This document shows, in pieces, positions 1 through 30,453 of a stretch of DNA of 30,453 nucleotides. Both the position numbers and the translations under genes were made by a program. The number at the start of each line of letters is the position of its first letter. Within the stretch, counting starts at the first letter, position 1. Origin of the DNA: a virus; the IMG/VR virus record IMGVR_UViG_3300025141_000496, positions 1 through 30,453 of that record. One strand, written 5' to 3'. Below the pieces are notes generated by a model, which had not been told where the DNA came from, searched no databases, and was given only the letters and a program-made list of their open reading frames with translations.

Positions 1-3
1 GAC

Positions 4-321
4 ATGTCTCAGTTTAACAACTTAAATTTATATGATGATAGAATGCAACAAAAAGCATTTGATGATGAGGCTTTATTATCAGATAATTATTCTGATATGA
101 AACTACCAGATTTTACAAAAATAAACAATTATCAACTAGGAGACAAAACTAGTTTTGATAAATATTTATTACAAGAAATGGAGAACTTTAAGGCTAATCA
201 AGGAATCACAGATTTAGATGAAGAAGCTGTAGAAGCATATAATAATTATAGAGAAAATACACCTGCTATTATAAATCCTATTTCATTTGAAGAATTTGTA
301 GAAGTAACAGGAAAAAATTAA
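4..321 (+). CDS. Hypothetical acidic protein of the late block
   Basis: A 105-residue, strongly acidic protein rich in Asp, Glu, Asn and Tyr, with no signal peptide, membrane segment or motif I recognise. The ATG lies three bases inside the window edge, so an upstream in-frame start cannot be excluded. Its TAA overlaps the next ATG by one base (TAATG), the coupling used by the following genes, which places it in the same late transcript as the virion proteins. A virion-assembly or head-tail role is inferred from position only. Confidence 0.7.
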   Translation: MSQFNNLNLYDDRMQQKAFDDEALLSDNYSDMKLPDFTKINNYQLGDKTSFDKYLLQEMENFKANQGITDLDEEAVEAYNNYRENTPAIINPISFEEFVEVTGKN

Positions 322-485
322 TGGCAAAAATAGTTCAATCATTAACTCGAGCCAGCGATGAGTATCGATCAGATGTGGCACACTCTTTAGTAAGAGATTT
401 AGATGCGGTGTTAGAAAAATTAAACACAACGTTTCAAGAGGAATTAAAACAGGAGATAGAAGCTAGAAGTTTCTTTTTAGATTAA
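321..485 (+). CDS. Small hypothetical protein (54 aa)
   Basis: A 54-codon ORF that fills the gap between its neighbours exactly. Its ATG overlaps the preceding TAA and its own TAA overlaps the next ATG, both by one base. The product is mixed-charge and probably all-helical (LVRDLDAVLEKLN, then EELKQEIEAR), which would suit a short coiled coil. No family is recognised. Support comes from the exact end-to-end fit in a TAATG-coupled gene string; function is unknown. Confidence 0.65.
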   Translation: MAKIVQSLTRASDEYRSDVAHSLVRDLDAVLEKLNTTFQEELKQEIEARSFFLD

Positions 486-820
486 TGGCAGTAGTAAACC
501 AATACGATTTTGTAGGTATAGATGATGACACAACCAATGGAGAACTTAATCCTTTTGGTACAGGGTTTCCTTTAGTCAGCGAGACCTATGTGATCAAATC
601 TATTTTAGTAACGTCAGCGGGAACTCCCAGTGTCACGGTGACGAACAATGCAATTACAGCTATTAAATCTGGAGCCTTAACAGCTAATACAACAGTAGAA
701 TTATTAACCCAACCGTTAATAGTAGTAGGGGGTAAAACCCTTACCATCAAAGCAGGCAGCGCAGATTCTTTTGATTTTGCGGTCAGCTATTTAAACATTA
801 AAAAAGAGGTAACAACATAA
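485..820 (+). CDS. Beta-rich small protein, putative virion component
   Basis: A 111-residue protein dominated by Val, Ile, Thr and Ser with alternating hydrophobic residues, for example IKSILVTSAGTPSVTVTNNA and PLIVVGGKTLTIKAG. This suggests a beta-sandwich fold, as in head-decoration or fibre-type proteins. No signal peptide or catalytic motif is seen. It sits between two tiny genes with one-base overlaps at both ends. The structural assignment is inferred from composition and position upstream of the large virion proteins. Confidence 0.7.
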   Translation: MAVVNQYDFVGIDDDTTNGELNPFGTGFPLVSETYVIKSILVTSAGTPSVTVTNNAITAIKSGALTANTTVELLTQPLIVVGGKTLTIKAGSADSFDFAVSYLNIKKEVTT

Positions 821-990
821 TGCACATACTAACACCCAAAGAAATAATAACGACTCTTTCTAACAAGAAAACAGGAGAAAAATATAAGGATGAAGAAGCT
901 TTAAAAGCTGCTAATGTCCCCGAGGAGGATGTACAAAGAGATGTCAGAGTTATCATGCCGCCTCTTGATTTGTTTTCAAAAACAAAGTAG
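820..990 (+). CDS. Small hypothetical protein (56 aa)
   Basis: A 56-codon ORF whose ATG overlaps the TAA of the preceding gene. The product has a helical, charged centre (KKTGEKYKDEEALKAAN) and a C-terminal VIMPPLDLFSK segment. No domain is recognised. About 54 noncoding bases follow before the next gene, the largest gap in the late block. They hold an AGGAG-like stretch near 1003 that is too far from the next ATG to serve it. Confidence 0.6.
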   Translation: MHILTPKEIITTLSNKKTGEKYKDEEALKAANVPEEDVQRDVRVIMPPLDLFSKTK

Positions 991-1044
991 TATAAAATCA
1001 CCAGGAGAAATACCTGCTTTTCAACATTAAACACACGAATAATT

Positions 1045-2559
1045 ATGGCTATAACAGATTTACAAATATCAGATACATTAGAGACCGGCGCTCCTTCTAT
1101 TAAATATACAGGAAACGAAGGTCCTCAAGCACCACAACAGATGGCTTCAATGGAAGCTGGCCAAGAAGGTACTTTAGAAGACATCTATCAAGAACTAATA
1201 GGACAAGGTTTTTCACCTAGAGAAGCAGCAGAAAAAGCAAAAGAAATTTATAATAGTATGGGTGATATGAGCCGAGCACCACAACAAGGTCGAAGAATGG
1301 CTGCTGGCGGTGGTATCATGGGAAGTAATAATGGATCTATGTTAGCTGCACGAACTGCAGATGGTTCAAGACCAAAGTATGGTTTTCTTGACAGAATACG
1401 AAAACTAATTCCAAATGAAATAGCAGGAGTTGCAGAAAAAGCAGCGCCGTTTGTAGCACCATTCAATCCTATTGCCGGTGGTTTAATGGCTGGTATTGGT
1501 GGCTATGATAGAACTGGAAATTTAATGGGTTCTGCTGTAAGGGGTCTTGGAACTTATGGTTTAGGTCAAGGTGCTAGATATTTAGGTGGAGCAGATTTAC
1601 AAAAAGGATTAAGTTTAAAAATGCCTGGAGGAATAGGAAATTATTTTAGTAAGCCTACAGGATCTAATCCAAGATTTTTTGATGATTGGTTTAAAGGAAA
1701 AGAAACAATTACAAAAAAAATTAGCGATAGTGGAAATAAATTTACTGACGTTGCAAGAGGAACTTTATCTGATCCTCAAGAAAAATTAGATTTTATTGAA
1801 AAAACTACGGAGACTGGAAAAAATTTAAGTGCAATAGGTAACTTCATTGAAAAAAATTCTAAAGCAATCCTTTTAGGATCCATGGGTATTGCTGCAGCAA
1901 CAGCTAAACCACAAGATGTTCAAGAAGCTATGAGAGTTTCTCGAGGTACAGGATTAGACATTGATGGAATCAGAAAAGAAGTTCAAGAAGCATTGGCCGG
2001 AGGCGAAGAAGCCTGGGCCATTCTTCAACAAAAATATCCTTACGTAGGAGAATTTCCAACTAAGAAAGCTGAAGGCGGACGAATAGGTTTATACGCAGGT
2101 GGCGTTCCATCTCCTTATTCAATGGAAGATGCAAGAAAAACTTCTATGCAAGATAAAATGGGTGGCATTACCGATGTAATGAAACGAGCAGATCTTTTTC
2201 GTTCAGGAGATGTAGGTCAAATGTACATGGCTGAAGGTGGACTCATGGATATGGGTGGCATCGGACTTATGAACCTTGGTGGCATGGAAAAAGATTATAG
2301 AAATGATGGTGGCTTTGTACCTATTGGAGAGTATGAAAAAAAAGATGATGTACCAGCCAGACTTTCCAAAAATGAATTCGTATTTACAGCGGATGCTGTA
2401 AGAGGCGCAGGCGGTGGAGACATTGACAAAGGCGCAGAGATGATGGAAAACATGATGAAGCATCTAGAACAAGGTGGTCAAATATCAGAAGATTCGCAAG
2501 GTTTAGCTGGCGCTCAAGAGATGTTTGATGTATCAGAGAGAATAGGAGAAGTAATATAA
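1045..2559 (+). CDS. Gly-rich virion-associated protein with GGRIG motif
   Basis: A 504-residue protein rich in Gly, Ala and Met. The N-terminal part has helical segments (about residues 40-75) and a Gly-rich stretch (85-105). Residues 125-185 are moderately hydrophobic and glycine-rich. The C-terminal third carries KAEGGRIGLYAGG at 341-353, a MAEGGLMDMGG segment at 395-405, and VPARLSKNEFVFTADAVRGA near 436-455. I recognise these as recurring segments in marine-phage structural-region proteins of unknown function, from memory. No enzyme motif is visible. No clear ribosome-binding site precedes the ATG. Its TAA overlaps the next start (TAATG). A role in tail, internal virion or ejection structure is inferred. 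Confidence 0.8.
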   Translation: MAITDLQISDTLETGAPSIKYTGNEGPQAPQQMASMEAGQEGTLEDIYQELIGQGFSPREAAEKAKEIYNSMGDMSRAPQQGRRMAAGGGIMGSNNGSMLAARTADGSRPKYGFLDRIRKLIPNEIAGVAEKAAPFVAPFNPIAGGLMAGIGGYDRTGNLMGSAVRGLGTYGLGQGARYLGGADLQKGLSLKMPGGIGNYFSKPTGSNPRFFDDWFKGKETITKKISDSGNKFTDVARGTLSDPQEKLDFIEKTTETGKNLSAIGNFIEKNSKAILLGSMGIAAATAKPQDVQEAMRVSRGTGLDIDGIRKEVQEALAGGEEAWAILQQKYPYVGEFPTKKAEGGRIGLYAGGVPSPYSMEDARKTSMQDKMGGITDVMKRADLFRSGDVGQMYMAEGGLMDMGGIGLMNLGGMEKDYRNDGGFVPIGEYEKKDDVPARLSKNEFVFTADAVRGAGGGDIDKGAEMMENMMKHLEQGGQISEDSQGLAGAQEMFDVSERIGEVI

Positions 2560-2978
2560 TGGCTGATATAGCATTAAGAGGAAATAAACTTACACGTAAA
2601 CGTTTTTCAAGAGGAGGAGGAAGCGCTCCTTGGCTGAGAGGTAGATCAGGTTCAAGTAATATTAAAGCTCCTCGTGGAAGCGAAGGCTTTAAACAGATGC
2701 AACAATATGAAAAGAAAATTGGTAGATTAACTGTAGGTAAAAAGAGTGATATATACAAACCTCCAGTTAAAAAAACCCCTGCCGAAAGACGACCAGCATG
2801 GGAAAAGGGAGCTGAAAAAGCGGAGACAATAAAATTAAACAAGCAGCTGAAAACAGCAAAGAAAGTAGCGGCTGGTGCAGGTGCTACAGTTGCAGGTTCA
2901 GCTGTTTACGGTAAAGTGAAACAACATAAAAAAACTAAGAAGGCACACGAAGAATATATGAAGAGTAGGGATAAATAA
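2559..2978 (+). CDS. Small basic protein, putative virion or DNA-associated
   Basis: A 139-residue, very basic protein (many Lys and Arg). The N-terminus reads KRFSRGGGSAPWLRGRSG, resembling the FRRGGST start of the gene at 3796. A small Ala/Gly/Val stretch (KKVAAGAGATVAGSAVYG, about residues 104-121) could be a short membrane-interacting helix. The rest is Lys-rich coil. One-base stop/start overlaps join it to both neighbours. Candidates are a DNA-binding internal virion protein or an ejected protein; neither is proven. Confidence 0.75.
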   Translation: MADIALRGNKLTRKRFSRGGGSAPWLRGRSGSSNIKAPRGSEGFKQMQQYEKKIGRLTVGKKSDIYKPPVKKTPAERRPAWEKGAEKAETIKLNKQLKTAKKVAAGAGATVAGSAVYGKVKQHKKTKKAHEEYMKSRDK

Positions 2979-3793
2979 TGGCTGTACAACAAACACAAAT
3001 GCTTCCACCCCAATATGTAGAAGATCTACAAAAGGATTATGGAACACAATTAACAGGTCTAACGGCAACACAATTAGATACTTCAAAATTTGCACCTAAA
3101 GTTGCAGCTCAAGATCAATATCAACAAGATGCTTATACCTTAGCGGGTCAAGGGATTGGTGCGTATCAACCGTATCTTACTCAAGCCGCAGCTTATACAG
3201 GTCCTGGAACTCAAGCAGCTTTTATGTCACCGTATCAACAAGATGTTATTGATACCACAATGGCCGAGTATGACACGCAAGCACAAAAAGGTTTATCCGG
3301 CATCGGTTTACTCGCAGCACAATCTGGAAACTTAGGTGGTGGACGTGAAGGTGTGATGCGATCAGAATATTCAAACAAATCAGATTTAAATAGAGCTTTA
3401 CTTATGGCTGGACTACAACAACAAGGTTTTGGTCAAGCTCAAAAAGCAGCTCAACAAGCATACATGAACCAAATGCAAATGGGGCAAGCTTTGCCAGCAT
3501 GGCAAGCAGCTGATGTAGCAGGTTTAGGGTCAATGGGCGCGACTCAACAAGCTCAAGCGCAAGCTCAACTCGATGCAGATAGAGAAGCAGCAAGGCTTGC
3601 AGCTTACGAACCTTACGAAAGACTTGGTTATCAAGGTCAAGGTATCGCGAGCATTGCATCAGGAGCACCAGGACAATATCAATCCTCAGTACAACCTAAT
3701 CCAACACCGTTGCAAACTGCGTTGGGAACAGGAAGTGTATTGTCAGGAATTTATGGAAACATAATGGGACCATATAGAACACAGACAAATTAA
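2978..3793 (+). CDS. Gln/Ala-rich putative virion protein
   Basis: A 271-residue protein extremely rich in Gln, Ala, Gly and Tyr, with no signal peptide. After an N-terminal segment with QYVEDLQKDYG it becomes a long run of Ala/Gln helices (about residues 130-215: QQQGFGQAQKAAQQAYMNQM, QAQAQAQLDADREAARLAA). It ends with a Gly/Ser/Pro-rich tail. Such composition is typical of phage internal virion or tail-core proteins, and I remember similar hypotheticals from marine phages. It lies between two other putative structural genes. Reading frames in the other phases over its repetitive Gln codons are shadows. Confidence 0.8.
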   Translation: MAVQQTQMLPPQYVEDLQKDYGTQLTGLTATQLDTSKFAPKVAAQDQYQQDAYTLAGQGIGAYQPYLTQAAAYTGPGTQAAFMSPYQQDVIDTTMAEYDTQAQKGLSGIGLLAAQSGNLGGGREGVMRSEYSNKSDLNRALLMAGLQQQGFGQAQKAAQQAYMNQMQMGQALPAWQAADVAGLGSMGATQQAQAQAQLDADREAARLAAYEPYERLGYQGQGIASIASGAPGQYQSSVQPNPTPLQTALGTGSVLSGIYGNIMGPYRTQTN

Positions 3794-3795
3794 TT

Positions 3796-4854
3796 ATGAG
3801 AACTTTACGTAGACCCATGTTTAGAAGAGGCGGTAGTACTGGAGAAGGAATTACTTCAGGACTTCAAAGAAAAGGTTATTATAATGGGAACACGGTTCAA
3901 CCTCGTAGACCCAATACAAACTTAAATAATTTTTTAATTGACTTCGGTTTAGATCTTGTATCCAGACCACCACAGGGCGGTTTTTTTTCAACCGCTGCAT
4001 CAGCAGCTAAAGATCCTTTTTCAAGATTTCAAGCAAGAGATGTAGCTCAAAAGGATAGAGAGTGGGAAAGAAAATTATACGACGACAAAATGAAGTTTCA
4101 AAGAGAACAATTTGATGAACAAAAGAAACAGTTTCGTCAAGAATTGGAACAAGACAGATATTTAGGTGAGCTAGAAGCTCAAGGTGAAAAACAATTTATT
4201 GAAGAACAAATTGATGCGTACTGGGATCCACTAATTGAAGCAGAACTTGATGAAGAAAAAAAGAAATTACTTCTACAGGAAAAAGCAGCTGACAAATATA
4301 ATGTAATTGTAATGGGTGCCGACATTTCTGATAAGTACAAAATTTTAAGTAATGCTCAAGCGACTGAACAGGCGGTGTCAAGTGCTGAAAACGAAATTGT
4401 AAATACAATAAATCCAGATACAAACGTAAACTGGGTAGACACAGATGCAGGTTATTCAGAAAAACTTCAATCATTAATTAATAAATACCTAAGACTAGCT
4501 ACTAAATTCTTAGAGGAAGATAAAAAAGCAGACGGTGGCAGAATTGGAAGAGCTGTGGGAGGAAGCATGACAGAGGATGTAAACGTCATGACTAAAACTC
4601 CGGGTGGAATAGCAGATATAAATGTATCTGAAACAGTGGAAAGAGATCCAGGGGAAACAAATCAAATTAATATCTCTTACGAACAGTTAAGAGACAGACT
4701 ACCTGCAGAAATTAGTAATGAAATAGTTTTATTACTTTCTGAAAGTTATGAAGCATTCTCGGACTTTGCGGAGATTCAAACTCAGGCAGATGTAAATGAA
4801 TTTAATACTAAATATAACGTTCAATTATTCTTGCCTCAACAATCGGGGGTTTAA
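3796..4854 (+). CDS. Coiled-coil virion-associated protein with GGRIG motif
   Basis: A 352-residue protein. The N-terminus is basic with the motif RPMFRRGGST (residues 6-15). A strongly charged, probably long coiled coil follows at about residues 85-165 (DREWERKLYDDKMKFQREQF and onward). KADGGRIGRAVGG at 244-256 matches the KAEGGRIGLYAGG element of the gene at 1045. The C-terminal part is acidic. No enzymatic motif is seen. Its TAA overlaps the start of the next, very large gene. Likely an internal virion or tail component by context. Confidence 0.8.
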   Translation: MRTLRRPMFRRGGSTGEGITSGLQRKGYYNGNTVQPRRPNTNLNNFLIDFGLDLVSRPPQGGFFSTAASAAKDPFSRFQARDVAQKDREWERKLYDDKMKFQREQFDEQKKQFRQELEQDRYLGELEAQGEKQFIEEQIDAYWDPLIEAELDEEKKKLLLQEKAADKYNVIVMGADISDKYKILSNAQATEQAVSSAENEIVNTINPDTNVNWVDTDAGYSEKLQSLINKYLRLATKFLEEDKKADGGRIGRAVGGSMTEDVNVMTKTPGGIADINVSETVERDPGETNQINISYEQLRDRLPAEISNEIVLLLSESYEAFSDFAEIQTQADVNEFNTKYNVQLFLPQQSGV

Positions 4855-7800
4855 TGGGTGAAAAGCCATTTAGGTATCAAGACTCGTTACCATCGAAACT
4901 TGATGATAAAGATATTACTGATCAAATTCGGTTTCAGGTAAGTCGAAACAATACTAAAGAACCTCAACAAAAATCAAAAAAAATAGTTTGGAATCCATTA
5001 TCTGCATTGCTTTTGGATCCTATTATTGGTCCATCACAGTGGGCACAGAAAGTTAGATATAATAAAAAAATAAAGGAAGGTAGATTAGATGAGATAACGG
5101 ATAAAGAAAAATTATTCTTTGGCCGAGATACAGAAAAAGAAGTAGATATTATTGCAGACGTAGCAGAAGGTCTTGTTACAGGTCCTCCTCTAGCTGTTAA
5201 ATCATTAGCAGAATTTTTAACGATTGGTGCTGATTATGCCTTTGATACAAATTTTACAAAAAAATTAGACCAGATCACTAGAAAGTTTTTAAAAAGCACA
5301 GGTGAACCAGAAACCTTAGCGGGAGAGATCAGTCAGATAGGAACACAGTTCTTAGTACCTTTTAAAATCATAGATAAAATTATAGGAAATATTGGAAAAC
5401 TAAAAGGTTTAAAAGGTAAGACCTTATTTATGCAAAATGCCAAACTTGCCAATAAGAATAGATTTATTGAATCAGGAGCAAGGCTTGCCCAAAGAATGGG
5501 AACGGGTGCCTTATCTTTAGGAGCAACAGACTTTTTAATATCTGGTGGTGAAAGAAAATTAGATCCTCTCTTTTATAAAAGAACTAAAGAAGAAGGAAAA
5601 ACCGGTAAAGAATTAGCCGCTGCAAGGATGTCAAACAAAATTAAATTTGGAAAAGAAGGTGCCATGATTGGAGCTGGCTTTCCATTACTAGGAGTTGCTG
5701 CGAGTGGCGCTGTTAAAACTTTAGGTTATGGTGTAGGTGCAACCTATGACACTTTAGGTAGAGTTGTTAATCCTTTATTGACAGCAGTAACCAAAACCGC
5801 AGCACTGGATCCTTTAGTACTTCCAGCTATAGCTAAAGGCTTTAGAGGCACTATGGACATGGCTTTTAATCAATTGGGAACAAGAATTGTTTTAACTGGA
5901 ATGGGTAGAACGAAGCAGTGGACTCAACAATTACCTGACTATGCACAGTGGCAAAGATTTACAGTGGATAATATTGATCCAGTAGAATCAGGTTTAAAAA
6001 AAATAGACAATGCCATATCCTGGATTAGATCTGCAGGTAAAAATACAATGGCAGGATCATTTATTAAAGGATCTGCGAGTAGAGAAATTAGAGCTTCAGG
6101 AAAAAAAATTCAAGATTTATTAAAAAGTATTGAACTAAAATCATATAATTTAGCTAAACAATCAGAAAGTTTATACAACACTAATAAAACTTCTCCTTCT
6201 TTACTAGATAAATATGCCGATGAAATTTTAGAAGTGTTAGAAGGTAAAAGAAAACTAAGTAATCTTCCTGAAATAATGCAAAGCACTGTCAATCTTTTAA
6301 AAAAAGAAATTGTTAAAATAAATAAATTATATAATAAATATGTGCCTGATGATAATAGTTTTGCTCATGCATTAAATGGTGGAACAAAAAGTTATGTTAA
6401 AAAATCTTTTGCATTTTTAAATAATCCAGGAAGAGCGATGCCTTCTTCAGACATACGATTTGTAAATGCTGCAAAGTTTGCAGAGAAACTTATTAAAAGA
6501 GATCAAAACTTAAGGGAAGAAGCCCTTGCGGCTGCAGTACAAAAAGGCATTCCTAGATCACAGGCTCTTACAGATTATTCTCAAGTCATGATAAGACAAA
6601 TTTTAAACATGGGTAAAGTAGATAATAAAAATCCATTTGAAATTCTTAGAAAAATTGGACAAAGATTTGAATTAGAAGATTTTTTAAAAGAAGGTGAAGA
6701 ACTACCAACCGTTCTTAATAAAGTATTGGGTAAAGGAGAACTTGTAGGTATGGAAGGTCTTAAAAAAGATGTTTTGTTTACAACATCAAGCATGATGAAT
6801 GCTGTTGCCAACAAACAAATGTACGACTCACTTGCAAGAGTCATGTTAAAAGAAGGTCAAGTCTTCACAGATCAATACGCAGCTCGGGCAGGAAAAGGAA
6901 CAGCTGAAGTTGTTCAAGTAGGAAGAATTGATGGAATGTCGGGTTTAAAAACGACACTAAGTGATTTATGGACGGATGCTGAAACAGCAAGAATACTAAA
7001 AACTAATAGAGGACCTTTAGATATTTTAGCAGAAATTCCAGCCTATGCTACTTTCCTTCAATTTAAAGCAGGAGTTCAATGGGGTAAAACAGTAGGCTCA
7101 CCTGCAACAGGTTCAAGAAACTTTGTAACAGCAGCAGACTTTGCAATGCTAAGAGGACTGATTGGTGGTCGATCTTCCGTAACCAATGCAGTTAAAATGC
7201 AAGTCGATGATATTTATAACTCAGGTAAATTAGCTGGGTCCGCTGAAGAAAAATTATTAGCTAACATAGATGAAGGAATTAAATTTGGTGCGCTAGATGA
7301 AAACATTGTGGTGACTGAATTAAGACAGTTACTTGCGGCAACTCAAAAAGGAAAAACAATTAACTCATTTGACTCTATGATAAAAGCGGCGGGTAATGCA
7401 CGAATTGTGGAATTGATGGGTAAGCTATACGCAGGCGGTGACCACGTATGGAAATGGTATGGTTACAATTGGTATAAATCTTTTTTAAAAGACTATGCAA
7501 AAAACGATATGAAAAGAATGCAGACCTGGTTTAAAAATATAGCGGGTAGAGAATTAGATATGTTAAATAATGATGGCACTAAAAAAACTTTGGACCAAGC
7601 TATCAAAGAAGCTTCAGCTTATTACGTTAGAAATACAATGCCGACTTATAGTAAAGTACCTTTAGCTATTAAAGGTGTAAGAAACTTACCGCTTGGAAAC
7701 TTCGTAGCCTTTCCGGCAGAAACTTTAAGAGGTTCATTTAATGTAATGAACCTATCTACAAAAGAAATTTTATCCGGAGATCCAATTCTGAGAGAAATGG

Positions 7801-9143
7801 GATACAGAGGTTTAATAGGATTGTTTACTACACAAGGTGCAAAAGGGTTGGCTATTATGAAAACCTATGGAGCACTCACAGGTTTAACTCAAGACATTAT
7901 GAAAGAGTATCAACAAAACTTGGCTCCGGGATATCAAAGAAACTCTCAACTCTTGGCTATTACTAAAGCTATCAAAGGTAAATTTAAAATGGTCGATCTC
8001 TCTACAGTTCTTCCCTATGATTATGTCAGAAGACCTTGGGAAGCGTTATACAATGCTATTAATCAAAAAAGATTAACTAACCAAAATTCAACTAACTTTC
8101 TAATAGGACTAGCCTTTGATGAAAATGGGCCTGTAAGAGAATTTTTTGATCCTTTTATTTCTACACCTATTGGTTTGGAAGCATTTCTAGATATAAAAAG
8201 AGGCTACACTAAAAATGGTAAAAAAATCTGGAGTGAATTAGATTCAGATGAAACAAAATGGAATAAATCTTGGGAGTATTTTTACAGACAACTGGAACCA
8301 GGAGCGGTTACAACTCTAAGACAAATGTATTCTGCCTACACAGGTGTTCCCTATAAAGGAAGAGTATACGATCAACAAGATGTATTAATGGGTTTAGCAA
8401 CGGGTATTAAACCTTATGATGTAGATGTAAATAAAACTGTAGACTTTTTAATTGGTGACTATACTAAAATTAGAAGTAAAGCTTATCAAGCCAGTGATCT
8501 GTATGATTTAGAAACCAATAACGAAAATGGTGAAATCACAGAAGAGTTTATTAAGATACAAAATAATATTTTTAGAGAACAAAGAAGAATATATAGAGCT
8601 TTTAAGGCTGCTAAAAAATTTGGTGTAACTAATTCTACCTTAAGAAAAGAATTAAGAAGTAGAAATGTTTCTTATAGTGATGTAAGAAAAATTTTATCAG
8701 GTAGATTTGATCCTTTACCTTATAGTAAAGCCAGATTTAAAAATAAATTAAAAGAGCTTAAGGAAATTAACAAAGAATTTAATAAAAAAAATCCAAACAA
8801 TAAAAGATCTATTAATAAAAGATCTTTCTATCCAAAAAGAGAATTAGATAGAGTATTAAGATTTTTAAAAAATCAAAGACTAGATGATGTGTTTAAATAT
8901 AATAAAATTAAAGCACCCATAATACAAGGGAACGATCAAACACGTTTAATGATACCTAATCAAAAAATTACTGGTACTGCTCAAAGAACAGGTGCTAACA
9001 TTCAAACACCACCTTTGGGTACGACACCAATGCCTGTTAAAATGGCGAGTAATGCAATGCAAAAAGATCCACAAACTAACTTGACACGGACTGAAACAGC
9101 ATTACTATCACCCACAGAAAAAGTAATTGCGGGAAGAACTTAA
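4854..9143 (+). CDS. Large putative internal virion / ejected protein (1429 aa)
   Basis: By far the longest gene in the window. No signal peptide is present. Hydrophobic Gly/Ala-rich helices occur at about residues 265-295 (GAMIGAGFPLLGVAASGAVK) and 300-330, and another at about 980-1010. Most of the rest is Lys-rich and helical. A segment near residues 922-965 (PTYSKVPLAIKGVRNLPLG, then NFVAFPAETLRG) is one I associate with very large structural or ejection proteins of marine podovirus-like phages. The C-terminus is a low-complexity Thr/Pro/Met tail. Size, position before the lysis genes and membrane-active stretches suggest an ejectosome-type protein comparable in role to T7 gp16; no lytic transglycosylase motif was recognised. 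Function is inferred. Confidence 0.8.
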   Translation: MGEKPFRYQDSLPSKLDDKDITDQIRFQVSRNNTKEPQQKSKKIVWNPLSALLLDPIIGPSQWAQKVRYNKKIKEGRLDEITDKEKLFFGRDTEKEVDIIADVAEGLVTGPPLAVKSLAEFLTIGADYAFDTNFTKKLDQITRKFLKSTGEPETLAGEISQIGTQFLVPFKIIDKIIGNIGKLKGLKGKTLFMQNAKLANKNRFIESGARLAQRMGTGALSLGATDFLISGGERKLDPLFYKRTKEEGKTGKELAAARMSNKIKFGKEGAMIGAGFPLLGVAASGAVKTLGYGVGATYDTLGRVVNPLLTAVTKTAALDPLVLPAIAKGFRGTMDMAFNQLGTRIVLTGMGRTKQWTQQLPDYAQWQRFTVDNIDPVESGLKKIDNAISWIRSAGKNTMAGSFIKGSASREIRASGKKIQDLLKSIELKSYNLAKQSESLYNTNKTSPSLLDKYADEILEVLEGKRKLSNLPEIMQSTVNLLKKEIVKINKLYNKYVPDDNSFAHALNGGTKSYVKKSFAFLNNPGRAMPSSDIRFVNAAKFAEKLIKRDQNLREEALAAAVQKGIPRSQALTDYSQVMIRQILNMGKVDNKNPFEILRKIGQRFELEDFLKEGEELPTVLNKVLGKGELVGMEGLKKDVLFTTSSMMNAVANKQMYDSLARVMLKEGQVFTDQYAARAGKGTAEVVQVGRIDGMSGLKTTLSDLWTDAETARILKTNRGPLDILAEIPAYATFLQFKAGVQWGKTVGSPATGSRNFVTAADFAMLRGLIGGRSSVTNAVKMQVDDIYNSGKLAGSAEEKLLANIDEGIKFGALDENIVVTELRQLLAATQKGKTINSFDSMIKAAGNARIVELMGKLYAGGDHVWKWYGYNWYKSFLKDYAKNDMKRMQTWFKNIAGRELDMLNNDGTKKTLDQAIKEASAYYVRNTMPTYSKVPLAIKGVRNLPLGNFVAFPAETLRGSFNVMNLSTKEILSGDPILREMGYRGLIGLFTTQGAKGLAIMKTYGALTGLTQDIMKEYQQNLAPGYQRNSQLLAITKAIKGKFKMVDLSTVLPYDYVRRPWEALYNAINQKRLTNQNSTNFLIGLAFDENGPVREFFDPFISTPIGLEAFLDIKRGYTKNGKKIWSELDSDETKWNKSWEYFYRQLEPGAVTTLRQMYSAYTGVPYKGRVYDQQDVLMGLATGIKPYDVDVNKTVDFLIGDYTKIRSKAYQASDLYDLETNNENGEITEEFIKIQNNIFREQRRIYRAFKAAKKFGVTNSTLRKELRSRNVSYSDVRKILSGRFDPLPYSKARFKNKLKELKEINKEFNKKNPNNKRSINKRSFYPKRELDRVLRFLKNQRLDDVFKYNKIKAPIIQGNDQTRLMIPNQKITGTAQRTGANIQTPPLGTTPMPVKMASNAMQKDPQTNLTRTETALLSPTEKVIAGRT

Positions 9144-9343
9144 TGGCTAAGTATAATGCTCAACAAAAAATAGAATCTCATGAAAAGCTTTGCCGAATTA
9201 TGCAAAAGCAAACGCATGATAAAATTCTTAAATTAGAACACCAAATTAATAGAGTTGAAAGTATTCTTTTAGTATCTGTAGGAGCCTTGATTACAGGTAT
9301 GGCATATGTTATATTTTCTTTAGTTACCCACGGCGCTCTCTAA
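9143..9343 (+). CDS. Small membrane protein, holin/XhlA-like
   Basis: A 66-residue protein with a charged amphipathic N-terminal helix (residues 8-40, coiled-coil-like KILKLEHQINRVES) and one C-terminal transmembrane segment (about 41-62: ILLVSVGALITGMAYVIFSL). This layout matches XhlA-type hemolysin/holin accessory proteins. The gene lies two genes upstream of the endolysin, supporting a lysis role. Its ATG overlaps the stop of the large virion gene by one base. Pore formation is inferred from topology and location. Confidence 0.6.
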   Translation: MAKYNAQQKIESHEKLCRIMQKQTHDKILKLEHQINRVESILLVSVGALITGMAYVIFSLVTHGAL

Positions 9344-9345
9344 AT

Positions 9346-9558
9346 ATGTCTAAAGCAGATTATCAAGAAATCATAACGGAATATAAAGAACAAGTTCGTG
9401 TGCTTAAAGAGCAGGTTAATGAACTGACCGATGCCTGTAAGGCTAAAGATTCAGCTTTAAAAAGAGCACTTCAAAAATTAGAATACACTACAGACGATTT
9501 AGATAAAGCTAACGAAGAGATAAAGGAGAAAAAAGATGAACCTGACGAAAAACTTTAG
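9346..9558 (+). CDS. Small coiled-coil protein of the lysis region
   Basis: A 70-residue, almost wholly charged helix (KEQVRVLKEQVNELTDACKA, then ALQKLEYTTDDLDKANEEI) with one Cys and no membrane segment or signal peptide. The absence of a TM argues against an inner-membrane spanin. It begins 3 nt after the holin-like gene and its 3' end overlaps the endolysin start by 23 nt; the endolysin ribosome-binding site AAAGGAG lies inside it at 9522-9528. Function unknown; a partner of the adjacent membrane or lysis proteins is possible. Confidence 0.6.
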   Translation: MSKADYQEIITEYKEQVRVLKEQVNELTDACKAKDSALKRALQKLEYTTDDLDKANEEIKEKKDEPDEKL

Positions 9559-9994
9559 TTTAAAAGAGTTAACAACCAGCCAAACAGCTGAACGAAAAGG
9601 CATTGATAATACCCCTGGACCCGAGCACCAAGAGAACCTACAATCACTCTGTACGGCCATCCTACAGCCCGTTCGAGACCATTTTGGGAAGGTTGTGACC
9701 ATTTCCAGCGGCTATCGCTCTCCAGAGCTGTGTACAGCCATAGGCTCAAAAATCACGAGTCAACATGCAAAAGGCCAGGCGGCGGACTTCGAAATCTTTG
9801 GAGTATCTAATAAAGCTCTTGCTGATTATATTGATTCGGAACTTCATTACGATCAACTCATTCTCGAGTACTGGAAAGAATCAGATCCAAATTCAGGCTG
9901 GGTGCACTGCTCATTTTCCGAAGGTAACAACAGGAAACAATACTTGAGAGCTTACAAAGAAGATGGTAGCACTAAGTACGAATCTATGGTGTGA
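9536..9994 (+). CDS. Endolysin, peptidase M15 (D-Ala-D-Ala carboxypeptidase-like)
   Basis: A 152-residue soluble protein with the M15 zinc-peptidase pattern. SGYRSPELCTAIG (58-70) is followed by SQHAKGQAADFEI, giving SxHxxGxAxD with His77 and Asp84. The third zinc ligand is His124 in GWVHCSF. Family knowledge: such phage enzymes cleave peptide cross-links in peptidoglycan at lysis. No signal peptide is present, so release should depend on a holin, consistent with the holin-like gene at 9143. The start is fixed by AAAGGAG seven bases upstream. Local base composition is noticeably richer in G+C than its neighbours (about 9560-9780), a possible sign of recent acquisition. Confidence 0.9.
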   Translation: MNLTKNFSLKELTTSQTAERKGIDNTPGPEHQENLQSLCTAILQPVRDHFGKVVTISSGYRSPELCTAIGSKITSQHAKGQAADFEIFGVSNKALADYIDSELHYDQLILEYWKESDPNSGWVHCSFSEGNNRKQYLRAYKEDGSTKYESMV

Positions 9995-10022
9995 GAAGAC
10001 ACACAATAAAAAATTTTATCAC

Positions 10023-10104
10023 TTGTAATTTATTATAAATAATATATATTAATCTTAAGAGTGCTTTAGGAGGCTCTTATATTATTAACTGTCTAACAAG
10101 GAGG
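10023..10104 (+). promoter_or_regulatory. Candidate promoter and hairpin leader of hsp20
   Basis: The 115 bp gap before hsp20 holds TTGTAA (10023-10028), 16 bp, then TATATT (10045-10050), which would start RNA near 10057. The RNA would open with a hairpin, TAAGAG (10056-10061) pairing with CTCTTA (10074-10079), whose loop contains AGGAGG. The strong ribosome-binding site AAGGAGG lies at 10098-10104, five bases before the ATG. The hairpin could be an RNA control element or a terminator of the late block, though no U-run follows. Confidence 0.4.
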
Positions 10105-10109
10105 TTATT

Positions 10110-10517
10110 ATGACTGATCTAATAAACTTAAACAATTTCCTAAACAATGCAATCGGCTTCGAAGATTTCTTCGATAGATTTCACCGTTTGCCTACTATCA
10201 ATGCAGGCTTTCCGCATTACAATATAAAGAAAGCTGGAGAAGATAAATACACTCTTGAAATGGCGTTAGCTGGCTATAAAAAGTCAGATATTAAAGTCAA
10301 TGTTCAAGACGGTGTGTTATCAATTGAAGGAAGTTCTTCTGAAGACAAAGAAGACTTTGTTCATAAAGGCATTGCCAAAAGATCATTCAAACGTCAGCTA
10401 CAATTAGCTGAGTATGTAGAATGCAATGGGGCTAAGTTAGAAGATGGAATGTTAAAAATAAATTTAAAACACAATCCACCAGAAGAAAAACGAGCAAAAG
10501 AAATTCTTATAAAATAA
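10110..10517 (+). CDS. Hsp20/IbpA-type small heat-shock protein
   Basis: A 135-residue alpha-crystallin-domain protein. Recognisable segments are FPHYNIKKAGEDKYTLEMAL (about 34-53), AGYKKSDIKVNV (54-65), GVLSIEG (68-74), GIAKRSFKRQLQLAEYVE (88-105) and GAKLEDGMLKINLKH (107-121). These are the class A IbpA-like pattern. Family knowledge: ATP-independent holdase chaperones; phage copies are frequent in marine phages and are thought to help virion protein folding or stress survival. The strongest ribosome-binding site in the window precedes it, predicting high expression. It forms a separate unit between the lysis genes and the repeat region. Confidence 0.93.
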   Translation: MTDLINLNNFLNNAIGFEDFFDRFHRLPTINAGFPHYNIKKAGEDKYTLEMALAGYKKSDIKVNVQDGVLSIEGSSSEDKEDFVHKGIAKRSFKRQLQLAEYVECNGAKLEDGMLKINLKHNPPEEKRAKEILIK

Positions 10518-10561
10518 GGATTTTAAAATTTATGCGCGCGGATTTTAAAATTTCTGCGCGC
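10518..10561 (+). repeat. 22 bp tandem duplication
   Basis: Two adjacent copies of a 22 bp unit begin directly after the hsp20 stop: 10518-10539 and 10540-10561. Each reads GGATTTTAAAATTT, then A or C, then TGCGCGC, differing at one base. Each joins an AT palindrome (ATTTTAAAAT) to a GCGCGC block, unlike the surrounding sequence. Confidence 0.85.
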
Positions 10562-10589
10562 CTCGCGTGTATATCCTACTAAATCCATG
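10547..10589 (+). repeat. Direct repeat flanking the oxygenase gene, left copy
   Basis: About 43 bp containing TTCTGCGCGCCTCGCG, then TGTATATCCTA and TCCATG. It recurs at 11131-11172 with three substitutions and one indel. The two copies bracket the gene at 10625-11131. It overlaps the second unit of the 22 bp tandem repeat. Confidence 0.85.
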
Positions 10590-10590
10590 C

Positions 10591-10618
10591 TTGCTATTAT
10601 TTTAAAATAATTTATAAT
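10591..10618 (+). promoter_or_regulatory. Sigma70-type promoter, leaderless GTG gene
   Basis: TTGCTA (10591-10596), 16 bp spacer, TATAAT (10613-10618). Six bases (GTCTTC) separate the -10 box from the GTG at 10625, so RNA should start at the start codon. No ribosome-binding site is present between them, consistent with a leaderless mRNA. Confidence 0.65.
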
Positions 10619-10624
10619 GTCTTC

Positions 10625-11131
10625 GTGATCATAGAGGACGAAAGTATATTTAAGGCGAAGGAAAAACAGTATATTGATTCTGTTATTCTAGGCGGAGATA
10701 TTGCTTTTTTCTGGTCTCCTAATCAGGTTAAGAACGATGGAAAACCTTTTCTTTCTCATACTTTAATTCATCGAGACACTCACCAGATTCGTTCACCTCA
10801 CGCTGCTTTTTTTACAGAGCTCGCAACAAAATTTATAAAGAAACATAAACTTAACTTCCGAGTTTTTTTACGAGGAAGTATTAACTTAACTTTTCCTATA
10901 AAAGAAAAAGGAACACCTCATCGAGATCATGATTTTTCTCATCAACAAATCATTATGTATTTAAATAAGAGTAAGGGTGGATCAACCGTTATTCTTTCTG
11001 ACAAACAGAAAATTATAAAAACTATTGAACCAAAACAATTTAAAATGGTTTCCTTTGACGGAAGTTATTTACATTATCAAAACTATCCAAACAAAGGGCG
11101 CCGAGTGGCAGCTGTGATAACCTTTATTTGA
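10625..11131 (+). CDS. 2-oxoglutarate/Fe(II)-dependent oxygenase-like protein
   Basis: A 168-residue protein with the double-stranded beta-helix oxygenase pattern. TPHRDHDFSHQQIIMYLN supplies HxD (His99, Asp101). GGSTVIL (118-124) and FDGSYLHYQNYPNKGRRVAA supply the distal His150 and Arg159/Arg160 for 2-oxoglutarate. Family knowledge: these enzymes hydroxylate proteins, nucleic acids or small molecules, and single-domain versions are common in marine phages with unknown substrates. The GTG start is chosen because the promoter -10 box ends seven bases before it and no ribosome-binding site exists. The gene is bracketed by direct repeats and stands apart from the surrounding operons, as expected for an inserted moron-type cassette. 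Confidence 0.85.
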   Translation: MIIEDESIFKAKEKQYIDSVILGGDIAFFWSPNQVKNDGKPFLSHTLIHRDTHQIRSPHAAFFTELATKFIKKHKLNFRVFLRGSINLTFPIKEKGTPHRDHDFSHQQIIMYLNKSKGGSTVILSDKQKIIKTIEPKQFKMVSFDGSYLHYQNYPNKGRRVAAVITFI

Positions 11132-11172
11132 AAATTCTGCGCGCCTCGCGCGTATATCCTATTATATCCATG
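11131..11172 (+). repeat. Direct repeat flanking the oxygenase gene, right copy
   Basis: Second copy of the 10547-10589 element, starting at the last base of the oxygenase stop and running into the 3' end of the convergent helicase gene. Its core GCGCG-CCT-CGCGC (about 11140-11152) can fold into a tight GC hairpin. Placed between convergent genes it could act as a two-way transcription stop, though no U-run follows. Confidence 0.8.
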
Positions 11173-12592
11173 ATTTAAGCTCCTCCCCAAGAACTTCTGA
11201 AGCTATATTTATTTTTTTACGCAGAGATTTCACAATTTTTTCATCCACGGTATCTTGCGCATTGATGTCTACATAAGTAACAGATTTCTTTTGTCCAATT
11301 CGATGCGCACGGTCCTCGGACTGTAATCGCTTCTCTAGGTCATATCCATTAGAATAGTAAATTACCGTGTTTGCAGCCGTCAAAGTAATGCCATAGCCGC
11401 CTGTAGAGGGCGTTCCAACAAGAAACCGGCACTTAGGGTCGGACTGAAATTTCTTAATATTGCCCTGTCTTTTATCTTGTGGCGTTAATCCAAAATAATC
11501 AACCACGGAACCCGGACCATAAACTTTATTAATTTCTTTAATAATATCTTTTATATCCCATTGGTAGTGAGCCCAAATAATAGCTTTACCTTCTGTCTCT
11601 TCTAAAATATCCATTAATTCTCCTATCCTGTTATTAGAAATTCTTTGAGTAGTCCCATCATCTGCAGTAAAATGCCCGCATGTAATTTGATGAAGTCTCA
11701 TGAGTTGAGTTAATGCATTAACCGTAGTCACTTGTTTTCCGTTTAAAACAGCTAAAGCTTCTTTTTTCATTTGTTCATATAACTTTTTTTGATCTGGAGA
11801 TAGAGCAATCTGTCTTTTAATAAATATTTTATCTGGTAAATCTAAACAATCTTCTTTTAATACTCTATAAGAAAAATTTTTAAGAGAATCAGATAATTCA
11901 CCTAAATTTTTAAATTTATGCACTACCTGAATAGATCGACCATGCATGTGCAAAGTTTTCATTTCAGCATATCTATTTCTAAAAGAATAATAAGAATTAA
12001 AATCCAACAACCACGGACTTAAAAATTGACATTGACTATATAAATCTAATGGATTTTTAGTAACAGGAGATCCTGTCATAATTCTTCTATATTTAGCTTT
12101 AATAGATAAATTAAGAATGTTTTTTGTTCTTTTAGCATTAGGATTTTTGATAGTCGTTGACTCATCAATAACCATTAAAGTATTATGAGAAGAGATAAAT
12201 TTTGCAGCGAAATTAGTTCCTTTAGAAGTGCTTAAGGCTTCAACATTCATAATTAAAATATGAAGTTGTTCTCCTACCTTAAATAAAGTATCTAATTTTT
12301 CTTGCTGACCTTTTGTAATGTTAGCTTGCCACAATATTGTCGTATTCTCTATATGATTGGCTAAATGTGTAGGTAACTCATTTGTATACCAAGTTCCCAC
12401 AACACCTTTAGGTGCAACAATTAAAAGTCCATCAATCTTACCTTTATCATAAAGCATGGCAGCATTATCAATTAATACTTTAGTCTTACCTGTACCCATT
12501 TCCATAAAATAGGCATAAGTTTCTTTATTCCATGATTTTTCCAAAGCAGTAAATTGATGTGCGTATGGTTTTGTTTTAAATTTATAATTCAT
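11162..12592 (-). CDS. SNF2-like superfamily 2 helicase/ATPase
   Basis: A 476-residue SF2 ATPase. Visible motifs are Q-like AHQ (11-13), Walker A EMGTGKTK (31-38), a DEAH-type box VIDEST (141-146), motif III TGSPVTKN (173-180), and C-terminal SNF2 motifs GYGITLTAANTVIYY and QSEDRAHRIGQ. Its compact size, without a large insert, is typical of phage SNF2/DarB-type helicases, which translocate on dsDNA and are thought to act in replication, recombination or host-defence evasion. It is the only minus-strand gene in the left two thirds, transcribed from the symmetrical promoter at 12611-12644. A purine-rich AGAAAGAAG leader precedes the ATG. Confidence 0.9.
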   Translation of the reverse strand: MNYKFKTKPYAHQFTALEKSWNKETYAYFMEMGTGKTKVLIDNAAMLYDKGKIDGLLIVAPKGVVGTWYTNELPTHLANHIENTTILWQANITKGQQEKLDTLFKVGEQLHILIMNVEALSTSKGTNFAAKFISSHNTLMVIDESTTIKNPNAKRTKNILNLSIKAKYRRIMTGSPVTKNPLDLYSQCQFLSPWLLDFNSYYSFRNRYAEMKTLHMHGRSIQVVHKFKNLGELSDSLKNFSYRVLKEDCLDLPDKIFIKRQIALSPDQKKLYEQMKKEALAVLNGKQVTTVNALTQLMRLHQITCGHFTADDGTTQRISNNRIGELMDILEETEGKAIIWAHYQWDIKDIIKEINKVYGPGSVVDYFGLTPQDKRQGNIKKFQSDPKCRFLVGTPSTGGYGITLTAANTVIYYSNGYDLEKRLQSEDRAHRIGQKKSVTYVDINAQDTVDEKIVKSLRKKINIASEVLGEELKSWI

Positions 12593-12610
12593 AATTTTTC
12601 TTCTTTCTAG

Positions 12611-12644
12611 TTGACAATATAACTATCAAACATTATATTGTCAA
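12611..12644. promoter_or_regulatory. Perfectly symmetrical divergent promoter pair (34 bp)
   Basis: A 12 bp perfect inverted repeat, TTGACAATATAA and TTATATTGTCAA, separated by 10 bp. On the plus strand it gives TTGACA (12611-12616), 17 bp, TATATT (12634-12639). On the minus strand it gives the identical TTGACA, 17 bp, TATATT. Plus-strand RNA should start at about 12646, next to the ATG at 12647. Minus-strand RNA should start near 12609 with a 17-nt leader. The same palindrome could also bind a dimeric repressor. Confidence 0.8.
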
Positions 12645-12646
12645 GC

Positions 12647-13012
12647 ATGAAAGAAAAAAAGTTACCAACTGTATATGTAATACAAGAAGTGCCGGGGACT
12701 AGAGAAGGTCGTCCTAAAATTAATATTTTAGGAGCTGCAGAATACGGGACATTTAAATTTTTATTACCTGAACTTTCTCAAATAATTTTTTCACCAGGTC
12801 CTTTGATTTTTAAACTAAGAAAAGAATTAGCTGATTATCAAACAACCGATCATTTATTATTAACAGGAGATCCTGCCATCATTGGCGTTGCCTGTTCTAT
12901 AGTATCTGATATAACGAATGGTAAATACAACTTACTAAAGTGGGATAAACAAGAAAGAAAATATTATTCCATTGCTATAAACTTATACGAGAAAGGAAAA
13001 ATAGATGAGTAA
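12647..13012 (+). CDS. Conserved hypothetical protein, leaderless
   Basis: A 121-residue protein containing GAAEYGTFKFLLPE, LADYQTTDHLLLTGDP and SDITNGKYNLLKWDKQE, segments I associate with an uncharacterised marine-phage family next to replication genes. No catalytic motif is visible. A TTG three codons upstream (12638) would extend the frame, but it lies inside the -10 box. The ATG, seven bases after the -10, is the better start and implies leaderless translation. It overlaps the next gene by 8 nt and starts the replication operon. Confidence 0.75.
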   Translation: MKEKKLPTVYVIQEVPGTREGRPKINILGAAEYGTFKFLLPELSQIIFSPGPLIFKLRKELADYQTTDHLLLTGDPAIIGVACSIVSDITNGKYNLLKWDKQERKYYSIAINLYEKGKIDE

Positions 13013-13559
13013 AATAGATTTTGAAAAAGACCAACAAGAGATTATCCAAAAAACGGATAACATTCAATCTTTGGCTGATCAAGTTGAAAAATTAGAAGCT
13101 TTAAAAGCTACACTTGAACAACAAGAAAAAAATATAAAACACACAAAAAAAGAATTAGAACATGTTTCGGGAGAATTAATTCCAACCATGATGAGTGAAA
13201 TGGGTTTATCTCATTTAAAACTTATGGATGGATCTTCAGTAGATGTTAAACCAAATTATAGCGCAACTATCACTATTGCAAATAGAGAAGCTGCGTTTAA
13301 CTGGCTTCGTGACAATGGATTAGGTGATATTATCAAAAATGATATTACTGTATCTTTTGGCAAAAACGAAGAAAACAAGGCGGCAGATTATGCTGCCCTT
13401 GCACAAGAGCGTGGGTATCAACCAACACAAAAGCTGAAGGTTGAGCCCATGACTCTTAAAGCGCTAGTCCGTGAGCGTATTGAGGCGGGTAAAGACATGC
13501 CAACGGAACTTTTCAACATTTATGTTGGAAATAAAACAACAATAAAAAGGAAACAATAA
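13005..13559 (+). CDS. Conserved phage protein with N-terminal coiled coil
   Basis: A 184-residue protein. Residues 1-55 form a coiled coil (VEKLEALKATLEQQEKNIKH). The rest contains HLKLMDGSSVDVKPNYSATI, NREAAFNWLRDNGLGDIIKN and MTLKALVRERIEAGKDMPTE. This C-terminal pattern recurs in uncharacterised proteins of many phage replication regions; Siphovirus Gp157-like proteins have a broadly similar layout, but I cannot make the assignment. It is followed at 3 nt by the putative ssDNA-binding gene, suggesting a DNA replication or recombination role. Confidence 0.75.
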   Translation: MSKIDFEKDQQEIIQKTDNIQSLADQVEKLEALKATLEQQEKNIKHTKKELEHVSGELIPTMMSEMGLSHLKLMDGSSVDVKPNYSATITIANREAAFNWLRDNGLGDIIKNDITVSFGKNEENKAADYAALAQERGYQPTQKLKVEPMTLKALVRERIEAGKDMPTELFNIYVGNKTTIKRKQ

Positions 13560-13561
13560 AC

Positions 13562-14323
13562 ATGAACCAAGTACAAAGAAAAGAAGAAGCAGGTGCATTG
13601 TCTACGAATTTATTCGAAGCGGATGCAGGTGCGGGCTCTCAGAATATGACGCAGGAAGATCTTGCGTTACCCTTTCTGAAAGTTTTAGGACAATTATCTC
13701 CAGAGGTTAATAAACAAAACGCCAAGTTTATTAGCGGAGCAGAACCTGGAATGATTGTAAACAGCGTGACCAAAGAGCTTTATGATGGAGCCAAAGGTAT
13801 AAATGTTATACCTGTTCATTATGAAAGACAGTATGTCGAATGGCAAGACAGAGGTCAAACAGGAAATGCTCCTGTAGCAATCCATAGTGCAGATAGTGAT
13901 ATCGTGAGTACAACGACTCGTGATAAATCTTGGAAGGATAGATTACCTAATGGTAACTATCTAGAAAACACTGCGAATCATTTTGTGATTCATATGGGTA
14001 AAACTCCCTCAACAGCGTTGATATCCATGAAGGCGACTCAATTAAAAATTAGTCGTAAATGGAACTCCATGATGATGGGTCTTAAGCTACAAGGTAAAAA
14101 CGGTTTATTTACACCACCAACATATAGCCACATTTATAATTTAAAAACTGTTCAAATGTCGAATGACAAAGGAACATGGTTTGGATGGGATGTAACTAAA
14201 GTTGGTCCAGTGACAGATAAAGGTGTTTATTCTATTGCTAAAACTTTTGCGGAAAAAAATAGCAAAGGTTTGGTAAAAGTTAAACACGGATCTGAAGAAT
14301 CAAAAAGCGATTCACCTTATTAA
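13562..14323 (+). CDS. Putative ssDNA-binding / replication protein
   Basis: A 253-residue protein containing EDLALPFLKVLGQLSPEV (33-50), YDGAKGINVIPVHYERQYVE (74-93), SMKATQLKISRKWNSMM (154-170) and WFGWDVTKVGPV (208-219), ending in a short polar tail (SEESKSDSPY). The arrangement, between a coiled-coil protein and the primase and with a charged C-terminus, fits phage proteins commonly annotated as ssDNA-binding. I see no diagnostic OB-fold motif, so the function is inferred from resemblance and position. Confidence 0.7.
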   Translation: MNQVQRKEEAGALSTNLFEADAGAGSQNMTQEDLALPFLKVLGQLSPEVNKQNAKFISGAEPGMIVNSVTKELYDGAKGINVIPVHYERQYVEWQDRGQTGNAPVAIHSADSDIVSTTTRDKSWKDRLPNGNYLENTANHFVIHMGKTPSTALISMKATQLKISRKWNSMMMGLKLQGKNGLFTPPTYSHIYNLKTVQMSNDKGTWFGWDVTKVGPVTDKGVYSIAKTFAEKNSKGLVKVKHGSEESKSDSPY

Positions 14324-14325
14324 TC

Positions 14326-14382
14326 ATCTAGCCAAGCTAGATTCCTAGGATTGGGCGTGGAAGCGAGAGTGAAAACGCCCAA
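14326..14382 (+). other. Structured intergenic element before primase gene
   Basis: The 68 bp gap holds three dyads in a row. ATCTAG/CTAGAT (14326-14342, 5-nt loop) is followed by the palindrome TCCTAGGA (14343-14350) and then TTGGGCGT/ACGCCCAA (14351-14358 and 14375-14382, 16-nt loop). No U-run follows, so a simple intrinsic terminator is unlikely. Possible roles are an RNA processing or attenuation element, or a protein-binding site. The ATG of the primase gene follows 9 nt later. Confidence 0.5.
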
Positions 14383-14391
14383 GACAAAATT

Positions 14392-15912
14392 ATGAGTATA
14401 AATAAATTTAAAGAAATATTTAAAGGGCTAGAACGTGCGCATGGTTGCACTAAAATAAATACGGCTGGAGAAAATGGTGTTAAAGTAAAAGGCCAATCTT
14501 TTGTGGTACGTCAACCTGTAACAGAAGAGCTTTGGTTGAAACATTTAGAAGGGTCACAAAGTTTAGGAATTATTCCAATTAATGATGACAACCAATGTCA
14601 ATGGGGGTGCGTAGATATTGACTCATACGCAGGCTTTGATCATAAAAAATTAATAAATCAAATAAAACAATTAAATTTACCTTTAGTAGTGTGTCGATCC
14701 AAAAGTGGAGGAGCACATGTCTTTCTGTTTACCACAGAACCAGTTTCAGCAGAAAGAATGAGAGACAAACTTACAGAAATAAAAACAGCGCTAGGTTACG
14801 GAGGATCCGAAGTTTTTCCAAAACAGATAAAATTAAAATCCCAAGATGATACGGGAAATTTCTTAAATTTACCATACTTTAATGGGGACAATACAACACG
14901 ATATGCTTTTCTTTCTAATGGTGAAGCGGCCAATCTAAGTGGTTTTTATGGAGAGTATGATAGAAGTAAACAAACTGCAGAACAATTTAAAAACATAAAA
15001 ATAGAAAGACCTAAATCAGAATATGATGATGCACCACCTTGTATTGAACTTATGTCTATGAACAAAGTTCTTGAAGGAGACAAGGGAGGAGGTAGGGATA
15101 ATGCTCTTTTTCATTATGCGGTCTACGCAAAAAAGAAATGGCCTAGTGAGTGGAAAACTCAAATAACTTTATTTAATGCTACTTCATGTGAACCTCCATA
15201 CGAAGAAGCAGGTGTAGCAAGAATTATAGCCCAACATGAGAAAAAAGAATGGGGATACAAATGTAACGACGTTCCTATGTGTAATCTTTGTGATAAAAAA
15301 TTATGTAGAACTAGAAAGTTTGGGATAGGAGATGAAATTGTATTTCCTGCATTGACGGATTTACAAAAAATTAAATTAGAAAAACCTTATTATTATCTTA
15401 ATGTTGATGGAGAAAGATTACATTTAGAAAATGTTAAATTTTTAAAACAACAAAGTCTATTCCAGGAAGCATGTATGGAACAACTGGATTTTAAACCCCC
15501 AACAGTTAAACCTAAAGATTGGGACACCATTATAAACCCATTAATGAAGAACCACGAACCTGTGGAACCACCTGAAGGTGTAACAACACCCGATCAATTA
15601 AAAAGTCATTTAGAAGAGTTTTGTTTGAACCGACACATTGGCTCGGATGTTAGTGATCTTAAAAAAGGAGGAGTGTGGTCTCATGGAGGATATCATCATT
15701 TTGTTTTTAGTATGTTTTACAGTAAGTTTTTAGTGAGACAAAGATGGGAAATAAATTATCAACGTACAGCACAAATGTTGAAAGATCATTGTAATTGTGA
15801 TGACAAAAAAAGAGTGGGAAAAGAACGTGTTTCTGTTTTTACAGTAAAAGAATTTGACAAGAAAAAAGAAGATTATAAACAAAAAGAATTAAAACCCAAG
15901 GATGTATTTTGA
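14392..15912 (+). CDS. Archaeo-eukaryotic-type primase (TOTE/AEP-like)
   Basis: A 506-residue protein with an AEP catalytic core. LGIIPINDDNQCQWGCVDID provides the metal-binding Asp75 and Asp77, RSKSGGAHVFLF the His109 motif, and GGSEVFPKQ plus GNFLNLPYF the third conserved region. This order matches the primase domain of TOTE/PrimPol-like proteins. A Cys cluster, C291-x5-C297-x2-C300-x4-C305, probably binds zinc or an iron-sulfur cluster. The C-terminal 180 residues are unassigned. Family knowledge: synthesises primers, sometimes with polymerase activity. It sits directly upstream of the UvrD-like helicase and polymerase, giving a compact replisome with no DnaB/T7-type helicase-primase in view. 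Confidence 0.85.
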   Translation: MSINKFKEIFKGLERAHGCTKINTAGENGVKVKGQSFVVRQPVTEELWLKHLEGSQSLGIIPINDDNQCQWGCVDIDSYAGFDHKKLINQIKQLNLPLVVCRSKSGGAHVFLFTTEPVSAERMRDKLTEIKTALGYGGSEVFPKQIKLKSQDDTGNFLNLPYFNGDNTTRYAFLSNGEAANLSGFYGEYDRSKQTAEQFKNIKIERPKSEYDDAPPCIELMSMNKVLEGDKGGGRDNALFHYAVYAKKKWPSEWKTQITLFNATSCEPPYEEAGVARIIAQHEKKEWGYKCNDVPMCNLCDKKLCRTRKFGIGDEIVFPALTDLQKIKLEKPYYYLNVDGERLHLENVKFLKQQSLFQEACMEQLDFKPPTVKPKDWDTIINPLMKNHEPVEPPEGVTTPDQLKSHLEEFCLNRHIGSDVSDLKKGGVWSHGGYHHFVFSMFYSKFLVRQRWEINYQRTAQMLKDHCNCDDKKRVGKERVSVFTVKEFDKKKEDYKQKELKPKDVF

Positions 15913-15983
15913 TGAGCACTGATTTGTTATTTTTAGTTGCACTTACAGCTTATTTTATATTGAAATTAAATTTAGGAATATGA
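15912..15983 (+). CDS. 23-residue single-TM microprotein
   Basis: An ORF of 23 codons, MSTDLLFLVALTAYFILKLN and three more residues, almost entirely one hydrophobic helix with a basic C-terminal flank. Its ATG overlaps the primase TGA by one base and its TGA overlaps the helicase ATG (ATGA). This end-to-end coupling fills the only gap between the two genes and is the main evidence. A membrane anchor or regulator is possible; function unknown. Confidence 0.55.
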   Translation: MSTDLLFLVALTAYFILKLNLGI

Positions 15984-17473
15984 AAACAATAGTATTAGGA
16001 CCACCTGGCACGGGAAAGACAACCACTTTATTAAATAAAGTAGATGAGTATTTAAAAGAAACAGATCCTGATAAAATTGGTTACTTTGCTTTCACACAAA
16101 AAGCTGCGTACCACGCCAGAGATGAAGCAATAAAAAAATTTAATTTAACGGAAGACGATCTTCCCTATTTTAGAACACTACACTCATTAGCCTTTCGAAA
16201 ATTAGGACTTAAAAAAGATCAAGTTATGCAGTCAAGACACTACAAAGATTTGGGAAAGAAATTAGGGTTTCCAGTTTCTTATGCCGAACATCAAGAAGAT
16301 CATGGTATATTTACTTCTGATAGTGAATATTTACAAATTATACAATTAGCGCAACTTAGAAATATTACACCTGAACAACAATATAATAGAAGAGAACATA
16401 CTCAAGATTTAGAATTAGATAAATTACGTATCATTCATAATGAATTAAAAAGATATAAAAAAGAATATAACCTAATAGACTTCAATGACATGATTTTAGA
16501 TTTTATAAAATCAGATAAATCTCCAAACTTTGACGTTGTATTTATTGATGAAGCACAAGACTTATCTCTTATGCAATGGGATATGACTAAAACTATTTGG
16601 GATAAAACAGAAGATACTTTTATTGCTGGTGATGATGATCAGGCTATTTTTAAATGGGCTGGTGCTGATGTAGATTCTTTTATAGCTTTACAAGATCAAA
16701 TGATCAATCTTCCATTAATACAATCACACAGAATACCTATGAAAGTTCACCAACTAGCAATGGGAATCATAAATAGAATTAAACATCGAATAGATAAAAC
16801 ATGGCAACCTAAAACTAATGAAGGTAGTTTACACAGACATTTTGAAATTGATTCAATTGATATGTCTTCGGGTGAGTGGTTAGTATTAGCTCGCACCAAA
16901 TATATGCTTAGAGAGATAGAAGATGTTTTATATCGTAAAGGACTATATTATAAAACAAGACATAAACGTAGTTATGAAAAAGATATTCAAGAAGCAGCTA
17001 TCGACTGGGAGCATTTAAGACAGGGACAACTTTTATCATACAAACAAATAGAAAAAATTTATACCTATATGTCCCCGACACATGTTGATAAAACTCCAAT
17101 GTACGGAATGACAAAAGGTGCGTTTTATGGCATTGACCAACTTACAAAAGATTTTGGCTTAAACACTAGAAAAGTTTGGTATGAAGCTTTTGATGATGCA
17201 GGTTCAAGACGTATAGAATATTTAAGAAAAATGAGAGCGAATGGGGAACAATTAAATAAACCTCCAAGAATAGAACTTTCTACTATTCACGCCGCTAAAG
17301 GCGGAGAATCTCAGAACGTAGTTCTTCTTACCGATCTTACTAAAACAACGCTCACCAATTATGAAAAAAATCCAGATGATGAGAACCGTTTGTTTTATGT
17401 AGGAGCAACGCGAACGAAAGAAAATTTACACATTATAGAACCTAAACAATATAACAAAGGATTTAATATATGA
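15980..17473 (+). CDS. UvrD/PcrA-like superfamily 1 DNA helicase
   Basis: A 497-residue SF1A helicase. Motif I is GPPGTGKTT (7-15), motif Ia FAFTQKAA, motif II VFIDEAQDLS, motif III AGDDDQAIFKWAGAD, motif V STIHAAKGGESQNVVLL and motif VI DENRLFYVGATRTKENLHII. Family knowledge: 3'-5' (UvrD) or 5'-3' (Dda-like) ssDNA translocation and unwinding. It is shorter than bacterial UvrD (about 720), as in other phage versions. It is coupled through ATGA overlaps to the microprotein upstream and the DUF3310-type gene downstream. With no DnaB-like helicase seen, it may be the replicative helicase; that is inference. Confidence 0.92.
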   Translation: MKTIVLGPPGTGKTTTLLNKVDEYLKETDPDKIGYFAFTQKAAYHARDEAIKKFNLTEDDLPYFRTLHSLAFRKLGLKKDQVMQSRHYKDLGKKLGFPVSYAEHQEDHGIFTSDSEYLQIIQLAQLRNITPEQQYNRREHTQDLELDKLRIIHNELKRYKKEYNLIDFNDMILDFIKSDKSPNFDVVFIDEAQDLSLMQWDMTKTIWDKTEDTFIAGDDDQAIFKWAGADVDSFIALQDQMINLPLIQSHRIPMKVHQLAMGIINRIKHRIDKTWQPKTNEGSLHRHFEIDSIDMSSGEWLVLARTKYMLREIEDVLYRKGLYYKTRHKRSYEKDIQEAAIDWEHLRQGQLLSYKQIEKIYTYMSPTHVDKTPMYGMTKGAFYGIDQLTKDFGLNTRKVWYEAFDDAGSRRIEYLRKMRANGEQLNKPPRIELSTIHAAKGGESQNVVLLTDLTKTTLTNYEKNPDDENRLFYVGATRTKENLHIIEPKQYNKGFNI

Positions 17474-17817
17474 GCGCATACGATAAACAAATAGGTGGAA
17501 ACCATTACCAACAGAATTTTAAAATTCAGCCAAGTAAATTTGTAATTGAGAACGAATTGCTTTTTCCAGAAGGATCGGCTATAAAATACATCTGTAGACA
17601 CAGATTTAAAAATGGAAAGGAAGATTTAGAAAAAGCTGTTCACTTTATTGAAATGATAATTGAAAGAGATTACCAATTAATACCAATGACAGAAGAAGAG
17701 GAATACCGAAACGCGGGTATTACTAAAGAAGAAGCAGAAAGAAAACCACCAGAGACTTCAGGCAAAGACTGGGTTGATGGTTACAACAAATGGAAGAATG
17801 GGTGTCCTCACAATTAA
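17470..17817 (+). CDS. DUF3310 (SaV-like) phage protein
   Basis: A 115-residue protein with the DUF3310 pattern: QIGGNHYQ (7-14), IQPSKFVIENELLFPEGSAI (19-38) and KYICRHRFKNGKEDLEKAVH (39-58), then FIEMII. This small helical domain is widespread in phages and is sometimes called a nucleotide-kinase-like or SaV protein, with no firmly established biochemical role. The C-terminal half here is an additional acidic segment (TEEEEYRNAGITKEEAERK). Its ATG overlaps the helicase stop (ATGA). Confidence 0.85.
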   Translation: MSAYDKQIGGNHYQQNFKIQPSKFVIENELLFPEGSAIKYICRHRFKNGKEDLEKAVHFIEMIIERDYQLIPMTEEEEYRNAGITKEEAERKPPETSGKDWVDGYNKWKNGCPHN

Positions 17818-17872
17818 TGAAGATACTTTTTTTAAACCCCAACAAAAATGGAAGGCAAACGAATGGGATTAA
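17798..17872 (+). CDS. Possible 24-residue peptide sharing FKPQxxW with polymerase
   Basis: An ORF of 24 codons in a third frame, overlapping the end of the DUF3310-type gene and the first bases of the nuclease gene. It encodes TFFKPQQKWKANEWD after MGVLTINED. The FKPQxxW motif recurs at the N-terminus of the polymerase (LFKPQTEW), and the DNA is similar at both places (TTTTAAACCCCAA). A weak GGAAG precedes its ATG closely. It may be a real motif peptide or a chance result of a small duplication. Confidence 0.25.
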   Translation: MGVLTINEDTFFKPQQKWKANEWD

Positions 17873-18165
17873 AACAACCTGGTCGAATTGGAACTATTTA
17901 CGAACATGTAGCCATAAACGAATTTTTAAAGAGAGGATTTCTTGTTTTTAAAAATGTAATGCAATCAGGACCGGCTGACATCGTCGTTGTTTCACCGGAT
18001 GGCGAAATTGAATTATTAGATGTTAAAAAAAGATCTATAAGAAAAAGAGATGGATTTCCCGTTCATCGGTCTTTGACTAACATTCAAAAACAATTAAAAA
18101 TTAAATTATATTATGTTGATGATGACAATCCAGGACACTATCACCCACCGAAAGGAATTAAATAA
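17863..18165 (+). CDS. PD-(D/E)XK endonuclease (Holliday-junction resolvase-like fold)
   Basis: A 100-residue protein starting MGLKQPGRIGTIYEHVA. The restriction-endonuclease-like core is visible: Glu14 in the first helix, GPADIVVV with Asp39, and ELLDVKK with Asp53 and Lys55 (DxK). Family knowledge: metal-dependent nucleases that trim or resolve branched DNA. The start at 17863 is preferred over the ATG at 17848 because GGAAGG (17850-17855) stands seven bases before it. The TAA overlaps the polymerase ATG by one base, supporting a joint role in replication or recombination. Confidence 0.8.
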   Translation: MGLKQPGRIGTIYEHVAINEFLKRGFLVFKNVMQSGPADIVVVSPDGEIELLDVKKRSIRKRDGFPVHRSLTNIQKQLKIKLYYVDDDNPGHYHPPKGIK

Positions 18166-20015
18166 TGCAAATACCTCTTTTTAAACCCCAAACAGAATGG
18201 TTACCGCCAGAAAATTTTCCTGACTTATCTGCGTACGATGAAATTTCAATAGACTTAGAAACAAAAGATCCTGATTTAATTAAAATGGGATCAGGTTCAA
18301 TTGTAGGTAGAGGAGACGTAACGGGTATAGCAGTAGCTGTTAAAAATTGGTGTGGCTATTATCCTATTGCTCACGAAGGTGGCGGCAACATGGATCGAAA
18401 AAAAGTTTTGAAATGGGTTCAAGATGTATTAAGTACACCCGCGATAAAAATATTTCATAACGCCATGTATGACGTTTGTTGGCTACGAGCGATCGGCTTA
18501 AGTATTAGCGGTAAAATAGTGGACACGATGATTGCTTCGGCCCTTGTTGATGAAAATCAAATGCGCTATGACTTAAACAACTGCAGTAAAAGATACACTG
18601 GTAAAGGAAAGAATGAAACAGAATTATATGAAGCTGCGAAAAGTTGGGGAGTTGACCCTAAGGCAGAAATGTATAAACTACCTGCCATTTATGTGGGCGC
18701 ATATGCAGAAAAGGATGCTGAAATAACTTTAGCCCTTTGGCAAGAACTAAAAAAAGAAATACATCATCAAGATCTTAGTGCCATCATGAATATGGAAACT
18801 GAATTATTTCCTTGTTTAATTGATATGAAATTTAAAGGGGTGCGTGTTGACGTAGCAGCAGCTCATCAATTAAAAAAAGAATTAGTTACTCAAGAAAAAG
18901 AATCATTGTTAGCTGTAAAAAAAGAAACAGGCATAGATACTCAAATATGGGCGGCACGCTCTATTGCTCAAGTTTTTGATAAACTAAATTTAGAGTATGA
19001 TAGAACTGAAAAAACAAACGCACCTTCTTTTACTAAGAATTTTTTATCTAATCACCCTCACCCCGTTGTAAAACACATTGCTCGGGCTAGAGAAATTAAT
19101 AAATCTCACACGACATTTATTGACACAATCCTTAAACATTCCTACAAAGGTAGAATCCACGCTGATATCAATCAATTGCGTGGAGACAATGGAGGAACGG
19201 TTACCGGAAGATTTTCTTATTCCAATCCAAATTTACAGCAAATACCAGCACGGAACAAGGATCTCGGACCACGGATTAGGTCCTTATTTATCCCTGAGGA
19301 AGGCCATACATGGGGTTGTTTTGACTATAATCAACAAGAGCCTAGGTTGGTAGTGCATTATGCAACGTTACAAAATCTCTATGGCGTGGATGAAGTTTTA
19401 GAAGCTTATCGTGAAGGAGATGCAGATTTTCACAATATTGTTGCTGATATGGCAGAGATACCTAGATCACAAGCCAAGACTATAAACCTGGGTCTGTTCT
19501 ACGGTATGGGTAAAAATAAATTGCAAGCAGAGCTTGGGGTATCCAAAGATAAAGCGGAAGAATTATTTAAAAAATATCATACTAAGGTTCCATTTGTAAA
19601 ACAACTTATGGATAATGTAAGTCAACGGGCTCAAGACTCTGGTAAAATTAGAACGTTACTTGGAAGATTATGTAGGTTTCATTTATGGGAACCTAATTCA
19701 TTTGGTATTCATAAAGCTTTACCACACGAAGAAGCACTCAGGGAACACGGACCAGGGATTAAACGAGCCTATACTTATAAATCTTTAAACAAACTCATAC
19801 AAGGATCAGCAGCAGATATGACTAAAAAAGCTATGGTTGATTTATATAAAGAAGGCATTATTCCCCATATACAAGTTCATGATGAACTAGATATTTCTGT
19901 AGAATCTGATAAACAAGCAAAACAAATAGTAGAAATTATGGAATCTGCGGTTAAACTAGAAGTACCAAATAAAGTAGACTATGAATCTGGTTTTAATTGG
20001 GGTAACATCAAATAG
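18165..20015 (+). CDS. polA: Family A DNA polymerase with 3'-5' exonuclease
   Basis: A 616-residue PolA lacking the 5'-nuclease domain. The proofreading domain shows ISIDLET (Asp30, Glu32), HNAMYDV (Asp103) and YAEKDAE (Asp184). The polymerase domain shows GRFSYSNPNLQQIPARN (349-365), motif A CFDYNQQEPR (Asp387), the O-helix RSQAKTINLGLFYGMG (434-449) and motif C QVHDELD (570-576). The residue matching Phe762 of E. coli Pol I is Leu442. Published virioplankton work links this substitution with slower, more faithful synthesis and often with temperate life, yet no lysogeny gene is seen here. It is the replicative polymerase by context. Confidence 0.96.
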   Translation: MQIPLFKPQTEWLPPENFPDLSAYDEISIDLETKDPDLIKMGSGSIVGRGDVTGIAVAVKNWCGYYPIAHEGGGNMDRKKVLKWVQDVLSTPAIKIFHNAMYDVCWLRAIGLSISGKIVDTMIASALVDENQMRYDLNNCSKRYTGKGKNETELYEAAKSWGVDPKAEMYKLPAIYVGAYAEKDAEITLALWQELKKEIHHQDLSAIMNMETELFPCLIDMKFKGVRVDVAAAHQLKKELVTQEKESLLAVKKETGIDTQIWAARSIAQVFDKLNLEYDRTEKTNAPSFTKNFLSNHPHPVVKHIARAREINKSHTTFIDTILKHSYKGRIHADINQLRGDNGGTVTGRFSYSNPNLQQIPARNKDLGPRIRSLFIPEEGHTWGCFDYNQQEPRLVVHYATLQNLYGVDEVLEAYREGDADFHNIVADMAEIPRSQAKTINLGLFYGMGKNKLQAELGVSKDKAEELFKKYHTKVPFVKQLMDNVSQRAQDSGKIRTLLGRLCRFHLWEPNSFGIHKALPHEEALREHGPGIKRAYTYKSLNKLIQGSAADMTKKAMVDLYKEGIIPHIQVHDELDISVESDKQAKQIVEIMESAVKLEVPNKVDYESGFNWGNIK

Positions 20016-20023
20016 GAGGAAAC

Positions 20024-20119
20024 ATGAATATATTAGATCAAGTAGAACACCTATGGACAGATCACAAAAAATTAGTGATTGCTGTTGTAGTAATTATGGT
20101 TCTTTTAGCAATTGCATAA
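20024..20119 (+). CDS. 31-residue single-TM protein after polymerase
   Basis: A 31-codon ORF: a charged N-terminal half (NILDQVEHLWTDHKKL) followed by one transmembrane helix (VIAVVVIMVLLAIA). A strong AGGAGGA (20015-20021) overlaps the polymerase stop and stands three bases before the ATG. I remember similarly built tiny proteins in marine-phage genomes near DNA polymerase. A membrane anchor for replication proteins is only a guess. Confidence 0.65.
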   Translation: MNILDQVEHLWTDHKKLVIAVVVIMVLLAIA

Positions 20120-20139
20120 AAAAAAGGATTATATGTTAA

Positions 20140-20793
20140 ATGGCATATTTAAACGCGAATATACCTGTGATGTATGCACAGATCAGGAGGGAATACCTTT
20201 ATGATCTCAAAGCACATCACGGCGAAGTGGAAGACTGCATTCTTTTTGGGGTGGCATCGATTACAGGGCGTCCTATACTCTTTCATGCAATTATGGAAAA
20301 TGGTGCTATCTTCTATCGGTTGCCAATTAGTGCGTTTATGCAAAGAGGATTTAAGCCAGAAGAAGTTCCTCGGACTCGGCTGGACCAGCTGGAGTTGTGG
20401 AATTGCTTTAGTTATTATCCTGCTATTACTAATTACGATATTTTAGACGGCCAATCAGGCAAATATATAGATAAAAATAAGATCTGGCATACCGGATCCT
20501 ATCTTTTCACAGTTGACTGGGCTCATCCAGAGAGTAATATTGTTGACACAGATCATTCAGAAATTCCGCACGAACATAAGTGCGCTCATATACTTGCCTT
20601 GGATGATGGCAACTATGCGGCTCAGCCAAACAACAGATTAATATGGAGTATTCCTTCATTCACAGTCAGGAACGAAGTTCCTAAAGACTGGAAGGTACAA
20701 ACAAGTGAGTGGAATGTAGAAGATAGTAGTAAGTGGAGGACCGAAGACACTGACAACTTTTTTTACGAAATTGAGGAGAAAAAACATGATTAA
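20140..20793 (+). CDS. Conserved phage protein of unknown function (217 aa)
   Basis: A 217-residue soluble protein with many Trp, Tyr and His residues: MAYLNANIPVMYAQIRREYL at the N-terminus, EDCILFGVASITGRPILFHA, ENGAIFYRLPISAF, LELWNCFSYYP, YLFTVDWAH, HKCAHILALDDGNYAAQPNN and SKWRTEDTDNFFYE. This set of motifs recurs, from memory, in an uncharacterised family of cyanophage and marine-phage proteins downstream of polymerase. No catalytic signature is assigned. An AAGGA at 20124-20128 is 11 bases upstream, rather far. Confidence 0.8.
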   Translation: MAYLNANIPVMYAQIRREYLYDLKAHHGEVEDCILFGVASITGRPILFHAIMENGAIFYRLPISAFMQRGFKPEEVPRTRLDQLELWNCFSYYPAITNYDILDGQSGKYIDKNKIWHTGSYLFTVDWAHPESNIVDTDHSEIPHEHKCAHILALDDGNYAAQPNNRLIWSIPSFTVRNEVPKDWKVQTSEWNVEDSSKWRTEDTDNFFYEIEEKKHD

Positions 20794-20842
20794 AAAATAT
20801 TGGAATCTTTTTAAAAAATGGATAATTAAACAATATGAATAA
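20786..20842 (+). CDS. 18-residue basic amphipathic peptide
   Basis: An ORF of 18 codons, MIKKYWNLFKKWIIKQYE, cationic and aromatic, overlapping the previous gene by 8 nt and the next by 8 nt. AGGAG (20773-20777) precedes the ATG by eight bases. The peptide could form an amphipathic membrane-active helix, or the ORF could act mainly as a translational leader for the cysteine-rich gene, which lacks its own ribosome-binding site. Confidence 0.45.
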   Translation: MIKKYWNLFKKWIIKQYE

Positions 20843-20981
20843 ATGTAAAGACTGCTTTTGTAATTGTCATTGTAATGTCAAAGGACATTCCGATAGTAAC
20901 GGAGTATGTCCTTGTGAAAAATGTAATTGTAACCCCCAGGGAGCTACAGTAAATAACGATGAGTGTCTCGCATGCCAATAG
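20835..20981 (+). CDS. Metallothionein-like cysteine-rich microprotein (48 aa, 11 Cys)
   Basis: A 48-codon ORF with 11 cysteines (4, 7, 9, 11, 13, 25, 27, 30, 32, 44, 47) and His12 and His18. The spacing is CxxCxCxCxC, then CxCxxCxC, then CxxC, the dense CxC/CxxC arrangement of metallothioneins, with no aromatic residue except Phe8. Family knowledge: such peptides bind clusters of Zn, Cu or Cd by thiolates. It has no signal peptide, so it should act in the cytoplasm. Translation seems coupled to the 18-residue ORF, whose TAA lies six bases inside its start. It is followed by a second small protein with two CC pairs. Homology to a named family could not be tested. Confidence 0.7.
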   Translation: MNKCKDCFCNCHCNVKGHSDSNGVCPCEKCNCNPQGATVNNDECLACQ

Positions 20982-21121
20982 ACGAAACAAAATGCTGCAA
21001 TACGCATACCAAAGAAAAAGAAAAATTAGGTACATGTTGTCGGCTAAACGAAGAAAAAGAACGCGCCGAACAACAGACATATGAATACACAATAAAAACG
21101 AAGGGTAAACCCAATGAATGA
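20972..21121 (+). CDS. Small protein with paired CC motifs (49 aa)
   Basis: A 49-codon ORF whose ATG overlaps the end of the cysteine-rich gene by 10 nt. It carries two vicinal cysteine pairs (Cys8-Cys9 and Cys22-Cys23), His12 and a charged C-terminal half (NEEKERAEQQTYEYTIKTKG). Two CC pairs and a nearby His could make one metal site, so it may work with the metallothionein-like protein. It overlaps the next ATG by 8 nt. No family recognised. Confidence 0.55.
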   Translation: MPIDETKCCNTHTKEKEKLGTCCRLNEEKERAEQQTYEYTIKTKGKPNE

Positions 21122-21311
21122 TAAATTAATAACGGCACTACTCGCTATTGTATTAGCGCTCGGAGGATGGTCACTACAAAGATCATTTTCCTTATCACAA
21201 GACATGGTTGTGATTAAAATGAAAATTGAGGTAATACAAAATGAGATATCGAACTTTAAAAATTTTAAGGGCAAGAAGCCTCGCAAGAAAAAGAAGAAAC
21301 AGAACAATTAA
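21114..21311 (+). CDS. Single-TM small protein with lysine-rich tail
   Basis: A 65-residue protein: an N-terminal TM helix (LITALLAIVLALGGW, residues 5-19), a short coiled coil (MVVIKMKIEVIQNEISNFKN) and a tail of consecutive Lys/Arg residues. It is first in a string of overlapping genes with the same TM-plus-coil design (also 21794 and 22243). The last 71 bases are shared with the upstream-extended form of the next ORF. Membrane location is likely; role unknown. Confidence 0.65.
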   Translation: MNDKLITALLAIVLALGGWSLQRSFSLSQDMVVIKMKIEVIQNEISNFKNFKGKKPRKKKKKQNN

Positions 21312-21315
21312 ATGG

Positions 21316-21813
21316 ATGAAATATTTTATATCTTTTCTAATTGTTGGCGTTATCTTTCTAGCTGCGTGCGCATCAGCCCAAGCAAAAAACGAATATCTTG
21401 GCCAAAACTGGCGTGACTGTTATGCGGGTGATATCACTCCTTACGTAGAATATAGACAAGGCGGAATGGACTACATCGACAGAGGTTCAAGCTCTCATGA
21501 AGATCATGAGTATCGAGTAGGAGTAAACTTTCGTTTTAAATTTGGAAATACCTGCGATAAAAAATTTAAAAAACAACAAGAACAAAGATACGAACTTAGA
21601 CATCAACTAGAACTCCTTAAAATTTGTCGAAAATATAGAAACATAGAGATGGGACCTGAACTAGAACTTGTCGCTAAAAAATGTAGAGATATGAAATTCC
21701 TTAAAAAAGAAGAAAAAAGACAACGAACGGATGATAATCTTTTTGATGAGATTATGAAACAAGAACACAAAAAACAAATGGAGTTGAAGAAAAATGGATC
21801 TACAGAAAAGTAA
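21316..21813 (+). CDS. Secreted or lipoprotein-like conserved hypothetical protein
   Basis: With the ATG at 21316 the product is 165 residues, starting with a signal peptide (MKYFISFLIVGVIFLAACAS). This contains a possible lipobox LAAC (Cys at residue 17) or alternatively a signal peptidase I site AQA-K. The mature part has two conserved-looking motifs, VEYRQGGMDYIDRGSSSHED and EYRVGVNFRF. A charged coil with Cys pairs follows. An in-frame ATG at 21241 would add 25 Arg-rich residues, including RKRRNR, but overlaps the preceding gene by 71 nt. The later start gives a standard signal sequence. A periplasmic or outer-membrane-linked role, such as lysis or exclusion, is possible. Confidence 0.7.
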   Translation: MKYFISFLIVGVIFLAACASAQAKNEYLGQNWRDCYAGDITPYVEYRQGGMDYIDRGSSSHEDHEYRVGVNFRFKFGNTCDKKFKKQQEQRYELRHQLELLKICRKYRNIEMGPELELVAKKCRDMKFLKKEEKRQRTDDNLFDEIMKQEHKKQMELKKNGSTEK

Positions 21814-22135
21814 ACTTGTAGTAATTGTGCCCATAGTGGTATCAATCCTGGCTGCAACCTTTGGATCAGTTAAATATATTATTAATTTAACCGAAACCAT
21901 TGAAGAAAATAAACAACAGGTCATGATGTTAAACAAAGATATTCAAATAATCTTTGATAAATATGCGCAGGATAAGGAAGAGTTTACAAGGGAGATGTTT
22001 AATGTTAATGCTCGGGTGACTGAAGTGAATGCATACTTTAGAGCCTTGGAGGAAATCCTTAGAAAAACCACAGATTCTGTAAGGGATCAGCAATGGGACA
22101 TCAAGGACCTTCAACGTGAAGTAATGGGAGACTAA
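21794..22135 (+). CDS. Single-TM coiled-coil protein
   Basis: A 113-residue protein with an N-terminal TM helix (LVVIVPIVVSILAATFGSVK, about residues 8-27), then about 80 residues of coiled coil (NLTETIEENKQQVMMLNKDI, RVTEVNAYFRALEEILRKTT). It overlaps the preceding secreted-protein gene by 20 nt. The topology suits a holin accessory, inner-membrane spanin or superinfection-exclusion protein; nothing in the sequence decides between them. Confidence 0.7.
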   Translation: MDLQKSKLVVIVPIVVSILAATFGSVKYIINLTETIEENKQQVMMLNKDIQIIFDKYAQDKEEFTREMFNVNARVTEVNAYFRALEEILRKTTDSVRDQQWDIKDLQREVMGD

Positions 22136-22136
22136 G

Positions 22137-22250
22137 TTGATAAAATATGTTATGTTGTTTGTTGGAATAAGTATAGGGACAGTGGTGGGCTTCAGTGTCT
22201 ATCATTATTTCTTTATGGATAAATTCAGTTGTTGTGGAATCTATGGCTAA
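22137..22250 (+). CDS. 37-residue TM protein with TTG start
   Basis: An ORF one base after the preceding stop, with TTG start preceded by GGGAG (about seven bases upstream). The product is a TM helix (YVMLFVGISIGTVVGFSVYH) followed by FFMDKFSCCGIYG with a CC pair. A first in-frame ATG lies at codon 6. The start of the next gene overlaps its 3' end by 8 nt. The TTG choice rests on the ribosome-binding site. Confidence 0.45.
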   Translation: MIKYVMLFVGISIGTVVGFSVYHYFFMDKFSCCGIYG

Positions 22251-22665
22251 ACCTTTAAGAATTTCAGAAGAAGCGGCAGTTCAGATGCCGATGAAAACCG
22301 TAGCCTCGTTGATTGCGATGGTCGCGATCGGGACCTGGGCTTATTTTGGTATTATTGAAACTCAAAACAAACTTTCAACAGAAGTAGAATTAATGCAAAA
22401 AGACTTAACGGAGAACACAGAATTCCGTATAAAATGGCCTCGGGGCCAGCTGGGCAGTTTGCCCGCAGATTCTGAGCAGTTCATGATGATTGAGGATCTT
22501 TACAAAACCACGGATAAATTAAATACACATATCGAGAACATGGCTTTAAATAAAGTAAACATAGAATTTTTAAGAAAACAAATGGATAAAGTTTTAGAAG
22601 ATATAGAAAAACTAAAAGATGCTAATAGAGAAATGCATTATAGAAATGGAAAAGGAGCACACTAA
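22243..22665 (+). CDS. TM coiled-coil protein (MAKPLRISEEAAVQMP family of marine phages)
   Basis: A 140-residue protein starting MAKPLRISEEAAVQMPMKTV, one TM helix (about 18-38: VASLIAMVAIGTWAYFGII), then coiled coil with FRIKWPRGQLGSLPADSEQF in the middle and KVNIEFLRKQMDKVLEDIEK near the end. I remember this layout as frequent in marine-phage sequences with no assigned function. An upstream in-frame ATG at 22195 exists, but the ATG at 22243 starts the recognisable family N-terminus. Likely inner-membrane with a cytoplasmic or periplasmic coil. Confidence 0.7.
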   Translation: MAKPLRISEEAAVQMPMKTVASLIAMVAIGTWAYFGIIETQNKLSTEVELMQKDLTENTEFRIKWPRGQLGSLPADSEQFMMIEDLYKTTDKLNTHIENMALNKVNIEFLRKQMDKVLEDIEKLKDANREMHYRNGKGAH

Positions 22666-22875
22666 ATGGAAACAGTAGTAGCATTATTAATGTTTATAAA
22701 TTTTGAAATTAAGGAACATCGTATCCAGGACTCGATGGCAATTTGCCTCCGCGGAAAACGCGAGGCGGAGAGAACGTACTCTGATACGGTCAGTTATAAA
22801 TGTATCAAGACTCAGGCTGAATTAGAGACTAATATTGATGGCTCAATCTCAATCAAAAAAATCATCCTCAAATAG
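22666..22875 (+). CDS. Small protein with hydrophobic N-terminus and two Cys
   Basis: A 69-residue protein directly after the preceding stop. The short hydrophobic N-terminus is METVVALLMFINF, followed by EIKEHRIQDSMAICLRGKRE, YSDTVSYKCIKTQAELETNI and DGSISIKKIIL. The two cysteines could form a disulfide if it is exported, but the N-terminus is short for a signal peptide. It resembles, from memory, a marine-phage hypothetical family found beside the MAKPLRISEE-type gene. Function unknown. Confidence 0.65.
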   Translation: METVVALLMFINFEIKEHRIQDSMAICLRGKREAERTYSDTVSYKCIKTQAELETNIDGSISIKKIILK

Positions 22876-22978
22876 AAATCCTATTGCTCGTCTTTTAAAG
22901 CACTTTACTCCTAAACGATTTAAAGATAAAACGAAGTATAAGCGAAAACAAAAGTATGAACGAAAAAATATTTGGTAA
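22838..22978 (+). CDS. 46-residue basic protein
   Basis: An ORF overlapping the end of the preceding gene by 38 nt and the start of the next by 23 nt. The product is Ser- then Lys/Arg-rich: AQSQSKKSSSNRNPIARLLK, HFTPKRFKDKTKYKRKQKYE. About 40% of residues are basic, suggesting nucleic-acid binding. It is one of two such proteins flanking the zinc-ribbon gene (the other is at 23174). The double overlap is usual for this block, but a chance ORF cannot be fully excluded. Confidence 0.5.
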   Translation: MAQSQSKKSSSNRNPIARLLKHFTPKRFKDKTKYKRKQKYERKNIW

Positions 22979-23168
22979 ATTAGAGCTATCGGCGCGTGTT
23001 AGTAATGGTGTATGTACGCTGTGTCAAAATGAAAGTATGTTTGTATCCGTAACCCCAGAGATTTATCGCTGTGTAACCTGTGGTTCAGATTGCCACCAAT
23101 ACATTAATGGAAAAATTAATTATTTACCTGTAAGTCATAGTGTTTTAGAAATCCACGGGAAAGATTAG
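22956..23168 (+). CDS. Zinc-ribbon protein (two CxxC)
   Basis: A 70-residue protein with CTLC (20-23) and CVTC (39-42) about 18 residues apart, the treble-clef or zinc-ribbon pattern, in the context ARVSNGVCTLCQNESMFVSV and YRCVTCGSDCHQYINGKINY. It has an additional Cys46 and His47 near the second knuckle. It is a probable small transcription- or translation-related regulator, as zinc ribbons of this size often are in phages; this is inference. Confidence 0.75.
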   Translation: MNEKIFGKLELSARVSNGVCTLCQNESMFVSVTPEIYRCVTCGSDCHQYINGKINYLPVSHSVLEIHGKD

Positions 23169-23173
23169 AGCCC

Positions 23174-23308
23174 ATGGCTCGCAAGAAAGCTAAGAACCTA
23201 TATGGTTATAAGCATATCAAACGTACCCCTCGAAAACGACCTGGACGTCACGCAAAAAACTATTCCAAACGAATTCCCAAACGCAAAAAATCACGAGGCC
23301 AGGGATAA
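23174..23308 (+). CDS. 44-residue very basic protein
   Basis: An ORF whose TAA overlaps the next ATG by one base (TAATG). The product is MARKKAKNLYGYKHIKRTPR then KRPGRHAKNYSKRIPKRKKS, about half Lys, Arg or His. Such RKRPGRH-type peptides recur, from memory, in marine-phage genomes. Nucleic-acid binding or host nucleoid interaction is plausible. GATTAGAGCCC upstream offers only a weak ribosome-binding site. Confidence 0.6.
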   Translation: MARKKAKNLYGYKHIKRTPRKRPGRHAKNYSKRIPKRKKSRGQG

Positions 23309-23619
23309 TGTATAAAATTCTTATATTAGCTTATTTAATAGGAAGTGATCCCGTTATCACTCAACAAAACTTTCAGATGCAAGGTTGGTTTAGAACCATG
23401 TCCGAATGTAAGGCTAATCTATTAAAGCAACACCCTGATCAAACCTATGAAGTTATGCGTGAATTCGTTGAAGATAATGACTTTAAATGGGACTGGCTCG
23501 TTGCCGGTTGTACCAATGAAGAAACAGGCGATAAATTTATGGTTTATCCCACTTATCCTAAAGGAAAACCCCCTGAATTAGAGGGTATAACATTCGATTT
23601 AAAAGATATATTAATTTAA
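23308..23619 (+). CDS. Hypothetical small, possibly exported protein
   Basis: A 103-residue protein with a short hydrophobic N-terminus (MYKILILAYLIG) that may be a signal segment. SECKANLLKQHPDQTYEV and WDWLVAGCTNEETG follow, with two cysteines that could pair outside the cytoplasm. No family is assigned. It closes the operon that began near 20140; the next gene has its own promoter beginning 9 bases after the stop. Confidence 0.7.
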   Translation: MYKILILAYLIGSDPVITQQNFQMQGWFRTMSECKANLLKQHPDQTYEVMREFVEDNDFKWDWLVAGCTNEETGDKFMVYPTYPKGKPPELEGITFDLKDILI

Positions 23620-23627
23620 TACAGGCC

Positions 23628-23656
23628 TTGACAAAAATCATCTAATCTCCTATATT
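23628..23656 (+). promoter_or_regulatory. Consensus sigma70-type promoter, leaderless
   Basis: TTGACA (23628-23633), 17 bp spacer, TATATT (23651-23656). Six bases (AGGGAT) separate it from the ATG at 23663, so transcription should begin at the A of the start codon. There is no room for a ribosome-binding site. The mRNA would begin ATGAAAGA. Confidence 0.85.
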
Positions 23657-23662
23657 AGGGAT

Positions 23663-23923
23663 ATGAAAGAAATACACATAAAGGTTTCTAATATTTCTGA
23701 GCGACAATGGAATAGCTTCCTTATTGAACTTAATCTGGTTAAATCTTCTTGGAGAAAATTTGGCCCTCGAATAGAAATTAAAGCTAAAAATTTTGAGAAA
23801 ATTATTAAGTGGGGACGAAGAAAACCAGGTGCGGTAGAATTAGAACATGAAACACATAATAATATTATTACTTACCACAAACCTAAGCGTTCAGGAAATA
23901 AGACTTCCCACGCACGGTCTTGA
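23663..23923 (+). CDS. Hypothetical basic protein, leaderless
   Basis: An 86-residue soluble, basic protein: VSNISERQWNSFLIELNLVK, SSWRKFGPRIEIKAKNFEKI and a Lys/Arg-rich C-terminus. No family recognised. The start is fixed by the consensus promoter whose -10 box ends seven bases upstream. Its last 77 bases overlap the next gene in another frame. Confidence 0.7.
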   Translation: MKEIHIKVSNISERQWNSFLIELNLVKSSWRKFGPRIEIKAKNFEKIIKWGRRKPGAVELEHETHNNIITYHKPKRSGNKTSHARS

Positions 23924-24041
23924 TTGCTCTACGTTAGGAGACGCGTGGCGTGAAGCTAACACCACGTACCACGGACCAGGGCCTAATCAAGGAAACTATA
24001 CCCGTAATGGTAGTTTAATGTGGGGTTTTTATTGTGAATAG
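23847..24041 (+). CDS. Small secreted protein (LDCSTLGDAW type)
   Basis: A 64-residue protein with an N-terminal hydrophobic stretch (IIILLLTTNL) as signal peptide and a mature part GLDCSTLGDAWREANTTYHG, PGPNQGNYTRNGSLMWGFYC. The two cysteines, near the ends of the mature part, probably form a disulfide. From memory this is a common small marine-phage family of unknown role. It overlaps the previous gene by 77 nt. Confidence 0.65.
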   Translation: MKHIIILLLTTNLSVQEIRLPTHGLDCSTLGDAWREANTTYHGPGPNQGNYTRNGSLMWGFYCE

Positions 24042-24048
24042 AATTTCG

Positions 24049-24241
24049 ATGATAAAAGGACGGGCCTCACAGCACAAACGCTTCGCGCTAAGAAGCTGTT
24101 GCGGTTAGCGTATAAGATTCCCTAAGCTTCGCGCCTGGGAGTACAGCAACTGAGCCTTTGCTCCCGTACGAGTACGTGCACGGAAACTACGGGGGTTATA
24201 TGAACAAACCTATCCTAAAGAGAGGGAAGGATAGGTATTAA
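24049..24241 (+). pseudogene. Small gene apparently broken by two frameshifts
   Basis: No single frame is open, but three frames join into one protein-like text. Frame one from ATG 24049 gives MIKGRASQHKRFALRS. A frame shifted by -1 gives AKKLLRLAYKIP (about 24087-24122). A second -1 shift gives LSFAPGSTATEPLLPYEYVH then GNYGGYMNKPILKRGKDRY, ending at the TAA 24239-24241. Both shifts have the same sign, as two single-base losses would produce. The stretch is also richer in G+C than its surroundings and contains a 9 bp inverted repeat (ACCTATCCT/AGGATAGGT, 24208-24236) and two copies of GCTTCGCGC. A sequencing error, a decayed gene or a structured RNA are alternatives. Confidence 0.45.
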
Positions 24242-24279
24242 AGGTGAGAAAAAATAGTGTAACACATTTTGCCTCAATA

Positions 24280-24498
24280 TCAAACCTGTTTTTCTGCGAT
24301 TTCTTTGCAAGAAAATTTAATAAAAATTTTATTGGTATTAATATAGTCATCTCCCATAACATTTAACAGCGACAATGAGTCATTATAGCCCTGGTGCATA
24401 CAACTCGACCAATCTTCAAACAACGTTCTATGTTGAAAAGGGGCTTGGCATTCACCGGCTACAGCGGAGCAAATAATTAAACTTAATAATATTTTCAT
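24280..24498 (-). CDS. Small secreted protein on the minus strand
   Basis: Using the ATG at 24498 gives 72 residues: signal peptide MKILLSLIICSAVAGECQAP, then QHRTLFEDWSSCMHQGYNDS, LSLLNVMGDDYINTNKIFIK and FSCKEIAEKQ. Cysteines in the mature part could form disulfides. The upstream extension to 24627 would run into the divergent promoter and the ribbon-helix-helix gene, so the shorter start is preferred. TTGTCAAG lies directly upstream of the ATG, as at 12647 and 28882. No good minus-strand promoter was found. Confidence 0.65.
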   Translation of the reverse strand: MKILLSLIICSAVAGECQAPFQHRTLFEDWSSCMHQGYNDSLSLLNVMGDDYINTNKIFIKFSCKEIAEKQV

Positions 24499-24499
24499 C

Positions 24500-24529
24500 T
24501 TGACAATGCTTTTAAATATCCTATATAAT
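24500..24529 (+). promoter_or_regulatory. Sigma70-type promoter upstream of leader ORF
   Basis: TTGACA (24500-24505), 18 bp spacer, TATAAT (24524-24529). Seven bases later is ATG 24537, the start of a six-codon ORF. The -35 box begins two bases from the minus-strand ATG at 24498. Confidence 0.75.
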
Positions 24530-24536
24530 AATCCAA

Positions 24537-24557
24537 ATGAAAGGAAATAACATATGA
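24537..24557 (+). CDS. Six-codon leaderless leader peptide (MKGNNI)
   Basis: ATG 24537 lies eight bases after the -10 box. The ORF encodes six residues and its TGA overlaps the ATG of the ribbon-helix-helix gene (ATGA, 24554-24557). Its codons 2-3 (AAAGGA) also serve as the ribosome-binding site for that gene. It is probably a coupling device rather than a functional peptide. Confidence 0.4.
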   Translation: MKGNNI

Positions 24558-24727
24558 CGGATATAACAAAGTATAGAAATGTTTCATTAACGCATGGAAC
24601 ATACAAGACATTAATAAATTTGTCCAAAGTTTTATTACCAGACGCAAAACTGTCTATTAGTAAAACGATTGAGGCATTAGCGAATGAGAAAGCGAAGAAG
24701 TTAAATGGTAAAATTAAAAAAATATAG
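24554..24727 (+). CDS. Ribbon-helix-helix DNA-binding protein (57 aa)
   Basis: A 57-residue protein. YRNVSLTHGTYKTLINLSKV looks like the N-terminal strand and helix 1, and LSISKTIEALANEKAKKLNG helix 2, the Arc/MetJ fold layout. Family knowledge: dimers bind palindromic operators in the major groove through the strand. It sits behind a consensus promoter beside several dyad-symmetric promoters, making it a candidate regulator of them. AAAGGA stands eight bases before the ATG. Confidence 0.7.
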   Translation: MTDITKYRNVSLTHGTYKTLINLSKVLLPDAKLSISKTIEALANEKAKKLNGKIKKI

Positions 24728-24953
24728 AGTACATAAAGCTATTTGTGATATATGTAATGGCAATGGCTTTGTTAAAATAAAACCAAGTAATTATATGCTA
24801 AAACTACTTGGTAAAAAACCAAATAGTGTGGAGAACGTTCACCAGTGTTGGGAATGTGATTCAGAAGGAGAATATTATGTATACAATCCTACATCGGATT
24901 CGTCAGATAACAATTCTACTGACCATTACAATAGTAACCCATTCTTGCACTGA
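24705..24953 (+). CDS. DnaJ-type zinc-finger protein
   Basis: An 82-residue protein with CDICNGNG (14-21) and CWECDSEG (49-56), two CxxCxGxG-like knuckles as in the DnaJ zinc-binding domain, separated by a Lys-rich loop. The Asp/Ser/Asn-rich tail follows. Only one zinc centre is formed, against two in full DnaJ. It overlaps the ribbon-helix-helix gene by 23 nt. Possible roles are protein disulfide or chaperone activity, or nucleic-acid binding; not resolved. Confidence 0.7.
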   Translation: MVKLKKYRVHKAICDICNGNGFVKIKPSNYMLKLLGKKPNSVENVHQCWECDSEGEYYVYNPTSDSSDNNSTDHYNSNPFLH

Positions 24954-25110
24954 GTTTGCGCTCATCACTGCAGGAGGAAGTGTGGCTGTTTCCCATAATG
25001 CTTATGTGAAAGCCTATAATGGAGTTGACGTTCTTACCATTATGGCAACAGAAAAAGACATTAAAAAACATGTCTATGATTCTATTAAAACAAAAACAAA
25101 CCCTAAATAA
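24877..25110 (+). CDS. Small exported protein, possible lipoprotein
   Basis: Starting at ATG 24877, 77 residues. The hydrophobic N-terminus RQITILLTITIVTHSC may be a lipoprotein signal with Cys at residue 22, although THSC is an imperfect lipobox. The rest reads ALITAGGSVAVSHNAYVKAY, NGVDVLTIMATEKDIKKHVY. The start is chosen because AGAAGGAG (24863-24870) stands six bases upstream; an upstream in-frame ATG at 24808 has no such site. It overlaps the zinc-finger gene by 77 nt. Confidence 0.65.
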   Translation: MYTILHRIRQITILLTITIVTHSCTEFALITAGGSVAVSHNAYVKAYNGVDVLTIMATEKDIKKHVYDSIKTKTNPK

Positions 25111-25191
25111 ATGCCTCCTTTTTTTATTATTATTTTTAGTACCCTAACTTTCGTGACTTTATTAAGTGTTTATATGTTAGTCACAATTTAG
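25111..25191 (+). CDS. 26-residue membrane peptide
   Basis: An ORF starting on the base after the preceding TAA: MPPFFIIIFSTLTFVTLLSV and six more residues, a single hydrophobic helix with no charge. It has no ribosome-binding site of its own and would depend on stop-start reinitiation. Such tiny hydrophobic ORFs are common in this genome, but chance is possible. Confidence 0.4.
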   Translation: MPPFFIIIFSTLTFVTLLSVYMLVTI

Positions 25192-25238
25192 CCTTATTCT
25201 CCCCAAGCCTCAGCGATACAAATACTGCAAAAAAAGAC

Positions 25239-25267
25239 TTGAACTTAGTTCACAGAAGGACTATATA
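25239..25267 (+). promoter_or_regulatory. Sigma70-type promoter, leaderless
   Basis: TTGAAC (25239-25244), 17 bp spacer, TATATA (25262-25267), then six bases (GGAAGC) and ATG at 25274. RNA should begin at the start codon with ATGAAAGA. Confidence 0.7.
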
Positions 25268-25273
25268 GGAAGC

Positions 25274-25345
25274 ATGAAAGAAACAAACCAAGTTATAAAT
25301 GTTACATGGGTTTCGTTTATAACCTTATTTTTAATTAACTCATGA
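25274..25345 (+). CDS. 23-residue leaderless leader ORF before parB-like gene
   Basis: ATG seven bases after the -10 box; product MKETNQVINVTWVSFITLFL plus three residues, with a hydrophobic C-terminal half. Its TGA lies 12 bases before the ATG of the ParB-like gene, and AGAAAGGA (25345-25352) between them is the ribosome-binding site of that gene. It could be a translated leader controlling the ParB-like gene, or a small membrane peptide. Confidence 0.45.
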   Translation: MKETNQVINVTWVSFITLFLINS

Positions 25346-25357
25346 GAAAGGAAATAA

Positions 25358-26263
25358 ATGAAGAAAAAAAGAGATAGAAATAAAGGTAGTAAACGAAGAT
25401 TTATTACTAATATTTCTAAACCCAAAGATGAGATGTTTTCTAAATGGCAAGGAAATACTGTTCCCATGTTAGGTCGTCATTATTCATTAGATAAATTAAA
25501 AAATGATGCCAAACTGGACACCGATGTATTATACACGCGGAACTACAGTAAATTTAAACTAATGGAAGATAACCGAGATGTTGATGATAATCACGTTGCG
25601 GAACTGGTTGTAAGTATTCAAAAGAGAGGACAGTTACAGCCGATTATTATTAATGAAAAGAATGAAATCATTGATGGTCAAAGACGTTTCACTTCATGCA
25701 AAATTCTGGACATTCCAGTTATGTATATTGTGAGTCGTAAAACAACTATTAAAGATGTTCTTCTTATTAACACTTCTCAAAAATCATGGACCCGACACGA
25801 TTATCTAAAGGCCTATTGTCATAAGAATCATTGGAATCATGTAGAGTATCTAAAAATTGCTACTTTTCTTAAAACTTATTCTTTAAAATTTGATATTGCT
25901 TTATTCTTGTTGTACGGACAACCCTTACAACACAGCGCAGGCAAAGGACTAAAAGATTTTAAAATGGGTGATTTTAAAGTTGCTAGTTTAGAGGGTGCTC
26001 AAAAACAAGCCAATCAGTTAATGAAGATTAAAGCATTTGCTCCTAATCTTGTTAACATTGGTAAGTTTTGTAAAGCTTTTCTCCGAGTTTCTGGACTGGA
26101 AGATTTTTCTTATACGATTGCCTACAAGCAATTGGAAAAAAATACTAAGAAATTTGATAAATGTCAGAACCAAGAAGACTGGGATGAAGCGATGGTTAAA
26201 GCTTATAACTTTAACTTAAAAAAACCTAGTAAAAAAATATCCATCAAAAAAGATGGGTTTTAA
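25358..26263 (+). CDS. ParB N-terminal-domain protein
   Basis: A 301-residue protein. After a basic N-terminus, residues 68-125 form a ParB/Srx-like domain: DNRDVDDNHVAELVVSIQKR, GQLQPIIINEKNEIIDGQRR and FTSCKILDIPVMYIV. The IDGQRR box (105-110) corresponds to the GxRR motif of ParB, now known to bind and hydrolyse CTP in partition proteins. The C-terminal half is Lys-rich and helical and lacks a clear helix-turn-helix that I can name. No ParA is seen, so plasmid-like partition is unlikely; regulatory or nuclease-like ParB roles in phages are alternatives. It is transcribed behind the 23-codon leader ORF. Confidence 0.8.
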   Translation: MKKKRDRNKGSKRRFITNISKPKDEMFSKWQGNTVPMLGRHYSLDKLKNDAKLDTDVLYTRNYSKFKLMEDNRDVDDNHVAELVVSIQKRGQLQPIIINEKNEIIDGQRRFTSCKILDIPVMYIVSRKTTIKDVLLINTSQKSWTRHDYLKAYCHKNHWNHVEYLKIATFLKTYSLKFDIALFLLYGQPLQHSAGKGLKDFKMGDFKVASLEGAQKQANQLMKIKAFAPNLVNIGKFCKAFLRVSGLEDFSYTIAYKQLEKNTKKFDKCQNQEDWDEAMVKAYNFNLKKPSKKISIKKDGF

Positions 26264-26268
26264 AAACA

Positions 26269-26286
26269 TGGGGCCTTCGGGCCCCA
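26269..26286 (+). terminator. GC hairpin with TTCG loop after ParB-like gene
   Basis: TGGGGCC, TTCG, GGCCCCA: a perfect 7 bp stem closed by a very stable UUCG tetraloop, six bases after the ParB-like stop. No U-run follows (ACCGTAAA leads into the next ATG). It may be a transcription pause or partial terminator, or may protect RNA 3' ends. Confidence 0.6.
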
Positions 26287-26293
26287 CCGTAAA

Positions 26294-26605
26294 ATGAAAA
26301 AAGAAAATTACAAACCCCTACCTTATCAATTAATTATTGCCGATTCCGCGATTAGCGGTCAAGGTGTGTTTACGACACGAAAATTAGTACAAGGAACCTT
26401 ACTTGGAATTTCTCATTATCGAATTGATGGAGAGTATATTCGAACTCCTTTAGGAGGATTTATTAATCATTCGGAAACCCCTAATTGTCATCGCTCTCAA
26501 GCGCGTATTCGCGAAGGTTTTGATAAATGGTATATTACCGTCGTCAAAGATATTAACAAAGGGGAAGAACTTACATTAAAATATATTTTATATGACCCAA
26601 AATAA
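26294..26605 (+). CDS. Minimal SET-domain protein (putative lysine methyltransferase)
   Basis: A 103-residue single SET domain: SAISGQGVFTTRKLVQGTLL (18-37) with the GxG SAM-binding loop, GGFINHSETPNC (54-65) with the NHS...PNC signature, and DINKGEELTLKYILYD (86-101) with the catalytic-type Tyr97. It has no pre- or post-SET cysteines and is shorter than eukaryotic SET (about 130). Family knowledge: SET enzymes methylate protein lysines; viral single-domain examples exist. Targets in a bacterium are unknown. It is preceded closely by the UUCG hairpin and lacks an evident ribosome-binding site. Confidence 0.85.
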   Translation: MKKENYKPLPYQLIIADSAISGQGVFTTRKLVQGTLLGISHYRIDGEYIRTPLGGFINHSETPNCHRSQARIREGFDKWYITVVKDINKGEELTLKYILYDPK

Positions 26606-26747
26606 AAAACCGAAATGGGACGGTCGATCTCGTGTTTCTACCGACATTTACCGAAAACGTTTCAACGAAATTTTTAAAAAAGAAGAAAAAGAAGAAAACA
26701 AAGAAAGGAAAGATTTAAATGAATCGCTTAGAGAAACTCCAAAGTAA
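26592..26747 (+). CDS. 51-residue charged protein
   Basis: An ORF overlapping the SET gene by 14 nt and the next gene by 29 nt. It encodes TQNKKPKWDGRSRVSTDIYR, KRFNEIFKKEEKEENKERKD and a short tail. The KWDGRSR...YRxxxxEIF pattern recurs, from memory, in marine-phage small proteins. It is highly charged and helical with no known function. Confidence 0.6.
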   Translation: MTQNKKPKWDGRSRVSTDIYRKRFNEIFKKEEKEENKERKDLNESLRETPK

Positions 26748-26937
26748 TCATAAGTATAAAGAAAGCCGCCGACGAGCTCGCTTGGCCTGGTCGAGAACGG
26801 AACATGGTAAAGCCTGGTCCAGAAATTATATGAAAGAATATAGAAAACTTCCTCACGTCAAAGCCGCCGCACGAGAATATTATATTAAAAAAATTATAAA
26901 AGAAAGTATTGATGCCGGAAGAGAGGACCATGCATAA
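26719..26937 (+). CDS. 72-residue basic protein
   Basis: A basic, helical protein: NHKYKESRRRARLAWSRTEH, GKAWSRNYMKEYRKLPHVKA, AAREYYIKKIIKES. It is rich in Arg, Lys, Tyr and Trp with no TM, so a nucleic-acid-binding role is plausible. GAAAGGAAAG lies five bases before the ATG. Overlaps with both neighbours show tight co-translation. The layout somewhat resembles HNH-flanking basic repeats, but no nuclease motif is present. Confidence 0.65.
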   Translation: MNRLEKLQSNHKYKESRRRARLAWSRTEHGKAWSRNYMKEYRKLPHVKAAAREYYIKKIIKESIDAGREDHA

Positions 26938-27064
26938 AAAATTTTATAAAATTATATATGATTGTATTGTCAGTGGTCAAGTGTCTGCTGATCGTATTGC
27001 GAAGTACTTTCAAGATAAAGGTTTTTATAAGTATTGGAAAAAAAGAAATGAAAAAAAGTCATAA
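26930..27064 (+). CDS. 44-residue small protein
   Basis: An ORF overlapping the previous gene by 8 nt and the exonuclease gene by 17 nt. It encodes MHKKFYKIIYDCIVSGQVSA and DRIAKYFQDKGFYKYWKK. The SGQVxxxxIxxxFxDxxFYxxY pattern resembles a recurring marine-phage small protein, from memory. It has no TM segment and is probably a small helical domain. Function unknown. Confidence 0.6.
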   Translation: MHKKFYKIIYDCIVSGQVSADRIAKYFQDKGFYKYWKKRNEKKS

Positions 27065-27791
27065 ATACAGCTACATCACCGGGAAACAAATTACCGATGG
27101 AGAGACCGGAACCCGGTTCTATGACTTCCAGGGAATTAAATTGCCTAGCGTCACAACTATCCTTGCAAAGACCAAGAATCAGGAGTATCTAACGGCGTGG
27201 AAAAATAAGGTAGGACATGAAAAAGCAGAATCCATCAAGAATTTATCTTCTCAGCGGGGGACAAGCATGCACAAGTTCCTGGAGTCTCATATCACGGACG
27301 TTGGCTACGATGATCTTACGCCAATCGGATGCGAGGCGAAGTCCATGGCCGAAAAAATTATTGAAGTGGGTCTTACGCCTGTTTCAGAAATCTATGGTTC
27401 GGAAGTCATGCTACATTACCCTGGGTTATATGCTGGCTCTACTGACCTGGTATGCTTGCACAATGATTTAGAGACCATCGTTGATTTTAAGCAAGCCAAT
27501 CGACCTAAGAGAGAAGAATGGATTGAGGATTATTATATGCAAATTGCCGCCTACGCCATGGCCCACGATGCCTACTACGGGAGCACGATCAGGCAGGGGG
27601 TCATTATGATTTGTACGCCGGATCTATATTATCAAGAATTTAGGATCACGGACCAGGGCTTACGGAGCTGGAAACATAAGTTTCTTAAGAGGTTGGACCA
27701 ATACAATGAACTAATTCATAGCGAGAAAGAACAAGCACAGGTTGATACGACGGCATTACTGGAAGAATTTTCAAAGGATAAAGTGTCCTAA
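27048..27791 (+). CDS. RecB/Cas4-like PD-(D/E)XK exonuclease
   Basis: Starting at ATG 27048 the product has 247 residues. Nuclease motifs are RGTSMHKFLE (70-79, His75), GLYAGSTDLV (126-135, Asp133), IVDFKQANRPK (144-154, Asp146-Phe-Lys148) and YYMQIAAYA (162-170, QxxxY). This is the motif order of phage RecB-like exonucleases. Family knowledge: they degrade DNA ends for recombination or recycle host DNA. The longer frame from 26958 overlaps the preceding small gene and adds a non-family N-terminus, so the shorter start is chosen. The gene is noticeably richer in G+C from about 27100 to 27780 than its surroundings. Confidence 0.88.
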   Translation: MKKSHKYSYITGKQITDGETGTRFYDFQGIKLPSVTTILAKTKNQEYLTAWKNKVGHEKAESIKNLSSQRGTSMHKFLESHITDVGYDDLTPIGCEAKSMAEKIIEVGLTPVSEIYGSEVMLHYPGLYAGSTDLVCLHNDLETIVDFKQANRPKREEWIEDYYMQIAAYAMAHDAYYGSTIRQGVIMICTPDLYYQEFRITDQGLRSWKHKFLKRLDQYNELIHSEKEQAQVDTTALLEEFSKDKVS

Positions 27792-28032
27792 ATGTGTTTG
27801 AAATGTGTTCAAACTAAGGCATACGACAGAATCTGTATATGCAGCTAAAAAAAAATAAATTTTCAAATAAAAACTACTCTAGAAAAAGTGTCTTTTTGTA
27901 CAAATGGCTTAGAAGTGTTGGTATACAACAATAATGTCTGCCATTTGGTGTAAATAAAAAGTGTCATGTGACAGATTATAATGTCACTTTTGAACTAAGT
28001 GCGACATATGTGTACAATAGCTCTATCTAGCC
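27792..28032. promoter_or_regulatory. Noncoding region with many inverted repeats
   Basis: No credible gene lies in 27792-28107. Dyads seen: GTTTGAA/TTCAAAC (27796-27814); AAAAAG/CTTTTT (27883-27897); AAATGGC/GCCATTT (about 27903-27946) enclosing TGTTG-GTATA-CAACA; and GTGACA/TGTCAC (about 27968-27987) around a TATAAT. It is the largest control-type region of the window and could hold operators, small RNAs or an origin. Confidence 0.6.
27990..28018 (+). promoter_or_regulatory. Promoter immediately before a terminator
   Basis: TTGAAC (27990-27995), 17 bp spacer, TACAAT (28013-28018). RNA should start near 28025, only about 8 bases before the terminator stem at 28033. The product would be either a tiny RNA of about 35 nt or a leader subject to antitermination for the gene at 28108. 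Confidence 0.5.
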
Positions 28033-28060
28033 CCAAAAGTTTTCAAGCTTTTGGTTTTTT
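28033..28060 (+). terminator. Rho-independent terminator
   Basis: CCAAAAG (28033-28039), 8-nt loop, CTTTTGG (28048-28054), then TTTTTT (28055-28060) and a second T-run. This is the clearest intrinsic terminator in the window. It stops transcripts from the left before the gene at 28108. Confidence 0.8.
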
Positions 28061-28107
28061 CATTTTTTTTTACATACCTATAGAGATTTTTAAGTTATAA
28101 AGATAAA

Positions 28108-28395
28108 ATGCCCAAGAAGAGAAAATTAAATGTTGTGAGTAGTCCGTCCGAGATTCCCTTTCAAAAGTATAGAGTTGAATGGATTGATTGTATTAGTGAC
28201 TCTGGTTGGGCTGATGAGAAAGAATTCAATAAGATGAAGCTGGCTACCCCAGTCAATGAAGGTTGGTTATATTCTAAAGATAAGAATGCTATTAAACTAT
28301 TTGCTTCCTATGATAAGGAAGATGATGGTAGCTTTACTTTTGGAGATCGGACGATGATTCCTTTGCCTTGGGTGAAGAAGATGACGAAGATTTAG
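28108..28395 (+). CDS. Conserved hypothetical protein (95 aa)
   Basis: A 95-residue protein: basic start MPKKRKLNVVSS, then QKYRVEWIDCISDSGWADEK, EFNKMKLATPVNEGWLYSKD and FGDRTMIPLPWVKKM. The YRVEWxDxxxDSxWxDExEF pattern seems to be a phage family of unknown function. It lies after the terminator and converges on the small terminase gene, sharing 62 bases with its 3' end on the opposite strand. Confidence 0.7.
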   Translation: MPKKRKLNVVSSPSEIPFQKYRVEWIDCISDSGWADEKEFNKMKLATPVNEGWLYSKDKNAIKLFASYDKEDDGSFTFGDRTMIPLPWVKKMTKI

Positions 28396-28882
28396 ATGGC
28401 TTATTCTCAATTACCCCTTCAACAATCTTTGGAGATAGAAGAGGTTCGTAGTCGTGTAAAATTTGTTTCATTTTGGCTTCTAGTTGTTCCACTGTTAATT
28501 CTTCTAATTTCCCATGTTTTATTATTTTTCTGTCTATGTATAATCCTGCTGCCTTGCCTCGAGATACTTCAGCGTTTACAGCAGAAGAAAAACTTCCCTT
28601 CTTGAGAGCAGCCTGTTTAATTCTGTCTAGCTCGGCAACATGCTTTTCATAACTTACTTCAAATTTTTTTCGTCTCTCTTCTTTGAGTTCTCCCATAAAT
28701 TTTGCCACTAACGGGGAAAGTCTTGGATTCATCAACTCACAGCCTTCTTGTTTTGCTCTCTTAGGACTATAGCCAGCAAGCTTCGCTGCCTCCATTTGAG
28801 TCATCATACCTTCGGGTCCACCAAATACCATGTATTCAGCAAATCTTTTTTGCATTTCTGTTAATCTTTTTGGAACTCCCAT
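28334..28882 (-). CDS. terS: Terminase small subunit
   Basis: A 182-residue protein. The N-terminal DNA-binding region has LTEMQKRFAEYMVFGGPEG, MTQMEAAKLAGYSPKRAKQE and GCELMNPRLSPLVAKFMGEL, the helix-turn-helix and NPxV/L pattern of Terminase_2-type small subunits. A middle coil follows, then SFSSAVNAEVSRGKAAGLYI, a recurrent terminase small-subunit element. The tail is a Ser-rich run with acidic and basic residues. Family knowledge: recognises viral DNA ends and activates the large terminase. The ATG at 28882 is preferred over a TTG at 28891, which lies in the minus-strand -10 box. The large subunit is not in the window. Confidence 0.85.
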   Translation of the reverse strand: MGVPKRLTEMQKRFAEYMVFGGPEGMMTQMEAAKLAGYSPKRAKQEGCELMNPRLSPLVAKFMGELKEERRKKFEVSYEKHVAELDRIKQAALKKGSFSSAVNAEVSRGKAAGLYIDRKIIKHGKLEELTVEQLEAKMKQILHDYEPLLSPKIVEGVIENKPSKSSSSSSPKAKESSSDLQK

Positions 28883-28884
28883 AC

Positions 28885-28918
28885 TTGACAATTTAAGGTA
28901 ACTATCCTATAAAGTCAA
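28885..28918. promoter_or_regulatory. Interlocked divergent promoter pair (34 bp)
   Basis: Plus strand: TTGACA (28885-28890), 17 bp, TATAAA (28908-28913), six bases, ATG 28920. Minus strand: TTGACT (28918-28913), 17 bp, TAAATT (28895-28890), seven bases, ATG 28882. Both mRNAs should be leaderless or nearly so. The outer TTGAC-N24-GTCAA geometry equals that at 12611-12644. Confidence 0.75.
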
Positions 28919-28919
28919 T

Positions 28920-29375
28920 ATGAAAGATGACCGAGGAGATTTAGATTTAACACTTCTGATTGAAAACCATCAGAAAGAACTTTGGGATTTTAAACAAAAA
29001 GAATCTCAGTGGATAATGGATAAAAATCAGCTAGAGGGTAATCAAAAAATTATTAATGAACTTTCTGCAAAACTACTAGACGTTACGAAAGCAAATTTTT
29101 CTTTGAAATCGAAGTTGGTTGAAGCTGAAGAAGCCTTAGCTAATGCGTTAGCTAGTGATGAGCGTCAGAAGGAAGCAGATGAGAAGATGATGTTCAAGCT
29201 AGAAAGAATACGAGAGTTAGAAAATATTAATGATGATCATAGACAATTAAATGGACACTTACAGAGTCGCTTGACAGAGGTGGAGCAGGAGGTTATAGAG
29301 CTTCATGCTGACAATAAAAAGTTAGCACGGCAAATACAAGATTTAGAAAACAACCGTAAATATTCTGAAAGTTAA
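28920..29375 (+). CDS. Coiled-coil protein, leaderless
   Basis: A 151-residue protein that is nearly one continuous coiled coil: LIENHQKELWDFKQKESQWI, SLKSKLVEAEEALANALASD, RLTEVEQEVIELHADNKKLA. It has no TM, signal or Cys. Scaffolding or a DNA-packaging partner is conceivable because it is divergent from the small terminase gene, but nothing specific shows this. The start is fixed by the promoter; the mRNA begins ATGAAAGA. Confidence 0.75.
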   Translation: MKDDRGDLDLTLLIENHQKELWDFKQKESQWIMDKNQLEGNQKIINELSAKLLDVTKANFSLKSKLVEAEEALANALASDERQKEADEKMMFKLERIRELENINDDHRQLNGHLQSRLTEVEQEVIELHADNKKLARQIQDLENNRKYSES

Positions 29376-29381
29376 AATTTA

Positions 29382-29621
29382 ATGCGAGTACAAGACCTCC
29401 AACAATTTTTATCCAGTTTCACACAAGGATCCGATGCAGTGAAAAATGCTGTAATACTTTGTGAAGTTAATGGTACGTTGTATGATGTTAGGAGAATGGA
29501 AGTGCATGAGAATGAAGCGCCCATCCCAGGTTTCACAGGTCATACCGCACATCGATTAGTTTTAAAAACTCAAAAACCATCTAGTATTATACTGCCAGAT
29601 AAGTTACAAAAAGACTACTAA
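29382..29621 (+). CDS. Conserved small phage protein (79 aa)
   Basis: A 79-residue protein with VNGTLYDVRRMEVHENEAPI, PGFTGHTAHRLVLKTQKPSS and ILPDKL. The LYDVRxxxxHEN...GHxxHRLVL pattern recurs in uncharacterised phage proteins, from memory. It begins six bases after the coiled-coil gene. The His-rich core could bind a metal, but function is unknown. Confidence 0.7.
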   Translation: MRVQDLQQFLSSFTQGSDAVKNAVILCEVNGTLYDVRRMEVHENEAPIPGFTGHTAHRLVLKTQKPSSIILPDKLQKDY

Positions 29622-29794
29622 TGCACGAGGTAGTTACCTCGATAAAGACATGGGTCCAGAGGCAAAATTATATCAGAAACTTCGTAAAAAATCATCCAGG
29701 ATTTTATGGACAAGGCTGGAAAACCTTAGCTTACTTGGGTGCCCTGATCTATTGGGTTATAATGCTAATTCCACTTTTTTTACTGTCGAGTTAA
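29621..29794 (+). CDS. Possible overlapping ORF encoding a TM peptide (57 aa)
   Basis: An ORF in TAATG coupling with the previous gene, lying largely inside the nuclease gene in another frame (145 nt shared). It encodes MHEVVTSIKTWVQRQNYIRN and ends in a TM helix (LAYLGALIYWVIMLIPLFLL). The coupling is suggestive, but the nuclease frame has clear motifs and this one may be a chance reading. A CGAGGTA/TACCTCG dyad (29626-29641) lies near its start. Confidence 0.25.
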   Translation: MHEVVTSIKTWVQRQNYIRNFVKNHPGFYGQGWKTLAYLGALIYWVIMLIPLFLLSS

Positions 29795-30027
29795 AAGTTA
29801 CTCGAGGGAATAAACTTAAATTTTCTCCGCATCAAATTGCGTTCCATAAGACACATCCAATAAATACTTTTATCATAGCCGAGGCCCTCGGTCCGAGGTC
29901 CTCGAAACTTGTTCAGATGTACCGTGGTTCACGGATCACAGAGCTTGTCGCTTGCGGCTTGAAGCTTGATGCTTGCTGCTTGGGGCTTGACGCTTGTTGC
30001 TTGGAGCTCGCGAAGCTTGGCGCTTGA
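29650..30027 (+). CDS. VRR-NUC-like PD-(D/E)XK nuclease with repeat-derived tail
   Basis: A 125-residue protein. Residues 1-100 carry the nuclease: GPEAKLYQKLRK, LLGCPDLLGYN (Asp33), STFFTVELKVTRG (Glu47, Lys49) and FSPHQIAFHKTHP. This is the (P)D...ExK plus QxxF pattern of VRR-NUC/HJR-like phage endonucleases. Family knowledge: cleaves structured or branched DNA. The last about 26 residues (ACGLKLDACCLGLDACCLEL) are translated from the GCTTGNN array, giving a seven-residue LxLDACC period, so the array has probably extended the original C-terminus. No ribosome-binding site is evident before ATG 29650. Confidence 0.8.
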   Translation: MGPEAKLYQKLRKKSSRILWTRLENLSLLGCPDLLGYNANSTFFTVELKVTRGNKLKFSPHQIAFHKTHPINTFIIAEALGPRSSKLVQMYRGSRITELVACGLKLDACCLGLDACCLELAKLGA

Positions 30028-30121
30028 TGCTTGGCGCTTGAAGCTTGTAGCCATTATCCAGGCACCATTGATCGTGGAATTTTTTTATAAGTTCTGATTC
30101 AGTGCTTCGGGTATGTGACAT
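29936..30121 (-). CDS. Small protein with repeat-derived C-terminus
   Basis: A 61-residue ORF: HTRSTESELIKKFHDQWCLD then NGYKLQAPSIKRQASRAPSN and similar heptads (KRQAPSSKHQASSRKRQAL). The first about 28 residues look like a genuine small domain; the rest is translation of the heptanucleotide array. It overlaps the end of the Gp88-like gene by 23 nt and is antisense to the nuclease gene end. I remember similar KLQAPS-type C-termini in marine-phage predictions, which may all be by-products of such arrays. Confidence 0.4.
   Translation of the reverse strand: MSHTRSTESELIKKFHDQWCLDNGYKLQAPSIKRQASRAPSNKRQAPSSKHQASSRKRQAL
29943..30049. repeat. GCTTGNN heptanucleotide array, 15 units
   Basis: GCTTG recurs every 7 bp from 29943: nine units to 29999, one GCTCG at 30006, a 2-base slip, then 30015, 30022, 30029, 30036 and 30043. 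The five-base core is constant in 14 of 15 units while the two spacer bases vary freely (TC, CG, AA, AT, CT, GG, AC, TT, GA and so on). The array overlaps the 3' end of the plus-strand nuclease gene and the 3' half of the minus-strand ORF. Confidence 0.92.
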
Positions 30122-30453
30122 TGTCTACCTTCCTGTCCCAGCATGCTCTACAGTCCCGGCATTGGTTGCCCTGGTCCGCGGCAGGACATGTCTTCGTCGA
30201 GCTGGAGACGGTCGATGTCCACGGCCAGAATTTTACTGGAGGTTGATCAATCATATGCGAGCTCATTCTAATAATTAAATTTGACGGAACTATGTCCGGA
30301 TCCATTAGGTTCAAAAATTTTGCTTCTCTTGTTGGCATCCAGTGACTGGTGTCAGGCGTTAACCTGCAAACCTCGAATATATTCTCCAGATGGGCCATCG
30401 ACTGTATGTCCCCGGCATCATGCCATCTAAAATATTTATGCTTTCGAATCAGT
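30099..30453 (-). CDS. Gp88-like phage protein, partial (N-terminus outside window)
   Basis: The frame is open from the right edge to the stop at 30099: 117 residues of a C-terminal part. It reads KYFRWHDAGDIQSMAHLENI, FEVCRLTPDTSHWMPTREAK and SNLIIRMSSHM, then a cysteine cluster CPAADQGNQCRDCRACWD and NVTYPKH. The RWHDAGD, TPxxxxWxPTRE and C...C..C..CW elements match the uncharacterised Gene product 88 family of mycobacteriophage and other phages as I remember it. The four cysteines suggest metal binding. The internal ATG at 30398 is not the start, because RWHDAGD lies upstream in frame. The 30122-30398 stretch is richer in G+C than the phage average. Confidence 0.8.
   Translation of the reverse strand, partial: LIRKHKYFRWHDAGDIQSMAHLENIFEVCRLTPDTSHWMPTREAKFLNLMDPDIVPSNLIIRMSSHMIDQPPVKFWPWTSTVSSSTKTCPAADQGNQCRDCRACWDRKVDNVTYPKH

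Follow-up and report, generated by a model that had tools for sequence, protein, structure and literature searches.

Does this phage fuse its start codons to its promoters, and if so, what are the letters that follow the start codon for? Within the window, the whole 30,453-nucleotide stretch of viral DNA that was analysed, seven promoters had been predicted to stand directly before start codons, most of them with a TTGACA -35 box and five with the same ATGAAAG start. When the sequence was re-read, all seven promoter/start pairs were present at their predicted coordinates (Table 1). The -35 box is an exact TTGACA in four of the seven pairs only. Three of the five ATGAAAG starts are firm (12647, 23663 and 28920), that at 25274 is plausible and that at 24537 is wrong; the firm members of the whole set are 12647, 23663 and the divergent pair 28920/28882.

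Table 1. Promoters, starts and genes in the window
Position	Strand	Feature	Promoter, start and evidence
10591..11131	plus	Promoter-like site and 2OG-oxygenase-like ORF; putative leaderless, weak	TTGCTA-16-TATAAT-6-GTG (10625)
11162..12592	minus	SNF2-type helicase gene, short leader	predicted 5' end AGAAAGAAGAAAAATTATG
12611..12644	both	Near-perfect palindromic putative bidirectional promoter, 34 bp	TTGACAATATAAC..TTATATTGTCAA; TTGACA-17-TATATT each way
12647..13012	plus	Pam3_gp32-like gene, baseplate region, predicted leaderless	TTGACA-17-TATATT-7-ATG; start ATGAAAGAA; PF23992, E 8e-30
23628..23656	plus	One-directional promoter	TTGACA-17-TATATT-6-ATG (23663)
23663..23923	plus	Predicted leaderless gene, 86 aa, no assigned function	start ATGAAAGAA
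24280..24498	minus	ORF, 72 aa, signal-peptide-like start	sequence only
24500..24529	plus	Promoter with leader; true start ATG 24554	TTGACA-18-TATAAT-7-ATG (24537)
25239..25345	plus	Weak promoter and 23-codon ORF, upstream of a ParB-like gene	TTGAAC-17-TATATA-6-ATG (25274); start ATGAAAGAA
28334..28882	minus	Terminase small subunit gene (terS), predicted leaderless	TTGACT-17-TAAATT-7-ATG; start ATGGGAG; phrog_51, E 3e-13; PF03592, E 5e-7
28885..28918	both	Putative bidirectional promoter, 34 bp	TTGACAATTTAAGGTAACTATCCTATAAAGTCAA; plus arm: -35 28885-28890, -10 28908-28913; minus arm: -35 28918-28913, -10 28895-28890
28920..29375	plus	Predicted leaderless gene, 151 aa, coiled-coil-like	TTGACA-17-TATAAA-6-ATG; start ATGAAAGATG

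Start codons at a fixed distance from the promoter

The window was compared with 300 Markov-1 random windows. Strong sigma70-type promoters with an ATG 6-7 nt past the -10 box numbered 7, against a random mean of 1.4 (maximum 6), and ATGAAAG at this distance past a strong -10 box occurred 4 times, against a mean of 0.007 (maximum 1); with an ORF of 60 codons or more, the counts were 4 and 0.04 (maximum 1). The total number of promoter-like sites in the window showed no excess over shuffled sequence, which leaves the spacing between promoter and start codon, taken jointly, as the sole informative feature. By this measure, the window truly holds promoter-fused start codons, well beyond what chance would give.

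Whether relatives keep the -10-to-ATG distance had been set beforehand as a point on which the prediction could fail, and the prediction held. In 160 related marine phage contigs (1.17 Mb), selected by homology from the matches listed, this distance formed a sharp peak at 6-8 nt, and scrambled boxes gave no peak. The peak comprised 147 ATG-ORFs past TTGACA/TATATT-type boxes, compared with about 0-10 at other short distances; neither these counts nor those given below are independent because the sequences come mostly from two or three orthologous loci. The scrambled-box control and the Markov null together rule out a chance product of an A+T-rich genome. The expected lack of Shine-Dalgarno (SD) motifs was also borne out, as these were found at 1% of strong leaderless genes and 43% of the others. 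Other viral contigs often show leaderless spacing too (81/117 with an ORF vs 42/116 at a control distance, among the matches listed).

Leaderless ("TA-led") bacterial genes are known from lambda cI, Actinobacteria and Deinococcus-Thermus (PMC3160421, PMC9031893). The phage genes resemble them in a non-random -10 box 10-12 bp before the start codon, in the absence of an SD and in a predicted 5' AUG, but differ in their common ATGAAAG nucleotide start and strict -35/-10 promoter.

Two putative bidirectional promoters

The 34-bp near-palindromes at 12611-12644 and 28885-28918 each hold a complete putative promoter per strand, which the original prediction had missed. Two promoters of the set are thus halves of putative bidirectional elements, and what reads as GTCAA between the -10 box and the ATG is at once the opposite gene's -35 box. 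The terS-type architecture was found in 63 of 80 terS loci among the matches listed, with an inner spacing of 24 in all; in these 63 phages both terS and the neighbouring gene that diverges from it are predicted to be leaderless, with start codons 36-40 bp apart. The neighbour begins with ATGAAAG in 60 cases and ATGACAG in 3. The terS protein start, MGVPKR, is conserved across loci. One point against the main reading is that terS, although predicted to be leaderless, lacks ATGAAAG, as had also been pointed out originally.

At the gp32/helicase boundary, the bidirectional element and the string TATATT-GTCAAGC-ATGAAAG at gp32 were present in most of 80 relatives among the matches listed, with an inner spacing of 23-28. 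The pattern TTGACAATATA-N12/13-TATATTGTCAA occurred in more than 100 copies in viral contigs; among the matches listed, all 101 analysable copies had gene starts on both sides, and in 97 arms of these copies the ATG lay 2 nt past the -35 box.

Bacterial bidirectional promoters are single pseudo-symmetric elements from which RNA polymerase serves two divergent genes in either direction; their -10 elements overlap, and transcription begins at sites spaced by about 18 bp (10-23) (PMC10268837, PMC12825309). The phage element, judged here from its letters, is likewise pseudo-symmetric, carries promoter elements on both strands and would serve two divergent genes. Unlike in this Grainger-type arrangement, each phage -10 box overlaps the opposite -35 box by one base pair, its last. 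In the terS element, 12 bp (28896-28907) separate the two -10 boxes, and the predicted transcription starts lie about 37-39 bp apart, each coinciding with or adjoining a start codon.

A probable constraint on nucleotides rather than amino acids

ATGAAAG followed 123 of the 172 best leaderless promoters (72%) and opened 34 of 1354 other genes (2.5%); with families collapsed, the fractions were 0.44-0.55 and 0.03. The predicted recurrence of a promoter-fused ATGAAAG segment across unrelated proteins was thus recovered in relatives. In the family of the 23663 gene, 20 of 21 leaderless relatives carried this start, part of them having been retrieved by a pattern that included ATGAAAG; homology-selected contigs alone gave 10/10. 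All 9 cases of ATGAAAG among other viral contigs (matches listed) belong to this phage group, which rules it out as a general virus feature.

The codon that follows AUG-AAA encodes E, D, G, V or A and begins with G in 117 of 120 genes; in a set picked regardless of start codon, G came first in the third codon in 75/75. With families collapsed, the enrichment of G at position 7 among Met-Lys genes was modest (0.50 in 13 families vs 0.21 in 65); chance promoter matches that pass the score cut-off are part of the reason. Since the meaning of the third codon varies while G stays nearly constant, the constraint would act on nucleotides. That the same ATGAAAG follows these promoters despite unrelated proteins suggests that the letters themselves may carry a signal.

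The helicase side is consistent with such a signal lying at the transcript end. In 69 relatives, the position of GAAAG was set by the promoter arm (variance 0.7) and not by the helicase start codon (variance 15.2). GAAAG is pinned to the predicted 5' end of a leadered transcript, and therefore it would not be purely a leaderless start signal. An UP-element reading of CTTTC on the opposite strand was ruled out as a general cause, as the one-directional promoters of the 23663 family also carry ATGAAAG.

Alternative explanations

ATGAAAG might be no more than the Met-Lys start usual in A+T-rich genes, multiplied by a few ancestral loci with its letters unselected. ATGAAA is indeed the commonest start among other genes too, and gp32 and the terS neighbour dominate the counts. 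We nevertheless consider this unlikely: the third codon after Met-Lys is G-initial in 129/137 leaderless genes vs 36/224 other genes, G is constant through five different residues, the N-termini directly past ATGAAAG are highly variable, and unrelated halogenase-like genes sit under the same 34-bp-type element with a ATGAAAGAT start. Such a near-identical element with ATGAAAG before different genes would also fit a recombination module, in which genes were swapped just downstream and the sharing marks a common crossover point rather than a function. This is somewhat improbable, given that ATGAAAG also stands at non-palindromic promoters with other spacers (the 23663 family and others) and is kept within families while adjacent codons change. 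GAAAG might instead be a displaced SD with the true start codons downstream, an idea to which the SD consensus of these phages, AGAAAGGAGA, and the 24537 site lend some weight. Elsewhere it is very unlikely to apply: at 12647, 23663 and 28920 the frame is kept from the ATG onwards and no alternative start is available ahead of conserved residues, terS begins at its conserved residues directly past the promoter, and on the leaderless side GAAAG falls after the AUG, with no SD at a fixed spacing before the start codon.

The near-palindrome, for its part, could be the operator of a phage regulator binding as a dimer to TTGAC..GTCAA, its resemblance to promoters being secondary. The inverted arms are the best conserved letters, the isolate HTVC027P retains the symmetry as TTGAT..ATCAA, and the spacing at terS never changes; against this, the spacing at gp32 varies, -10-like boxes stand on both strands at the correct 16-18 spacing, GTCAA is absent from promoters without a divergent neighbour (the 23663 family), and every one of the 101 listed elements lies between two gene starts. 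We regard the operator as quite unlikely. A hairpin or RNA element was ruled out, with no Rfam match and no tRNA found; moreover, the predicted starts lie downstream of the palindrome, which would therefore not be transcribed.

Other candidate sites

At 24537, predicted as a gene start, the ATG opens no gene: ATG AAA GGA AAT AAC ATA TGA stops after six codons. ATGAAAGG is rather the SD (AAAGGA; GAAAGGA) of the gene at 24554 (MTDITKY...), which is kept in relatives with varied leaders. The small ATGAAAG ORF at 25274 is kept in three relatives (L733, L734 and L736), but its -35 box is weak and it has only 23 codons. No relatives of the 10625 gene were found in the viral collection. In the ORF at 24280..24498, the ATG stands directly past GTCAAG, the reverse of the -35 box at 24500, with a weak -10 box; it is possibly a third divergent leaderless start.

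Discussion

Overall, the letters and their conservation demonstrate a -10 box 6-8 nt before the ATG, no SD, and a 34-bp element with a putative promoter per strand. We consider it likely that these are leaderless sigma70-like promoters of SAR11 phages, bidirectional at divergent pairs, whose start letters are selected as nucleotides. In this putative mechanism, host-type (sigma70-like) promoters of the phage lineage would drive leaderless genes. RNA polymerase would bind the 34-bp element facing one way or the other at any given time, transcription would begin at, or 0-2 nt from, the start codon, and the ribosome would take the 5'-AUG directly. The conserved beginning of the transcript, AUGAAAG at leaderless genes and AGAAAG at the leadered helicase gene, would be selected for its nucleotides, not its amino acids, most likely to make the 5' end of the transcript work. 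It may favour efficient promoter clearance, give leaderless initiation an open, A-rich start, or let GAAAG pair briefly with alphaproteobacterial 16S rRNA at its CUUUC tail.

The SD consensus of these phages matches the end of alphaproteobacterial 16S genes, which read CCTCCTTTC in 26 of the 28 copies examined. The downstream box hypothesis held that post-AUG sequence in leaderless mRNA pairs with 16S rRNA; its classical form was refuted (PMC3160421), which speaks against the pairing variant. The phage letters, unlike that box, match the extreme 3' tail (CUUUC). We tentatively speculate that the 5'-terminal AUGAAAG/AGAAAG might be a dedicated 5'-end signal, read by the ribosome (possibly through the SAR11 16S CUUUC tail) or by RNA polymerase, by which two complete promoters could fit into a 36-40 bp intergenic region that serves two start codons without a ribosome-binding site.

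Neither leaderless mRNA nor the bidirectional promoter is new in itself; what looks new is their combination, the geometry and the start consensus. In the literature searched, we found no report of leaderless starts in SAR11 phages and no description of gene starting in these phages. If our reading is true, a gene boundary can shrink to about 37 bp between start codons and still hold two promoters, and start-codon annotation in these genomes would change. It would also offer a natural, replicated test of which post-AUG letters drive leaderless translation, a long-open question.

SAR11 are the most abundant ocean bacteria. Relatives of this phage are abundant in ocean metagenomes, and the nearest isolates infect SAR11. 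Pelagibacter phage HTVC027P keeps the element between gp30 and gp31 in the same divergent layout, with starts 6-7 nt from the -10 boxes and with arms of TTGAT where this phage has TTGAC. The HTVC027P study did not discuss promoters and start sites, and it reported that gp30 is expressed both early and late (PMC12753301).

A 34-bp element that reads as a promoter on both strands

Reverse-complemented, the GTCAA that separates the -10 box from ATG reads as a -35 box, a point that the original prediction overlooked. At two loci, one 34-bp stretch reads as a promoter on both strands, a layout that is possible because TATAAT and TTGACA end in complementary bases. Judged from the sequence, the genes on both sides of the terS element are predicted to be leaderless (mRNA 5′ end at or beside the start codon), while at the gp32 element the plus-strand gene would be leaderless and the helicase gene would carry a short leader.

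Coordinates of the bidirectional elements and the direct repeat in the window
Feature	Position	Description
gp32 element	12611-12644	between SNF2 helicase gene (11162-12592, minus) and Pam3_gp32-like gene (gp32; 12647, plus)
terS element	28885-28918	between terS (28334-28882, minus) and coiled-coil-like gene (28920-29375, plus)
Plus -35 box	1-6 of element	
Minus -10 box	6-11 of element	
Plus -10 box	24-29 of element	
Minus -35 box	29-34 of element	
Direct repeat, two copies	10554-10597; 11137-11180	CTGCGCGCCTCGCG[T/C]GTATATCCTA..ATCCATG, GCGCG-CCT-CGCGC hairpin; on both sides of gene 10625-11131

The pattern TTGACAATATA-N12/13-TATATTGTCAA, of which start codons form no part, matched at least 119 stretches. 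Divergent gene starts flank all 101 analysable copies among these, and in 97 arms of the 101 copies an ATG lies exactly 2 nt past the -35 box. In HTVC027P, isolated on the SAR11 strain HTCC1062, TTGAT..ATCAA lies between gp30 and gp31, and both genes start 6-7 nt from -10 boxes; transcriptomics found early and late expression of gp30, in a study that did not treat promoters (PMC12753301).

The conservation and geometry of these elements are observed directly, and we infer the start sites, the directionality and the role of AAAG. In the favoured model, a host-type RNA polymerase would bind the element in either of two mutually exclusive orientations, transcription would start at the start codon, and the 5′-AUG would be translated without a Shine-Dalgarno (SD) sequence. 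Known bidirectional promoters have shared, overlapping -10 elements and start sites approximately 18 bp (PMC10268837) or 10-23 bp (PMC12825309) apart; therefore, the geometry of the phage element is different.

Other small genes are preceded by a second arrangement, TTGAC-N7-9-GTCAA, in which the -10 boxes lie beyond the arms and overlapping -35 boxes face each other (HTVC027P, 18170-18240; related contigs L033, L054 and L058). At several leaderless promoters (contigs L005, L006, L210 and similar), an inverted repeat, GGGATAT..ATATCCC, surrounds the -10 box and is possibly an operator.

Promoter/start pairs and their conservation

All seven pairs originally described, with a start codon 6-7 nt past the -10 box (GTG 10625; ATG 12647, 23663, 24537, 25274, 28920 and, on the minus strand, 28882), were present on re-reading. 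Promoter-like sites alone are no commoner in the window than in shuffled sequence, so a joint test of promoter and start spacing was needed (at most one mismatch per box, ATG 6-7 nt past the -10 box, 300 Markov sequences). Seven such ATGs occur in the window compared with a Markov mean of 1.4 (maximum 6); four begin ATGAAAG (mean 0.007, maximum 1) and four open ORFs of at least 60 codons (mean 0.04, maximum 1; n = 300 throughout). These seven take in minus-strand 14133 and 16770, which are chance-like and absent from the original list, and leave out 10625 and 25274.

The proposal of 24537 as a start was refuted: its frame ends after six codons, and its AAAGGA is the SD sequence of ATG 24554, whose HTVC027P homologue likewise has a GAAAGGA leader. 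The ORF from 25274 has 23 codons; its ATGAAAG is retained in contig L733, and small ATGAAAG ORFs lie upstream of ParB in L734 and L736. At 24280-24498 (minus), a 72-aa ORF with a signal-peptide-like start has its ATG directly after GTCAAG and diverges from a promoter at 24500; the two may form a third divergent leaderless pair, whose -10 box is weak.

Relatives were compared in 80 contigs chosen by terS homology and 80 by gp32 homology, among the matches listed. TTGACA-N16/17-TATATT-GTCAAGC-ATGAAAG lies 5′ of gp32 in most of the 80 listed gp32-matching contigs, and the residues after ATGAAAG vary in sequence and length while the upstream pattern stays. In 63 loci of the listed terS-matching contigs, TTGAC-N24-GTCAA separates terS from its divergent neighbour, with start codons 36-40 bp apart; the right-hand gene begins ATGAAAG in 60 of the 63 and ATGACAG in three. 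The expected conservation of the -10-to-ATG distance was borne out over 1.17 Mb of contigs, where ORF-opening ATGs peak at 6, 7 and 8 nt (46, 74 and 27); scrambled -35/-10 pairs over the same contigs gave no distance peak. ATGAAAG was enriched as predicted, opening 123 of 172 genes with a promoter score of at least 11 of 12 versus 34 of 1354 other genes (simple gene calls), and SD sequences precede 1% versus 43%. Because a few orthologous loci supply most of these phylogenetically uncorrected counts, we also averaged over protein families, which gave ATGAAAG fractions of 0.44-0.55 versus 0.03 in other genes.

In an unselected viral sample, an ORF begins at the ATG 6-7 nt after TTGACA/TATATT in 81/117 of the matches listed, compared with 42/116 of those listed for a control spacing of 16-17 nt, which argues from sequence comparison that leaderless promoters are widespread in viruses. 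All nine ATGAAAG cases among the matches listed came from this phage group.

The ATGAAAG segment and the transcript 5′ end

In contig sets whose selection ignored the start codon, AAAG directly follows ATG in 117 of 142 distinct cases at such promoters and in 75 of 76 cases of the bidirectional set. The second-position Lys codon is AAA in every case of these sets, versus AAG in 30 of 224 other MK genes. At the third residue, E, D, G, V and A occur, exactly the five amino acids encoded by GNN; therefore, the invariant is the nucleotide G and no amino acid. ATGAAAG is common to unrelated proteins, namely the Pam3_gp32-like, 28920 coiled-coil and 23663 families and halogenase-like flavoproteins. 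Genes for the latter, named tryptophan-halogenase-like by eye from sequence, occupy the place of gp32 under the same bidirectional promoter in contigs L439, L451 and L492.

The predicted transcript on the leadered helicase side begins AGAAAG. In 69 relatives, the distance of GAAAG to the promoter has a variance of 0.7 versus 15.2 for its distance to the helicase start codon, and GAAAG stays where an unrelated gene replaces the neighbour (contigs L431 and L185). GAAAG therefore belongs to the predicted 5′ end of the transcript. The general SD sequence of these phages, AGAAAGGAGA, matches the alphaproteobacterial 16S end, CCTCCTTTCT, and GAAAG could thus pair with the 16S rRNA tail; the related downstream-box hypothesis has been disproved in other work (PMC3160421).

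Other features of the record

The 30,453-base virus record is a relative of Pelagibacter phages HTVC027P and HTVC023P and carries a baseplate region of the Pam3 type together with genes for an SNF2 helicase and a terminase small subunit; searches of it for tRNA and Rfam RNA found none. The direct repeat is present as a single copy in contigs L120, L123, L129, L137 and L163, and in several of these contigs that copy sits at the 3′ end of the helicase gene. The gene at 10625-11131 appears to have been inserted recently between the duplicated copies. Relatives of its protein were absent from the viral collection searched. The protein's PHROG family is labelled DNA endonuclease V, and Pfam weakly indicates a 2OG-Fe(II) oxygenase; HTVC008M proteins annotated as endonuclease V may be misnamed.

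Follow-up and report, generated by a model that had tools for sequence, protein, structure and literature searches.

The plus strand of a 30,453-base virus record (here called the window, the whole stretch of DNA that was analysed) carries at positions 20835-20981 a gene for a 48-residue protein, MNKCKDCFCNCHCNVKGHSDSNGVCPCEKCNCNPQGATVNNDECLACQ, with 11 cysteines and two conserved histidines. It is followed at 20972-21121 (+) by a gene for a 49-residue partner protein, MPIDETKCCNTHTKEKEKLGTCCRLNEEKERAEQQTYEYTIKTKGKPNE, whose copy in the window has two CC pairs. The first is a real gene under purifying selection and the two make up a real and coupled gene pair. Based on our data we hold it probable, with moderate confidence, that 20835-20981 encodes a cytoplasmic metal-thiolate protein acting as a metallothionein-like Zn(II) buffer, with the product of 20972-21121 as its dedicated partner.

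The 48-residue protein reads C-x2-C-x-C-x-C-H-C-x4-H-S-D-x2-G-x-C-x-C-x2-C-x-C-x11-C-x2-C. Cysteine accounts for 23% of its residues (the mean across the ORFs of the window is 1.7%), it has one phenylalanine and neither tryptophan nor tyrosine, and it is mildly acidic and poor in hydrophobic residues. The preliminary description of this region had pointed to three overlapping ORFs of 18, 48 and 49 residues at 20786-21121 and had considered the cysteine-rich one unlikely to arise by chance; the coordinates, the 11 cysteines and the overlaps of 8 and 10 nt are correct, and no ORF with at least 11 cysteines at a frequency of at least 20% appeared when the window was simulated 200 times with a first-order Markov model. 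Relatives were found in IMG/VR, 90 of them in one scan and in at least 305 stretches by an alignment scan, and among the matches listed all full-length copies of the 48-residue form keep all 11 cysteines. The median pairwise dN/dS (NG86) of 65 distinct genes is 0.11. A chance frame is ruled out by the simulations, the low dN/dS and the retained cysteines. The same description had named low dN/dS with conserved cysteine spacing as a check, and stop codons or cysteine loss in relatives as grounds for refutation; the gene passed both, cysteines being kept or swapped for histidine at internal positions, the one exception being L065, a frameshifted copy that lies where its contig stops.

The pattern of substitution is informative as to what the cysteines do. 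The 114 distinct proteins of the family have 8-11 cysteines each, the short forms carrying fewer, and seven cysteine positions are invariant, most of which were demanded by the motif filter itself. C9 and C32 were left unconstrained by the filter used to gather these proteins; C9 is cysteine in 108 and histidine in 6, C32 is cysteine in 102 and histidine in 12, and no other residue occurs at either position. Histidine is thus the replacement in 18 of 18 cases, which come from related sequences and may represent as few as three events. Histidine lies two base changes away from cysteine; a single change would give Ser, Arg, Gly, Tyr, Phe or Trp. As only histidine replaces cysteine despite the two-base cost, the exchange argues for metal coordination and would fit metal ligands rather than disulfides or chance. 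C44 and C47 are cysteine in 110 of the 114 proteins and are retained by almost every long copy, and H12, H18, D20 and G23 are near-invariant alongside the cysteines. Duplications of the gene were also seen, as short and long proteins in tandem (L009/L090) and, with the partner included, as two complete pairs (L131).

In the window the partner gene starts within the final codons of the metallothionein-like gene, with an overlap of 10 nt. Most relatives of the cysteine-rich protein come with the partner. Proceeding from the cysteine-rich protein, a partner could be recognised at 133 loci, and in every one it starts exactly 10 nt before the stop; these loci are partly redundant and correspond to 74 distinct partner proteins. 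A search seeded with the partner, independent of the cysteine-rich protein, retrieved 218 IMG/VR stretches, and in 78 of the 80 partner-centred loci examined the cysteine-rich gene lies directly upstream, overlapping by 10 nt (71 loci) or 4 nt (7 loci). Of the remaining two, L217 is truncated where its contig stops; only L252 truly departs from the rule, in that the partner occurs there without the cysteine-rich protein. C9, H12, G20, C22 and C23 of the partner are invariant, giving the ligand set C-x2-H-x9-C-C; M1 and I3 are invariant too, though their conservation is enforced by the overlap with the stop of the upstream gene. The idea of a partner with CC pairs therefore stood as regards a real and coupled gene, and had to be revised as regards two vicinal pairs, since the first pair is CC in 62 and TC in 71 of the 133 loci, its first cysteine being threonine in about half. 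The partner is dispensable in HTVC103P-type phages and autographiviruses because it is missing from their copies of the cysteine-rich gene; IMG/VR contigs are fragments, so that the absence of a gene from any one of them counts weakly.

A third ORF of 18 codons precedes the pair at 20786-20842 (+) and encodes a Lys/Trp-rich amphipathic peptide, MIKKYWNLFKKWIIKQYE. A GAGGAG stands ahead of it within the end of the PurM-like gene, which overlaps this ORF by 8 nt, and the ORF in turn overlaps the 48-codon gene by 8 nt. A short ORF in this place, mostly Trp/Lys-rich (for example MIKKWWKKFLTWLLEDDKV and MIKKLWKIICWPWTKFVDWLAKGLPSKND), was present in 31 of 99 distinct loci; in 41 there was none, and there the PurM-like gene overlaps the cysteine-rich gene directly. 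The peptide is thus a recurrent but optional member, and because it is only optional the module is a pair and not a trio; what the proposal of a trio retained is the pair as a unit, while the trio itself was dropped. Composition alone suggests a possible membrane role for the peptide. In L020/L096, L152 and L158 it is lengthened by a C-x2-H...C-x2-C motif; in L152, L158 and L096 the fusion of this motif to the Trp/Lys amphipathic helix gives a ligand set resembling that of the partner.

The family A DNA polymerase gene of the window (18165-20015, +) places the phage near HTVC023P-type pelagiphages, its product being 64% identical to that of the uncultivated pelagiphage 023Pt_psg01, 61% to that of HTVC027P and 55% to that of HTVC023P. 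A PurM-like gene follows at 20140-20793 (+; phrog_3704, E 7e-72) and, beyond the pair, a gene for a small membrane/coiled-coil protein (21114-21311, +; family F4, a variable neighbour in relatives) overlaps the end of the partner gene by 8 nt; both are context and lie outside the module, and every junction between the PurM-like gene, which ends at 20793, and the membrane-protein gene, which starts at 21114, is an overlap of 8-10 nt. Annotations of the phrog_3704 gene in cyanophages and pelagiphages vary between two names: PHROGs and part of the RefSeq phage records have ferredoxin, other records have PurM. Both labels look doubtful, as a Pfam scan of the window's protein (20140-20793) gave no family at E 1. 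The whole region has a close relative on contig L182 of the Pelagibacteraceae genome RIS_SAG_32, which shares polA, the PurM-like gene, the cysteine-rich protein, the partner and the same membrane genes with the window. Since this contig lies in a Pelagibacteraceae genome and cultured relatives infect SAR11 strains, we infer that the host of the phage is a SAR11 bacterium. Elsewhere the window encodes a small SET-domain protein (26294-26605, +; PF00856, E 1e-10) with a counterpart at L182:11043-11345 and a family of similar sequence (F15) beside polA in some relatives, and peptidase M15 (zinc endolysin type), HSP20 and 2OG-Fe(II) oxygenase-like genes at 9536-9994, 10110-10517 and 10625-11131. 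In L011 and L012 the pair is followed on its 3' side by two families (F11 and F26) of long, secreted proteins of low complexity, rich in Ser/Thr and Glu.

In window-type phages the cysteine-rich gene thus lies after polA and the PurM-like gene, near replication genes. A tblastn search of 50,697 phage records gave matches confined to pelagiphage-type records (Chosvirus KM23C739, Gjalp, Eyrgjafa and HTVC041P); the gene is unannotated in the KM23C739 and HTVC041P records, the former from 3010 m depth. HTVC041P, Gjalp and Eyrgjafa are cultured phages. In the autographiviruses (Fussvirus, Stopavirus, Chosvirus) it is found between scaffold/HNH genes and the capsid gene, and in a further set of contigs (L056-L080) it stands without the partner downstream of families F5-F6, the 32-kb contig of L068 having a polymerase 80% identical to that of HTVC103P/HTVC104P. 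Three unrelated pelagiphage lineages (HTVC023P-type, HTVC103P-type and Autographiviridae) therefore bear the gene at three genome positions. It was not found in the cultured relatives HTVC027P and HTVC023P or in 023Pt_psg01, and is accordingly not essential to the HTVC023P phage type. SAR11 bacteria are among the commonest in the ocean. The gene was matched in 1 of 397 SAR11-order genomes, a group defined via the genome holding L182, and that one match is the phage contig of a single-cell genome; the classical metallothionein PF02069 was found in none of 197 SAR11-order genomes, the positive control Synechococcus elongatus being matched. Derivation from the host was rejected for the lack of a homologue on the chromosomes of the SAR11-order genomes examined and, as far as tested, the family has no cellular homologue or source.

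Searches with the cysteine-rich protein against Pfam, NCBIfam, PHROGs and PDB sequences gave no match. Neither the window protein nor 12 diverse members matched PF02069 in Pfam scans even at E 10, and hhalign against a 7-sequence SmtA/BmtA alignment returned a probability of 2%. The best local match to SmtA/BmtA covers 9 columns (CPCEKCNCN vs CACEPCLCN) and is not significant, a second match comes in permuted order, and the ligand order of PF02069 (CxCxxCxC ... CxxxC ... GH ... C(x)HxxCxC) is not that of the phage protein. Membership in the SmtA/BmtA family is ruled out by these results. No ferredoxin or other Fe-S family was matched in Pfam, NCBIfam or PHROGs, and the cysteine spacing does not fit CxxCxxC..C; the best hit in PHROGs v4 (E 0.022, for one of the 12 members, to a family of unknown function) does not amount to membership, and a Pfam GASA match (E 0.11, below the cut-off) was rejected as noise from cysteine composition. 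AlphaFold gave no apo fold (pLDDT 48), a model too poor for fold search or structural inference. A slightly acidic character, few hydrophobic residues and no apo fold are usual for metallothioneins. The protein is small, has cysteine-rich CxC/CxxC arrays and few aromatic or hydrophobic residues, and shows conserved ligand positions with ligand-conserving exchange (His in 18/18 at C9/C32). By the tests run it lies outside the bacterial metallothionein family and yet is metallothionein-like in build, in the broad sense of small proteins that hold metals in clusters via Cys and His (PMC10612145). The initial designation as metallothionein-like thus survives for ligand content, Cys-to-His exchange and phage origin, and fails for the family profile. 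A targeted search of the open-access literature returned no relevant paper on phage or virus metallothioneins or on metallothionein and SAR11, and within that literature we know of no earlier report of this pelagiphage family.

Bacteria are known to keep a pool of zinc in their ribosomal proteins. In the model we propose, the 11 cysteines and two conserved histidines would together enclose several ions of d10 metals; three to four Zn(II) is the likeliest load, by analogy to SmtA, in which 9 cysteines hold about 4 Zn (PMC10612145). Zinc is favoured because His ligands favour Zn, and such ligands are common among the bacterial metallothioneins that bind zinc tightly (PMC10612145). During infection the protein would act as a buffer or bank for zinc, such as that freed when ribosomes or other host zinc proteins are dismantled, and may either hold this zinc ready for the zinc proteins of phage and host or withhold it from them; a marine Synechococcus banks zinc with a metallothionein (PMC9337993). 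The suggestion in the preliminary description that the module supplies zinc to zinc-ribbon proteins nearby drew no specific support. The partner would be a one-site protein (C-x2-H...C-C) produced by coupled translation, and probably serves for docking or exchange, taking metal from the cluster protein or handing it over. During infection by pelagiphage HTVC027P cells are deprived of ribosomes (PMC11066056), and host zur and irr transcripts rise, which the authors read as iron demand (PMC12753301); HTVC027P, the source of both data sets, is without the cysteine-rich gene, and those data are context only. We infer metal binding, zinc over copper or cadmium, the stoichiometry, buffering, the role of the partner and the link to ribosomal zinc, and the model of a zinc-capturing buffer is coherent but unproven.

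The same ligand chemistry would also fit a protein that strips zinc from host RNA polymerase, ribosome or protease with the partner as a shuttle, a takeover factor and not a buffer. That the gene is phage-only in SAR11 and near replication genes in the window type is consistent with such a role, which we nevertheless consider quite unlikely, for in autographiviruses it sits among late structural genes, an improbable site for an early takeover factor. This position beside capsid genes in one lineage, together with the smaller number of cysteines in the short forms and a core (CHC-x4-H-S-D-x2-G-x-C-x-C-x2-C-x-C) with the invariant non-ligand residues D20 and G23, could point instead to zinc in a purely structural role: the protein would be a zinc-finger-like adaptor, or an accessory of virion assembly, with several zinc ions that hold its fold and with the partner bound to it. 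We regard this as unlikely: 13 of the 48 residues are potential ligands and few are hydrophobic, and one or two structural sites would not need C9, C44 and C47, which hardly any long copy has lost.

The choice of metal bears on a further alternative. CxC/CxxC arrays and CC suit Cu(I), as in copper thioneins, and those of the phage pair would suit it as well, so the module might detoxify Cu(I) or toxic metals (Cd, Hg) and protect the infected cell in particular waters. The conserved histidines and the Cys-to-His exchange, however, point to divalent metals, and a gene that turns up in many marine samples, and in deep water too (Chosvirus, 3010 m), does not suggest local pollution; we consider this reading very improbable.

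Pelagiphages are among the most abundant marine viruses, and their accessory genes mostly resemble borrowed host genes. The present gene has no cellular source that we could find, and the hosts it enters yielded no metallothionein in our searches. With a pair of this kind one could test directly whether phages control the trace-metal pools of their hosts; it bears on ocean zinc cycling and offers, as a module of cluster protein and partner, a means of studying metal hand-off between minimal proteins. A tentative thought, which we ourselves find doubtful, is that SAR11 phages evolved a metallothionein system of their own, unrelated to cellular ones, in which a cluster protein and an exchange partner translated by overlap re-route ribosome zinc.

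The pair can be compared with several known systems. Like the auxiliary metabolic genes of HTVC023P-type phages (PMC9599517), it is an accessory near polA and purM; the main text of that study makes no mention of metallothionein, zinc or cysteine, and the gene described here is, as far as tested, not cellular in origin. HTVC027P gp12, of small zinc-ribbon type, shares the slot after the PurM-like gene, a Cys/His-rich sequence and an amphipathic WWKK tail, but has only 5 cysteines (CxxCGH...CxxCxC), gives zinc-ribbon matches below the cut-off and is unmatched by the family profile. The gene lies at L086:7097-7255; the tail of its product reads WWKKIISWLT, and there is a weak match to the restriction-alleviation protein Lar (E 0.003, below the cut-off). 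A metallothionein-like gene also occurs in the record of Microcystis phage MaAM05 (MW495066). Unlike the pelagiphage family, for which no cellular homologue was found, that gene is a classical SmtA-like copy, 44% identical to SmtA, and is for this reason probably host-derived. The gene (L187, MW495066.1 111775-111996) is annotated as hypothetical, and the source field of the record gives hospital wastewater, which merits checking. The bacterial proteins SmtA/BmtA (PF02069, Metallothio_Pro; PDB 1jjd, 6gv6) are comparable in size, in the use of Cys and His ligands and in the C-x-C-x2-C-x-C motif, whereas the pelagiphage protein shows no significant similarity to them, differs in the order of its cysteine motifs, is carried by phages and comes with a partner gene.

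Follow-up and report, generated by a model that had tools for sequence, protein, structure and literature searches.

Genes and Repeats at the Locus

The window, by which we mean the whole stretch of DNA analyzed, is a viral sequence fragment of 30,453 bp. It is related to HTVC023P-type phages of SAR11, and among cultured phages with arrays HTVC027P is the closest to it. It carries a run of tandem heptads, termed array 1 (Table 1), which reads as nine GCTTGNN units, one GCTCGCG, an extra AA and five further GCTTGNN units, such that the core GCTTG is intact in 14 of 15 units, the step is 7 bp and the 2-bp spacer is nearly free. We counted 12 GCTTGNNGCTTG pairs in the window against 0.03 expected, a number reached by 0 of 100 shuffles. 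Both strands of the array are open reading frames, and by sequence logic the minus-strand form, CAAGCNN, cannot contain a stop codon in any frame with any spacer. Array 1 is the longest of the arrays, has no adjoining promoter, and lies between the converging nuclease and leftward units, with the large terminase gene and terS flanking it on opposite sides. The initial annotation had described the 15 units with their kept core, the open frames on both strands, the distance of about 1 kb to terS and the nuclease and Gp88-like neighbors, and all of these proved to be real.

Table 1. Positions of features in the 30,453-bp window.
Feature	Position	Strand	Remarks
Hsp20 small heat-shock protein	10110–10517		PF00011, E 1e-17
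Promoter-like TTGACA-N18-TATAAT of the candidate regulator gene	24500–24529	+	Array absent
57-residue ribbon-helix-helix-like protein, candidate (inferred) binder	24554–24727	+	From gene-content comparison, profiles and model
Short SET-domain protein in phage	26294–26605		PF00856, E 1.3e-10
Terminase small subunit (terS)	28334–28891	−	phrog_51, E 2e-13; ~1 kb left of array 1
Promoter-like TTGACA-N17-TATAAA	28885–28913	+	Ahead of gene at 28920; heptads absent
Nuclease-like gene	29650–30027	+	phrog_2165; conserved C-terminus encoded by first 12 array units
Hairpin in nuclease gene	29880–29904		~40 bp left of array 1
Small leftward ORF	29936–30121	−	CAAGCNN-encoded tail; like HTVC027P gp32
Array 1	29943–30049	+	15 heptads GCTTGNN (minus strand: CAAGCNN); +2 shift after unit 10
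Gp88-like gene	30099–30453	−	PF17338, E 2.5e-17; truncated by contig end

In relatives, the nuclease frame runs without interruption across most of the array's first half and has its stop codon at a narrow place, and many of them carry a palindrome, AGAACCT-GAACT-AGGTTCT, between the two array halves. The small leftward ORF had no PHROG match. Its counterparts in relatives combine unrelated N-terminal parts (an FKHPKYY type and an STESxLIxxxHxxW type) with a common array-coded tail, and judging by these sequences it looks as if the N-terminal cassettes had been exchanged at the array. The hairpin in the nuclease coding region, CGAGGCCCTCGGTCCGAGGTCCTCG, was paired in 440 of 490 cells across 49 relatives, compared with 104–270 when slid; compensatory changes are few within the group, and distant families have other stems. 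Two further repeat types were seen in related phages. The record psg01 (L408, 15280–15560) has GCTC and GCTTGC tetramer-like repeats where array 1 would be, and long inverted repeats of the form TGATCCCAGATCC...GGATCAGGGATCA, which in some relatives follow one another several times, occupy the non-coding stretch that separates the large terminase gene from the leftward genes (L407, 18000–18120; L254; L307).

The Array Keeps One Place Among Relatives

The initial annotation had suggested plotting array position across genomes, and this analysis gave a fixed place. In all 80 nuclease relatives kept, out of 408 confirmed, the array occupied one codon region and one strand, at the 3′ end of the nuclease gene. 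A pattern scan gave the same picture from the other direction: the nuclease was present on 101 of the 120 stretches listed, and in 97 of these 101 the array had the strand and 3′-end position just described, while all arrays of a stretch were on one strand in 119 of the 120. HTVC023P has no 7-bp arrays. The place of array 1 is taken in some relatives by arrays with an 8-bp step, the nuclease being present on 68 of the 120 stretches listed in an 8-bp scan. A 9-bp pattern, tried as a control, matched other contigs, with the nuclease in 0 of 120 listed; such a pattern makes a poor control, since repeats in coding sequence match steps that are multiples of three.

The Core Is Under Selection as DNA

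We compared core and spacer substitution in 50 distinct nuclease tails out of 71 in frame, which were required to have at least 6 of 9 exact cores, a requirement that favors a conserved core and under which 12 tails were dropped. Depending on the distance bin, 4-fold sites in the core differed in 0.2–1.9% of pairwise comparisons, compared with 5–45% in the nuclease body; in the closest bin, where counts are small, the values were 1/101 for the core and 25/476 for the body. Spacer differences ran from 5 to 41% by bin and were thus about neutral. Viewed codon by codon (31 of 50 relatives), the silent positions of the core were mostly frozen and those of the spacer varied. Codon choice in 66 distinct genes shifted in the same region, with GCT making up 91% of Ala codons in the array-coded tail versus 11% in the nuclease body, AAG 93% of Lys codons versus 23%, and TTA 1% of Leu codons versus 23%. 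Since silent core sites are held while the spacer drifts almost neutrally, selection acts on the GCTTG cores as DNA.

This result also bears on two other explanations of the array. One is that array 1 is kept for the peptides it encodes, LxACxLx on the plus strand and QAxSxKx on the minus strand, and the nuclease tail is indeed conserved, its frame staying uninterrupted over most of the array's first half; but the frozen silent sites of the core lead us to reject selection on the peptides, and in two relatives (L298 and L300), in which the small leftward ORF stops before most of the first units, most cores are nevertheless kept, so that we regard this explanation as extremely doubtful. The other is an ordinary slippage microsatellite. 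Many bacterial GCTTGNN matches are of that kind, with identical spacers in 75 of 125, yet among 434 distinct viral arrays with at least four exact units, neighboring spacers were equal in just 100 of 1462 cases, unit-specific spacers persist across relatives and the cores are selected. Varied spacers and core selection together rule against a microsatellite of identical units, which we find hardly credible at all. The initial annotation had called the spacer almost free and had favored selection on GCTTG over slippage, proposing core versus spacer rates as the test; the rates came out on the side of selection. Bacterial loci with GCTTGNN repeats (L129–L246; Pseudomonas, Halomonas and others) include some that form terminator-like inverted pairs. 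We considered these bacterial arrays as members of the same system and rejected them, as they are mostly plain repeats with some hairpin-like pairs.

Shorter Arrays Abut Leftward Promoters

In relatives whose sequence extends past the position of the window's end, shorter arrays abut the −35 box of leftward promoters in the form CAAGC|TTGACA-N17-TAGGAT, the next array after array 1 being borne by the promoter of the Gp88-like gene. The leftward layout is (CAAGCNN)n followed directly by TTGACA, 17 bp, TAGGAT, and then a ribosome site and start codon. Among 98 distinct secondary arrays from 81 loci, 40 abut TTGAC and 18 more have TTGAC within 45 bp; the remainder comprise 5 with cores inside the promoter, 27 beside a second promoter type and 8 with neither. 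TTGACA is complete in 37 of the 40 abutting arrays, and 30 have TAnnnT at 17 bp (TAGGAT in 29). Two heptads precede 44 of 86 leftward but 0 of 69 rightward TTGACA-N16-18-TAnnnT sites in the 81 loci, near-duplicate contigs being counted, and the rightward promoter-like sites of HTVC027P, TTGACA-N17-TAGGAT, likewise have no heptads.

A scan of IMG/VR for CAAGC-TTGACA-N17-TAGGAT, in which one core was demanded, returned at least 120 stretches, compared with 3 for a scrambled core. Upstream of 113 distinct promoter sites, a further core was present at −7 in 94, at −14 in 78 and at −21 in 27, and off-step cores were rare (−8 in 5 of the 113, almost none elsewhere). These sites usually have three units, and an open frame follows 107 of the 113. 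In one clade (L288, L295, L303 and L323), palindromes TGCGACAWWWTGTCGCA overlap TTGACA promoters beside the heptads of secondary arrays, a putative second operator type.

In HTVC027P, gp33 and gp34 are the two genes preceded by array-bearing promoters, with the arrays at 17396 and 17719. In the available part of the transcriptome study of this phage, gp33 and gp34 alone form one temporal expression cluster, high at 6–9 h, and the function of the early genes is stated not to be known (PMC12753301). Neither “promoter” nor “repeat” appears as a word in the main text of that study (PMC12753301). As gp33 and gp34 also have strand and place in common, their shared cluster is no proof of array action.

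A Small Protein Is the Candidate Binder

An RHH_1 profile search of 16 records matched psg01 only, and the candidate binder was therefore taken from a gene-content comparison of the window and HTVC027P with HTVC023P. The 57-residue protein encoded at 24554–24727 is common to the window and HTVC027P (gp21), and had no match in HTVC023P at E 1e-3. It has at least 543 relatives, the best 80 of which are 88–95% identical. Among 20 HTVC027P and 20 window proteins scanned against Pfam, none was identified as a regulator. The 200-bp regions upstream of the candidate gene (n = 110) held no core in 94 cases and one core in 16.

Several lines of comparison suggest, with moderate confidence, that this protein has a ribbon-helix-helix fold. 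The window's protein itself gave no match to PF01402 (RHH_1), and its main class (A2) matched weakly in 1 of 33 members. In the psg class (A4), 6 of 11 members matched at E 0.1 or better (best E 2.3e-4), a distant relative in psg01 (26%) scoring 18.3 bits, just under the cut-off of 20.5; the two classes are homologous by profile (E 1.6e-13). Ribosomal_L50 outscored PF01402 in 17 of 33 main-class members, with the window's protein below the cut-off, and this match is probably due to chance. The predicted model, of modest confidence (pLDDT 68), consists of an N-terminal stretch followed by two helices. Its best structural matches, all of low Z, were MazE6 (Z 5.0), an Arc variant (Z 4.7) and TCP domains, which we take to be ribbon-helix-helix proteins or alike. 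Foldseek alone found nothing significant for the model, and sequence searches of solved structures gave no ribbon-helix-helix relative for A2 and a weak MatP match for A4.

The N-terminal strand is alike across classes and the helices vary, a pattern that would fit core recognition by the strand and a step determined by the helices, while some residues of the presumed strand vary between classes having the same core. The 57-residue protein is the likely binder of the arrays.

The Step Mostly Agrees Within a Contig

On contigs that include the candidate gene and the nuclease together with 60 bp or more past the latter (n = 110), the step was 7 in 103, 8 in 6 and neither in 1. The step at the promoter equaled the step elsewhere on the contig in 173 of 180 sites (157 at 7 bp and 16 at 8 bp), and 7 sites disagreed. 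On a protein tree of 87 sequences, the step changed 4 times, compared with a mean of 15.7 in shuffles, and at least 2 changes were forced by well-supported branches, although the tree is short of columns and common descent alone would cluster step and protein class. Proteins of the psg class occur with step 7 and with step 8.

Comparison With Known Systems

The heptads of the parS/operator sites of pSM19035 are bound by the ribbon-helix-helix protein Omega (ParBpSM) (PMC9499535). As far as that system is described in the available part of the source, the phage arrays resemble it in being unspaced 7-bp repeats, several to a site, in which a core of 5 bp has loose flanks, and in overlapping or touching promoters (here the secondary arrays of relatives, not array 1); their candidate binder would, like Omega, be a small ribbon-helix-helix protein (PMC9499535). 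They differ from it in core, GCTTG rather than ATCAC (PMC9499535), so that the consensus WATCACW is not matched; in units that all run one way round, mostly just upstream of −35; in having an 8-bp version and one array inside a protein-coding gene; and in lacking a known ParA partner, none being present in the HTVC027P annotation.

Among other systems that we compared, the met boxes of MetJ are tandem 8-bp palindromic sites for a ribbon-helix-helix protein at promoters; the phage arrays are alike in being tandem promoter sites but have another sequence, are mostly 7 bp and are direct repeats. Arc is, like the candidate, a small phage regulator of ribbon-helix-helix (or similar) type, but is a repressor with a short operator rather than long arrays across a regulon. 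Cyanobacterial STRRs are 7-bp direct repeats, mostly intergenic. The intergenic repeats reported for Beggiatoaceae are heptameric TAACTGA (PMC4679880), and the phage arrays are likewise 7-bp direct repeats, mostly intergenic; in contrast to TAACTGA and the STRRs, described as fixed heptamers in cells in the material available, they combine a fixed core with a free spacer. In the literature searched, whose coverage excludes most subscription journals, we found no description of GCTTGNN arrays in phages.

Interpretation of the Arrays

We consider it probable that the GCTTGNN arrays serve a phage transcription regulator as multi-site operators, with the ribbon-helix-helix-like protein at 24554–24727 as the presumed binder. 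One dimer of this protein would sit on each heptad and read the 5-bp core through its beta-ribbon, the helices would determine the step, and the row of dimers along the DNA beside RNA polymerase would switch the leftward genes as a group. The same protein most likely also uses array 1, which would then be a high-capacity site for it; that array 1 acts, for example, as a roadblock where transcripts converge, or titrates the protein, is a guess.

Three other explanations need to be weighed against this operator model. The arrays might be operators for another phage or host protein, the candidate gene being a mere neighbor in the same genome; genes of one genome co-occur anyway, and the presumed-strand residues that differ between classes with the same core fit such an explanation. 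We nevertheless judge it fairly unlikely, given that promoter and other arrays switch to 8 bp together, that the step falls on distinct protein classes, and that HTVC023P is without both the 7-bp arrays and the protein. The initial annotation had thought of a packaging, partition or iteron-like binding array. Its idea of a protein-binding array fits the reading reached here, but packaging or partition is not supported as the main function, because arrays of the same genomes touch promoters and a transcription operator is the better reading. For array 1 itself, a function in packaging (pac or cos), as an origin or in partition is conceivable, in which case it would resemble the promoter arrays through a common binder that performs a second task. 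Such a role would suit its position, with terS on one side, the large terminase gene on the other and a hairpin nearby, as well as its length, the greatest of all the arrays, and its lack of a promoter, and the Omega heptads of pSM19035, in the part of the account available, serve both promoters and partition (PMC9499535); against this stand the missing ParA in the HTVC027P annotation and the use of the same heptads at promoters, and we hold such an element to be unlikely. An RNA-level element, with GCUUG/CAAGC repeats acting in the transcript as protein-binding sites or as terminators, would suit the location of array 1 inside genes of both strands and the palindrome found between its halves in many relatives. 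We think this very unlikely, as the promoter arrays end exactly at −35, in step and upstream of their own transcript.

Extending the operator model to a whole regulon, there is in our view about an even chance that the most abundant known ocean phage group runs a regulon through a 57-residue ribbon-helix-helix protein acting on arrays with a fixed 5-bp core, in which arrays and protein would have moved jointly from one step to the other, 7 or 8 bp, on more than one occasion, and in which one array, over the end of the nuclease gene and frozen at silent sites, would form a promoter-less hub. For the cultured phage HTVC027P, this analysis provides a specific candidate regulator together with its sites and target genes, and as arrays of 7-bp and of 8-bp step with an identical core both occur naturally, they allow a clean test of array spacing by a DNA-binding protein.
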